Of a stretch of 64,000 bases of DNA, positions 1-64,000 are shown in pieces. A model generated the notes under the pieces. The model ran no database searches. It was not told the DNA's origin and saw only the letters and a list, made by a program, of their open reading frames with translations. How positions within the stretch are numbered: position 1 is the first letter of the stretch; the number at the start of each line of letters is the position of its first letter. A program made the position numbers and the translations under genes. The stretch lies in contig CAUEEP010000300.1 of NCBI GenBank assembly GCA_958450365.1, positions 112,742 through 176,741 on the forward strand. Direction: 5' to 3'. This DNA comes from Mesorhabditis belari. Taxonomy: Eukaryota > Nematoda > Chromadorea > Rhabditida > Rhabditidae.

Positions 1-79
1 AACTTGTCTGGTCGACTATTCAAGCTTAAATCTATGGTAAAGTTTAGTGTCTTGTTGTTAATTTTTTTTCCATTTTAAG

Positions 80-243
80 GTACCTTTGTTCGTGAGCTCG
101 TTCGATCTCGTTCCAGTGACCCTCGCCGTTATAATTGGGATCTCAAAGCCACTGAAACATTGCTCGTATGTGGAGTTCGATCGGCAGATAGGACCGAAGC
201 CACAAAGCTCATCTTCTTCGATTTTGACGCTTCATATCCATAG
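80..243 (+). CDS. Last exon of F-box/WD40 (SEL-10/FBXW7-like) copy A, cut by the window edge
   Basis: The exon starts after a TTTTAAG acceptor at 79 and ends at TAG 241-243. Its translation begins [12 protein letters not shown] and ends FFDFDASYP, matching the C-terminal cap after the seventh WD40 blade of FBXW7/SEL-10, where the family has G(E/T)F(I/V)R(N/E)LV and LxxDFD. Positions 1-79 match the preceding intron of copies B and C. The rest of the gene lies left of the window, so its integrity cannot be judged. FBXW7 proteins are substrate receptors of SCF ubiquitin ligases that bind phosphodegrons through the WD40 propeller; that role is inferred from homology. Confidence is high for identity and low for function of this copy. 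Confidence 0.75.
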
Positions 244-1040
244 GTATATTTGTAATTTTGCTATTTCCCTAGGCCTTATTGTGATCGTTGTGAAAGATCG
301 TTTATCCTGTCCTTTTTGTGGATGGTAACAACTGTTTTGTTTGTTACTTCACTTTCTTCACATTAATATCAGGAAAAGTTCCCGAACAACATACTATTAC
401 TAGCTCCTGTGAATACTGTAATAGTAGCACCCGTGTGGCACGCACTAGAGGCTGGTGGGGTACTTTCACAGTATTCAAGGTATATACACCTGCTAAACGA
501 ATTGAAATGAATGAAATTTATGGCAAATTGTCTCGTTAAATATACGAAAGGAGCACGCATTAGAACGCGCCATCAAGAGTTTTACGGTAGAATGTACACA
601 AAACCATCTTTGGTGGCTTCACTTTTCAAAAAGCGCTTTTTCATTTTTAGCACTTCACCCACAAAATACCCTTTTGTGCACATACTCGTAGGTAAGGTGA
701 TGTTTATCACCAGAATTTATTTAAAGATTTAAATTTTTTTTATGATTTGTATTATTTATAAGTAAGGACACTCGTACATTCCTAGATTTATTTTCATGGA
801 AAAAAATCTGAGAAACTCTTCACTGATCTATACAATAAAATCGACGCTCACGATTTTAACTATTATAATGCCAAAAAAATACGTTAGTTGCATGCTATAC
901 TCTATCAAGCATCGGTGCGTTGAAGGTGAACTTATCAGGATTGGGGAAAACTGCATTATCGCCCCCCATTGAAGAAGCCCTCGCCCTCCGCACACCACTG
1001 TAGGAACACCCCCTGCCCCCCAAATAGCACGCGCCATCAA
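244..1040. repeat. Duplicated flanks of the F-box/WD40 unit with the gene body missing
   Basis: Positions 244-360 are 3' flank of copy A. From about 365 to 720 the sequence switches to the 5' flank of a minus-strand copy; the same sequence recurs at 9065-9420, 33200-33560 and, inverted, 18430-18770. Positions 750-1040 match 9400-9660 and 33640-33990. The 5' flank is therefore present next to a foreign 3' flank with no gene between, which suggests a deletion or recombination junction near 360-370. Open frames here are flank sequence and I do not call them genes. Confidence 0.7.
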
Positions 1041-1056
1041 GTTTTACGGTAGAATG

Positions 1057-1270
1057 TAAATTGAATTATTGAAAGAGGCAAATTGAACACAAAAGATTGT
1101 CTGAAGTTGTCTGAAGAAGAAATTACGAAAATTTGTCAAATCTCTTACAAAGCCAATTGCAAATTGATGAAAATGCTGTAAATATTGCGAGCTGATAGAG
1201 AAAGAGTTGAAAAGTGGAATAGACCAAGTGTGGGCAGACAAAGATCATTGAATGAAGTTCGCAGAAGATT
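1057..1270 (+). pseudogene. Degenerate coding-like fragment, duplicated at 12855-13140
   Basis: The block resembles 12855-13140 closely. In the second copy the plus strand reads, after a CTCCAG acceptor-like site, a frame with IQAALFADLGLKEAGKSP then, past a stop, NFIERDKLNTKDGLKKKL. A later frame in both copies reads ADRERVEKWNR. The frames are interrupted by stops and shifts. I do not recognise the parent protein. It looks like a decayed gene piece carried along in the segmental duplications. Confidence 0.35.
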
Positions 1271-1912
1271 GATGATCATTATCTGAAATCTTTTGCCTTA
1301 AGATCTTTCTGAATTTCTTATAATTTATGCAATTACAGAAATTACAATATTTTTCACAATTTTTATAATTTATAGAATTATTTGAAGCTTGTTAGATTAT
1401 TAAATTGAGTAAAAGAAGTAAAAAAAGAATATTCGGAACAGGTAAATTAGATTATGCCATGGAAATTATTTAAAACTAATCTTTAATCTTTAATCTTTAA
1501 TCTAATAAGTTTAGGATAAGAAAAACTCTTAAAAAGAATAGTAAAAAGAAAGAGTAAACTCTTGCTTTCGTTGTGAGAATCTGATTCTTTTGATTGATTT
1601 TGTTATTAGATTGGTATCGAAGCAAAAAAACTGATTATTAATTAGAAATTTGAGTCTTTCAATGCATCCGATTGTTTCTTAAAATCAATCCCAAATTATG
1701 TAAGCTGAATATCAAAAAATAAAGTCAATAAGGTTACTTTATCATTGCCCTAAATTCTGCATACCAGCAAATTTTGTGAATTCAAAGAATTTTGACCGTA
1801 AGAGACTGGTGTTGAGTCAATTTTAGCCTTTTCTATCTTTCAATGGGTGTAGATAAAGCAATTGACAAAGTCAGGACTTTTCCAAGGATCCAGGATGAAA
1901 AGATGAAAGGGT
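1255..1912. repeat. Dispersed direct repeat, second copy at 33975-34625
   Basis: Both copies start with GATGATCATTATCTGAAATC and run for about 650 bp in the same orientation, through a (TTTAATC) stretch and a shared end near CAGGATGAAAAGATGAAAGG. The first 100 bp also recurs at 13110-13220. No coding frame is convincing. It marks the outer limit of the duplicated F-box/WD40 territory at both ends of region 1. Confidence 0.75.
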
Positions 1913-2082
1913 AATGTTCTGTGGGGATCAAGTGATGTTTTGCGGTCTGCTGATGGAACCTAGTCTTGTTTTCTTGCATGGAAAAAACCTAAACTAGCTA
2001 GGAACAAGAAAAAGAATATGAAATTTCTCTTGAAAACGTCTGTCGTGTTTCCTCTCCCAATCCCACTTCTCCGTGACTTTCT

Positions 2083-2314
2083 TTACCGATCAAGCTTTCC
2101 GTTCTCAAGCAGGCAGTGCATTCTTTCAGAGGCTCCCGTCATTTGAATGATTGTGGAAGAGAAACGAAAGCTTAGGTTGTCGTGAAAATTCCTCTCATCC
2201 ACGATAAACATTACGTCATCGGGATCGTCAGTTGCCCAAAGTTCGTATTGGTTCGCGGCGATTATTCGAACATTCTCATCGTTTTGAAATTGCTTCGGGA
2301 TGCGAATGGTGGCC
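2083..2314 (-). CDS. Exon-like open frame of unknown family, terminal exon
   Basis: On the minus strand an acceptor TTTCCAG (2315-2321) opens a frame of about 76 codons that ends at TAA 2083-2085. It includes ATIRIPKQF, IIAANQYELWATDDPDD, VMFIVDERNF and MHCLLENGKLDR. Codon use and composition differ from the AT-rich surroundings, and there is no ATG near its start, as expected for a 3' exon. The upstream exons could not be found: the minus strand at 2320-2560 is a repeat also seen at 22410-22690. It may be a broken or displaced gene end. I do not recognise the family. Confidence 0.4.
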
Positions 2315-2373
2315 CTGGAAATTGTCGAAAATGATCAATTGCAGAATCAAGTATGTTTTGGGAGTCACGAGTG

Positions 2374-2683
2374 ATTGTTGAATTCTGTGATCTGTCGACG
2401 ATCAACGATTTGAAAGATGTACGTGTAATTTGACGATCGATCTTTGTCTAGCTCCTAAGAATTACGATCTGTTGGACTTAGTCTGTGATTTTCTCTTTCC
2501 TTTTTTTTTCTTTTTTCTCCCTTTCTCTTTCTCTTTTTTCTTCAGACAATGATGCCCCTTTGTGATGACACGAGAATCGGTGATGAGCAAGAGAATTTGC
2601 GACTTGCACTCATAAATTTTCACTTCCAATCACTCATAAATTCTATCGACTTGTTTACGCATCTCGAAAAAAAACTTGAATCT
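2374..2683 (+). repeat. Direct repeat with 22410-22690
   Basis: The two copies share CTGTGATCTGTCGACGATCA, a pyrimidine tract ending in CAG, and an ATG ATG CCC start-like stretch. A 45-codon frame (MMPLCDDTRIGDEQENLRL...) is open here but is broken by a small deletion in the second copy, so it is not conserved as protein. It lies just outside the 3' flank of F-box/WD40 copies at both places. Confidence 0.65.
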
Positions 2684-2689
2684 TGAATC

Positions 2690-3033
2690 TTTTGAATCTT
2701 GAAAAATCGAGCAAATAAAGAATCACAGGACTCGATACGGACTAAAAATAATCGAACGTTGACAGCAACCAACCAACTAATTCGAAGGAATAGTAACTTT
2801 GAAAGACGGTTTGCACTTGACGATTCTGAAACATTCAAGAAGGTCAATGACTAACAGCAGGTTAATGAAAAGAAAGGTTCAAAAAATCAAGACTATGGCA
2901 TACAACTATATAAAATGTAGGTAATCATTGAAAGGAATAAGCAATGAGAGTTCAGAAGAATGGAAAAACCGACAGAATTCTTCGGAAAATCACAATAAGG
3001 CCTAGACAAGATAGAGCAAAGATAGAAATATAC
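2690..3033. repeat. 3' flank of F-box/WD40 copy B, shared by the other copies
   Basis: This AT-rich stretch recurs at 4970-5285, 30220-30724 (partly) and inverted at 21317-21660. The shared outer border lies near CGATTTTTCAAG. The conserved 3' flank shows that the copies arose as DNA segments including introns and flanks, not by retrotransposition of mRNA. Confidence 0.65.
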
Positions 3034-4955
3034 CTATGGATATGCTGCGTCAAAATCGATGCAGATGATCTTTGTCCCCTCTCCACATACGAGCAATGTT
3101 CCCGTGGCTTTGAGATCCCAATAATAACGACTAGGGTAACCCGAACGAGATCGAATGAGATCACGAACGAAGGTACCTTAAAATGAAAAAAACTAACAAC
3201 AAGACACTAAACTTTGCCATAGATTTAAGCTTGAATAGTTGACGAGACAAGCCATGTAATTAATAAATTCTACTTTAAATCCCACCCTCCAGTCTGGATC
3301 TTATTGCCTATAGTATTAGGTAATTTACAACATCATACCTTTCTTCACATCGCACAGCATGACCGAGCCATTCATCGAACCTGTCACCAAAAGTCCCGAA
3401 TCGAGCAATTGTAATGAAGTAATAGTCGACGTCTGACCATTTACGCCATGTAAGTGGTGAATGCACGAGCCACCCTCACGAATGTCCCAAACCTAAATAA
3501 AAGAAAGTAGTTTTGATAGGATTGATTAAACATACCCAAATGTCCGAGTCGTAACCGCGGACCAAAATGTTTCCGCGAAGTTGCATCTCAAAGTGAATTG
3601 TGAACCCTAACTCTTGAAGACAAACAAGATGTGCGATGCATCCTGAAAGAAACAAATATAGATGACATTGTAACAGAATAGTGAACAAGTAAAAACGCAC
3701 TTCCTCTTTGCACATCCCAGACGCGAATCGTTCCTTCCCGACTACCCCACACGACAAGATCGCGCTCTGGCTCAAACTAAAACTGAATCCTGATAAAAAG
3801 CCAAAAATTGACAACTCAACTCACCAAAAGTGAAGCAACTAGAGTCGTGTGACCGGTCAGCGTGTGCAAACATTCCTCCGTGTGTACATTCCAAACCTAA
3901 TAGAATACTATAAATTGCACTAATAACTGTACAAACCTTTACGGTAAAATCATCACTATTAGATACAACCCGTTCTCCATCAAATTTCACCAAATTCACC
4001 TGGAATTTAGCTTTGTTTGAGCCATAACTTTAATACAAATACCCTCCGCAAGTGGCCGGTCAAAATGTGAAGGCATTTCCCGTCGACAATGTCCCAAACT
4101 CGGAGTGTTTGATCGTGCGATCCAGAGACAAGACTAAAACATTATGATCTTGGCTAAAACACAAAATTCAGATCACTCACGTCGTGCCATGTAGACTCAT
4201 GCATGGAGTCAAACCCGTATGCCCCTGCAAAACATGAAGCTGTGCACCGGCTGTGCACCGACCACACCAAACGCGCAACGTTAGATCAAACCGGCTACTG
4301 AAATATTACCATAGAATTTGTTGTCTTAAGAATTTTTGTTTGAATCTTTTTAGCTTGATTGGCAACATTTATGAATTGCATTAGCTATAGTCTATTAACT
4401 AACCAGACAATGTATTTGCCAGCAAAAGCCGGCTAAATTCGGACGTGCAATAACAATTAAGCAAAATTAACTTGAGCATCTTCAACATTCCAGACCCGCA
4501 ACTTATAATCCTGAGTACCAGCAATGATACGACCAGAATGAATTTGTAGACGAATGGGGTATTTAAAGTCATCCTAAAAACCATTTTTTCGGTCAAACCA
4601 TTTATTCAAACCTCCAGAACAGTGCTTGATTGAATCGCTCGAGATCGCCAATTCGAAATGATTTGCTTCTTTCGCAAGTACAGCGACTTCCATGGCGAAC
4701 GTTCATAACATCTAGCAAATGCTTCATTTCGCAACAAGTTAGGTCACTAACAAGTGGTCACAAGTTAGGTCCATATGCGATCTCGCGTGCTTGTCGATTC
4801 TGCTGTGCTTCTTGAAGGTCCATATGTGAACTGATTGTGATTCCCGCTTGCTCATTTGCTCGATTCGTCGCCCAACCTCCGAGCAAACGAAAACTAAAAA
4901 AGCAAGTTTGAGACGAGTCTTTGACAATCGATTTCCTAAATATGAACCAGTTCAT
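3034..4955 (-). pseudogene. F-box/WD40 (SEL-10/FBXW7-like) copy B, lacking the F-box
   Basis: Minus-strand exons match copies C and E from the linker exon (about 4785-4905) through seven propeller segments to the C-terminal cap ending IDFDAAYP at TAG 3034-3036. The two F-box exons are absent: beyond 4960 the sequence is already the 3' flank of copy C. The second blade exon has a 48-nt in-frame deletion near 4440, and a 6-nt in-frame insertion (duplicated GTGCACCG) lies near 4245. The linker-to-blade reading stays largely open, so a WD40-only protein is conceivable, but no start codon exon is evident. Loss of the F-box would remove SKP1 binding. I call it a 5'-truncated pseudogene, with a dominant-negative-type product as the alternative. 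Confidence 0.7.
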
Positions 4956-5286
4956 CTAAAAAAATATTTGAAAAATCTTGAAAAATCGAGCAAATAAAGA
5001 ATCACAGGACTCGATACGGACTAAAAATAATCGAACGTTGAAAGCAACCAATCAACTAATTCGAAGGAACAGTCATTTTGAAAGATGGTTTGCACTTGAC
5101 GATTTTGAAAGATTTCAATGATTAACACCAGGTTTATGAAAAAAAAATTCACAAAATCAAAACTATGGCATATAAGTATATAAAATGTTGATAATCATTG
5201 AAAGTAAATCACAAGTAATGAAAGTTCAGAAGAATGGAAAAACCGACAGAATACTTCGGAAAATCATAATAGGGAAAGCGACAAAA
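4956..5286. repeat. 3' flank of copy C, split by a mariner insertion
   Basis: This matches 2690-3033. It is interrupted at the TA dinucleotide 5287-5288 and resumes at 6538. The empty site is seen at 30705-30730 beside copy F, where the flank runs through a single TA into CAAATATACC. Confidence 0.75.
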
Positions 5287-5288
5287 TA

Positions 5289-6537
5289 TTAGGTTGTCTA
5301 GTTATGAATGCGCGCATGCTCTTGAACAGCGTACCTTAGGGCTATACAATTTTATCAAACCCTATTCTCTATATGCTGTTCAAGATTGCTTATTTATTAC
5401 AACTTTTCGTGTTTTTGACGTTAAACTAATTGATTTTTGATTTAATTTCCGTGTTTAGATGGCCGAGACGAAGTCTCGTCTTCGTGCCAGTCTTTGGTAT
5501 GACTTCAAATTGGGCAAAAATGCCGTTGAATCCCATCGAGATCTCTGCAAAGTATTTGGCGAAGATGCTATTTCGGCCAGTGGTTTCAACGATTTCGAGA
5601 AGGAAATGAATCTTTGGAAGACGAAGACCACCAACGACGACCTCCTGCGATCGATAATGCAGTACTGAAGCAGGCGATAGAAATGGATCCTCGAAAAACT
5701 ACACGTGAACTTGCAGAAATATTTAGAGTAAGCCCTCAAACAATTTCCGAGCATTTAAATCAATTGGGGAAAACAAGCCGACAAGGGAAATGGGTTCCTC
5801 ATCTTCTCAGCAATGCCAATAAAGCTACTCGTGTCACTATGGCGGGTATTCTTCTTCGTTTGGCAAAAAATACTGGGTTTTACGATGAAATCCTTACTTG
5901 CTATGAAAAATGGATTCAATATGATAATTCTACACGAAAACCGCAATGGCTAGAACCTGGTGAGGAGCCAATACCAACACCAAAACCCGACTTCCATGAC
6001 AAGAAAGTAATGCTTACTGTCTGGTGGAATTTCCAAGGCATTGTTTATTTTAAACTGCTTAAACCTGGACAAACAATCACGGGTGAAACGTATGCACAAC
6101 AATTGGAACGAGTGAACAATGTATTGCTACAAAAAGGCCTTGATCCTCCAAACATAAAGTACATTCAAGATAACTCCCGTCCACACGTTGCAAAGATTGT
6201 TCAGAAAAAACTCGAAGAGTTGGGCTGGGAAACTCTCCCCCATCCGCCATATTCTCCGGATATTTCTCCTTCGGATTACCATTTATTTCGCTCATTGCAA
6301 AACCATTTGGCCGGAAACAAGTTCAAAGAAGTTCAAGAGGTCGAAAAATGGATAGCCGACTTCTCTGCCTCAAAACAAGCCAACTTTTACGTGGAGGGAT
6401 TTCATTCTTTGCATGGAAGATGGAAACAAATATTGTTAACAAATGGTGAATATATTGTTGATTGAGCGGTTAAACTGTTGGTTTTAAAATAAAGAGTTGT
6501 TATCTTAAAAACGCGCATTTATAACTGGACAACCTAA
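5289..6537 (+). mobile_element. mariner transposon, 1249 bp, with TA target duplication
   Basis: The ends are inverted repeats: TTAGGTTGTCTAGTTATGAA at 5289 and, inverted at 6537, TTAGGTTGTCCAGTTATAAA. TA is duplicated at 5287-5288 and 6538-6539. The paralogous flank at 30705-30730 shows the unoccupied TA site, which fixes the borders exactly. Length and termini are those of the IS630-Tc1-mariner superfamily. The transposase it carries is broken, so movement would need another source. It entered after the flank was duplicated. Confidence 0.93.
5459..6465 (+). pseudogene. mariner transposase, frameshifted, first catalytic Asp replaced
   Basis: Frame 1 (5459-about 5578) encodes the N-terminal helix-turn-helix start up to FGEDAIS. 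The continuation WFQRFREGNESLEDED lies in another frame from 5581, so one base is missing near 5578-5580 and the first frame ends at 5668. The remainder is open to TGA 6463-6465 and carries family motifs: WVPHLL, QDNSRPH, YSPDISPSDYHLF. Between the Asp of QDN and the Asp of PSD there are 34 residues, as in DD34D enzymes. The first catalytic Asp of the family motif DEKWI is Tyr here (CYEKWI), which should abolish cleavage. Both the shift and the substitution point to a dead copy. Confidence 0.93.
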
Positions 6538-6548
6538 TACAAATATAC

Positions 6549-9026
6549 CTATGGATATGATGCGTCAAAATCTATCAAGATGATCTTTGCCTTCCTCTCC
6601 TCTACCGATTCGACCCCACATACGAGCAATGTTTCAGATGCTTTGAGATTCCATAGATAACCGCCAGGGTCACCCGAAGGGGATCGAACGAGCTCACGAA
6701 CGAACGTACCTTCAAATGAAAAAAACTAACAACAAGACACTAAACTTTGACATACATTTAAGCTGGAATAGTTGACGAGACAAGTCGTCTAGTGAAAAAA
6801 TTCTACTTTAAATGCCAGCTTGCAGTCTGGATCTTATTGCCTATAGTATTAGGTAATTTAAAACAGCATACCTTTTTCCACATCCCACAGCTTCACCGAG
6901 CCATCAACCGAACCTGTCACCAAAAGTCCGGAGTCGAGCAATTGCAATGAAGTGATGGCCGACGTCTGACCATTTACGCCATGTAAGTGGTGAAGGCATG
7001 AGCCACCCTCACGAATGTCCCAAACCTAAAGAAAAGGAAGTAGTTTTGATAGGATTGATAAACCTACCCAAATGTCCGAGTCGCAACGGCAGACCAAAAT
7101 GTTTCCGCGAAACTGCATCCCAAAGTAACCACTGTGCCGTGACCTTCCATAAACGACAAAATGTGAGATGCATGCTGAAAGAAACAAATATAGTCGACAT
7201 TGTAACAGAATAGCGAACAAGTAAAACCCACTTGCACTTCGCACATCCCAGACGCGAATCGATCCACTATTTCCCGAGAAGACCAGATCGCGCTCCGGCT
7301 CAAACTAAAACACAATCCTGATTAAAGCCAAAATTCGACAACTCAACTCACCAAAAGAGAATTGATCCTTTCCGTGTGACCCGTCAGCGTGTGCAAACAC
7401 TCTTCCGTGTGTACATTCCAAACCTAGTAAAATATCATAAATTGCACTAATAACTGTACAAACGTTTACGGCAAAAGCTTGGCCATCAAATACAACCCGT
7501 TCTCCATCAAATTTCACAAAACTCACCTGAAATTTAGCTTTGTTTAAACCCTAACTTTAATCCACATACCCACGTCTTGACAGCCAAAATGTGAAGGCAT
7601 TTCCCGTGGACAATGTCCCAGACTCGGAGTGTTTGATCCCACGATCCAGAAACAAGACTAAAACATTATGATCTTAGCCCAACAGAAAATTCAGATCACT
7701 CACGTTGTGCCATGTAGACTCATGCATGGAATCCCTTGCGTATGTCCCTGCAAAACATGAAGCTGTGCACCGGTTTGACCACACCAAACGCGAACCGTCC
7801 CATCCTGCCCGCCACTGAAATATTACAATAGTATTTGTTGTCATCAGAATTTTTGTTTGAATCTTTTTAGCTTCATTGGCAACACTTATGAACTGCACTA
7901 GCTATAGTCTATTAACCAACCCGACAAAGTATTTGCCATCTTCGCTCACTTGATACGACAAGGGGAAACCATTATAACCAGTTAGAGCAAAAGCCGGCTA
8001 AATTCAGACGTATAATAACAATTAAACAAAACAAACTTGAGCATCATCAACATTCCAGACCCGCGACGCCTTCCGGTACCGCAACGCTTTATCATAAGAA
8101 GCAGTAAAGATACGAGCAGACTGATTTTCTTGATACTTGAGAACCTCATTCTAAAAAGCATTTTTTCGGTCAAACCATTTCTTCAAACCTCTAGAACAGT
8201 GCTTGATTGAATCGCTCGGGATCGCCAATTCGAAATGATTCGCCTCTTTCGCAAGTACAACGACTTCCATGACGAACGCTCATAACAACTAGAAAAAACG
8301 TCATTTCGCAACAAGTTAGGCCACTAACTATCCATATGCGATCTTGCGTGCTTGTCGATTCTGCTGTGCTTCTTGAAGGTCCATATGTGAACAGATTGTG
8401 ATTTCCGCTTGCTTATTTGCTCGATGCTCTGGATTCGCCGCCCAACCCCCGAGAAAACGAAAACTAAAAAAACAAGTTTGAGACGTTTGAGTTTTGAGTT
8501 TGAGACAAGTCTTTTACAATCTATTCCCTAAATATGAACCAGTTCATCTAAACAAACATTATCATATGTTTTCCCTCGCTTTCTATCATTGTTTGCTTTG
8601 GAATCAATAACATTATTGTCCTAGATCGTACAATTCTTTAAATCTAGTTTAATATAAATCTATCAGATATGTACTTTTAAGTGTTATCTTATCGGCTCAA
8701 AACTGTAACAAACCTTGGCGCATCAAATTCCACATATCCGTTCTCGAAACATTTCTGTCGCCAAGTCTGATCTTCTTCACAAATCCGTTGCCACGTCCGT
8801 GAAACGCCCGCGCAAGTCATCAAATCGCGCGGTGTCAAATGGGCGATGATGCGATAAGCAATCTAAAATCAAGCAATTACCCCCACAGGTTTCAACAAAC
8901 CTCCTTTGGCAATTGTGCCAAGAAGTCCTTTTGGGAGAATGGTTGGTTCGGTTCCACTTGGATATTGGATAAACCACTTGGATTGGCTTGGATTTGAGTC
9001 TTGCTGCTCTCCGCTCTGTTCAACAT
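6549..9026 (-). CDS. F-box/WD40 protein (SEL-10/FBXW7-like) copy C, apparently intact
   Basis: The ATG is at 9026-9024, directly after a TTTTTCATTTAG acceptor, and TAG is at 6551-6549. Exon 1 gives MLNRAESSK...DFLAQLPKE; exon 2 completes the F-box ([30 protein letters not shown]). A linker exon ([13 protein letters not shown]) and [13 protein letters not shown] precede seven WD40 segments ending in motifs such as VRVW, LRVWDI and VKLWDVEK, then a C-terminal cap ending IDFDASYP. I found no stop or frame break in any exon. It carries an 18-nt in-frame insertion in blade 1 (near 8065). By homology it is a substrate adaptor of an SCF ubiquitin ligase: the F-box binds SKP1 and the propeller binds phosphodegrons. 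It is shorter than FBXW7 or C. elegans SEL-10 because the N-terminal extension is missing. Confidence 0.8.
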
Positions 9027-9059
9027 CTCCCCTAAATGAAAAATTATAGCAGAGATAAC

Positions 9060-9700
9060 ATCGTAATTAATATGAGGAAAATTCCCCGAACAAAATACTA
9101 TTACTAGCTCCTGTGAATACTGTAATAGTAGCACCCGTGTGGCACGCACTAGAGGCTGGTGGGGTACTTTCACAGTATTTAAGGTATATACACCTGCTAA
9201 ACGAATTGAAATGAATGAAATTTATGGCAAAATGTCTCGTTAAATATACGAAAGGAGCACGCATTAGAACGCGCCATCAAGAGTTTTACGGTAGAATGTA
9301 CACAAAAACATATTTGGTGGTTGCACTTTTCAAAAAGCTCTTTTTCATTGCGCGTTTTAGCACTTCATCCACGAAATACCCTTTTGTGCACATTCTCGTT
9401 GATAGAAAAAGATCTGAGAAACTCTTCACTGAGCTATGCAATAAAATTGACGCTTACGATTTTATAGCTATTATAATGCCAAAAAATACGTTAGTTGCAT
9501 GCCATAATCTATCAAACATAGGTGTGTTGAAGGTGATTTTATCAGGATTGGGGAAAACTGCATTATCGCCCCCTACTGAAGAAGCCCCCGCCCTCCCCCA
9601 CCGCTGGAGGATCGCACGATGCAGATCGAACGCGCCATCAAGAGATTTACGGTAGAATGTAAACAGCGGCGGGAGGGGGCGATAATACATTCCCCAGAAA
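9060..9700. repeat. 5' flank of copy C
   Basis: Positions 9065-9420 match 365-720 and 33200-33560, and 18430-18770 inverted. Positions 9400-9660 match 750-1040 and 33640-33990. It contains short open frames that are not conserved across the copies. As promoter-proximal sequence of the duplicated gene it would be the place to look for shared regulation. Confidence 0.65.
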
Positions 9701-9759
9701 TCCTGAATTACTTCCCCTCCCCCCTGGGAAAACTGCAGCATTGCCCTCCACGCGACATT

Positions 9760-9870
9760 GAAGTATCGGTCCCCCACAATTTTTTTTAATAATCCAGTGT
9801 CCCCGAGGGTTGTCCGTTATTGCAGCAGCCTTGTAGATTTAGTTCTACACACGAAAAACCTTATAACACT
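9760..9870. repeat. Short duplicated segment, second copy at 12640-12722
   Basis: Both share CCTTGTAGATTTAGTTCTAC and its surroundings (about 70 bp). The stretch 9870-10360 beyond it holds no gene I can support; it is AT-rich with one short frame opposite 10133-10342. Confidence 0.6.
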
Positions 9871-10345
9871 ACTTAATGAGAACAAATATCCCTTTAATAC
9901 AACTGTTTCACTAATAGATATTATTAAAAAGAATAAACTTTTCTTCAAAGATTCTCTTAAATTTCCCAGAAAACAGACTGCAATTCAATTTGAACACTAG
10001 AACCTAAGTTTATCCCGTAGCATTATATTTCTCATAAACAATTATACTAGAAAATTTGAAACACTTATACTAGATCATTTAAAACACTTAGACAAGACTT
10101 AACTTAATGTAGACTTGTCAACTTTCTCTTCTCTACCTTAGTCTTTCTTTTTCTTTCTTTATACCGTAATCAACGGTGTTAGTGCCCACTTTCAGCGTTG
10201 ATTGATGCACTAACGCAAGAGCGTTTACAGAGAAAAAATTTGGGGACGCATTCTTAAATGCACTAGCTACCGTAATCCGCAATTTCCATTGCTTAAAGCC
10301 ATTTTCCGTGAAGTAATTCTTATAATTTGGCGCAACACCCAATTA

Positions 10346-10733
<388 letters not shown>

Positions 10734-10773
10734 TTTGTCCAAAGCGAGTTGATCAGTTGCAATATCTGAAAGA

Positions 10774-12098
10774 ATACAAACTAGGGTGCTTCGAAGTGAG
10801 GACAAATACAGAAATGAAAAGTGCTTCAACTAAGGCAGAAGGGGTAAAGAGAAACCATTAACGCAAGAATTGAGATTTGGAGGATCCAATGAATCAGGAT
10901 TGACTTAAGCGTCGGAAAATTGAATTCTAGATAAAATATAACTCCCGAACTCCTACAAAGCTGTGGGCTTCAGCTTCAACTATAAAGCTACAAAAGCTTT
11001 GGCACTTTGGTGGTTAAGAGGGGCCACTTTTATCCTGGCTTAGTTACATCTAATCTTTTTGAGTGGTTGTATCGATACCTTTTATCTATTCTAGGGTAAT
11101 CAAAAATGTTTAATAGATTGGTGACTATTTTAGGAAGCTTCTGGCCATTCTAGCCTAATCTCATGTACTTTAACCATCACACACTACCTGAAAGCCTGAA
11201 ACTCAAATAAAAGCCACAATATAACCATGTTGTAAATGCTCTAAAAGTAGAAAACCTATTTGATTACCCTAGAATAGGTAGATAAAAGCTATCCATAAAA
11301 CTCCTCCAAACATTAGATCCAACGAAATCAGGATAAAAGTGGCCCCTCTCAACCACCAAAGCAACAATGCTTCAACTAGCGCAACGAATGCAATTCCATT
11401 AGCAACAGGATCGATTTCAGCTGCAAATACATAAAATTTGTTTCTAGAGCCATAAACTAGGCTCGCGTGGGCAATAAGGGGATCAGAATCGTAAGAATTG
11501 CATTTCCATTAGCTTCAAAATCAACTTTGGGGCAAGAAATATCCCAAAGTGGCAAAGCAATCAAGAAAGCGCACCAACTAGAAACTAGAAACTAGAAAAC
11601 ACTTTTTTTGCCTTATTTCGCGCCGATGTGCAGCTTTTGAATCAAGGTTATTTGGAGTAGAAAAATTTATATCTCAATGAAAGTCAATTTTTTTGAGTGT
11701 TTTCAACGAAAAACTGATTCCAAAAGAAATAAAATGACTTTAGACTTGAAATTCTTTGCAAAATACAGTAATCATCAAAAATTTACTTGAAATTTTGAAG
11801 AAAAATATGGCGTTTTGATAAATTCCGAGTCAAAAGAACGTGTGCGGAAAAAACATGAAATTTGACTCGGTACTGAATCTCAATCAATCATTTTTCCATC
11901 AAAACTTCCCAATGTAAAAACTTGTGCCATTGTTTTTAATTTAAGATATTGATCTTTAATTTTAACCATACAAAAGTATGGTAGTGGCTTTTGTCGAAAA
12001 ATTTAGGTGGAGCGAAAAGACTTTCCTGCCAGCCTAATAGCTGCAACGGTTAGCAGAATAAAAGCAATGACTAGTCAGTTTAAAATAAAAAGGAAAAA
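10774..12098. other. No gene seen; holds a 370-bp inverted-repeat element (11004-11375)
   Basis: No convincing coding frame was found on either strand. The only structure is a pair of inverted arms at about 11004-11120 and 11262-11375. The left arm includes GGTTAAGAGGGGCCACTTTT and the right arm its complement; both include the CTAGGGTAATCAAA stretch. The arms are imperfect and the spacer is about 140 bp, as in a decayed foldback or MITE. No clear target duplication was found. The remainder is AT-rich. Confidence 0.5.
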
Positions 12099-12640
12099 AT
12101 GGGAATGCGGACTTTTGAAGGAATATCGAGAAAGGCACAAAATTTGAGTGATTTCGGAAAATCTCAAGGAAGTAAAGTCTTTGATGAAAGAAATGTCTTT
12201 GAAAAAAGGGGAAAACTTAAAATTTCAGAAATTCCGCTCTCATGTGATATGTGCAAAAGTGAAAAGGCAAAAACAAACGGGGAGAAAACGAAGAAAGACT
12301 CAAATGCGCGTGAATTAAATGATTTTCAAAAGTTGAAAACCAAACCAACAAATGAAACAAAGAACTGAGCCTGGAATTGCTGGAAATCGGGAAATTTTCG
12401 TTGGCTCTAGTGGAAAAACTCTTGAAAATGTGTAACTTGTTGCAAATTTCAGTTCCAAAAGACGAAAAACCCTAAAAAAGCTACTTTCTTCCACTAGAGC
12501 CCTAAATGAGTCATGAAATGCCACTAAAAACGTACAATGTTACGAGTTTCGATCCACTTGGTGCAGTAAATTGTCAAGAGTGTCGGGGATCGATGGTGAG
12601 ATCCCCTCATCGGCCACATTTTTCGCGTCCACTGTCCGCG
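12099..12640. other. No supported gene; one 89-codon frame and a 13-bp inverted repeat
   Basis: A plus-strand frame at 12099-12368 is Lys/Glu/Ser-rich with no domain I recognise and could be chance. GGCTCTAGTGGAA at 12402 is repeated inverted at 12489-12501. Nothing else stands out. Confidence 0.3.
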
Positions 12641-12854
12641 TCCACTAATCCACTGTCCCCCAGGATTGTCCGTTGTTGCAGCAGCCTTGTAGATTTAGTT
12701 CTACACACGAGAAACCTGATGCACTAAAATCATAAATCTATGCTTTATAAACTGAAGTAAGAGCCAGATCACATTATGTTGACAGTCATAATATGTAGCA
12801 GACGACTTGACATAGGGTATTTTTAAAATTCGTCAACTTTCCACTCCAGATCCA

Positions 12855-13220
12855 AGCCGCTCTCTTTGCCGATTTGGGACTGAAAGAGGCCGGGAAATCG
12901 CCGCAAGCCATCGCCACCTTGTAGAATTTTATTGAAAGAGACAAATTGAACACAAAAGATGGTCTGAAGAAGAAATTACGAAAATTTGTCAAATCTCTTA
13001 CAAAGCCAATTGCAAATTGATGAAAATGCTGTAAATATTGCGAGCTGATAGAGAAAGAGTTGAAAAGTGGAATAGACAAAGTGTGGGCAGGCAAAGATCA
13101 TTGAATGAAGTTTGCAGAAGATTGATGATCATTATCTGAAATCTTTTGCCTTAAGGTCTTTCTGAATTTCTACAGAAATTGCGATATTTTTCACAATTTT
13201 TACAATTATTTGAAGCTTTA
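12855..13220 (+). pseudogene. Second copy of the degenerate fragment seen at 1057-1270
   Basis: This copy extends further 5' than the first and begins at an acceptor-like CTCCAG with the frame IQAALFADLGLKEAGKSP. It contains in-frame stops at the TAG after IATL and later. The family is unknown. It runs into the repeat also found at 1255 and 33975. Confidence 0.4.
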
Positions 13221-13406
13221 GCTTGTTAAATTGAGTAAAAAACTGGGGTAGGCTCGTTTCCGCAACTTTTTTTGCGCAACTAGATCATTTGATCTTTGTA
13301 GATCTCAATACGTGCAATAAAATGAAACCGGAATCATAAAGATTGGTCCACTTCGGAGAAAGTTCTGGCGAGTTGAGCAAACGATCCAGTTGCGCAAATG
13401 ACCTCA

Positions 13407-13455
13407 TGTTGGAGCCGAGTGGAGAATCTGGAACTTTTCGTAGCCGGACCACAAT
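13407..13455 (+). repeat. 50-bp segment shared, inverted, with 25985-26045
   Basis: Both copies can be read as MLEPSGESGTFRSRTTM, but the flanking frames differ (FRWHNKTS here, KVKTNCK in the other). The surrounding 13260-13530 is otherwise unmatched and contains no gene I can support. The segment may be a captured exon piece or a small repeat. Confidence 0.5.
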
Positions 13456-13654
13456 GTTTCGCTGGCACAACAAAACTTCCCTGAAATTTCTTGAAACAAA
13501 AAAATCGATTCATTTTTCAGGTTGAAGAAAACGAGGATTTGAAAAGTGGCTTTAAAATCATTTTCATATGATAATATTTGTTTAGATGAACTGGTTCATA
13601 TTTAGAAAATCGATTCTAAAAGGACTCGTCTCAAACCAGTTTTTTTAGTTTTCG

Positions 13655-14675
13655 TTTTCTTGGAGGTTGGGCGGCGAATCGAGCAAATGAGCAAGCGGGA
13701 ATAACAATCTGTTCACATATGGACCTTCAAGAAGCACAGCAGAATCGACAAGCACGCGAGATCGCATATGGACAGTTAGTGACCCAACTTGTTGCGAAAT
13801 GAAGTTTTTTCTAGATCTTATGAGCGTTCGCCATGGAAGTCGCTGTACTTGCGAAAGAAGCGAATCATTTCGAATTGGCGATCCCGGGCGATTCAATCTA
13901 GCACTGTTCTGGAAGTTTGAATAAATTATTTAACCGGAAAAATGCTTTTTAGGATGACCTTCTGTATCAAATGTTGTATCAAGAAAATCATTCTGCTCGT
14001 ATCATTACTGGTTCTTAGGATAAAGCGTTGCGGGTCTGGAATGTTGATGATGCTCAAGTTTGTTTTGTTTAATTGTTATTGTACGTCCTAATTTAGCCGG
14101 CTTTCACTCTAAGGGGCCAGCGCGGTTCCGGTTATTCGTATCAAGGGAGCGAAGATGGCAAATACATTGTCTCGTTAGTTAATAGCCTATCGCTAGTGCA
14201 ATTCATAAGAGTTGCCAATGAGGCTAAAAAGATTCAAGCAAAATTCTTATGACAACAAAGTCTATTGTAACATTTCAGTAGCGATTATGATGCAACGGTG
14301 CGCGTTTGGTGTGGTCGAACCGGTGCACAGCTTCATGTCTTGCGGGGAGATATGGGTTGGATTTCATGCATAAGTCTACATGGCACAACGTGAGTGATCT
14401 GAATTTTCTGTTTTAGCTAAGATCATAATTTTTTAGTCTTGTTTCTGTGTCGAATGATGAAACACTTCGAGTCTGGGACATTGTCGACGGAAAATGCCTT
14501 CACACTTTGGCTGTCGATTGGTGGGTATGTGTATTAAAGTTATGGCTTAAACAAAGCTAAATTTCAGAGTTGTGTGGAATTTGATGGAGAACGGGTTGTA
14601 GGTGGCGTCCATGATGATACCGTGAGCGTTTGTACAGTTATTAGTGCAATTTATAATCTTCTATAAGGTTTGGAA
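13655..14675 (+). pseudogene. F-box/WD40 (SEL-10/FBXW7-like) copy D, truncated at both ends
   Basis: It starts at the linker exon ([17 protein letters not shown]); no F-box exons lie upstream. Exon 5 has an in-frame TAG near 14018, where copies C and E read Ser-Tyr/His-Asp. Blades 2-4 remain recognisable ([27 protein letters not shown]). The exon of blade 4 is interrupted at about 14676 by the BEL/Pao fragment, and the remaining blades and cap are absent beyond it. The truncation plus stop make it a clear pseudogene. Confidence 0.85.
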
Positions 14676-14679
14676 TTAG

Positions 14680-15238
14680 CCTCCACCGTCAGGGGTGTCG
14701 CTATTCCAATCGGATCGAAATTTGACGCGATAGCTTGGATAATTTTTCGCTTTGTGAGTGGACGTTCAGCTTGAATCTTTGTAGTCTGCAATAATGTATC
14801 AGCGCTACTGTGCCATAACATTCCCAAAAGTTTCATTGAATTTTCTTCAATTTTGTCTTCAACTGGAATTGAGTTGAGAACTCGTTCATTGTTGCTTGAG
14901 AATTCTCGAATATTCATCTTCATTTCTCCAAAGAGTTTTTTGTAGGTCTTGTACTTTTGAATAGCTTCGACTTCATTATGAGCTCCGGCAAATAAGTTTT
15001 CAACGTACATATTCTCTCGAACTTCTTCCTTTAAATCTGGATCATTTTGTTTCAACATATAGAGGATTGACATTGTAAGCCGAAATGCACTGGCTTTGCC
15101 TCCAAATGGTGTTCTCGTGTAGCAAAGTAACTTTAGGTTTTGAAATGAAGCCGGTTTATTCGGGTCTTTCAACCATAATATCCTAACCGAATCTCTTTCC
15201 GAATCTTGTAAATGAATTTGATGGTAGGCTTTCTCCAA
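14680..15238 (-). pseudogene. BEL/Pao reverse transcriptase fragment
   Basis: The frame contains EKAYHQIHLQ, a TPFGGKASAFRL segment and MYVENLFAG, matching the palm domain of Pao-type RT. The active-site box, YVDD or YVDN in the family, reads YVEN, so the first catalytic Asp is Glu. The C-terminal part (ASNFDPIGIATPL) corresponds to the segment that follows the palm in BEL/Pao. A stop at 15239 separates it from the upstream frame. The 3' end runs into WD40 sequence. Confidence 0.85.
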
Positions 15239-15299
15239 TCAGCTGTCAGCAATATAGAAAATGTTCTCAATCTTAGCAATATTCCAATCATGTTTGGGA

Positions 15300-16265
15300 T
15301 CAACCTTGGTGCATAATTTCATTCAGCGACTTTTGACCTTTCATACAGGCACTTGCATTTAGAACGATCCGTAACTTGGTTGTTCTTGAAACTTCTTTTA
15401 TGACGGCTTGATGTGGAATATAGAAACTTGTTGAATTTTCGACTTTTCTAGGTGCTTCCTCCAAAATTCCTTGCTCCATTTGCTTCTTGAATTCTTCACT
15501 GTACTTCGCCAGTAGCTCAGGTTTTCTCTTTAGTTGTTTAGTCAAGCTGTGCAGGTATTGCATTGCCAATTTTAAGTTGTCATTGATTCGTGGATTTTGC
15601 TCGATCCATGGAAATTTGACGTGAACTTTTCCGTTGATAATTTTCACCTCCTTTTTGAATTTTTCCACAACTTCCTGCTGTTCTCCTTCAGCCGCTTTTG
15701 CTTCAGGTGATTCATTGATGCCAATTCTTTCAAGATCCCAGAGGTTTTCTTCTGAAATTGTTCCAATGGCTGTAGATATATTCGTAATCTGCTTAACTGT
15801 CAAATTCAACTTCAAATCCAGTTCACCGCACTTAACTGTTTCCAATTTCGTTTGAATTTGCACCAAACCGCTCGGCTGTTTAGTCCAGGGCTTAATAACT
15901 TCCCAACAAGCATTCTGTCCAATTATGATTTCAATATTAACTTCTTTAACTTCAGGCACGTCTCCGATGGCCATGTTTGCTGGTGGAAGATTGGGCAACT
16001 CCATCACGTCGAGAATGAAGGCGTCAGGTAGGTTTTTGTCGAGCGCTTTCTTGTTTTGCAATAAAACTTCGTAACATTTCGTGTTGATTGAGCTTTCTGC
16101 TCCAATAGCTGTTCTGATCTTTGAATCTTTGGTTGTGGAAACTTTTAACTTTAATTTTTGTACGAATCTTTTTGTAATAAAACTATCCGTTGAACCTGTG
16201 TCCAATAAAATATTTGCACTCGCATCAATTTGATAATCCTCATTCTTGGCAACAACTTGTAACAT
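15300..16265 (-). pseudogene. BEL/Pao retropepsin and start of reverse transcriptase
   Basis: The first 40 residues carry ILLDTGSTDSFI, the retropepsin active site of DUF1758-type BEL/Pao proteases. The middle is a connector rich in Lys/Glu. The C-terminal 60 residues (FYIPHQAVIKE, TTKLRIVLNASA) are the fingers of RT. The frame opens after 16266 and stops just before the RT palm frame, so the polyprotein is discontinuous. Confidence 0.85.
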
Positions 16266-16347
16266 ACTTGTGACTCGAACTTTCCGATTAATTTGGGAAC
16301 TGTTATAACATAGTAAACTTGGAATTTGAGTTCAACTTTCCGAAGCC

Positions 16348-17267
16348 TTATTGATTGCTGTTTGCCGTTGAATTTTTGGCTGGATGACTTGCTGGCTCCT
16401 CATTGATGGCACGGAAAAACTCCGAACCGCAGTCCATTTGTGAATTTTGAGAAAAATATCCTGTTGCGGCGGGTTCAACATATCCGTTATTCGAATTTTC
16501 TTGAACCTGTAGATGATTTAAATTACTAGCTGTGTTTTGCCTAAATGTATTAACTCTATTACCAAAATTGGGACCTGATTTCCTGCACGTGTTTGTGTGG
16601 TGTTGTCCTTGGCATTTCTGGCACCTCTCGTGTCGGCAGTTGCGAGGTGTCCTCCTCCAAAGCATGTGGCGCACACTCTTGCTGTCCTCGCGCATTCCAT
16701 AATTCGTTGAAGATCCATCCTTGACATTTCACGGCAATCCTTTGATTTGTGGTTGTTTCTTGCGCATAAGATGCACTTTATAGCTTCATTCTGTTGAGCC
16801 TTTGCAAAATTATTCGAGCTAAACCCATTTGAATTGAATTTATTCGAGTTGAACTTGTTCGAATTGAAGTTGTGAGATGTACCCTCAACTTTTTGATGAG
16901 TTTTCTTGTGCAAACTTCGTAGAGCTTCATAATTTTGCCTAGCTTGAATTTCAATTTCAATCTTTTGCATCAATTTTGTAGTGTTCCATTCATCGCCAGA
17001 GTCTCGTTCTTTCTCGTCAACTTTTGCTATGATCGAAATATGAAACTTTGTTTTGATCTCGCGCTTCATGAGCACGAATTCAACATTTTCCTTATTAGGG
17101 CAAACTTCGCTCAAACTGGAGCAACCTGGCACTATCACAATTACTTCAACACTTGCGTGTGAAAAAGAATGAAGTAGAAAAAAGGAGCCCACAACTACTG
17201 ACTCAAGACAAAGCTTAAATAATGGGTTTTTAACTACACAACCTACGCCAAACCAACAACTGAACAT
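16348..17267 (-). pseudogene. BEL/Pao gag with CCHC zinc knuckles, frameshifted
   Basis: The upstream frame (17267-16518) contains CX2CX4HX4C (CILCARNNHKSKDC) and half of a second knuckle (CATCFGGGH). The second half and a third knuckle (CQKCQGQHHTNTC) are in the next frame, 16695-16348, so there is a small indel near 16640-16650. Asn/Phe-rich repeats (KFNSN) precede the knuckles. The first 60 codons may be leader sequence rather than gag. Such proteins bind the element RNA. Confidence 0.75.
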
Positions 17268-17327
17268 CGTCTAGTGGCTGATTACGGTAGTTTATCCATC
17301 AACTTTGAATTTTAACTTCTGCTCCCT

Positions 17328-18043
17328 TCTGGCCTTGTCTATTTTCTTTGTCTGCCAACCTCTGATCTTGTGGATTGGCCTTCTCAGCCTTCTCATACAA
17401 GATCTAAACAGCGGCATCAGTGATTCGAAAGTTTGCAAAATCTCGACATCTACCAGCGTTGGCAACCCAACAATGCCAATGTAAAGCATGAAACGCTGCG
17501 TGCAATTCGTGTTCTTGGGATAGATCGATACTAAAAGACTGTTAAAGAAAGGCAAATTGCAAGATTTGACCTTCAATGATCAGACCGAATGCCCAATGCG
17601 AAAGAGTCAAGTTGATTCCTTCTGTTCATTCTGGGCCAAGCCAAAGCCAAGGTTTTAAGCCAATTCCATGGTAAGGCTGAAAAGCAATCCCACTTTAAGC
17701 GCAAATATCTTGGTGTTAAGCTATTTAATTTCTACATTTTGGTTTCATTAGATGCGCCAAGTCTTTCTCTATCGATTGGTATAAAAACTATTGAAATTCG
17801 TTGGCCCAATCCAAAGAAATTTGAGCTTAAAGTTCGATTACCAATGGCCATATTCCACTGGCCGCTCTGGCCTGTGGGATTTGGCCAAGGCTTCTCATGG
17901 TCCAGTTTTGATCGAATCTGAACAAGATCTAGCCTGATTTTGGTTGAAATTATGCTTATAGTAAGATATTCTTTTGATTCGACAGTCAAAAAAGTCAAAT
18001 TCGATCAAAACCTGTTCAAAAAAAACTCACGATCCGTTCTTTG
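17328..18043. repeat. Duplicated block, second copy at 29408-29941
   Basis: The two copies share GGCCTTGTCTATTTTCTTTG at one end and CTCACGATCCGT at the other; the second lacks about 110 bp near 17745-17855. It lies 5' of the retroelement gag on the element's strand, so it might be an LTR or leader, with 29408-29941 a solo copy. On the minus strand both copies end at a donor-like GATCGTGAGT, which would fit an intron of a duplicated host gene instead. I cannot decide between the two. Confidence 0.55.
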
Positions 18044-18429
18044 AGCAAAATGATCGGAATCGGAAACATAATGACTGCAATGGTCGACAGCTTTTTAACC
18101 TTACTAGCGCCAAAAATCGAAAACAAGAGTCGAAAAGATAAAAGTCTGGACCTGGGCTTTCCATTCTGACTGAGCTAATAAGGGGATTAAAATGAAGACT
18201 TGGCTATTGATCTTCTTTTTATAATAATCACTATTGATAAAGATCTTTATTGTTCTAGTGATAATGATCTTTATTGATCACTAAACGCTGAGGCTTATGC
18301 CAAATTTCGGCTGCTATAATGCTAAATTATTCTACACTAGCTAGACCCTAGCCTTAAAGTCAACATGTAAAACAAAGAAGTAAATTTTGGCCGACCGCAG
18401 CTCCAACCCCCGAGCGGGGTTTTAAGTCT

Positions 18430-18804
18430 GCCGATAAACTTCACCTTACCTACGAGTATGTGCACTAAAGGGTATTTCGTGGGTGAACTGCTAAAAAGCG
18501 CAATGGAAAAGAGCTTTTTGAAAAGTGAAATATGGTTTTGTGCACATTCCTCTACCGTAAACCTCTTGATGGCGCGTTCTAAAACGTGCTCCTTTCGTAT
18601 ATTTAACGAAACTTTTTGCCATAAATTTCATTCTTTGCAATTGGTCCAGCAGGTGTATGTGCCGTAAATACTGTGATAGTACCCCACCGGCCTCTAGTGC
18701 GTGTCACATGGGCGGGGTACTCTTACAGTGTTTACAAGAGCTAGTAATAGTATTTTGTCTGGGGACTTTTCCTTTTATTAATTACGATGTTATCTCTGCT
18801 GTAA
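18430..18804. repeat. 5' flank of copy E
   Basis: This is the inverse of 365-720, 9065-9420 and 33200-33560. Positions 18044-18430 between the retroelement-adjacent block and this flank show no gene. Confidence 0.65.
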
Positions 18805-18816
18805 TTTTTCATTTAG
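18805..18816 (+). promoter_or_regulatory. Splice or spliced-leader acceptor just before the ATG of copy E
   Basis: TTTTTCATTTAG ends 5 bases before ATG 18822. The same acceptor precedes the ATG of copies C and F. In nematodes an acceptor this close to the start codon with no upstream coding exon usually receives a trans-spliced leader; an upstream non-coding exon would be the alternative. Confidence 0.5.
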
Positions 18817-18821
18817 TGGAG

Positions 18822-21314
18822 ATGTCGAATAGACCGGAGAGCAGCAAGACTCAACTCCAGGACTCAACCCCGGAGAGTCAACCATTGTTCCAGAAGGACT
18901 TCTTGGCACAATTGCCAAAGGAGGTTTGTTAAAGCCTGTGGGAGTAATTGTTGATTTTTAGATTGCTTATCGCATCATCGCCCATTTGACACCGCGCGAT
19001 TTGATGACTTGTGCTGGCGTTTCGACGAGGTGGCAACGGATTTGTGAAGATGATCAGACTTGGCGACAGAAATGTTTCGAGAACGGATATGTGGAATTTG
19101 ATGCGCCAAGGTTTGTTACAGTTTTGAGCCGATAATATAACACTTAAAAATACATATCTGACAGATTTATATTAAGCTGGATTTTAAGACTTGTAGAATA
19201 TCGGACAGTAATGTTATTCATTCCAAAGGAAACAAGGATATAAAACGAGAGAAAACATATGATAATGTTTGTTTAGATGAACTAGTTCATATTTAGGAAA
19301 TCGATTGTAAAAAGACTCGTCTCAAACTTATTTTTTTAGTTTTCGTTTTCTCGGAGGTTGGGCGGCGAATCCAGCGCCCCGAGCAAATAAGCAAGCGGGA
19401 ATCACAATCTGTTCACATATGGACGTTCAAGAAGCACAGCAGAATCGACAAGCACGCGAGATCGCATATGGACAGTTAGTGACCCAACTTGTTGCGAAAT
19501 GACGTTTTTTCTAGATGTTATGAGCGTTCGCCATGGAAGTCGCTGTACTTGCGAAAGAAGCGAATCATTTCGAATTGGCGATCCCGAGCGATTCAATCAA
19601 GCACTGTTCTAAAGGTTTGAATAAATGGTTTGACCGAAAAGATGATTTTTAGGATGACATTAAACAATTCATTGGTCTACAAATTCACCCTGGTCGTATC
19701 ATTACTCGTTCTCATGATTTATATACCTTTCGCGTCTGGAATGTTGAAGATGCTGAAGTTTATATTGTGTAATTGTCATTCTACTTCCGAATTTAGCCGG
19801 CTTTTACTTTAACTGGTCAGAATGGTCTCCCTTGGTCGCATCAAGTGAGCGAAGATGGCCAATGCATTGTCAGGTTGGTTAATAGACTATAGCTAGTGCA
19901 GTTCATCAGAGTTGCCAATGAAGCTAAAAAGATTCAAACAAAAATTCTGATGACAACAAATACTATTGTAATATTTCAGTGGCGGGCAGGATGGGACGGT
20001 TCGCGTTTGGTGTGGTCAAACCGGTGCACAGCTTCATGTTTTGCAGGGACATACGCAAGGGATTCCATGCATGAGTCTACATGGCACAACGTGAGTGATC
20101 TGAATTTTCTGCTTTAGTTAAGATCATAATGTTTTAGTCTTGTTTCTGGGTCGTATGATGAAACGCTCCGTGTCTGGGACATTGTCGACGGGAAATGCCT
20201 TCACATTTTGGCTGGTCACTTGGCGTGGGCATGTGTATTAAAGTTGTGACTTGAACAAAGCTAAATTTTAGCTAAATTTTTGTGTACAATTCGATGGAAA
20301 ACGGGTTGTATTTGTTGGCCGTTATTGTACCGTAAAGGTACAGTTATTAGTGCAATTTATAATATTCTATTAGGTTTGGCATGTACACACGGGCGAGTGC
20401 TTGCAAATGTTGACTGGTCACAGGGATATAATCTTTTCACTTTTGGTAAGCTGAATTGTCAAATTTTGACTTTTATCAGGATTCTGCTTTAGTTTGAGTC
20501 ACAGCGTGATCTTGTCGTGTCAGGTAGTCGTGACCGAACGATTCGCGTCTGGGATGTGCAAAGAGGAAGTGGTTTTTACTTGTTGACTATTCTATTACAA
20601 TGTCATCTATATTTGTTTCTTTCAGCATGCATCGCACATCTTGACCTTCTTCAAGAGTTAATGTTCGAAGGTTATGGGTGTGGGATGCAGCTTCGCGGAA
20701 ACATTTTAGCCTGCTATTACGGTTCGGACGTTTGGGTATGTTTAATCAATCCTATGAAAACTACTTCCATTTCTTTAGGTTTGGGACATTCGGGAGGGTG
20801 GCTCGTGCATTCACCATTTACATGGCGTAAATGGTCACACGTCGACCATCACTTCATTGCAATGGCTCGAATCGGGACTTTTGGCGACGGGTTCGTGTGA
20901 TGGCTTGGTCAAGCTGTGGGATTTGGATCAAGGTATCTTGTTTTAAATTACCTATAGGACTATAGGACACAAAATCCATAAGATTTGGCTATAAAATACA
21001 GACTTCAAGTTTTTATCTACACTGGAGTTTATAACTACATAACATGATTTATTGACGATTCGAGCTTAGAAATATGTTGATGGTTAGTATTCTGTTGTTA
21101 ATTTTTTATCAACCAGGCAAGAATTTTTTGATTTTCAGGTATCTTTGTTCGTGATCTCATTCGTCTTCCATTGGTTGACCATCAGACCATGAGATATAAT
21201 TGGAATCTCAAAGCCTCTGAAACATTACTCGTCTGTGAAGTTCGAGTTTGGCAACGCCATTCGGGAGACGAGACAAAGATCATCTTGATCGATTTTGACG
21301 CATCATATCCATAG
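18822..21314 (+). CDS. F-box/WD40 protein (SEL-10/FBXW7-like) copy E, intact, 508 residues
   Basis: Exons: 18822-18923, 18962-19110, 19340-19474, 19515-19614, 19653-19757, 19797-19873, 19980-20090, 20138-20228, 20272-20337, 20374-20445, 20493-20571, 20626-20735, 20779-20932, 21139-21314; the total is 1527 nt, a multiple of three. The F-box (residues about 25-75) reads [29 protein letters not shown]. The linker contains [14 protein letters not shown], which aligns with FBXW7 SPWKSAYIRQHRI. Seven WD40 segments follow ([67 protein letters not shown]), then the cap ending LIDFDASYP. The intron at 20229-20271 has a GC donor where copy C has GT. The predicted role is substrate recognition for an SCF ligase; C. 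elegans SEL-10 acts on Notch and other targets. It lacks the long N-terminal region of the family. Confidence 0.88.
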
Positions 21315-24300
21315 GTATATTTGTATTTTTGCTCTTTCCCTATTGTGATTTTCCGAAGAACTCTGTCGTTTTTCCATTCTTCTGAACTTTCATTTCCTTT
21401 GATTTCCTTTCAGTGATTACCCACATTTTACACGCTTGTATACCATAATCTTCATTTTGTGAACCTTTTTCCATTAACCTGCTGTTAGTCATTGACCTTC
21501 TCTAATGTTTCAGAATCGTCAAGAGCAAACCATCTTTAAAATTACTATTCCTTCGAATTAGTTGGTTGATTGCTTGCTGTCAACGTTCGATTATTTTTAG
21601 TCCGTATCGAGTCCTGTGATTCTTGATTTGCTCGATTTTTCAAGATTCAAGAATCTATATCTCACCGGTTTAAATCTAAATAAAATGCATAAGCAACTGA
21701 TATTGGCAAAAAAGCAACCCAGGTCAACTGCCAGACTCCTTCAATGAATACGATTCCGCAGATGAAAATTTTCACTCCGACAAAAGCTCTGGCTTTCGCT
21801 CTACAGTTTTCAAATGTACGGTGTGCTTTTTGACTTTTGATTGTTTACAGGTTTCAATTGACAGAATCTTGCTTACCATTTTGTTACACGAAACTCCAAC
21901 CAGGGAAGTGCACCCACTTAAGGTGAACTTTTGGATGACTTTTGGTCTTTCAACACTTAACTTTGTTTTATTTTTATTTTTCACAAGGTATCATACTGAA
22001 TTTTTATATAGAATTCTATAAATAAGAATTCTAGAATAGACTCTCTTTCTGCTTTCCTAAAAGAAATCGCCAGCAAAGATTGTGCAGAAAATAGGTGGTG
22101 AAAGATCGTTTATTCTGTCCTTTTTGTGGGTGGTAAAGTTTTGTCTGTTACTTCACTTTTTATCATCAATGTTGAGCTGTGAATGTTCAATCTTTTTCAT
22201 AAACCTCAATACAAAAAATTCATTGTGATACTTCCTGAAATCGAAAACTAAAACAATTTTAAGTGTTGGATGGTCAAATAAAAAGAAAAACAAAGGATGG
22301 AAATGAACTCAAGCAAAAAATGAAGAAATCGTATCGTACATAAGCCTTAATTGAGCGCACTTCCCTTGCGAGTTTACCCTGTTTCTTCGATATTTGTGAG
22401 CGTATTTGTTGAAGTCTGTGATCTGTCGACGATCAACGATTTGAAAGATGTACCTGAAATTTGACGATCGACCTTTGTCTAGCTCCTAAGAATTACGATC
22501 TGTTGGACTTAATCTGTGATTTTCTCTTTCTCTTTCCCTTTTCCCCTTTTTTCTCAGACAATGATGCCCCTTTGTGATGACACGAATCGGTGATAAGCAA
22601 GAGAATTTGCGACTTGCACTCATAAATTTTCACTTCGAATTACTCATAAATTCTATCGACTTGTTTACGCATCCCGAAAAAAAACTGAAAATTATCCCTT
22701 TTCAGATTTCTTGGCCTCGAAAAATGTCAAAAAAAATCCCCCTTGACAATAAATCCCCAAGAAACTCCTCAACTTTTGCCCATTTTGCCCATTTTTTCTT
22801 TGTTTTCTTGACTCTTCCCCGATTTTCAAGGGCAATATTTCATTTCGAAGCAGTTTCGAGTTGAGAAATCACCTTTTCTGTCTCTTTTTCCTATCCTAAT
22901 CAAGATCAACCCCGAGAAACGTTTTTGCTTAAAGAATTTCCCCATTTTTTTAAAACTTTTTACGAATTATGGATGTCATTGATTAAGAAAATGTTAAGAA
23001 ATAGAAATTTTTGCGATTTTTACAAACTCGGATTCTGGTAGGGAAGAGTTTGAACGATTTTCTGCGCTATGGATTCGAAAAGGTATCCTAAAAACTTTTG
23101 CACACTTGTTTTGGAAGGCACTTGAGCTGAAAAAGTGATTATTTGATTTTGCGGCAGTTTTTTTTGGAGTCCCGGGGATGCCTGTTGTAGATCGAACAAC
23201 AGATAACCACCCCACCCCTCCCCTGCCTCCATTTGCTTCAAAAATGATAAACCATTCCCCTTTCGCCCATCTAGTTCATCAAATTATGCCCCTTTTCGCT
23301 TTTTGCCCGCCAATTCCACCCTGCACAATTGATGTGTTTATTATGCAGCGCCCCTTGCCTTTCCCTTGTCAATTTCTGCCTGAAAATTGAGAAATTTGTC
23401 ACCCACCGTTAGCCATTCGTCTAGTTGGATGCCACAGTAGCTTTAAATTTAATTATTTACTTTGAAAGACGATTTTTGAAATTTTAGCTTATCATGGTTG
23501 AAAGAGAGCAAGAGATTTTCTTGAAAATTTTCGATTCTATCGAGAATTTACATACTTCTTAGTGGATTCGGGAGCGCATTGGATAATCAGCGCTTAAAAA
23601 GAGCTTTAAAAAGAGCTTTAAAAAGAAATCTTATTTTGTTGATTGATCGAGAGCGCCGGCGACAGTGGTTTTGATTGAACGATCTCGAGAAGGGCCGATC
23701 CGAGATTCGATCGCTTCTTGGGTGTAAAAAGTGTGCTGTCTTTTCGAAAAGTTAATCTAACTATTCCTAGTGACATTTGAATAGGGTTTTCTGTTTTTTT
23801 TCGGCCAAATTCGATTGGTACTCGATGGCCGTTTTTGGCTTTTCAAACATTCTCGATTTTGACAATATGCATAGAATCGTCAATCTTACCGTTTCCAAGT
23901 CTCTACCAATTCTCAAAATATCCGTCAAAGTCAATCAACCACTTCCCATCTTCCCTTCTTCCTTTCTTCCTTATTCCTTTCTCTTCACTATTTGTGATTT
24001 CCCTGGGTGATTGATGTCTCCTTTGGGAAAATCGGGCGCGACTCCTAGCCTCTAAATTTTGACTCTATTGATATTTTTAGTCATTTACCCGCAAACCCTG
24101 ACACTTCTTTGAATTTATTACCGATTTAGAGAGATTTATTGCTTTTCGAGCCTTTTCCTTTACTGCAAAACTGTTGAAATCTTGATCCAACTCGATCCAA
24201 CTCGACCCAACTCCAATCTTCATCTAATCTAACTCATTCGCTGTTGAAGTCTTGTTGCTGTCGCTCGTTTTTATATCCTAGTCTCAGCTCTTTCAGCAAG

Positions 24301-24350
24301 ATCATCAAGATCACATTCTTTAGAAAATAACTAGCCTAACTATTGGAGAA
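21315..24350. other. 3' flank of copy E, a direct repeat (22410-22690), otherwise no gene seen
   Basis: Positions 21317-21660 are the shared 3' flank. Positions 22410-22690 repeat 2374-2683. Other frames, for example 22574-22864 and 23178-23390, are low-complexity or unconserved and I do not support them. GAAAATT/pyrimidine-rich sequence fills 22700-24300. Confidence 0.5.
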
Positions 24351-24530
24351 ATGTCGGATATTAAAGCAACCAAGAACAATCAAGAACCCGGACTGAGAAC
24401 TTCTCGCTTAGGCAGCATATTCCTCAGATCTAACATCAGATTACCGTTCATTTTGATCAGTGGATCAATGGAAAATGCCCTAGAGCACTTTGAAGATGAA
24501 AAAGATACCAAAAAATGGGTACAGAATTAG
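24351..24530 (+). CDS. Possible short coding exon, unknown
   Basis: An ATG after GGAGAA opens 59 codons (MSDIKATKNNQEPGLRTSR ...) ending at TAG 24528-24530, or spliced at a donor GTACAG (24519). The composition is coding-like (charged N-terminus, no repeats). Joining it to the kinase-like exon at 25268 puts that exon out of frame, so it is not part of that gene as modelled. It may be a separate small gene or chance. Confidence 0.25.
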   Translation: MSDIKATKNNQEPGLRTSRLGSIFLRSNIRLPFILISGSMENALEHFEDEKDTKKWVQN

Positions 24531-25298
24531 TATAGACTTTAGTAGACTCAAAATCAAAGATTTTTGACTCAAAGATTCAAAGATTGAGGCGAGAAGAATT
24601 CGCCCTCTACTAAGTAAAATAGGGGAAAGTTTCTTTCTAAAATAGGGAAAAGAAAAAGATGAAAATTTTTTTGTATTGATTCAAGGTCGTTTTATTGAAG
24701 AAAGATTTCTTTTTGAAATTGACTATTGGCCAACCGAATAGTTTATGGCTTAATCTAGCTGTCTGTACCTGTACCCGTTCTCGGTTTTAGCTTAAAAAGC
24801 TTAGAAAATTCCACAATATAGACTTAAACAGGCTATTGGAGGGTTGAGAACGATTTAGGGAACGTTTTGAAAACAGTTTAGATTATGGGGCCTTCTCTAG
24901 CTTCTTTCAAATTCTTCTTTAAACAAAAACTACTCGAATCTGACCGCCGATTTCCATTTGATCAGCTTAATTTTAGTCACTTTTGACAAAGGAATAACGA
25001 AATTTGATCAATTGGGCTCAAAATTGAGCCAATCGAATGAAAACTGGCAACGAAACTGCGGTTTATCAGAAAATTTACAATTTACATTCGAGAATTGACT
25101 CTGCCACTCGATCATTGAAGCCTTTTTCTCGATTTTGTCAATTTTTTCTCCCAATTTTTCATCGTCGCCTCTTTTTCTTGACTTGAAAATCCCTGGGGAT
25201 TTGTTGAAAAGTCCGTTTGTCGGTCAAAATGTCCGTTTCTCTCAGCTAAAAACCTTTCAACTTTCAGATATGTAAAACAGCTGAAAAATGTTGAAAGA

Positions 25299-27899
25299 AT
25301 GGGCAAAGAAATAATTTTTCTGATTATTCTTGTTTCCCTACTGGCGATCAACTATCGAAAAGATCTCTGGAAAGTCGCTTTGTGGCTGGAAGATGCGCAT
25401 TTCCCGTTGGAAGGTCGGTTTTCAGATTTCAGATTTCAGATTCCCTGCTGCACCCTAAATTGCTCGAAGTCTCGAAAATCCCTTATCAGAATCTATCGAT
25501 GTGGGGTTGGAAAATGTAGATCTGACGATGAGATCTTGTGGGGGATTAGAGTGTTGACCTTCTGTGCAAAACTTGGAAACCGTAAAATCGGCATCAACTC
25601 GGCTCGGCGGGGTGCACTACGATTAGGGAAAACACGGCGTTATTGCTGATCATCGGAAATTTGCCAATCGGGCCCGAAGATCAGTTAGCCAGGTCAGAAG
25701 CCAGGCTCAAGACTGTCTGACTGTCTTGAGCTTCCAGCCAGCGCCGGCATGCACTTTTGTGTGCGCAGGTCAGAACTACCAAACAATAAGTTCACGAGGT
25801 GTTCAGTATTTACGGCGACTTCTTTTTCGTATCTCCCAAGCGCCAATTTCAACCCTAATATGTTAAATGTTATCTGAAAATGATCAAGCGCTTAATATTG
25901 GCTACGTTTAAGTTTTGTAACGGCCCAGGAAACGAGCTTTGCTTTCGTTGTTTCCATTCAATTCAACAATCTTACAATTAGTTTTGACCTTCATTGTGGT
26001 CCGGCTACGAAAAGTTCCAGATTCTCCACTCGGCTCCAACATGGAAATAGATTTCTTTCTCATTTCAAAGAGAAACACAAAATTTATTTGCGACTGAAAA
26101 TTCAAATTTAACATGAAAGCATCTCGAAATCATTCTTTACTTTTATTTCTTTAAAGTTTCCCGTTTGGAGAAGTACAAAACATTTTACAAGCCATTGAAT
26201 AGGGCTAAATGAATAGCGCGCCTGGCTAAATCACGGGCACATCAAGTTAAAGAGTAAAATGATCAAGAAAATGAAAGCAAAGCTATTCTTTTGAAGATTA
26301 TTGAAAAGTCAGCTCTAGGCTTCTTTAAAAACCTTAAAAACTTCTCTTCTAACCCTCCAATTTCATCCAAATCAGTCTTAAAGCTAAATGAAACCAATTT
26401 AGATTCACCCGTGTTTCCGCTTGGCGCTTCGTTAATCAAATCAAGTGACGGACTAAGAATACCTGGCTTAAATGGTTGGTCTTTCATCAGCTTTTTACGA
26501 CAATATGCTAACGTTAAAAGAATCTAAACAAAAAAAAGCGAAAATTCATATTTTTTGCCGCACTAATTACAAGACGTAGATTCAACTACTGTTTTTAGCC
26601 TCAATCAAATGCATCGATCGATCAATTATCCCAAAATATCCCGTCTTGGGCGAGGGATGGAATAAACGAGTCTACTCTTTTGAGGAATTCGCTCTAAAAA
26701 CTCCGCACCTTAGCGGCCACTCGATGCGCCTTTGTCAGAAGAAATTTTTCACGAAAATCGACTCGGTACGGGAATTTTTCTACAGATTTAGCCGATCTAG
26801 AACACACGACACTTAAAAAACCAATTTCCAGGAGAAACTCTGCCAATTGCAGCTTCGCGAGTCTTTCCTCCGCGAAATCCTCTGGCTCAAACGGCTAGAA
26901 AATGACCCGAATGTGCCTAACGTGGGTCGATTTCGAATTGAAAGTTCATCCTGGAACGCACAAGGCTTACTCTAAAAGTTTTAAGCTCGAAACTCGCTTT
27001 GGGAATTCTATCTTATTCGGGGTGATAAATGGCTTTGAAAATGAAATCTGTACAAGTTAAACTGGAAAACGCTAGTTTTCATCGAGTTTCCATTTCTAGC
27101 TGTTCTCCTACTGTGCCGAGCTGGATAACTACTCGATTTTGATTGAAAAAGGCCAGCCAGTGACTACTTTATCCCTGCTGGCTGTCACTTTACAGCAACG
27201 GATCGCCATCGTCCATCAGATCACCGGTTTCCTCCTCCGCAACTCCGAGATCGATTTTCGGGACTTTCGAAGGCAACAAGTTCGTGAACTACTGCTGTGA
27301 GCTCCAGATCGAAGAAATTTCAAGAAAATTTCAAATTTCAGTTCGTTCTCAACGCCGAGCTCATCCCGTTATTCGTCGACTTTGATGATGTTGTCAAGAA
27401 GGGGAACGGCGGCGGTAATTGTTTTAAAAATCAGCATTTTGGCTTGAAGCAAGGGAACAATCATAAATCGTTCAGATGACACAAAAACAGCCACTCAAAT
27501 CTATCGATCAATGATTTACGAGTTTCTCGCCGTTGGAGCAAACGAGACCCAGGTGAAATATCGTCAAAAAAGCATTATAGCCAAAAAATCTCGCTGATAT
27601 CTAAATCCTGGATGTCAGCTTCAAAAAAGGTCGAGTTACTGTAGCTTGATCACTATTTATAACAGACTAGTTTAACAGACCAGCGCTCTATGACCTCAAG
27701 TCCAAGAAAACACTATAAAACAGTTAACTCGCTTTTTTAAGGTCAAATTTCTAAATTCTGGATGTCATGCTACAAAAAGAAGCTATTTTACGGCGTCTAG
27801 ATCACTTTTTAGCTCTCCACCCTTCGTGACCTCGATCAAGTACACGACCGTGGCCAGCTCTCCGTTCATCTTCTAGACGATTTTTTGAGTAGATTGTAA
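25299..27899 (+). CDS. Secretory-pathway kinase-like protein resembling VLK/PKDCC
   Basis: The supported exons after the first are 26599-26765, 26832-26921, 27100-27279, 27342-27414, 27476-27552 and 27813-27899 (TAA); all phases agree. The first exon starts at ATG 25299, behind a CTTTCAG acceptor, with a signal peptide or anchor (EIIFLIILVSLLAI) at residues 4-17. The glycine loop reads LGEGWNKRVY. Further on are FLREILWLKRLENDPNVPNL, ILIEKGQPV, then DFRRQQFVL and LFVDFDDV. These match the order and wording of human PKDCC (GAPV, DFRPRQFVL, TDLDD) as I know it. VLK phosphorylates tyrosines of secretory-pathway and extracellular proteins. The exon or exons between 25413 and 26599 are unresolved. 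The protein is shorter than PKDCC (about 490), and activity is uncertain. Confidence 0.6.
25705..25731. other. Perfect 9-bp hairpin inside the kinase-like gene's large intron
   Basis: GCTCAAGAC (25705-25713), a 9-nt loop, then GTCTTGAGC (25723-25731). It lies in a GC-richer patch (25660-25760). No function is evident. Confidence 0.4.
25985..26045 (-). repeat. Inverted copy of the 13407-13455 segment
   Basis: On the minus strand it reads MLEPSGESGTFRSRTTM again. It lies in the unresolved intron of the kinase-like gene. The remaining sequence 26050-26590 shows no further coding exon I can support. Confidence 0.5.
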
Positions 27900-28201
27900 G
27901 ATCTGGAGGGCACTAGGCTGATTGTCCAGTAAAAAGACTGTACTTTTACTGTAAATTTCTTTACCCTAAACCTCATGCTTTCCATTTTTGATAATTTCAC
28001 TATTTGATTCCTATTTGACACATCGATTTTCTAATTTTATGCGGGTTCTTACAGTATTTTTAGCGATATTTCAATGCAATGCACTTTATTCTTGAATGCC
28101 TTGCTTTTTCTTTCATTTTTTTTGGCCAGTTTACAGGCTATTTTGTAGATAGTTTTTGTGTGTAATCGGATAAATTTGAATTATCAAAAGTGTTTTTGAA
28201 A

Positions 28202-28494
28202 TCAATTCCTCTGCCGTTGATTCGGGTTCACTGTGGCGAAGATTTGATCCTGTAAATGAAAAATTCTTAAAGAAAATAGACAACAACCTTTTTCACAACC
28301 GCATACAAATCTTGATCATCGAGGCGCCGTTTGTACCACAACTAAACAGGTATACGGTAGAGATTCAATTCACTTACGGCTGGATTCTTAAAGAAAGCTG
28401 ACTAGATTTCTTGAGCCTAAGCCAAGCCTGAGCCTAAGCCTGAGCCTAAGCCAAAGCCAAGCCTGAGCCTAAGCCAACTTACCCTTTGCACCAC
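28202..28494 (-). CDS. 3' end of a small gene of unknown family
   Basis: Three exons on the minus strand, all phase 0: 28401-28378 (SAFFKNPA), 28341-28288 (LWYKRRLDDQDLYAVVKK) and 28249-28202 (DQIFATVNPNQRQRN, stop TGA). Lengths are 24, 54 and 48 nt, each with a good donor and acceptor. A 12-nt microexon at 28494-28483, flanked by CCTTAG and GTAAGT, would fit in the same phase upstream. The intron between them holds the GCCTAA-like repeat at 28405-28480. The start of the gene is not found. I do not recognise the protein; its size and charge would suit a small mitochondrial or chromatin-associated protein, but that is a guess. Confidence 0.5.
28405..28480. repeat. Degenerate GCCTAA/GCCTGA hexamer run
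   Basis: Tandem hexamers GCCTAA, GCCTGA and GCCAAA alternate. GCCTAA is the complement of the nematode telomere unit TTAGGC. A longer run is at 55813-55960. Both lie in introns. Confidence 0.6.
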
Positions 28495-28499
28495 CTAAG

Positions 28500-29407
28500 G
28501 AAAGAGATAGCAGAAAGGCCATTGATTTACGATCGGCCATAATAAACCAATAAACCATTGTCATTGCTTTTGGCAGATTAGAACAAGCCTAGACTAGGGC
28601 CGGAAACAGGTATCAATAGATAGATATGGTCGGTCAGGCCAGAGCTTCTGGCATTAGAATCAGCAGCAAGTCTATTTTCATGAGCTCAATGTCAACCAGT
28701 GGACCGAACCTTGCTTTTGACCAGCAGCCGATCTGTCTTACATCCTTACATCCTTACAAGGGACATGGGATGAAAACGATCCTTTAGTTTAGAAGGCTGG
28801 CCAGATCTGGATCAACGACAGGTCAAGTAAAGTCATCCAGAAGCAGAGTCTGGCCTGGCCTTGGCCACTGGGTCTGAGATTCGACCAGAACAACCAGACC
28901 TGGCATTCGACCCGGCTCTAGACCCGGAACTCTGGAATCCGGTGGTCAATTTCCTATTCCAAAACCTTGAACACACCCGTTTGCGGCTGTCTGGAAACTG
29001 GCGCAAAAGTGGGTGTGCAAAAGTGGGTGTGCACAAACCATAATTCGTGCTTACTGCCTCGTTGTTTTGTAAAGAGTCAATCACCTCAAAAAATCTAGAT
29101 TTCAAAATTGTGTTAGATTCATTAAAATGAAAGATGAAACGTTTTCAAGAAAAACTTGCATATGAGATGTAGTTCTCTGTCGCGTCTCTGATGTTGTTCA
29201 TCGCCTCTTCGACCTTATTGCTGTCGAGCTCGATTCCCCTAGATTGATCGAGGCTATTGTGGAACTTGTGGCTTGTGAAAAGCGTTGAAACTACGAATGT
29301 TGTTGTATTGTTTGGAAGGCGTCACATCGCAACCCGTTGCACCAAGGGTAAAGAAATGGCTGAAAAAGGATCGCTCAGATTCCTTGAGGCCAGCTTCGGC
29401 TTCCAGG
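28500..29407. other. No gene seen
   Basis: Moderately GC-rich sequence with short tandem CATCCTTA and GGCCTGG stretches. Frames such as 28861-29043 and 28833-29105 overlap on both strands and look like composition effects. Confidence 0.4.
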
Positions 29408-29941
29408 CCTGGCCTTGTCTATTTTCTTTGTCTGCCAATCTCTGATCTTGTGGATTGGCCTTCTCAGCCGCGATACAAGACCTAAACAGCGGCACCAGTG
29501 ACTCGAAAGTTTGCAAAATCTCGACAGCTCAGCGTTGGCAACCCAACAATGCCCATATTAAGCATGAAACGTTGCGTGCAATTCGTGTTCTTGTGATAGA
29601 TCGATACTAGAAGACTGTTAAAGAAAGGTAAATTGCATGATTTGGCCTTGAATGCCCAGACCGAATGCCCAATGCGAAAGAGTCAAGTTCTGTTCATTCT
29701 AGGCCGAGCCAAAGCCAAGGTTTTAAGCCAATTCAATGGTAAGGCAAATGTCCCACTGGCCTCTCTGGCCTGTGGGATCTGGCCAAGACTTCTCATGGTC
29801 GAGTTTTGATCGAATCTGAACAAGATCTAGCCTGATTCTGGTTGAAATTATGCTTATAGTAAGATATTCTTTTGATTCAACAGTCAAAAAAGTCAAATCC
29901 GATCAAAACCTGTTCAAAAAACTCACGATCCGTACAATCCT
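29408..29941. repeat. Second copy of the 17328-18043 block
   Basis: Same orientation as the first copy, with a deletion corresponding to 17745-17855 and many point differences. On its high-coordinate side, the minus strand at 29942-30110 reads a hydrophobic stretch (FFFLISYLLWIICGDADL) before a GATCGTGAGT donor, as a signal-peptide exon would. The first copy does not have this exon. Confidence 0.5.
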
Positions 29942-30724
29942 CCCGATTCGTCAAATCCGCATCACCGCAAATGATCCAAAGTAAATAGCTTATCAAAAAA
30001 AAGAATTTCCATCGATTTTTCTCATTTTTGAAAACAATCCAATATCGCTCGTGCATAACATAACAAATACGACTTACACAGTTTAAAGCATCACAAACAG
30101 CTCTGGAAATAATCACAAAAGGGAACTCTTGACAAAAAAGGAAACGACCGTTGTTATGAGAACAATCGCCAGCAAACAAGAGATATATACTTTATTCATA
30201 AAGCGTTGAAAAAGTGGGCAAATAAAGAATCACAGGCCTTGATATGGATTAAAAAAATATCGAATGTTTACAGGAACCAACGAAGCTTGCGAAATTCAAA
30301 GCAAAAACATAAGGGTGAGGTTCTTTATGCCATTTGAGAAAGCGAAAAAGGAATTTGTTTGGCGTAAAGTTAAAGGAAGGGCATTTCAAAGTTTTTCTGT
30401 ATGAAGTTTCAAAGACCCTGACCTTGACAGAAATTTGGACCTAGTAAGACGAAAAGGGCCTCTCATGAAAACTCAACGCTGTTCGAAGAAATAGAAAATA
30501 AAATGAGGCCAGATTGGTCACACTTGACGATTTTAAAACATTCAAGAAGGTCAATGACTAACAGCAGGTTAATGGAAAAAAAGGTTCACAAAAAGCAGAC
30601 CATGGAATATCAAATGTGGGTAATCATTGAAACGAAATCACAAGCAATGAAAGTTCAGGAGAATGGAAAAACCGACAGAATTCTTCGGAAAATCACAATA
30701 GGGAAAGAGCAAAATACAAATATA

Positions 30725-33152
30725 CCTATGGATACGATGCGTCAAAATCGATGTAGATGAGCCTGTCCCCCCATGCCCCAATATCCCGCTTGAACTCCAC
30801 ATACGAGCCATGTTTCAGTGGCTTTGAGATCCAGAATCCGATTCTGATATTGAAGCCGAATGAGGTCACGAACAAAGATACCTGAAAATGTAAAATTCTC
30901 GCATAGTTGATAAAAAATTAACAACAGAATACCACCATCAACATATTTTTAAGCCTGAATCGTCAATCAATCATGTTATGTAGTTATAAACACTAGTCTA
31001 GATAAAAACTTGAAGTCTGGATTTTGTAGCCTATCGTATGGATTTTGTGTCCTATAGTCCTATAGGTAATTTAAAACAGCATACCTTTCTCCGCATCCCA
31101 CAGCTTCACCACATCATCCGAAGCTGTCACCAAAAGTCCGGAGTCGAGCAATTGCAATGAAGTGATGAGCGACGTATGACCATTTCCGCCATGTAAGTGG
31201 TGAAGGCACGAGCCACCCTCACGAATGTCCCAAACCTAAAGAAATGGAAGTAGTTTTCATAGGATTGATTAAACACACCTTAACTTCCGGGTCGTGAGGA
31301 ATATCGGACATTTTGGAGGCCAAAATGTTTCCGCGTAACTGCACCTTAATAGAAAGGAGCGGTGACCATTCATGCAAGACAAGATGTGTGATGCATGCTG
31401 AAAGAAACTAATATAGATGACATTGTAACAGAATAGTGAAAAAGTAAAACGCACTTCCTCTTTGCACATCCCAGACCCGAATCGTTCCGTCACGACTACC
31501 CGACACGACAAGATCGCGCTCTGGCTCAAACTAAAACAGAATCCTGCTTAAAGCGAAAATTTGACAATTGAACTCACCAAAAGTGAAGTAACTTCACTTG
31601 TGTGACCCGTCAGCGTGTGCAAACACTTTTCCGTGTGTAGATGCCAAACCTAATAGAATATTATAAATTGCACTAATAACTGTATAAACCTTTACGGTAC
31701 AATCACGGCCATCAAATACAACCCGTATTCCATCAAATTGCAAATAATTCTGAAATTTAACTTTGTTCAAGCCATAACTTTAATACACATACCACATACC
31801 ACGCCTCGCCAGCCAAAATGTGAAGGCATTTTCCGTCGACAATGTCCCAGACTCGGAGTGTTTGATCCGACGAGCCAGAAACAAGACGAAAACATTACAG
31901 TCTTGGCTAAAACAGAAAATTCCAATCACTCACGTTGTGCCATGTAGACGGATGCATCGAATCTCATCCGTATGTCCCCGCAGAACATGAAGCTGTGCAC
32001 CGGTTTGACCACACAAAACGTCCACCGTTCCACGTTGAAACCCGGTACTGAAATATTACAATAGACTTTGTTCTCATACGAGTTTTTGTTTGATACTTTT
32101 TAGCTTCATTGGCAACACTTATGAATTGCACTAGCTATAGTCTATTAGCCAACCTGACAATGTATTTGCCATCTTCGCTCACTTGATACGAATCACCGGG
32201 ACCGTTCTGGCGAGCTAGATTGAAAGCCGGCAAAATGAAGACGTAAAACAATAGTTAAACGAAACAAACTTGAGCATCATCAACATTCCAGACCTGCAAC
32301 GTATGATAATCAGAAGTAGTAACAATACGACCAGAGTGAACTTGTATCTCTTCCTGAAAGCGGTGTCCATAGACCTAAAAACAATTTTTATAGCCAAAAC
32401 ATTTATTCAAACCTTTTGGACAGTGCTTGATTGAATCGCTCGGGATCGCCAATTCGAAATGATTCGCTTCTTTCGCAAGTACAGCGACTTCCATGGCGAA
32501 CGCTCATAACATCTAGAAAACACTTCATTTCGCAATAAGTTAGGTAACTAACTGTCCATATGCGACCTCACGTGCTTGTCGATTCTGCTGTGCTACTTGA
32601 AAGTCCATATGTGAACAGATTGTGATTCCCGCTTGCTGTGCTCGATTCGCCGCCCAACCTCCGAGAAAACGAAAACTAAAAAAACGTTTGAGACGAGTCT
32701 TTTACAATCGATTTCCTAAATATGAACCAGTTTATCTAAACAAACGTTATCATATGTTTTCTCTCGCCTTATATCATTGTTTGCTTTGGAATCAATAACA
32801 TTATTATCCTATATTTTACAAGTCTTAAAATCTAGCCTTATAAATCTATCAGATATGTACTTTTAAGTGTTATATTATCGGCTCAAAACTGTAACAAACC
32901 TTGGCGCATCAAATTCCACATATCCGTTCTCGAAACATTTCTGTCGCCATGTCTGATCGTCTTCACAAATCCGTTGCCACGTCCGCGAAAGGCCAGCACA
33001 AGTCATCAAATCGCGCGGTGTCAGATGGGCGATGATGCGATAAGCAATCTACAATTAAACAATTACTCCCACAGGCTTTGACAAACCTCCTTTGGCAATT
33101 GTGATAAGAAGTCCTTTTGGAACAATGGTTGGTTCTCCGGCCTGTTCGACAT
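30725..33152 (-). pseudogene. F-box/WD40 (SEL-10/FBXW7-like) copy F, probably disabled
   Basis: ATG 33152 opens [19 protein letters not shown]; the F-box exon is complete ([15 protein letters not shown]). The linker ([13 protein letters not shown]), blades and VKLWDAEK are readable. Two defects are visible. The acceptor of the blade 2 exon reads TTTTGCC instead of TTTAGCC near 32235, and the only nearby AG would shift the frame. In the last exon a net 5-nt change near 30770 shifts the C-terminus, which ends at a TGA near 30742 instead of at the ancestral TAG 30727-30725. Expression of a damaged protein remains possible. Confidence 0.7.
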
Positions 33153-33199
33153 CTCCCCTAAATGAAAAATTACAGCAGAGATAACACCGTAATTAATAA

Positions 33200-33990
33200 A
33201 AGAAAAAGTCTCGGAATACTAAAAAAATACTATAACTAGCTACCGTAAATACTGTAATATTGAGAAGAATGAACGGATTGAGAAGAATGAAATTTATGGC
33301 AAAAAGTTTCTTTAAATATACGAAAGGAGCACGTTTTAGAACGCGCCATCAAGAGGTTTACGGTAGAACCGTAGATTGCTTCAAATTCTGCCGGTAAACT
33401 TCACCTTACCTACGAGGATGTACACAAAACCATATTTGGTGGTTATACTTTTCAGAAAGCTCTTTTTCATTTTTAGCACTTCACCCACAAAATACCCTTT
33501 TGTGGACATACTGGTAGGCAAGGTGAAGTTTATCGCCAGAATTTATAGCCCCGCTCGGGTGTTGGAGCTACGGGGGCGAAAATTTACTTCTACAAATAAA
33601 CTTGTCTATTTTCGTGGATAGTTTGAAATTAATTGAAATTTCACAAATTTTGATACATTATATTTATGAGGGAGGACACTCGTACATTCCTAGATTTATT
33701 TTGATAGAAAAGAAATCGGAGAAACTCTTTCACTCATCTAAATAATAAAATTGACGCTTACGATTTTAAAACTATTATAATGCCAAAAAATGCATTATAA
33801 TGCTATTATAATGCAACGTTAGTTGCTTGCCATACTCTATCGAGCATGGGTGTGTTGAAGGTGGGTTTATCAGGATTGGGGAAAACTGCATTATCGCCCC
33901 CCACTGAAGAAGTCCCTGCCCTCCGCACACCGCTGTAGCATCGCTCCGCGCGCCCGGATAGAACGCGCCATCTTGTCATGCAGAAGATTG
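33200..33990. repeat. 5' flank of copy F
   Basis: Positions 33200-33560 match 365-720 and 9065-9420; 33640-33990 matches 750-1040 and 9400-9660. A local duplication of the AAGGTGAAGTTTATCGCC motif is seen at 33395 (inverted) and 33519. Confidence 0.65.
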
Positions 33991-34625
33991 ATGATCATTA
34001 TCTGAAATCTTTTGCCTTAAGATCCTTCTGAATTTCCTATAATTTCTGTAAAATTACAGAAGTTACAATATTTTTCACAATTTTTACAATTTTTACAATT
34101 ATTTGAAGTTTTAGATTGTTAAATTGGGTAAAAGAAGTAAAAAAAAGAGTATTAGCAAAAGGCAAATTAGATTATGCCATGGAAATTATTTAAAACTAAT
34201 CTTTAATCTAATAAGTCTAGAATAAGAAAAACTTAAAAAGTAAAAGTAAAAAAATAGTAAAAAGAAAGAGTAAACTCTTCCTTTCGTTGTGAGAATTCGA
34301 TTCTTTCGATTAATTTTGTTATTAGATTGGTAGCGAAGCAAAAAAACTGATTATTAATTAGAAATTTGAGTCTTTCAATGCATCCGATTGTTTCTTAAAA
34401 TCGATCCAAAATTATGTAAGCTGAATATCGAAAAATAAAATCAATAAAGCTACTTTATCTTTGTCCGAAATTCTGCATACCGGCAAATTTTGTGAATTCA
34501 GAATTTTACCATAAGAGACTGGTGTTGAGTCGATTTTAGCCTTTTCTATCTTTCAATGGATGTAGATAAAGGAATTGAAAAAGTCAGGGTTTTTCCAGAA
34601 TCCAGGATGAAAAGATGAAAGGCTA
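33975..34625. repeat. Second copy of the 1255-1912 block
   Basis: Same orientation, with small indels. It marks the right limit of the F-box/WD40 duplication territory; no sequence related to those copies is seen beyond 34.7 kb. Confidence 0.75.
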
Positions 34626-34649
34626 ATTTTTTAAAAATGAAACACATTT

Positions 34650-37600
34650 ATCAAAAGTCTGGTTAAAAGCCATTACCCTCTGCATTTCTCATTCTCACAA
34701 AGTTCCATTTGATTTGTTTATCACTGTTCCCTCGCACAAATGAACTTGGGAATGGGCTCTATTGTCAGTCAGCTGGCCTTTTCCTTTCCTTCCCTTCCAC
34801 TTTCCTTTCCCTCTAGGCACTCCACTCGAGAAATCGCGTCACACAGCCTAAAAGAACATTTAGCTGACAATCCTAGTTTGTTCTCTGACTTAATTTCAGT
34901 TGACAACCTCTATAACTTTCTTAGTTTTTATGTGTTCTCAGTTTCAGTTTTAGTTTTTCTTAGATGATTCTGCAGTAATCCTTATTTTTATCGTTTTCAT
35001 TGCAGGTTCTGGTTCTTTGACGCGTTTTGGATCTACAGAGATCTATCGGATCTTTGACGCGCTCTGGATCCACATCAACATCATCTACAGAATTCTATCA
35101 ACTCACTTCGAAGGATCTAGCTCAGCAGGAAGTCAATGGAGATGACTTTTGTTTATTTCTCCTGTCTCCAAGTCAATTTTCTAATTCATTCTTACTTCTA
35201 GAATCTTGATTTAACCTTAAAAAGTTGAGAATCCAAGCAAAAAACTAATCTAAACCCAATTTAAACTAAAATTAAGATTCCTGAGAACCGCTTTTGAAGT
35301 TATTTAATTAATATGATCATGTTTAAGACAAATAGGTAAATCTCAGAGTTGCTATTCTTGCTAAGAAACATTTCAGTTTTCCAGAAATATCAGTTTAGCC
35401 ATTTACCAGTCATTTCCTTGTTTCTCTGCCCCTAAAAATCCAAAACTCCAATCAAATCATGCCCGTTGTTAAATGTTGGAAAGAAATCCCGCTCTTTCCT
35501 TTTCCTGGGCGTCACTACGCTTTTTTGTTTTTTCTTTTTCCCGTTTCCTGGCCTAGGGTCAGCGCTGTTATGCTCAATCCCTTTACGCCTGAGACTCCTT
35601 TGATTTCTAGGGATAACATTCTTTGGAAACTTTTGAAATTGATTTCCTGGAACGCACACTTGACATTCCCAGTGTTTCTAGAAGCTTTGACAATTTTTGA
35701 AAGATTTAAATTATCAGCATTTCTCCATCAAAGCAAATCTTTTTATTTTTCTAGGAAATTTATTTTTTGGAAAGTAAATTTAGCCAAGCTGGAATGCACA
35801 AAAGGCTATAAAATCGAATTTTGCTATTTTTTGGCATTTTTGAACATTCGGTTTTTTCAGATTTCTGGATCAACATCAATATTCTCGTTTTTCTGAGAAA
35901 CTAATTTTTTTGGAAAGGAAATTTAGCCAAGCTGGAATGCACAAAAGACTATAAAATCGAATTTTATTAAAAATTTTTATTTTTAAAAAGCTTTAAAAAC
36001 TCGATAAGCGATTTCATCGCCACTGACTCATCCTATCAAAAGACTAAAAAACAGAGAAAAAAAAATCGTGATCGTCTGTGTCGACTGTTTGTTTTTTTTG
36101 TTTTGTCTGTCTGATAGTGAGAGGGGACACGGAGGAGACAATTCCGACTATTTGTCATGTTTTTTGATTTAGAGACGAGACTGACCCCCTAGAATCGAGA
36201 ATATCGCAAAAAAACGAAAACTAAAGAGTTTTTCGTCTTTCCTGGATATCACATTACAGTTTTTTAAAGTCGGAACGGTTTTTGGTAGGATTTAAAATCT
36301 TTCACCTACTTAGGATCGAGACTGGCCCCATAGAAGCAAGAATTTTAAAGAAAAGCTCAAAGCAAAACTTTTTTCGTCTTTCCTGGATATCACACTAATT
36401 TTTTTAAAAGTCTATTCCACTTTTAGGATTTAAAAAAGCTTCAGCTTTTCAGTACTCTCCTTTGAGGATCTGATGTCGACGAGATTCTCGAAATTTCTGT
36501 GTCGACTCGTTTCTCAGTGTTACACTTTCACTTTTGGCCCTTTTTTTGAAATGTTTGTGTCCCAGGATGGATAGCAACACCACCAAAAAAGCCAAAGAAG
36601 GAAAAAAAGAAAAAGGGGCTTTCTTCTCCACTCAGGATCTGGACCTAAACCGAGCCCACGATTTTTAACGCTACATCCAAATTTTTCTTTCTATTCTCCA
36701 TTGTGACATCCAGGATCAGTGAATTCGTTGTTAGAATGCTAGAAAGTTGATCGGGTAATGGCTTAAGTCACTGGAGCCGTTGTGATGATGATTCGACAGT
36801 CACGATTCGTGTCTTTGAATCCGATTTTCTTTTCTCGTTCGCTCTCGTGCCTTCCAGGATTTACGGGTTTAGTATTTGTTTCAGCGTTGAAACAGTTTTT
36901 TCTTTCATTTAATACCCAGCTATATATCACGATTCGACAGTCACAATTCGTGTATTTGGATTCGATTTTCTTTTCTCGTTCGCTCTCGTGCCTTCCAGGA
37001 TTTACGAAATCGTTAATAGATTTAGAAGCCTTTCTAAAACGCACCTTTTTAATCGTACGGGGTAGGCAAGAAAACAGATCGGTTTTTTGCGGTTTTAGCT
37101 GAATTTTTATGTGAATTCTCAATGTGTAAATTTGCTTTTTCTTTATTGAATTCATCTATTTGTACTTGAAATTTATATATTTATACCCGTTTCCTGAATT
37201 ACACCTTTTCGCTGATCGGGGTACGGTAGCTGAAGCGCACTTTAGAAAACAGGTTTTGTGATTTTGGTGATTTACTTTAAATTTCTCTTTCTATTTACCA
37301 TTTAGACATCCAGGATTGGCGAATTCGTTTCCAGAATCCTAGAAAGTTGACCCACTGATCGGGGTACGGTAGCTGGAGCTCACTTTAGAAAACAGGTTTT
37401 GCGATTTTGGTGATTTACTTTAAATTTCTCTTTCTATTCTCCATTGTGACATCCAGGATTGGCGAATTCGTTTCCAGAATCCTAGAAAGTTGATCGACTG
37501 ATGGTTTAAGTCACTGGAAAGCGTTTGATCCGTTTTCGACGCGACGATTCGGGTCTTCGGATCTGATTTTCTTGCCGCGTTCACTCTCATGCCTTCCATG

Positions 37601-40600
37601 ATTTACAGATTTAGTCTTTTTCTCAGCTTTGAAACAGTCTTTTCTTTCATTTAATAGCCAGCTATGTATCATTGTGAATGGTTTTGTTTGAACAAACACT
37701 CGACTCTCATGAACCGTGTTCCCATCAACCCTGGAATTGCTCCCACTTCAACAATCGTAAAAAGCTCAAGTCTGGAACATATTTTAAAGCAAAAAGGTTT
37801 CAGAAGGGGCTTCCGAAGCCAAGAGACTCGAGAAAATCCTTCATTTTCTCGGTTTTGAATTTTGAAAAGATTCAATTTACACTTTTTTGAACTAATTTTT
37901 GTTTAAAAAGCTAAAATGACCTCCAGCTTTGAGAATTAATTTGAAAAATTTTAGTTATCAAAAGAAAAAATAGCTTAAGACTAGAGCAAAGATTTTTGCA
38001 TTTCGAAAAAAATTCCGTCTACACTTTTTTGAACTAATTTTTGTTTAAAATGCTAAAATGACCTCCAGCTTTGAGAATTAATTTGAAAAATTTTAGTTAT
38101 CAAAAGAAAAAATCACAAAAAACCACAGCAGAAAATTTCGCAATTCTCAAGATTCAAAAATTGACTAAAAAAGCTGTTCAAAAATGTTTGAAATCGCTAA
38201 CATGTTTTCCAGCTTTTCTGAAATAGAAAAAAGTCTGCAAAAATAATGGGTCTTTCGGGGGGAATCGGGAGAATCGAGGGAATCGAGTGAGCAATCGATC
38301 CACGACCACTCCCACCGCCCAACACCGTCCCTTTTCCCTTTTATCCATCCCGGAAAGTGGATTTTCTCAGCAATCCGGAGAATTACCTTGGATTTACATT
38401 GGGAACTCTCTGAATTACTTTAAAATTTGAATTTCGTTGAATTCGGTTCTCAAGTCTTGCACTCCGACTCCAACTCTGACACTTTTTTTCCTCAACTTCA
38501 AATTTTATAAATTTTCTTTTTCTTTCTGTATGAATCTCTTCTGTGCATTCCAGCATTGATTTTTATCGAAAAAAAATTTGCAAATTGCTTTTGATCTGCA
38601 GCAGATCGGCTCCAAAATCGTTTTTACCGATTCCAACTTTTTTCTATTCCTAAATCATCAAGTTTTTCTTGTTCAAAACACACCTGTGCGTGCCAGGATT
38701 GATGTTTTACAAAAAATCTACACAAAATGACTTTCATTTTTGCGTTCATCAGGTCAAAAATCGTTTCTTGTTGTAGGCTTAACAACGAAAATTCAATTTT
38801 CAGAGTTTTTCCCCTTTTCGTCATTTTCTATTTTTTCGATATTTCTTTTTCTCCTGAATTTCCCAGGATCACCTATAAATTTCCCATAATCCACTCGGCG
38901 GACCTGAAAAAAATAGTCATTTGCCGTCCAATAATTGAGTTTTTCTCTTCACAGCCGACTCCAATGAAGCCATTTCCCCAGAAATAACTTTATGGATATA
39001 TTTTTCGTTATTCAGCTTACATGACCTCCAGCTAAGAGATCTAGTTGAAAAAAAATTACATTTAACCCAAAAATTCGGGCTCAAACCTCCCTTGTACGTA
39101 ACGCTCCAAATTGCACTGTCCCATTTTTCACCGATTTGTCTGAATTTTTCGAGATTTAGCTTACATGACCTCCAGATTAGAGATTTAGCTTGAAAAAATG
39201 TGCATTTAACTCCAAAATTTGGCCCTAAACCTCCCTGGTACGTAACGCTTCAAATTACGACTTCCCATTTTTCCCCAGTTTGTTTATATTTTTCGATATT
39301 CAGCTTACATGACCTCCAGATAAGAGATTTCATTTAAAAAAATTACATTTAAGCCCAAAAAATAGCCCAAAACCTCTTCGGTACGTCACACTAGAACGGG
39401 CACCATCGATTTTTTGCTCATTTTTTGAAAATTTTCTTAAATTATCCCCCGTGCGCTCCAGATTTCCCAGAAGATAACGATTTTCGGTGAAAAAATGCGC
39501 CGAAATGGGGAAAAATAAGCTTTATTTATTTGGGTGAGACGCTGATAAAGATGCTTAGAGTCCGTTTCTCTAAAATAGCCTCATTTTGTAGAATTTTTTG
39601 TTGTTGTCTAAGCTATTTAAACAGTTTAAAAGGGATTACGGTATGTTGTCGTAAATGCTAGCCGTCGATCAGCTATCGTAATCTCATCGTAATCTCATCG
39701 TAAAGCTACCAAATCGTAAAGCTACCAAAGTAGCATCGAAAATTTCAGAATCTATCTTATTTTCTCGGCTTTTTCGATTGCCAATCTGTATTCTGGAAGT
39801 CACAGCCGAGAATCACGAGTGAAGAAATCGAGAAAATCGTCTTTGAATTGATTTGAAATTTTATCTCTTTCCCAATATCACGAGTCTTTTTTTTTTGACT
39901 GAAATCGACTAAATAACGATTTAATTTTTCGCTTTTTCTTTTTCAATCATTCCCTAAACCAAAAGATTCTTTGTTTAAATCCTAAAATGTTTTTTTGAGA
40001 TGCAGAAAAGACACTACAGGGTACTAATGACACTGTAAAGTGTCATCAGTACCCGTCCGATTGTACAGCACCCTTAAACATTTTAAACCCTACCCTGAGC
40101 CCAGAAAACGTTGTCAAACGCTGAGTTGTGCTCCAGATTAAAGCTTGAACGATCTTTTTTATAATCAAAATCAAAAAAATACCCATCATCTCACCTGTAC
40201 TCTTTCGGTTGCTTTACCCAATTTTTACAATTAAATCAAAACGCGAAACTTTATTATAAAATATCTTAAATGCAATCCAGATTGCAGCTTGAAAGCAAAA
40301 AGAAGGCAAAAATCGAATCCCAAAGCAAAATTTTCCTCCAGCTACATTTCTCGACTTCAAGTCTAACACTTTTTAAATGATTTTTTTTTTGTTTTGACAA
40401 ATTCTATTTTGTTTTCTCTATTTCATCAAAATTTATGGCTTGATTTGTGTTTTTTTCTTTTGTCTTTCGAAATTTTTGAATTTCAGATAAAATTCTTGAT
40501 TTTTTTCGATTTTCCCTCAAGAATTCCCACAATTTCCATTGATTTTTGTCCAAAAATTTTTCAAAATCCTAGAAAATTTCAGAAAACATCGATGTGATAG

Positions 40601-40640
40601 CCATAAAAGAGAAAGGAAAAACTTTTGCTCAGCTCAGCTC
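34650..40640. other. Non-coding, with periodic CTGGANNNCAY-type boxes; one possible exon at 35009-35138
   Basis: No convincing gene. After a CATTGCAG acceptor at 35007 a Ser/Thr-rich frame reads GSLTRSGSTSTSSTEFYQLT; it could be an upstream exon of the cotransporter, but no clear donor follows. Boxes in forward orientation lie at about 35647, 35789, 35932, 36242 and 36383. Reverse boxes (TCCAG core) lie at 36709, 36853, 36994, 37309, 37452, 37595, 37922, 38064, 38208, 38549, 38692, 39027, 39171, 39315 and 39457. Most spacings are 141-145. Confidence 0.55.
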
Positions 40641-40645
40641 AAGAA

Positions 40646-43102
40646 ATGTCTCGAAAAACCGACTCTGACGCCGAGGAGAGGGAGCATTTGTTGGGAGTGG
40701 GAGATGACGGACTCCGCAAAAGCAGCTCCTCTAGATTTCAGGTGGGCAAGTCAATCTGGATGTCACAGAAGGGGTTACGGTGGAGATTAGCAAGATTTGT
40801 AAAAGTTTTAGCATAGGCTTACGGTACTTGATCCACTCAGCTGGGGGTTTTATCGTAGTTTAACCTGGATCCTCTTTTAAACAAATAGGGTTTATGTTAT
40901 CTGGATGTCACAGAAGGGGTTACGGTAGAAATTGGTGGAATTTGAAAAAGTTTTAGCAAAGGGTTACGGTACTTGATCCACTCAACTGGGCTTTTATCGT
41001 AGTTTAACCTGGAACCTCTTTTAAACGAATAGGATTTATGTTATCTGGATGTCACAGAAGGGGTTACGGTAGAATTTGGTGAGATTTGAGAAGGTTTTAA
41101 CATAGGATTACGGTACTTGATCCACCAAATGTTCAGCTAAGGCTTTGCGGCATTTTTGCTTGAAATTCCTCTTGGAAAAGTGAGAATCGTCTTAACTGGA
41201 TGTCACAGAGGGGTTTACGGTAGAGATTAACAAGATTTGTAAAAGTTGTAGCATAGGGTTACGGTACTTGATCCACTCAACTGGGGTTTTTATTGTAGTT
41301 TAACCTGGAACCTCTTTTAAACGAATAGGATTTATGTTATCTGGATGTCACAGAAGGGGTTACGGTAGAACTTGGTGAGATTTGAGAAGGTTTTAACATA
41401 GGATTACTGTACTTGATCCACGAAATGCTCAGCTAAGGCTTTGCGGTATTTTTGCTTGAAATTCCTCTTGGGAAAGTGAGAATCGTCTTAACTGGATGTC
41501 ACAGTAAGGGTTACGGTAGAAATTAGCAAGATTTGTAAAAGTTTTAGCATAGGGTTACGGTACTTGATCAACTCAACTGGGTTTTTATCATAGTTTAACC
41601 TGGATCCTCTTTTAAACAAATAGGATTTATGTTATCTGGATGTCGCAGAAGGGGTTACGGTAGAAATTGGTGGGATTTGAGAAAGTCTTAAGATAGGGTT
41701 ACGTTACTTGATCCACAATAGTTTAGCTAGCTAATATTTATTCAATTTTGGCTTCTCTACAAAAATTAAGTTCATAACTATGAAGATCATTCTATTTTTA
41801 AAAAGGTATCTAGATTTTAGGGTTTAAAAAAACCCTAGATATCTAAAAGACCTAAATATCTAAAAGACCTAGAGATCTAAAAGACCTAAATATCTAAAAG
41901 ACCTAAATATCCAAAAGACCTAGATATCTAAAAGACCTAAATATCTAAAAGACCTAGATATCTAAAAGATATCCAGATATTTTTTAAATCTTTAGAGATC
42001 CTTGAAGCTAATCTTTAAAGACATTCCCCTTTTTTTTTGCTCCTATCACTTTCTTATCGAATCTCTTTGATATTTGAGTTTTCTTCGTAAAGAGTTCGAT
42101 CTCAAATTTTGACGTCACAACCTTACGGTCTTTTGGGATGGGTTTTTTTTTTGAGGAATTGAGAATTACGAATTACAAATCTTGGATCCTAGATCTTGGA
42201 TCTTAGATCAACTTTTAACTTTGACTTTTTGAATCGAATTCTATGCTGTTTCAAAAAGGATTTTAAAGGGTATAAATAGTGAAAAGATTCGACGAAAATT
42301 GGGATAATTTTACGAATTTGGAGATTAGAATAAGGAAAAAGGGATATCGTTTTAGGAAAAAAGGCATCGTTTTAGGAAAAAGATTAGAATAGAGGAAAAG
42401 GATTCGAATAGAGGAAAAGATTTGGACTTCTTCAGTGCCTTGAGCTTTCATTTATCGCAGTTTATCTTCCCATGTTTATTCCCATCAATTTGTCATCACT
42501 TTTTTTCTTTCCCCATTTCCCGCCTTCTTCATGTTTTTTTTTTGTTGCTCTATGTACTCGATTCCCTTTTTTTCTTTTCAAATTCGAAAACATTCCCCTT
42601 CCTTTCCATCTTGGATCCTTTTTATCGTCTTCTTCTTTTATTTTCTTCTTTTATTTTCTCTTTTCAGCTTTGCCCACTTTCTATCGTTGCCCTTGGCCAC
42701 ATGTGCCTCTTTTTCTCTTTGAGATTTTGAATCTTTTAGCTTTTGGATGAGCTTTTGCATCAGCTTTTAATAGCTTTTGCATCTTCTGATTCTTTCCAGC
42801 ACTAAAAGAACATTCATTTTCTGTTGTTTTAACAAAACTTGATCAAATCTGGATTCTTATCTGGTTTTCTTAGAAAAGCTCTTGAGTTTGTCTCAAAATC
42901 TAAAAATCCCAATAACTTTAATTCATATCAGCTTCAAAATGATCCAAAGTACTGAGAGATGTAAGTTTCTTAGTAAGTAAGTAAGCAAGCAGCTAAGTAA
43001 ATAGTAAGTGTGTAAGCCAGTAAGTAAGTAAGTAAGTAGGTAAGTAAGTAAGTAAGTAAGTCAGTCAGTAAGTAAGTCAGTCAGTAAGTAACTCAGTCAG
43101 TC

Positions 43103-43169
<67 letters not shown>

Positions 43170-46100
43170 CAGTCAGTAAGTAAGTAAGTCAGTAAGTAAG
43201 TCAGTAAGTAAGTAGGTAAGTAAGTAAGTAAGTCAGTAAGTAAGTAAGTAGGTAAGTAAGTAGGTAAGTAAGTCAGTAAGTCAGTAAGTCAGTAAGTAAG
43301 TAAGTAAGTAAGTAGGTAAGTAAGTCAGTAAGTCAGTAAGTAAGTAGGTAAGTAAGTAAGTAGGTAAGTAAGTAGGTAAGTAAGTCAGTAAGTCAGTAAG
43401 TAGGTAAGTAAGTAGGTAGGTAAGTAAGTAAGTAAGTGGGTAAGTAAGTAAGTGGGTAAGTGGGTAAGTGGGTAAGTGGGTAAGTGGGTAGGTAGGTAAG
43501 TAGGTAGGTAAGTAGGTAAGTAGGTAAGTAGGTAAGTAGGTAAGTAAGGTAAGTAGGTAAGTAGGTAGGTAGGTAGGTAAGTAGGTAAGTAGGTAAGTAG
43601 GTAAGTAGGTAAGTAAGTAAGTAAGTTTCCTTTTCTCAGTCTTGATTGGATAAAAATTTGGAAAAAATTTGTAACCAGTTGATGTTTGTTAATCGTTCAA
43701 ATCTTTCAAATTCTTAAAGAACCAGAGCCAAACCAGAGCTGAAATTCGGTTATAAAGTAAGAAGAAATCGCAGATTAAATTGTTTCTTTCAAAAATCTGC
43801 GATTCCCTAAACATTTCCCCGTCCATTTTTTCGTTTCTGAATTCAAAATTTCCAAAATATTCCCATTCTTAATAATTTTACTGAAATAAAAACGTCAGAA
43901 ACATGTTTTCGAAGTCTTTTTTTATCCCAAAACCTCCGTAAAAATCAATTTTTGCGATTTTTTTTGAAGAAATTAAATGAACACCGCTTCACTCCTTTCC
44001 CGCCTGTTCTCCCTTTCTCCCTTTGTTGTCCACTTTGCCAAAACAACCGAAATGCAAAAATTGGCGATAAGCAATAGCTGCAATGACTCCCAGCTTCTAC
44101 AAATAAATCAAAATTTTTCGGAAAAATTGACATTTTACCCAGAAAAACTGTCCAGCCTTTATTCAGTCGAAAATGAAAAATTTAAATTTGCATTTATTTT
44201 TGAATTTCTTTCGTTAATGTCTCTTGTGCCTTCCAGAATAATCATTTTTTTAAAAATTATGAAATTTGCATGTAAAATTTCCGTGAAAATACTATGAACA
44301 GAAAAAGGCACTTTTAAACAAATTTCAAATCTTTTGCTAGCTTAATATTCGTGCACCATGATCAAGTGTGCGTTCCAGCTAGCCGAAATTCCGGGACTAA
44401 AGACCCGGGGATGTCTGGGTGGGCCTGGGAATAGCCGGGGATCAATTGTTGTGTCCCCGTCCCCCCTCGTCTCATCCTCCCATTGCGCCCCTTCCCCCCT
44501 TTCCATTCCTCATCGATACCCACAAGTGAACACCAGCGAAAAGGGCAAAAAGAGACCACCAATGTCTTTGCTGGATAGCACGAGGCCCAACTGGGATGAG
44601 AAAGAAATGAGAAAGCAGCGTTGGTCCCAAGTTTTCACTCAAAGTCGATCCAGCTCTGACACCTCTTCACCAAAATCAAAAAATTCCTATTTTTTTGTGT
44701 TAGAATTGTCTTGTGCATTCCAATTTGTTATTTAATTTAAAATTTAAAACAAAAAAGCTCAATTTGGCCAAAATTTTGACTCAAAGTCGATTCAGCTCTA
44801 ACACCCCTTCACCAGAACCAAGCAATCCCTATTTTTTTTGTGCTAGAAACGTTTTGTGCATTCCAATTTGCTATTTGATTTAAAATTTAAAACAAGAAAG
44901 CCCAATTTGGCCAAAATTTTGACTCAAAGTCGATCCAGCTCTGACACCCCTTCACCAAAATCAAAAATCCCTATTTTTTTGTGCTAGAATTGTCTTGTGC
45001 ATTCCAATTCACTATTTGTTTTTTAGAAATCTTCAAAAATCCAAATCTAGAATAGAAATAGTGATCAATGGAAATTGTGGCCACAATTTTTTTGCTATTT
45101 TCCCCATCACAAATACCCTTTCAGAAAAGTCATTTCGGCCTTCAAGTGGCTTTTTTGTTTTCCTTTTTTTTCTCCTCATTTAGATCTAATATCGGTCGTT
45201 GGCCTTCTTTTTCCTTAATTTCCTCAATTTCTTAATTCAAATTGTTATTTTTCGAGTATTCAAAGGGAAACAAAGCCGAAAATGGAAATTTCTCTTTCAA
45301 ATTTCTTTCAAATTTCTTCCAAATCTTCGAGTTTTCAATCGAACCCTCAATTCTGGAGGTTTAAAAAGCAAAGGTTTAACGAGGAACTTTTGGCATAAAG
45401 CAGCGAAGCCATTCATTTTATCGATTAAAGCCATTCATTTTATCTGAAAGTTTTATATCGCATTTTATATAGGATTTTATATCAGATTAGCCACTGTGCG
45501 ATCCAGGATTTCGTTTAAAATCAAAAATGCTTTAGTAGAATGAAAATAAAAGCGCAAATTTGTGTGAACAAAAAAACAAAAGTGCAGAAAGAGTCAAATT
45601 TGACCTTTTCATTGCCATAAAAATGAGGAAAACGGGGTTACGAATTCGTTTTGCGTTCTTTTCTTTAAGGATTCGAAAAGGGAAGCCTTATATACCGAGT
45701 TCCCATTTGGTTCCTATTAGGTTCATATTTGGTTTCTTTTTGGTTCCCATTCGATGCGTGATGCTCCAATTCGGTTCCCATTCAGCTCCCATTCGGTTCC
45801 TATTGGGTTCTAATTTGGTTAGCATTCAGCTCCCGTTCGATTCACATCCGGTTTCTATTCGGTTCCAATTTGGTTCCTTTTTGGTTCCCCATACGGTTCC
45901 AATTCGGTTCCTATTCGGCTCCCATTCAATTTCTAATCGGTTCCTATTTTCCATTCGGTTTCAATTTAGTTCCCATTCGGTTCCTTTTCGGCTGCCATTC
46001 AGTTCCTATTCGGTTCCAATTTAGTTCCCATTGACTCCCATTCGGTTCCGATTCGGCCCCCATTCGCTTCCGATTCGGCTCCCATTCGCTTCCAATTCAG

Positions 46101-49100
46101 TTCCCATTCAGTTCCTTTTCGGCTGCCCTTCGGTTCCCATTGGGCTCCCAATCAATTCCTAATCGGTTCCTATTCGGCTCCCATTCGATTCCTAATCGGT
46201 TCCTATTCGGTTTCCATTCGGTTCCGATTCAGTTCCCATTCGGCTCCCATTCGGTTCTTTTTCGGCTCCTATTCGATTCCCATTGGGCTCCCATTCGATT
46301 CCTAATCGGTTCCTATTCGGTTTCCATTCGGTTCCGATTCAGTTCCCATTCGGCTCCCATTCGGTTCCTTTTCGGCTGTCATTCGGTTCCTATTCGGCTC
46401 TAATTCGCATCCAATTCAGTTCCCATTCAGTTCCTATTCGATTCCTAATCGGCTCCCATTCGGTTCCTTTTCGGCTGCCATTCAATTCCTATTCGGTTCC
46501 AATTTAGTTCCCATTGGCTCCCATTCGATTTCGAATCGGTTCCTATTCGGTTTCCATTCGGTTCCAATTTAGTTCCCATTGGGCTCCCATTCGATTCCTA
46601 ATCGGCTCCCATTCGATTCCTAATCGGCTCCCATTCGATTCCTAATCGGCTCCCATTCGATTCCTAATCGGTTCCTATTCGATTCCTAATCGGCTCCCAT
46701 TCGATTCCTAATCGGTTCCTATTCGGTTTCCATTGGGTTCCAATTCAGTTCCCATTCGATTCCTAATCGGCTCCCATTCGGTTCCTTTTCGGCGGTCATC
46801 CGGTTCCTATTCAGTTCCAATTTAGTTCCCATTCAGCTCCCATTTGGTTCTTTTTCGGCTCCTATTCGATTCCTAATCGGCACCCATTCGGTTCCAATTC
46901 AGCTCCCATTCGGTTCTTTTTCGGTTCCCATTTTTTCATTTTCAATTCAATCCTGAAACGCATATAGCGTTTAATTGTGATCCATTTCTGGTTATTGTGG
47001 AGAATTTGGGCATAAAGCGGTGAATCGTTTGAAGCCATTCAGTTTAAAGCAAAGTTTTGTTTTAGTTCGCATTTTAGATCGTATTTTACATCAGTTTAGC
47101 TACTGTGCTATCCAGTATTTTGTTTGAAATCCAAAATGCTTTAGTAGAATGAAAATAAAAGCGCAAATCTGTGTTAATCAGATACAAAAGTGCAGAAAGA
47201 GTCGAATTTGGCTTTTTCATTGCCATAAAACTGAGGAAAACGGGATTTCGAATTTGTTTTGTGTTCTTTTCTTTAAGGATTCGAAAAGGGGAGCCTTATA
47301 TACCAAATTCTAGAAGAATCGGCATTTCTTATTATCTTTAAAATTTCAAAATTGTGATTCAGTAAAGAAAAATTGATCAAATCACTCTTTTTGCCCATTT
47401 CTCGAATTTTATTTTTGCATTTTCGTGCAATTTTCTTTTCTGCTGACTTCCAAAAGAACAAATTTCGTTAAATATTTGAAAAACTAAAGAAATTACCTTT
47501 CGAAAATGACCTTTTATACCTCTTCCATCAATTTTACCATCTTGAAACTTTCTCCACCTGTAAACCTGGTCTTTTTCTCGATCTTCCCAATTTTCTTTAC
47601 TTGATTTCAGAAAACTGGACATCACCCTAGCTTTTGGTGACTTTATTTGTGACCCTATTGCCATTTGAAAATTTTCCTTGGGATGAGCTTCACCCAGCTC
47701 TCACTACCACATAACGACACCGTACCCGAGTTCGCCAAAAAGCGGAAAGACTCGAGATTTCAGGTTTTTGCTTGGGAAACTGACTCGAAAGCGATTTTGG
47801 GGACTTATCTCGGCAGAAATACGTGAAACTTTTATAGCTGTCTTATTCAATCTGAGTTTCGTGAGAAAAGCAAGTGTCATGCAACGAATTCGCCCAAACA
47901 AACTTTAAATTTGTCTGATCTGGATTTCACCTAAGATTTCCAGTGAAATAGATTTTTGAATTACGGGAAAATAAACTTTTGGGTTACGGTAGTTGGAGGT
48001 GTTGTTTAATAACAAGTGCCAGGCAATGAATTCACCCAAATAAACTTTAAATTTCTCTTATCTGGATGTCACATAAGATTTTTAGTGAAATAGTTTTTGA
48101 ATTAGAGAAAAATAAATTTTCCGGGTAGGTAGTTGGAGGTGTTATTTAATAAAAAGTGCCACGTAACGAATTCATCGAAATAAACTTTAAATTTGCCTTA
48201 CCTGGATGTCACGTAAGATTTCTAGTGAGACAGATTTTTAAATTACGGGAAGATAAATTTTTGGGGTACGGTAATTGAAGGTGTTGTTTAGCGTTTTACT
48301 GTAGTGTTTAGGTAGGTAGATAGAGCTTGGAAATTGTTGAATTTGTAAACTTTTTCCAAATTGATTCAATTTCAGGTGTCTTTGACAGCAAATGGAGGTG
48401 AAGATTCGGGCACTGAGGAGCTGCAAGATCATCAGGGAATCCGGAAGAATAAGAGTGTCTCCGAGCCACCACCGCCGATTCGATCGATCCAGGAAAGGAA
48501 AGCCAGCTCGACTGGGAGATTTGTGGTGAGTACAGAGTCCCTGTAGAAATGCTGGGAACTTTGATAGCTTTCTTTTTGATCTCTTTCTTCTTTGATAGCT
48601 TTCAATTTTGTTTCCCTGAGGAAAACAAGTGTCACGTCAAGAATTCACCGAAATAAGCTTTAAATTTCTCTTATCTGGATGTCACATAAGATTTTTAGTG
48701 AAATAGATTTTTGAATTAAAAGAAAATAAATTTTCGGGGTACGGTAGTTGAAGGTGTTGTTTAATAACAAGTGCCAGGGGACGAATTCACCCAAATAAAC
48801 TTTAAATTTGTTTGATCTGGATGTCACAGAAGATTTTCAGTGAAATAGATTTTTGAATTACGGGAAATAAATTGTCAGGGTACGGTAGTTGGAGGTGTTG
48901 TTTAATAACAAGTGTCGCGTAACGAATTCATCCAAATAAACTTTAAATTTGTCTGATCTGGATGTCACAGAAGATTTTCAGAGAAATAGATTTTTGAATT
49001 AAAAGAAAATAAATTTTTGGGTTACGGTAATTGAACGCGTTGTTTAGCCTTTTTAGAATCTACCGTAATTTTCGTTTTACCAGTATCTTAAAAGTAAATT

Positions 49101-52100
49101 TCATTGTAAATCTGGATTTCATTGAGATTTTTAGGTAAACGGCGGCTCCGAAAGTCACTCGGATGGCAAGGACGAGTCGACGCCTGAGGACGACGAAGCG
49201 CCGGTGGGTTCTTGGATCGAAATTTCGGCAAGCTGCCAGGAAATCCATTTTCCCAAATTCCCACTCTTTGTCCTGGAGCACACGCTAGCCTTTAAAGCAT
49301 TCAGAAAACGAAAGTCGCGAATTTTGGCTTCATCGATTGTAGCAAGCGCTTCTTGACCTGACCTGGTCTTGACTGGCACCAAAATTTCGCTAACTTTCCT
49401 GAAAATCTCTTTTCCCTGATTGATCATCCTGGAAGTCACGCTAGCCCACAAAACGATCAAGAATGCGAATGCGCAAAATTCGAGTTTATTGAGAAAACCT
49501 AGCTGACGGACTGGCACCGAAATTTTGCCGATTGGTCTTAAAAAAGTCATTTTCCTCGATCACATTGTTCATCCTGGAACTCACGCTAGCCCTCAAAACG
49601 ATCAAAAATAAAAAAAGCACGAATTTTGAGCTTTCCAAGAAACTCGATTGTGCCAGCTGGTTGATGATTATCAAAATTCCGTCAAAAAAATCACGTTTTT
49701 CATATTTTTGGCTTTCATCCTGGAACTCACGAAAAGCGTTAAAAGGACTAAAAACGGGAAATTGTGAAATTTGAGCCTATCGCAAAAATTTCCTCTTTTC
49801 TGGAAACGACTTGAGTAAATGAAGGTTTTTCAGTTTTTCGGCTTCTTCTGTTTTTCGTTTTTTCAATTTTTCAAATTTTAACTTCAAATGATTCAAAAAT
49901 GCTAGAAAAATCAAATTTGAGTTTTTTTTTTGATGAAAACCTTGATATTCAGCTGTCAATTTTCACCAGTCAGGTGATTTTTTGAAGAAATATTTAAAGA
50001 AAAGTAATTTTTATATAAAGCTGAGATCTTTTGCTAGAGTTCTTCTAGAGATTTTTCTTTCCGATCAAATCAGAATCCAGCTCGCTTTCCACCTCACCTA
50101 GCCTTTCCAGGACTTGATTTACAACCTGGTCGAGCTGGATTCCGATCAAATCAGAATCCAGCTCGCTTTCCACCTCACCTAGCCTTTCCAGGACTTGATT
50201 TACAACCTGGTCAAGCTGGATTCCGATCAAATCAGAATCCAGCTCGCTTTCCATCTTACCTAACCTTTCCCGGACTTGATTTAGAACCTGGTCTGGCTGG
50301 ATTCCGATCAAAGCAGAATCCAGCTCGCTTTCCATCTTACCTAACCTTTCCCGGACTTGATTTAGAACCTGGTCTGGCTGGATTCCGATCAAAGCAGAAT
50401 CCAGCTCGCTTTCCACCTCATCTAACCTTTCCCGGACTTGATTTACAACCTGGTCCAGCTGGATTCCAATTAAATCAGAATCCAGCTCGACGCTGGCCTT
50501 AAGAATTAGGCAGCTCGCCAAGCCAAGCCAGCTAACTCTTGCTTGGCTTCCCTTCCAACAAATCCATTTCAATTCTCGTTCAGGTGATGGGCATGCGTCG
50601 TGGCGTTCACTTTTCCGTCGGCGACAAAAACGACGAAAACCCGGACCACAAAATGACCACCCATGAAGAAAGAGAGGGACAGCACACATTCAATTTGAAG
50701 AGCTGGAGGTGAATAGAAAGTGGTGAAAAAGAGTTTGACGTTTAAGTTGGAACGCACAACAGGCTTTAAGCTCATCTAAATAGGGGCTTTCACCGAAGTT
50801 CTCACTTCCGGAATTTCAAGGTATCTTCTCGGAGACGAAATTTCGAAATTTCGAATGAAATCTAGGGTTTTAAACGTATTTTCTGCGATCCTGGAAGTCA
50901 TTCTAGGGTTTCTAATAGATTTGATCGCTTTCAGAATCAATTTCACAATTCCGGAATTTCAAGGTATCTTCTCGGAGCTGAAATTTCGAAATTTTAAATG
51001 AAATCTAGGGTTTTAAACGTATTTTCGGTGATCCTGGAAGTCATTCTAGGGTTTCTAATAGATTTGATCGCTTTCAGAATCAATTTCACAATTCCGGAAT
51101 TTCAAGGTATCTTCTCGGAGACGAAATTTTGAAATTTCGAATGAAATCTAGGATTTTAAACGTATTTTCTGCGATCCTGGAAGTCATTCTAGGCTTTCTA
51201 ATAGATTTGATCGCTTTCAGAAACATGAAAACGATCGAGCATCCACCGATCATCGATTTCTATCGGGATTCGATTGATGTCGTTGACGTGAATCGACCCT
51301 CGATGGCTCAGCTCATCCATGGCCAAAAAACGATCAATGAGGAGATTCTGGAGATCGACGAGTTCAGGGTTAGTGTTTCTTTGTTTTTCAATGGCTTTCT
51401 CACGTAGAGCATCTTTCCGAGTTGTTTTCGAAATGTTGACCCAAGTACCGTAATCCTTTTGGCCTTCCAATTGAAATCCTAAATGTTTAAAGAAATAAAA
51501 AGACGCTGTGACATCCAGAACATCCAGATTTGTCTTTGGAACTTGATGTACTTTGTGTTCGCAAGATTTTATGGAAGTAAACTCTTTCTGGTGCACTTAA
51601 TTCACGGGATTACGGTATTTGAGTCAATATTGAAGGGTATTCTCTTAAAATAAAGAATGATTTGATAAAGGCTGCAAGGAGAATGTTGATTTTGGGAATT
51701 GAGTGGGTTAGGAAGGATGACGAAGATGATGAATGACGCTTTGTGACCAAGATCACTTTTTAAACCTCTACAAGAAGCCAAGACACCAAATTCCTTAGTG
51801 ATCAACTTTTGATTTGAATTCCTTTTCAGGCTCAAGCTTACGATATGATTGATCAAGGTGGACCGCCACCAAAACCCGAGAAAATCGAGAAGTTAGCCCC
51901 GCCACCATCAGCGCCAAGGTATGATCGCTAGCTAGCAAAGCTAGTTAGCTTTGCTCGCTATTTGCTTAGGCTTAGGCTAGCTAGCTAGCTAGCAAACGCC
52001 AAGCAAATAAATTAGCTAGCTAGCAAACGCCAGGCTTATTCCCAAAATTTCAGCAAGTATAAATGAGCTTTATAATCTCTATTTTTAGCCGAAAAACACG

Positions 52101-55100
52101 GGGTTTTTGTTACAAAGAAGCTGTATTTCAAAAAAAGAATTTCTTTTTGGTGTCATCTTCTTGGCACTAACTAGAGAATGTTGTTAACTTATCTATCGTT
52201 ATCTATCGTGGCTTTTGACTCGGTGAAATTGCCTATTTGATGCAGTTTTTCACGCTGATTCCGAATCAGCGCTCAGTTTTTGCCAAACGTTTCTATCGCG
52301 AGATATTCGGCATACAAGTTTTTGGGGGCCACCGCGGCCGTTGACTGAAGACAGCAAGCCCTCATAAAGTCTTCGATCGTCCGGAGCCCTCGATCGAGTA
52401 TTTCTAGGCCGTAGAATCTAAGATTTGACATAACAGAGCTTATGAAAACAATTTTAAAGACAAAACGAATGGGTTGATGAATTGGTTTTTGAGAAATCAT
52501 CGTGTAAACATGCAAACTGTTCGGAATAGGATGTGTCCATATCCCTTGGTTCAGGCAGAATATTTATTAAAGCACCGAAGGGTTTAAATACCGAAAAGTT
52601 GAACACGATGATTACACCTTTCGGAAGAAGTTCCGAACACAAACATTGTTTTTTCGCCGAAGAACTTTTCTTTCCAATCCAATCTAAAAGATACGCTCAT
52701 TTTAGAACGAAATTCGGCTGGGTTGAGGGCGTTTTCGTGCGCTGTATTCTGAATATTTTCGGTGTCATGCTCTACTTGAGAATCTCGTGGGTGACCGGCC
52801 AAGCTGGAGTTTGTAAGGGGTTTTTGGTTGAAATGCTAAAAAGCTTTTCAATTTCAGTGCTCGGCATCGTCATCGTCCTTTTAGCCTCGATGGTCACGAC
52901 GATTACCGCAATTTCGACGTGCGCCATTTGCACGAATGGCGAAGTGAAAGGAGGAGGCGCGTACTTTTTGGTAAAATTATTAGCGTAAAGAATTCGAGGG
53001 ATTTCTCAGATCTCGCGCTCACTTGGCCCGGAATTTGGCGGCTCGATTGGGTTGATTTTTTGTGTCGCAAATGGGGTGAGAGGAAAAAAAAGCAAAAAAA
53101 AGCGAAAAAAAAATCGAATTTTATTGAGATCACGGTTTTCAGGTAGCCGCCTCAATGTATGTTGTCGGTTTTGCTGAAACGATTCGGGATATGTTAGGTG
53201 AGTGATTTTTGAGTGATTTGATCATTTCAAATCGATATTCTCCTAATTCGGGCATTTTTTTTGAAAATTCATTCAGATTCAGATTCAACTCCTTGAAAAC
53301 CACAAATTTTCAGATAAAAAAGGCACTAGACTCCCTGAATTTCCCTTTTAATGACCCCCTAAGCGACGGGGTGCTAGAAAGCGCGCGATTACGTGCCCGC
53401 ACAAAGTACATCGGTTGGAGAAAGGAGAAAATAGGGAGCTGGACGATTTTTGGGGTTATTTAATCGGGAATCTACAAATCCAATCTCATTTTTCGCGGAT
53501 CTGGAACGCATTCAAGTGCCAGAAAGCGCGCGATTACGTGCCCGCACAAAGTACATCGGTTGGAGAAAGGAGAAAATAGGGAGCTGGACGATTTTTGGGG
53601 TTATTTAATCGGGAATCTACAAATCCAACCTCATTTTTCGCGGATCTGGAACGCATTTGACCGCTTTTTCGACTAAATTTTGTAATATTAAGAGATTTTG
53701 CGAATTGGCCGAATTCCATAAGGAGTTGGGTAGTTTTTGGCGTCTATTAGTCTAAAATTTAATAATTTAAATATATTTCTTGCTAATCTGGAACGCATTC
53801 GATTGTTTTCCTAAATAAACTTGGTAATATCAAGGTCTTGAAAAAGATTAGAGTAAAAGGGTCAGCCGATTTTATAATACGCGTGTTGAAATCACATTCA
53901 TTCAGCGAGATTCCCACTAGACACGTTGAAAACATCACACCCGCCTCTCCTTTCCCAATTCCCCCTTTTATTGACCCCCTCAGCGACGGGGTGCTAGAAA
54001 GCGCGCGATTACGTGCGCGCACAAAGCACATCGGTTGAAGGAAGGAGAAAATAGGGAGCTGGACGGTTTTTGGGGTTATTTAATTGAAAATTTATGAATC
54101 TAACTTGATTTTTTGCGAATCTGAAACGCATTTGACTGTTTTTCTGACTAAATTTGATAAAATCAACAGATTTAGCAAATTAGCCGACTTCCATAGGGGA
54201 CTGGACGCTTTTTGGCCTTATTTAATTGAAATTTTACAAATCTAGCTTGATTTTTTGTCAATCTGGAACGCATTCAAGTGCCAGAAAGAGCGTGATTACG
54301 TGCGCGCACAAAGCACATCGGTTGAAGAAAGGAGAAAATAGGTAGCTGGACGGTTTTTGGGGTTATTTAATTGGGAATTTACGAATCCAATCTGATTTTT
54401 TGCGAATCTGGAACGCATTTGACTGATTTTCGTTTCAGTTGAGATCTCCTATTCAAGCAATGAGACAAAGACGTTTCTCGTGGAGCATTTTGGGTGAGAT
54501 TCATGGAAAATAAAGTCGATTCAGCTAAATGGCTTCATTTTGAAGCCAACTTCTACGCAAAAACTATGCTTTAACTTCACCGTTAACTGTTTAAATGTTT
54601 TCAGGCCAATCGAGGATGGATTACCGAATTTCGTTCGACTCATCGGAATTGGTGGGTTTTTGAAACAAGTTGATGAACTATTTTCAAGTATTTTCAAGTA
54701 AATCATAAATTTTAAAAACGATTTTACAAGTTCTGGAAGGCACAAAACATTTTGCAGAAAAGAGTTTGCAATTTTAAGGAAAATAGGAAAATTGAGTGGT
54801 GAAGCGTTTGACTTTAGCCCGTTTTCTCGGCGATTTTCCAGCTTTGACCCAATTTTGAGTCAATTTTTGGTAAAGCTGGATAGCACTAAGCAATTTTGGT
54901 TAAAAATTAAGCAAAGAATTAGCAATTAAATGTCCGCCGATTTCTTACCATAACCCCTAAAAGTCCGCCAATTTTCTACAGTAACCTCGTAAAATCAGAG
55001 CAGTTTTCAGGCCAAAAACCTATCGTAACCCACAATTTCTAGCGTCTTGCCTCCTCCTGCTGGCCATTGTCTTCATCGGCACGTCGTTTGAATCGAAAAT

Positions 55101-58100
55101 GCAGATGGGCTTATTGGTGATTCTGCTCTCGTCGATTCTCGACTATTTTGCCGGTGTTTTGGTGAGTGAATGTTGTTTTTAGCAAAAGATTTCCTCAATC
55201 TGGAGCACAGGAGAGCTATTGTTTTCGTTTTTAAATCGAAATTCATCATTTAAACTTTTTCAGTTCCGTCCAATCAGTGATCATATGCACGTTCGTGGAG
55301 CGACCACTTTCAGTTGTGAGTGAAAGCTTTAAATCGAAATTTCTAGCATCAATTAGGCTCTAAACCACTGGCTGATTATCTAAGTTAATTATCTAAGTAA
55401 TTTTACAGTAGTCTTACCGGTTTAATTACCCGAATCCAGTTCAAAAACCCGGTTCAATTACCCAGTTCAGTTTCAAAAGCTCGGCTACAGTATCCTAGCA
55501 AAATTCCCATGCAAAAAGCTACAGTATCTTAGCTACAGTTAGCAAAATTTCTGAATTCTTGCATTGTTAATTCAGCAATCCTTTCAGGGAACACGCTGAT
55601 GGCGAATCTGATGCCGAAATTCCGGAATGAAACCTTTTTCTCAGTGTTCTCCGTCTATTTCCCTGCCGCAACAGGCATCATGGCCGGCGCAAACATTTCT
55701 GGAGATCTAGCTGATCCGCAGGTTGGACAAAAAACTGGTATAATGCTCAGCAATGTTCCAGTTTGGCTCTAGACTTAGGTCCAAGCCTGGGCTAGATCCT
55801 TGCCAAAAGTCTTGAACCCAAGCCTGAGCTTGAGCTTAAGCCTGAGCCTGAGCCCAAGCTTGAGCTTGAGCTTAAGCCTGAGCTTGAGCTTAAGCCTGAG
55901 CCTGAGCCTAAGCCTGAGCCTAAGCCTGGGCCTAAGCCTGAGCCTAAACAAAGCCAAAAGCCAGCCTTGGACCCACAGGGACATACAGGGTGACTGGAAA
56001 TAACCCAGACAACCTTTTTGACTCGATCTTTACATGCAAATGAACTAAATACTTTAAAAAATTGTCAATTATACACGCTTATTGGTTTTCGTGTTTTTCT
56101 TAGCATCAATCCCTCCATTTTGACTATCATTCGATGCAAAATGCAAAATGATGCAAAGGCAGAATTCCGCGTCGAATGATACCAAAATGAGCTCAAAATG
56201 TAGTATTCATGCAAAGTTATAAGGCAAAAGGTAAAGGGACACCCATAGTGGGCGGGGCTTAGGTTTTTCGTGTTTTTCTCAGCAAGAATTTATTTATTTT
56301 GTCTATCTTGGCTATCATTCGATGGAAAATGAAATTCCGCGTCGAATGATAGCTAAATTAGTTCAAAATGTAGTATCCACGCAAAGTTATTGGCTAAAAA
56401 AAGCTAAGCCCCGCCCCTTAACCTTTTTGCCTTATAACTTTGCATGGATATCATATTTTGAGCTCATTTTGGTATCATTCGACGCGGAATTTTATTCCTA
56501 CATAAAATGATAGTCAATATAGTCAAAATGGAAGGATTGATGCTAAGACAAATCCAAAAAACCCGCCCACTATGGGTGTCCCTTTACCTTTTGCCTTATA
56601 ACTTTGCATGGATGCTACATTTTGAGTTCATTTTGGTATCATTCGATGTAGAATGAAATTCCGCGTCGAATGATAGTCAATATGGTCAAAATGGAAGGAT
56701 TGATGCTAAGAAAAACACGAAAAACTTTAAACTGCCAACAGCAAAAAAAAAAAAAGGGAAAGACAGATCTTAAAAAGATTATTTGTTTAAGAGGTCATAG
56801 AATCACTTTCTAAAGCCCGAACCACTTACCGTACCCGATTTTACTCGATTCCAGGGCGCGATCCCCCTCGGCACCCTTCTTGCCATCCTTTTCACCACAA
56901 TTATCTACCTCGTAGTCGTCATTTTCACTGGCATCACGAATGTTAGGCAAGTTTATATGTAAATCTCGAATTCTAGATCGCTTCAGAGATGCTGACGGCC
57001 TGCTTGCTCCATTATTCGACGCGGCTGGCGAGTTTATCGCCCCAAATTGCACTCAATCCGCTGAAGGTTGTCGCTACGGGTTGATGAACTATTATCAAGT
57101 AAATCATAAATTTTAAAAACGATTTTACAAGTTCTGGAAGGCACACAACATTTTGCAGAAAAGAGTTTGCAATTTTAAGGAAAATAGGAAAATCGAGTAA
57201 TGAAGCGTTTGACTTTAGCCCGTTTTCTCGGTGATTTTCCAGCTTTGCCCCAATTTTGAGTTAATTTTTGGCAAAGCTGGATAGCATTAAGGAATTTTGG
57301 AACATTTTCGAGCTTTCAGGTCGTCGAAAAAAAAATCGAGTAATGAAGCGTTTGACTTTAGCCCGTTTTCTCGGTGATTTTCCAGCTCTGCGCCAATTTT
57401 GAGTTAATTTTTGGCAAAGCTGGATAGCATTAAGGGAATTTTTGGAATATTTTCGAGCTTTCAGGTCGTCGAAAAAAAATCGAGTAATGAAGCGTTTGAC
57501 TTTAGCCCGTTTCTCGAAGATTTTCCAGCTCTGCGCCAATTTTGAGTTAATTTTTGGCAAAGCTGGATAGCATTAAGGAATTTTGGAATATTTTCGAGCA
57601 ATTTTGGAATATTTTCAGGTCGTCGAAATGGGGTCGATGTGGGGGCCGCTGATCACCGCCGGCATCTTCGCGGCCACACTCTCCAGCGCCCTAGCCAGTT
57701 TGGTCTCGGCACCGAAAGTCTTTCAGGTAGTCTTTCCTTTCAGGTTTGAGGCAAAATTTTTTTAGCATTTTTGTGTAATGGCTTAAGGATACAGTAAAAG
57801 TTAAAGTAAAACAAGTAAAAAAAATATTTTGCACTCGATGAGCCATCCATTTTCGTGAATTAAATCGTGGATCAAATTAAATCGCGAATTAAATTAAATC
57901 TAGTTATAAGGGTGAAATTTTAAGTTATTCAAGATAGAGAAAACGATGGTGTTATCAAAATCTAACAGAAGTTTTCCGATTCCGATTTTTGGGGATGGCT
58001 TTATCTTTTTTGAAACGCGATTTAGTTAGCATCTTATTGAATCAGCTACAGTACCAAGAGTTGGCTTATTCAAGAATAAGCATACACTATCATTATTTAT

Positions 58101-61100
58101 GCCGAACAACAGCCTAAACAAAGCTTTGGTAAAGTGCTTGAGTTTTTACGACTGATTTTTATTCGATTCCTTATTCAAGAAAAAGCATAAGCTGCAAGTA
58201 TCAGCACAACCAGCTAGATCATTCTGAAACGTGATGTATTGGGTTTGAATGAATTGAATTGGTGAATTGAAAACCGCCGACTTTGAACTAAAATTTATTC
58301 AACATAAAACCATCAATTCATTCCAAATTATCTCCATTATTATTAACGACTTCTGCCCATTTTAGCAGGCAATTTGGGATCCTCTTTCTGGGTAGGATTT
58401 GGTTTTGTGTGTGGGACAAGTGTGAGACTCAAAAATGGAGGACTGGAGATATCCCAGGTTTGAGCACTTTCTTCAAGGGGACCCATCTTGGTGTCAATAG
58501 AAAGTTGTAGAGAATGAAAATTTAGGCTTATAGCTAAATTCCCCCCCAGAAAGATATACTTAGTAGTTTCGCTTAAAATGCAAGTTTTATGAAATTTTCG
58601 TAAATTTGGCATTTCTTGAAAACCAGTTTCTGAATCGTTCTGGAAAATTTGGATATAAGCTTGATTTTTGATTCTCTAGCAACTTTCCATTACACCAAGA
58701 TGAATTTTCTTTTGAAGGAAGTGCCCAAACTGTCACATATAACAAATGACAATAGCCCGCAGTTTTCAATTCACCAATCCAATAGTTAACATCTTATTGA
58801 ATCAGTTACAGTACCCAAGAGTTGGCTTATTCAAGAAAAAACATAAGCTACAGTACCCTACAGGGTCAGCTATCAAACTAGAGTATTTTAGTGCTTTTCC
58901 AGGACATTCAAATCAAGTGTAGGCGAATTCTCAAAGTACAATAGTACATAGTACAATACTCTTAAACTACAGTAGCTGATTTGTACCGGTACTGGGATTT
59001 ACAAATCACTAAACTTCTTTCCAGTTTTTTAAATGTAAACCTTATTCAGGCAGTGTGCAAGGATCGCCTTTTTCCGAAAATCGACTTTTCGCTAAAGGCT
59101 ATGGGAAAAGATGATGAGCCGAGACGAGCCTACGCGCTCGTAGAATTCTCGCGTTGGCTGCGATCATGATTGGTTTGTATCTACGATTTTATTACTTAAT
59201 TCTAAAACACTCGTGTGCTTGTATTGGTTCAATCACCCAGCAATTTCTTGATTGATCGTTGACGCTGATCATGATAAGAAATTGAAAAGATCTCTCACCG
59301 GTTTAAATATACAAACCTATTGTGAATCGAGCTGCCGTAGGCTCGAACTTGTGCATTATAAATGAAACTTTAAAGAACTTAAAAGAACTTTAAAAACTAC
59401 TCTAGAAGATCAAGAACAAAGTGCATCAGAATAGTTTTTGGCTAGACACCGGTTTAAATATCTTTTGGTTGGCTGATATCTAATACGGTTCCAGTACGGT
59501 TCCAATACGGTTCCTACTTTGATCTAATACGGTTCCAGTACGGTTCCAATACTGTTCCAATACGGTTCCTATTTTAATCTAATAGGGTTCCAATACGGTT
59601 CCAATACGGTTCCTATTTTGATCTAATACTGTTCCAATACGGTTCTTTTCTTGATCTAATACGGTTCCAATACGGTTCCAATACGGTTCCTACTTTGATC
59701 TAATACGGTTCCAATACGGTTCTTTTCTTGATCTAATATGGTTCCAATACGGTTCCAATACGGTTCCTACTTTGATCTAATACGGTTCCAGTACGGTTCC
59801 AATACGGTTCCTATTTTGATCTAATACTGTTCCAATACGGTTCTTTTCTTGATCTAATACGGTTCCAGTACGGTTCCAATACGGTTCCTATTTTGATCTA
59901 ATACTGTTCCAATACGGTTCTTTTCTTGATCTAATACGGTTCCAATACGGTTCCAATTACTCAATCTTTTAGGTGACCTAAACGCCATTGCGCCGATCAT
60001 CTCGAACTTTTTCCTTGCCTCGTACGCGCTGCTCAACTACGCCTGCTTTGATGCCTCGTTCGCCGATTCGCCAGGTTTACTTCTTACAATTTTGATTTGT
60101 ATGAATTTAATTACCCAAATACAGTCGACGCTGATAGTAAATCATTCGGAAACTCCCGACAAAAGCGCTTAAGAAAATAAAAGGGCAAAAAACTCGATAG
60201 TAAGTAACTCGATAGTAAATCACGCTCGATAGCTAATCATTTTTGGAGAAACCCTTTGGAGCTAATCATTGGAGCATCCAATTTACTATCGAGCGTCGAC
60301 TGTAATCTCAATTTCTCACTGTTTTCAATAAATTGCTTTTAATAGCTCATTTTAATAAAAAGCTCATTTTACCGCTTTACCGGTTCAATTACCCAATTGC
60401 ACAAGGGATAAAACTCATCCTGATCCAACCAATTGATTATCTAGATTACCTAAGCACTCGTACATGTACATGAGTACATAGATAGTTAAACCAAAAAAGA
60501 CCAAACCAAAAAACCAAACCAAAAACTTGGGCTCAATGATCTTTACTAGCTTACTAGCGAAAATCGTTACCACTGCAATCTTTAACAAAAAATGTAGTGA
60601 AATCGAGATTCTAACAAATTTATCCTAAATCCTGGAGCGCACAAGAGATTTTCGCTGCTACAAAAAATCTAAATCTCAACTTTGAGAAAAAGTGAAAATT
60701 GTTACCGTTACCACAGCGATTTTTAGCCTAAAATGTGATAAAATCGAGATTCTAACAAATTATCCTAAATCCTGGAGGGCACAAGAGATTTTGGCAGCTA
60801 CAAAAAATCTAAATCTCAACTTTGAGAAAAAGTGAAAATTGTTATCGTTACCACAGCGATTTCTGATCAAAAATGTGATAAAATCGAGATTCTAACAAAT
60901 TTATCCTGGATCCTGGAGCGCACAGAAAACTTTGGCAGCTACAAAAAATCTAAATCTCAACTTTGAGAAAAAGTGAAAAGCGTTACTGTTACCACAGCGA
61001 TTTCTGATCGAAAATGTGATAAAATCGAGATTCTAATAAATTTATCCTGGATCCTGGAGCGCACAGAAAGCCTTGGCAGCTACAAAAAATTACCTACAGC

Positions 61101-63054
61101 ACAAACCGATTTCATCGCCCAACCATATTTTCCTTTCCAGGTTTCCGTCCCGGCTTCAAGTACTATAGCATGTGGATTTCGTTAGCCGGCTCGATTCTCT
61201 GCATTTGCGTCATGTTTCTCGTGAGCTGGTTTGTTCTTAGCCGAATCGATTACCCAATCTCCAACCTCTAGGGCAACCGCTCTGCTCACCTTTTTCTTCT
61301 TCGCCATCCTCTTTTATATATCTATTGCATCGAAAACCGGGTAAATTTTGAGAAAATCAGATTTTAGCTGGATTTAAACCAAATTCTCAAGGGCACTTTT
61401 TGCTTTTGGAAATGGAGAATTTCTGGTTTTGGCCGAATTTTGTTCATTTTGAGAAAAACGAAAATCGTTACCACAGAGATTTTTGGCCAAAAATGTGATG
61501 AAATCGAAATTCTAACAAATCTATTCTGGATTCTGGAGGGCACAAGAGACTTTGAGAGCTAGAGCTAAAGCTAGAGAAAAGCTAAATTTTCAGATGTGAA
61601 TTGGGGCAGCTCTACCCAGGCGCATTCCTACAAAAACCGCTTTCGTCAATGGTGAAATTGGTGAATACGGAGGAACACGTGAAAATTATCGGTAAAGGAG
61701 AAATTTTGAGGATTTTATTAGATTTTCTAGGCTTTTCTAAGCTAGATTCTAGGTTTGTCGAAGGCTTTTCTAAGCTAGATTCTAGGCTTTCAAGGATTTC
61801 TAGGATTTCTAGGCTTTACAAAAACAAAACAACTCTTGCCCGTTATTCGGGGTTTTTTTTTCTCTCGTTTCTTGCTCCTAAAGCTCCAGAACTTTCTTTA
61901 GAGACAATATTATTTCTTCTTTTTATTTAGTTTTAAAGAGGAGACTTTAGGCTTTAAAATAAATTAAAATAAAGCCTAATTCGACTAAAGAAATCTAAAA
62001 GAATCGAGGAAAAAAAACACAAGTCAAAAAAGCTCAAATCGGATTCACAAAACTCTCAAATCCAAGCCACGACCTATAAAATGGCGCCACACCAAACGGG
62101 AACAAGAGCAGCGGTGGTCTAGGGGATAGTGTGCTAGATTCTAAAACGAGCGGCATTTATTCCTGAGCGGGTTCAATTCCAGCTTGCCGCCAAATTAGTT
62201 TTCGGAAGTTTTCCAAAAAGTAGAGAATTTGGGGGCAAACGGAATTGAACCCGCGAGAAAAATCGGATCGGTTTTACAGCCTAGCACACTATCCACTAGA
62301 CCACCGCTGTTCTTGAGATCGTTCGGCTTAAAGTCCTCTTAAAGGGTGAGGTCGTGGTTTGGACCCGAAAACTAAGGCTCATTACTCACCGCTCCTTTCC
62401 CTTTGCAGATTTTACGAGGAAAACCCTTTATACGAAACGGGTATACCAGATGGACAGCTTGATTGTGCGCACACACAGAGAACACAAAGCTATTTCCTTC
62501 TTTTGCTTTGTAGATAGCATAAAAAGAAGCTATGGCATGAAAATTTGTGCCCAGGGGTTTTCGGGGACAGTGAGAATCGGTGGAGCCATTCATTTTATGC
62601 ACCATTAGCTTTTTTGCCGTCTACCTAATGTTATGGTATTTTTGAGCGCGACTTTTCATTTAAAAACCTCTGTAAAAGCTTTTCTTTAGGCCGCAACTTC
62701 TTGTTTTGACTGGAAATCCGGCGGCAAGACCGTCACTCGTTGATTTTGGTGAATATACGAAAGGGACAAGCTAATGGTTTGTGGATATGTGGTGCCGGTG
62801 GTGACTTTCCTTTTAATGAAATAGCTTCTTTTAAGCCAAAATAGCTTCTTTAAGTCTTTTTTGATTCGTCTTTCGTCTTTAATTCGTCTTTTAATTCGTC
62901 TTTAATTCGGCTTTAATTCGTCTTTAATTCTGGCTTTAATTCTTGAATTCTTGAATTTCCTATTTCTTTCCAGTACGCACCATGTGATCGCGTCTATTCA
63001 GTGCTTCAGAAGCTCGATCGTCAGCTAAACGATTGGTTGAAGAAGAAAAATTAA
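40646..63054 (+). CDS. Na-K-Cl cotransporter (SLC12A1/2 type), about 25 exons, 3' part with frame breaks
   Basis: Exons: 40646-40741, 48376-48525, 49135-49203, 50584-50708, 51221-51368, 51830-51918, 52706-52812, 52858-52970, 53010-53075, 53143-53197, 54439-54493, 54605-54651, 55043-55161, 55264-55315, 55588-55721, 56855-56946, 56987-57098, 57619-57726, 59050-59172, 59973-60074, 61141-61228, 61272-61340, 61594-61691, 62690-about 62810, 62974-63054. The first six give a polar cytosolic N-terminus. TM1 follows in [26 protein letters not shown]; then [65 protein letters not shown] text and [17 protein letters not shown]. These are NKCC rather than KCC signatures. It should couple Na, K and two Cl across the plasma membrane. 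Intron 56947-56986 has a GC donor. Phases agree up to 57726; frame breaks follow (see findings). The model of about 800 residues is shorter than the usual 1100-1200. AATAAA lies near 63106. Confidence 0.85.
40756..41650 (+). repeat. Seven tandem monomers of about 145 bp, each with CTGGATGTCAC
   Basis: CTGGATGTCRC starts at 40756, 40901, 41045, 41196, 41341, 41492 and 41636 (spacings 145, 144, 151, 145, 151, 144). Each is followed by GGGTTACGGTAGA-like sequence. Two monomer subtypes alternate (one with GATCCACTCAACTGG, one with GCTAAGGCTTTGCGG), a higher-order pattern. Confidence 0.85.
41815..41990 (+). repeat. Minisatellite of AAAGACCTAGATATCT-type units
   Basis: About ten 15-17 bp units of (A)AAAGACCTA(A/G)ATATCT in tandem, flanked by AT-rich intron. 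Confidence 0.8.
42972..43625 (+). repeat. 650-bp GTAA tetranucleotide array with GTCA and GTAG variants
   Basis: Units GTAA predominate, with GTCA variants in the first half and GTAG/GTGG in the second. On the transcribed strand of the cotransporter the variants create many GGTAAGT strings. The array ends abruptly at GTTTCC (43626). Confidence 0.95.
45490..47308 (+). repeat. 11-bp minisatellite (45697-46940) between two 210-bp direct repeats
   Basis: Units such as ATTCGGTTCCT, ATTCGGCTCCC and ATTCGATTCCT, all 11 bp, fill 45697-46940 (over 100 units). Because units have no stop in some frames, long frames reading [14 protein letters not shown] repeats appear; I do not treat them as genes. The array is bracketed by 45490-45696 and 47097-47308, which share GAATGAAAATAAAAGCGCAA and GGATTCGAAAAGGG and end at CTTATATACC. 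Confidence 0.85.
47920..49130 (+). repeat. Box-bearing monomers of about 142 bp around exons 2 and 3
   Basis: Boxes lie at 47920, 48062, 48202, 48675, 48817, 48958 and 49112. Each monomer carries TTTAAATTT(G/C)TCT, the box, and a GGTACGGTAGTTGGAGGTG-like stretch. Exon 2 (48376-48525) interrupts the series. Confidence 0.8.
49204..49960 (+). repeat. Diverged box-bearing monomers in intron 3
   Basis: Boxes at 49273, 49429, 49574 and 49720 read CTGGAGCACAC, CTGGAAGTCAC, CTGGAACTCAC and CTGGAACTCAC, each followed by a GCTAGCC-like stretch. The monomers share little with those of intron 2. Confidence 0.75.
50061..50480. repeat. 81-bp minisatellite, about five units
   Basis: The CCGATC/CCAATT landmark recurs at 50061, 50142, 50223, 50304, 50385 and 50466, exactly 81 bp apart. 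On the minus strand the unit is open and would encode a 27-residue repeat ([20 protein letters not shown] core). It lies inside intron 3 of the cotransporter. Confidence 0.9.
50747..51220 (+). repeat. Three tandem 143-bp monomers that include the 3' splice site of exon 5
   Basis: Boxes lie at 50747, 50891, 51034 and 51177. Each unit has GATTTGATCGCTTTCAG; the last is the true acceptor of exon 5 (51220), the earlier ones are decoys followed by AATCAATTTC. Confidence 0.85.
52273..52432 (-). CDS. Exon-like frame nested antisense in intron 6, unknown
   Basis: On the minus strand 53 codons starting [15 protein letters not shown] and including [10 protein letters not shown] and [14 protein letters not shown] end at TGA 52275-52273. 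The composition is richer in GC than the intron and reads like protein. A related frame (52642-52454) lies upstream in another phase. It could be a small nested gene or a relic. Family not recognised. Confidence 0.3.
53198..54438 (+). repeat. Intron 10: GC-rich cassette repeated four times plus box-bearing monomers
   Basis: A segment containing GCGCGATTACGTGC and CACAAAG(T/C)ACATCGGTTG occurs at about 53375, 53525, 53998 and 54285 (AGCGTGATTACGTGCGCGCA in the last). Two copies are preceded by GACCCCCT(A/C)AGCGACGGGG. CTGGAACGCATT boxes lie at 53501, 53646, 53788, 54263 and 54408, with a CTGAAACGCATT variant at 54121. Confidence 0.8.
54652..55042 (+). repeat. Intron 12: contains a copy of the exon 17 end and intron 17 start
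   Basis: The stretch 54668-54790 matches 57078-57210: TTGATGAACTATT, a TCAAGTAAATC donor region, then TTCTGGAAGGCAC. In intron 17 the first bases are the last codons of exon 17. Boxes lie at 54733 and 54876. Confidence 0.8.
55813..55960. repeat. Degenerate GCCTAA hexamer array in intron 15
   Basis: About 22 hexamers, GCCTAA, GCCTGA, GCTTAA, GCTTGA, GCCCAA and GCCTGG, in tandem. The variants are transitions of GCCTAA, the complement of TTAGGC. Confidence 0.8.
56087..56725. repeat. Large nested foldback element in intron 15
   Basis: Outer arms at about 56087-56262 and 56556-56725 are inverse copies, both with GCATCAATCC, TTCCGCGTCGAATGAT and GGACACCCATAGTGGGCGGG. Inside, 56270-56400 and 56401-56555 form a second inverse pair with the same CGAATGATAG core. 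The unit is thus a palindrome of palindromes of about 640 bp. Confidence 0.85.
57099..57618 (+). repeat. Intron 17: three 143-bp monomers with decoy acceptors for exon 18
   Basis: Boxes lie at 57134, 57277, 57420 and 57563. CTTTCAGGTCGTCGAAA occurs near 57313 and 57459, and the true site with ATTTTCAGGTCGTCGAAA ends at 57618. The decoys copy both the acceptor and the first codons of exon 18. Confidence 0.85.
57727..59049. other. Intron 18, with a 521-bp inverted-repeat element
   Basis: ATTGGTGAATTGAAAACCGC at 58258 and its near-perfect inverse ending at 58778 bound an element of 521 bp, MITE-like, without a clear target duplication. Outside it a direct repeat (58024-58087 and 58784-58848, AACATCTTATTGAATCAG type) brackets the region. 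No coding sequence was seen. Confidence 0.6.
59481..59959 (+). repeat. 11-bp minisatellite of ATACGGTTCCA units
   Basis: AATACGGTTCC, AGTACGGTTCC and TACTTTGATCT units, each 11 bp, repeat to just before the acceptor of exon 20. The unit shares the GGTTCC core and the length with the 45697-46940 array. Confidence 0.9.
60122..60302. mobile_element. Tc1-type MITE, 181 bp, TA target duplication
   Basis: The ends are inverted: CAGTCGACGCTGATAGTAAA at 60122 and CAGTCGACGCTCGATAGTAA read from 60302 on the other strand. TA flanks both sides (60120-60121, 60303-60304). There is no coding capacity. CAGT ends with TA duplication are typical of the Tc1/mariner group. Confidence 0.85.
60600..61140 (+). 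repeat. Four 141-bp box monomers in intron 20
   Basis: CTGGAGCGCAC/CTGGAGGGCAC starts at 60632, 60772, 60913 and 61054. Each monomer also has ATCGAGATTCTAA(C/T)AAAT and GTTACC(A)CAGCGATTT. A fifth related box is at 61531 in intron 22. Confidence 0.85.
62111..62191 (+). tRNA. tRNA-like sequence, acceptor and T arms intact, anticodon arm unclear
   Basis: GCGGTGG at the 5' end pairs with TTGCCGC at the 3' end over 7 positions (four Watson-Crick, three G-T). The T arm is GCGGG TTCAATT CCAGC with one mismatch, and contains a B-box-like GGTTCAATTCC. An A-box-like TGGTCTAGGGGATAGTG is near the 5' end. CTAG/CTAG can form the D stem. The part between D and T arms (29 nt) does not give a normal 5-bp anticodon stem; TTCTAAA would be the loop. 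Probably a decayed tRNA or tRNA-derived element. Confidence 0.45.
62230..62309 (-). tRNA. Inverted second tRNA-like sequence
   Basis: On the minus strand GCGGTGGTCTAGTGGATAGT starts at 62309 and GGTTCAATTCC is in the 3' part. A CTGTAAA loop would present GTA. Acceptor and T stems have more mismatches than in the neighbour at 62111-62191. The two face each other 38 bp apart and could form a long hairpin. They lie in an intron of the cotransporter. Confidence 0.4.
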
Positions 63055-63059
63055 TTAAA

Positions 63060-63783
63060 AAAAAGCGATTGCCGAAACAGATTTATTCAAAATTATCGGG
63101 AACCAAATAAACGCCAAAGCTTTTGCTTTTGACTTAACGACTTTTAAAATTGACTTTAACAACTGGAAAGGAAAAGTAACAGCGAAGGGAAAGATAACAG
63201 AGAAGGTCTCTTTCGATTTTTAGGAACGAGTCGTCTGATCGACTGGAACAAGTCGTTCAGTCACTAGGAAAGACTCGTCCAGTCCCGCCTTGACTTCCAA
63301 GATCAAAATAACCATGATTGAAGCGTTTGAACCGATCGTCCCTCGATCGCACCAGTTTTGTCAACAGTTCCTTTGCTTTGATCTTGAATCTGGCAGAAAC
63401 CTCAGAAATCTTACAGCAGATCGGCTTCCGCTTAACAGCGCAGACAGACCTTTTTTCTAATAGTAACCGAACAAAGCAAGCAAAAACAAAATAAGCAAAA
63501 GTTCACTTTTATTTATCTAAAGATGTGCGAATGTGTAAAGTAAGTTATAAGAAAATACTCGAAAGAAAGCAGATCGAAAGCAGGCTTTCAAACGAAAGGC
63601 AAAAATCATCACAATCCATTGAACAATGGATCCAAACTAATCGAACGATTAGATAATAAACTTTTTTAACAATCTGGTATATTTCCTATCGGCTATGCTT
63701 TCAGCTTTCTACACGTCGATTGCCAGCCCGTCGCTTAGAGATGGAGTACGATCGTTGTACCAAGTAAATAAACTTATAAAGAC
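63060..63783. other. Downstream of the cotransporter; no gene seen
   Basis: AATAAA near 63106 may be the polyadenylation signal. GACTCGTCC/GACTCGT repeats occur at 63220-63290. No coding frame is supported. Confidence 0.45.
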
Positions 63784-64000
63784 ATCAAGACATCTAGAAA
63801 TCAAGAAATCTAGAAATCTAGAAATCTAGAAATCAAGAAATCAAGAAATCAAGAAATCTAAAAATCAAGAAATCAAGAAATCAAGAAATCTAAAAATCTA
63901 GACATCCAGAAATCTAGAAATCTAGAAATCAAGAAATCTAGAAATCAAGAAATCTAGAAATCTAGAAATCTAGGGAAATCCCTAGAAATCTAGAAATCAA
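63784..64000 (+). repeat. AAATCTAG/AAATCAAG octamer-type microsatellite to the window end
   Basis: Tandem units AGAAATCT, AGAAATCA and AAAATCT run without break from 63784 to the edge, so the true length is unknown. Confidence 0.9.

What the first reader, a model, noticed from the sequence alone, without database searches (positions are those of the whole stretch)
27608..61541. A CTGGANNNCAY box recurring at 140-151 bp spacing across introns and intergenic DNA
Directly seen: forward boxes at 27608, 27758, 27903; 35647, 35789, 35932; 36242, 36383; 40756-41636 (seven); 47920, 48062, 48202; 48675, 48817, 48958, 49112; 49273, 49429, 49574, 49720; 50747, 50891, 51034, 51177; 53501, 53646, 53788; 54263, 54408; 54733, 54876; 57134, 57277, 57420, 57563; 60632, 60772, 60913, 61054. 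Reverse boxes fill 36709-39457 at 141-145 spacing. The monomers between boxes differ from block to block, while box and period persist. That is what one expects of a satellite superfamily held by a DNA-binding protein (as the CENP-B box is in alpha satellite) or of duplication in nucleosome-sized steps. None lies in the F-box/WD40 region or in exons. I know of no described element with this box.
Basis: seen in the sequence. Interest (0 to 1): 0.88.

Follow-up and report, generated by a model that had tools for sequence, protein, structure and literature searches.

The report
Nucleosome-sized repeats sharing one DNA box
A roundworm genome carries many dissimilar short repeats that share one small DNA box about every 143 letters and a matching DNA-bending rhythm, as if each repeat were built to hold one protein spool; this could help show how such worms mark where their chromosomes are pulled apart.

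Summary
The boxes are real: 68 exact CTGGANNNCAY in the window against 2.2 expected; genome-wide 21,598 against 2,742 for the reversed pattern. Pairs 131-161 bp apart number 6,324 (control 82); pairs 162-192 bp apart, 227. The host is a rhabditid nematode, species unnamed (COX1). The monomers are not one family: 106 sampled units form 74 blastn clusters. Shared are (i) an extended, about 19-bp box, AWYCTGGANSKCAYNNNAG; (ii) a 141-145 bp step, with no exact same-strand pair closer than 140 bp in the DNA read in full (exceptions elsewhere); (iii) an A/T wave of about 10 bp locked to the box, same phase in loci outside the window, clean on the left, less regular beyond +50; (iv) gaps between arrays that cluster near 323, 477 and 653 bp on either strand. 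I read this as a satellite superfamily in which each unit encodes one rotationally positioned nucleosome with the box near its centre. Closest precedent: the 19-bp box in CenH3-associated repeats of Meloidogyne; it is not a CENP-B box. A centromere role is inferred, not shown. PATC-like intronic function and box-mediated selfish amplification remain rivals.

The parts
26951..26961 (+). isolated exact box, first of the box-rich region (phase score 0.19)
27297..27307 (-). isolated exact box (phase score 0.26)
27608..27913 (+). array: degenerate box 27608, boxes 27758, 27903
35505..35942 (+). array: weak box 35505, boxes 35647, 35789, 35932
36242..36393 (+). array of 2 boxes
36703..36998 (-). array of 3 boxes
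37230..37383 (+). weak box 37230 and box 37373; TRF period 143 at 37212-37502
37303..37599 (-). weak boxes at 37313 and 37599 around box 37446-37456
37916..38212 (-). array of 3 boxes
38543..38696 (-). box plus weak box 143 bp away
39021..39461 (-). array of 4 boxes
39793..39803 (+). isolated box (phase score 0.45)
40126..40280 (-). box 40270-40280 plus weak box 144 bp away
40756..41646 (+). array of 7 boxes (last with one mismatch); 296-bp higher-order repeat
44083..44378 (-). array: weak box 44093, boxes 44236, 44378
44571..44581 (+). isolated box (phase score 0.22)
44632..45022 (-). 143-bp array with degenerate boxes
45496..45506 (-). isolated box (phase score 0.33)
47105..47115 (-). isolated box (phase score 0.29)
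47615..48212 (+). box 47615, then array 47920, 48062, 48202
48675..49122 (+). array of 4 boxes, the last just before what looks like an intron end (read by eye)
49273..49730 (+). array of 4 boxes with diverged bodies
50747..51187 (+). array: degenerate box 50747, boxes 50891, 51034, 51177
51508..51518 (-). isolated box, not phased (score -0.06)
53501..53798 (+). array of 3 boxes; body changes at box 53646
54121..54418 (+). weak box 54121, boxes 54263, 54408
54733..54886 (+). 2 boxes, bodies at background identity, spacing 143; the segment recurs at 57134-57277 (read by eye)
57134..57573 (+). array of 4 boxes filling an SLC12-gene intron (exons read by eye)
60632..61064 (+). array of 4 boxes in an SLC12-gene intron (exons read by eye)
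61533..61543 (+). box 479 bp after the previous array (phase score 0.21)

Best explanation
A genome-wide superfamily of short, nucleosome-sized tandem repeats in a rhabditid nematode. SHOWN: units of mostly 141-145 bp share an about 19-bp box and an A/T wave of about 10 bp locked to the box, with a stretch of about 22-25 bp without the wave; the rest of the sequence differs from array to array; gaps between arrays are quantised in the DNA read; box bases change less than bodies within arrays. INFERRED: each unit wraps one histone particle with the box at or near its dyad; a sequence-specific DNA-binding protein reads the box; selection (or drive) acts on box, rotational phase and unit length, while bodies drift or are exchanged in whole units. 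MOST LIKELY ROLE, also inferred: these are dispersed centromere units of holocentric chromosomes, box and bendable DNA favouring CenH3 nucleosomes, working like the box-bearing CenH3 repeats of Meloidogyne.
For: Spacing: (2,114 triplets against 0). TRF, blind to the box: 23 rows of period 140-149 against one each in the 130s, 150s and 160s; of 26 rows with period 130-165, 19 hold an exact box in the consensus, of 14 rows with other periods none does. Wave: 32 families from 103 array boxes, W power 25x (left) and 9.4x (right, +17 to +66) over the mean of phase-shifted nulls and above all 1,000 of them, 1.3x at +66 to +92; window and separate loci give the same phase, 9.7/9.3 and 9.8/9.7 mod 10.3; the profile of 39 units from other contigs correlates 0.74 with the window's, null maximum 0.65. 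13 boxes from box-poor DNA show no wave (p 0.16 and 0.73). Box core mismatches 1 of 248 against body 245 of 3,262 in nine window arrays. Gaps of 165-700 bp: 19 of mean 323, 7 of mean 477, 5 of mean 653, of 35. Precedent: Meloidogyne.
Against: No chromatin or CenH3 data. In C. elegans, of the same clade, CENP-A is not tied to repeats (PMC9071541 passage) and cenH3 point sites do not coincide with satellites (PMC4595182 passage; the same paper does find long satellites with repeats over 160 bp in high-CENP-A regions). Arrays are regional, not evenly spread. 143 bp is short for a canonical nucleosome plus linker. Over +17 to +85 the right-side spectrum has more power at 8 and 11.5 bp than at 10.3. 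The mirror centre is ambiguous (-1.0, r 0.41; +4.5, r 0.35). Two of four other anchors with enough sites (AGCTW, ATTTTT) also give significant periodicity, far lower in amplitude but with similar ratio to null as the right side, and arrays are only slightly more periodic than neighbouring DNA (mean ratio 2.28 against 2.04; left half 1.67). The C5 family is weakly phased (0.12). 4 of 35 gaps do not fit. Some genomic pairs are closer than 140 bp (7 of 100 at 131-139; 105 bp at C5:39493).
Confidence: 0.45

Rival explanations
1. Positioned nucleosomes without a centromere role: a box-anchored version of the periodic An/Tn clusters (PATCs) that help germline genes in repressive chromatin stay expressed.
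For: A/T wave of about 10 bp, on top of weaker 10-bp periodicity in the surrounding DNA; arrays fill introns of an SLC12 gene in the window; in C. elegans 10-bp WW marks germline promoter nucleosomes and PATCs lie in introns of germline genes (PMC7706728 passages).
Against: PATCs as recalled have no fixed box and no 143-bp step. Genome-wide, box orientation is only weakly linked to a 3' splice-site word: TTTCAG 606 against CTGAAA 491.
Confidence: 0.25
2. A selfish, box-mediated satellite system: the box is a recombination or replication-slippage site that amplifies whatever nucleosome-sized DNA lies between two boxes; the A/T phase reflects which units amplify well, with no host function.
For: In several arrays the body switches at the box (53646, 54408, 40756, 36998); Meloidogyne monomer junctions also lie in conserved boxes (PMC3694981 passages); one window array contains what looks like a copy of an intron end plus the first exon bases (read by eye).
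Against: Boxes without an exact neighbour in box-rich DNA are also phased (0.27 and 0.31; some have weak neighbours, and the scored positions were chosen on these data); gaps between arrays are quantised on either strand, which slippage alone does not predict.
Confidence: 0.2
3. The arrays are internal parts of one mobile element family (Helitron- or foldback-like) that carries tandem repeats.
For: On contig C5 arrays of one family lie in an inverted pair around about 1.8 kb of DNA without a long reading frame; oyster Helentrons carry such arrays (PMC7492417, search listing only).
Against: Bodies differ between arrays, and the DNA between arrays shares only a few short BLAST hits (35 gaps). 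Array termini and target sites were not examined genome-wide.
Confidence: 0.07
4. Chance or base-composition artefact.
For: The motif is short and degenerate.
Against: 0 of 100 shuffles reach 68 matches; 2,114 triplets against 0.
Confidence: 0.01

Closest known systems
CenH3-associated tandem repeats of Meloidogyne with a conserved 19-bp box (Despot-Slade et al. 2021; seen only as cited in passages of PMC9673304 and PMC11538461)
   Same: Nematode; short arrays; divergent repeat families sharing one short box; extended box here also about 19 bp.
   Different: Other clade (Rhabditina); many more body types in the sample; a 143-bp step and box-locked A/T wave found here (whether Meloidogyne repeats have them was not checked); box sequences not compared because the paper is not held; CenH3 association unknown here.
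CENP-B box of alpha satellite, and the CENP-B box-like Box 1 of Meloidogyne (PMC3694981, passages)
   Same: One short conserved box inside diverged satellite monomers; monomer switches at the box.
   Different: Sequence is not a CENP-B box: best match to the 9 essential positions near boxes is like random places.
Satellites with 10-bp WW periodicity that phase nucleosomes (review PMC8997354, passages)
   Same: 10-bp WW periodicity in units of about nucleosome length.
   Different: Here the phase is common to units with no detectable sequence similarity and is anchored on a box.
Periodic An/Tn clusters (PATCs) of C. elegans (PMC7706728 passages; details recalled)
   Same: 10-bp A/T periodicity in intronic DNA.
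   Different: Here anchored on a fixed box with a 143-bp step.
C. elegans cenH3 point sites (PMC3975580, abstract and one section)
   Same: Dispersed single-particle units with flanking nucleosomes.
   Different: Those coincide with transcription-factor hotspots and protect 60-100 bp, not repeats.

Membership tests
Meloidogyne-type holocentromeric repeats | short arrays dispersed in the genome | tested here: met
   short arrays on many contigs, but regionally clustered
Meloidogyne-type holocentromeric repeats | divergent families sharing one short box | tested here: met
   74 clusters of 106 units
Meloidogyne-type holocentromeric repeats | association with CenH3 | not testable with these tools
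   no chromatin data
Meloidogyne-type holocentromeric repeats | same 19-bp box sequence | not tested
   original paper not held
CENP-B box satellites | NTTCGNNNNANNCGGGN core (pattern recalled; the 17-bp human box is given in PMC9673304) | tested here: not met
   of 67 boxes 4 reach 7 of 9 positions and none 8; of 67 random places 4 reach 7 and 1 reaches 8
Single satellite family | similarity along the whole monomer | tested here: not met
   11 box pairs 141-161 bp apart with bodies at background identity
PATC | A/T clusters of about 10-bp period in introns | tested here: inconclusive
   periodicity met; germline link untested
Nucleosome-positioning satellites | WW wave of about 10 bp with SS periodicity | tested here: met
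   WW 27x and 9.6x, SS 13.7x and 5.1x over null; whether SS is in antiphase was not tested; no nucleosome map

The most novel reading that the evidence does not exclude
Each unit is a DNA-specified centromeric nucleosome: a box at the dyad, a phased bendable wrap of roughly 118 bp and a short linker. Thousands of such point units, built from dissimilar sequence, would make a genetically encoded holocentromere in a rhabditid nematode, in the clade where centromeres are thought to be sequence-independent.
Probability: 0.3. Interest if true: 0.95.

Novelty: new variant of a known kind. Interest (0 to 1): 0.77.

Why it matters
Centromeric repeats in holocentric animals are nearly unknown; a 2024 paper names only Meloidogyne (PMC11538461 passage). 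A box-anchored, nucleosome-phased superfamily in a clade V worm would make two open questions directly testable: whether some holocentromeres are specified by DNA, and which satellite features selection keeps (here box, rotational phase and length rather than sequence). It also predicts a box-binding protein that can be sought by pull-down.

Tried and rejected
Rejected: chance; one recent repeat family; CENP-B box; strong coupling of boxes to 3' splice sites (only 606 against 491, although 23 of 24 exact boxes in the window's SLC12 gene region, 49135-61543, are in the sense direction). Rfam families at gathering threshold and tRNAs in the window: none. Arrays as parts of one mobile element: unlikely, not excluded. 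Array-edge phase: edges tend to lie at the box or about 50-75 bp from it, but the extension method is biased in diverged arrays, so no weight is put on it. One-mismatch boxes in TRF consensus units are not informative: 4 of 26 rows in the 130-165 class against 3 of 14 controls. A paper search for four 11-mers of the box gave 195 papers; the 20 listed look unrelated by title and none was opened. No report of this box appeared in the listings; passages, outlines or one section of some papers were seen; no paper was read whole. Species: not named; nearest named COX1 is 93% (Rhabditida, Litoditis). An 18S search failed three times.

Full report
Host. The window is the last 64 kb of contig C217 of an unnamed 207.6-Mb assembly. 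A mitochondrial COX1 fragment is 93% identical to named Rhabditida/Litoditis entries and 98% to an unnamed one, so I take the host as a rhabditid nematode. The window has a mariner-type transposase frame, Pao/BEL-type retroelement frames and a WD40 piece on the left, and on the right a cation-chloride cotransporter (SLC12) gene on the + strand (exons read by eye).

The observation. CTGGANNNCAY occurs 68 times in the window (48 +, 20 -) against 2.24 expected and a maximum of 5 in 100 shuffles. All but one lie at or right of 26951. Genome-wide there are 10,666 + 10,932 matches against 1,405 + 1,337 for the reversed pattern. Two boxes 131-161 bp apart: 6,324 against 82 controls; 162-192 bp apart: 227 against 59 (some, for example in C312, C469 and C570, are spaced like 15- or 19-bp minisatellites). 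Triplets at 141-145 bp: 2,114 against 0; at exactly 143+143: 435 against 0. Of the first 100 pairs listed, 83 are 140-147 bp apart and 7 are 131-139. The boxes are regional: 19 stretches (190 kb, 5 kb of it N) from contigs C217, C540, C692 and C4 hold 6.

Is the box found without looking for it? Tandem Repeats Finder on the window and 34 fetched loci gives 23 rows with period 140-149 and one each in the 130s, 150s and 160s. Of 26 rows with period 130-165, 19 have an exact box in the consensus, 4 have one mismatch and 3 have more; of 14 rows with other periods (60-129, 166-274) none has an exact box and 3 have one mismatch (some rows overlap or describe the same array). Within nine window arrays the eight fixed box positions differ from the array consensus at 1 of 248 comparisons, bodies at 245 of 3,262. 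With L040 and L041 the totals are 24 of 478 and 597 of 6,463; 22 of those 24 come from two L040 arrays in which the script locked on a second, inverted box. In four C5 rows (two overlapping) it is 5 of 144 against 232 of 1,780.

The bodies. Adjacent units have median body identity 0.69, against 0.54 (95th percentile 0.63) for units of different arrays (67 pairs, 400 null pairs). In 11 same-strand pairs at 130-165 bp both sides are below the 90th percentile of chance, yet 10 of the 11 are 141-146 bp apart. Of 106 units (67 window, 39 typed), blastn on the 69 bp after the box makes 74 clusters; such short stretches limit sensitivity. Using both flanks with the box masked, 103 array boxes make 32 families. 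So box and spacing persist where body similarity is no longer detectable.

The extended box. Weighted composition gives A/W at -3/-2, S at +6, K at +7, A/G at +14/+15, about 19 bp in all. The AG at +14/15 was found in the window and then counted in the genome: 5,065 of 21,598 against 157 of 2,742.

The A/T wave. Aligned on the box, one vote per family, A/T content peaks near -52, -42, -31, -23, -10, -3, +19, +31, +40, +50, +58, +65 and +91 (the last is about -52 of the next unit) and is lower over -76 to -55 (mean 0.53 against 0.66 for -53 to +65). Power at about 10.3 bp is 25 times (left, -62 to -4) and 9.4 times (right, +17 to +66) the mean of 1,000 random phase shifts per family, above every shift; +66 to +92 shows 1.3x. 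The left side is clean: its spectrum peaks at 10.3 bp. The right side is not: over +17 to +85 power at 8 and 11.5 bp exceeds that at 10.3, because the peaks after +50 come 7-8 bp apart. The window alone (67 sites, 33 families) and L040+L041+C5 (72 sites, 26 families) give the same phase on both sides of the box; 13 boxes from box-poor DNA give none. Thirty-nine units from other contigs correlate 0.74 with the window's right-side profile, null maximum 0.65 of 2,000. A peak-minus-trough score, its positions chosen on these data, is 0.31 for 54 window array boxes, 0.27 for 13 window boxes without an exact neighbour, 0.12 for 12 C5 boxes and -0.10 for 14 boxes from box-poor DNA. Of four other anchors with enough sites, two (AGCTW, ATTTTT) also give significant periodicity: amplitude far lower than at the box, ratio to null like the box's right side; a fifth anchor had one site. 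Periodicity as such is only slightly stronger in arrays than in neighbouring DNA (2.28 against 2.04; left half 1.67). What is special is the phase lock to the box. W maxima fall near -0.6 and 9.5 mod 10.3; a centre at about +4.5 puts them about 5, 15, 26, 36 and 46 bp away on both sides, as minor grooves facing inward do around a nucleosome dyad (recalled knowledge). The mirror test favours -1.0 (r 0.41) or +4.5 (r 0.35), so the dyad claim is plausible, not proven.

The lattice. In the window right half, L040 and L041, exact same-strand pairs number 0 at 11-139 bp, 67 at 140-165, 1 at 166-279, 54 at 280-330, 1 at 331-419, 49 at 420-495, 1 at 496-559 and 37 at 560-660. Elsewhere exceptions exist (for example 105 bp at C5:39493). 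Counting weak boxes too (score 9.5 or more; 9 such in 185 kb of control DNA), neighbours on opposite strands come at 36-107 bp 21 times, mostly through the second, inverted box of L040 units, and at 141-153 bp 6 times; two same-strand pairs are 9 and 31 bp apart. Gaps of 165-700 bp number 35: 19 at 300-346 (mean 323.5, sd 13), 7 at 436-510 (mean 477), 5 at 640-674 (mean 653) and 4 at 172-242. Rayleigh R is 0.746 at about 161 bp, reached by 0 of 2,000 uniform draws, and the gap sequences share only a few short BLAST hits. Six opposite-strand junctions fall in the first class (309, 320, 331, 333, 342, 346). Genome-wide, same-strand pairs at 303-331 bp number 1,006 (control 30) against 227 at 162-192; the first 100 of them spread over the whole bin (mean 314) with 22 at 303-305, some of which may be two 151-bp steps, so the 323 mean is that of the loci read here. 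A simple reading is a 143-bp step for box particles plus 160-180 bp for each ordinary nucleosome in between; this is inference.

What it does. C. elegans cenH3 sites are single particles flanked by positioned nucleosomes and protect 60-100 bp (PMC3975580, one section read); its CENP-A is not tied to repeats (PMC9071541 passage), although long satellites with repeats over 160 bp lie in high-CENP-A regions (PMC4595182 passage). In Meloidogyne, CenH3 repeats are short arrays of five divergent families with a 19-bp box (PMC9673304 passage), the only animal holocentromere repeat named in PMC11538461 (passage). The architecture here matches that precedent in the two features that could be tested. 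Without CenH3 data the centromere role stays below even odds; the nucleosome-unit reading is stronger.

Limits.

Noticed in passing
L040:394-1643 and 6562-7542 (C77): Units carry a second, inverted box (CTGGATTTCAC) with centres 37 bp from the main box, in two separate arrays.
   Followed up: partly
G000:C5:16908-20064: Two arrays of one family in inverted orientation flank about 1.8 kb without a long reading frame; box coordinates suggest the same at C5:163.5-167.3 kb.
   Followed up: partly
28412-28475 and 55820-55947: Degenerate AGCCTA and AGCCTG repeats; AGCCTA is a rotation of the complement of the nematode telomere repeat TTAGGC. The first lies close to where the box-rich region begins.
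   Followed up: no
window about 26.9 kb: Change from nearly box-free to box-rich DNA within one contig; on C159 and C210 listed boxes extend over hundreds of kb.
   Followed up: partly
57189-57618: Monomers in an SLC12 intron appear to contain a copy of the intron 3' end and the first exon bases, as if built from local DNA (read by eye).
   Followed up: partly
49135-61543: In the SLC12 gene region 23 of 24 exact boxes are on the sense strand (exception 51508 -); the genome-wide splice-site word test shows only a weak bias.
   Followed up: yes
5530-6465: Open mariner-type transposase frame (Transposase_1, E 2.4e-25).
   Followed up: no
14651-16331: Pao/BEL-type retroelement frames (Peptidase_A17 and aspartyl protease matches).
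   Followed up: no
42972-43626, 45765-46932, 59478-59957: AGTA microsatellite, 11-bp minisatellite (TCCCATTCGGT) and repeats containing TACGGTTCC.
   Followed up: no
genome-wide: Of the first 100 listed pairs 8 are 152-156 bp apart and none 149-151, a hint of one-helical-turn steps above 143; five are 156 bp, mostly from similar units on C45.
   Followed up: no
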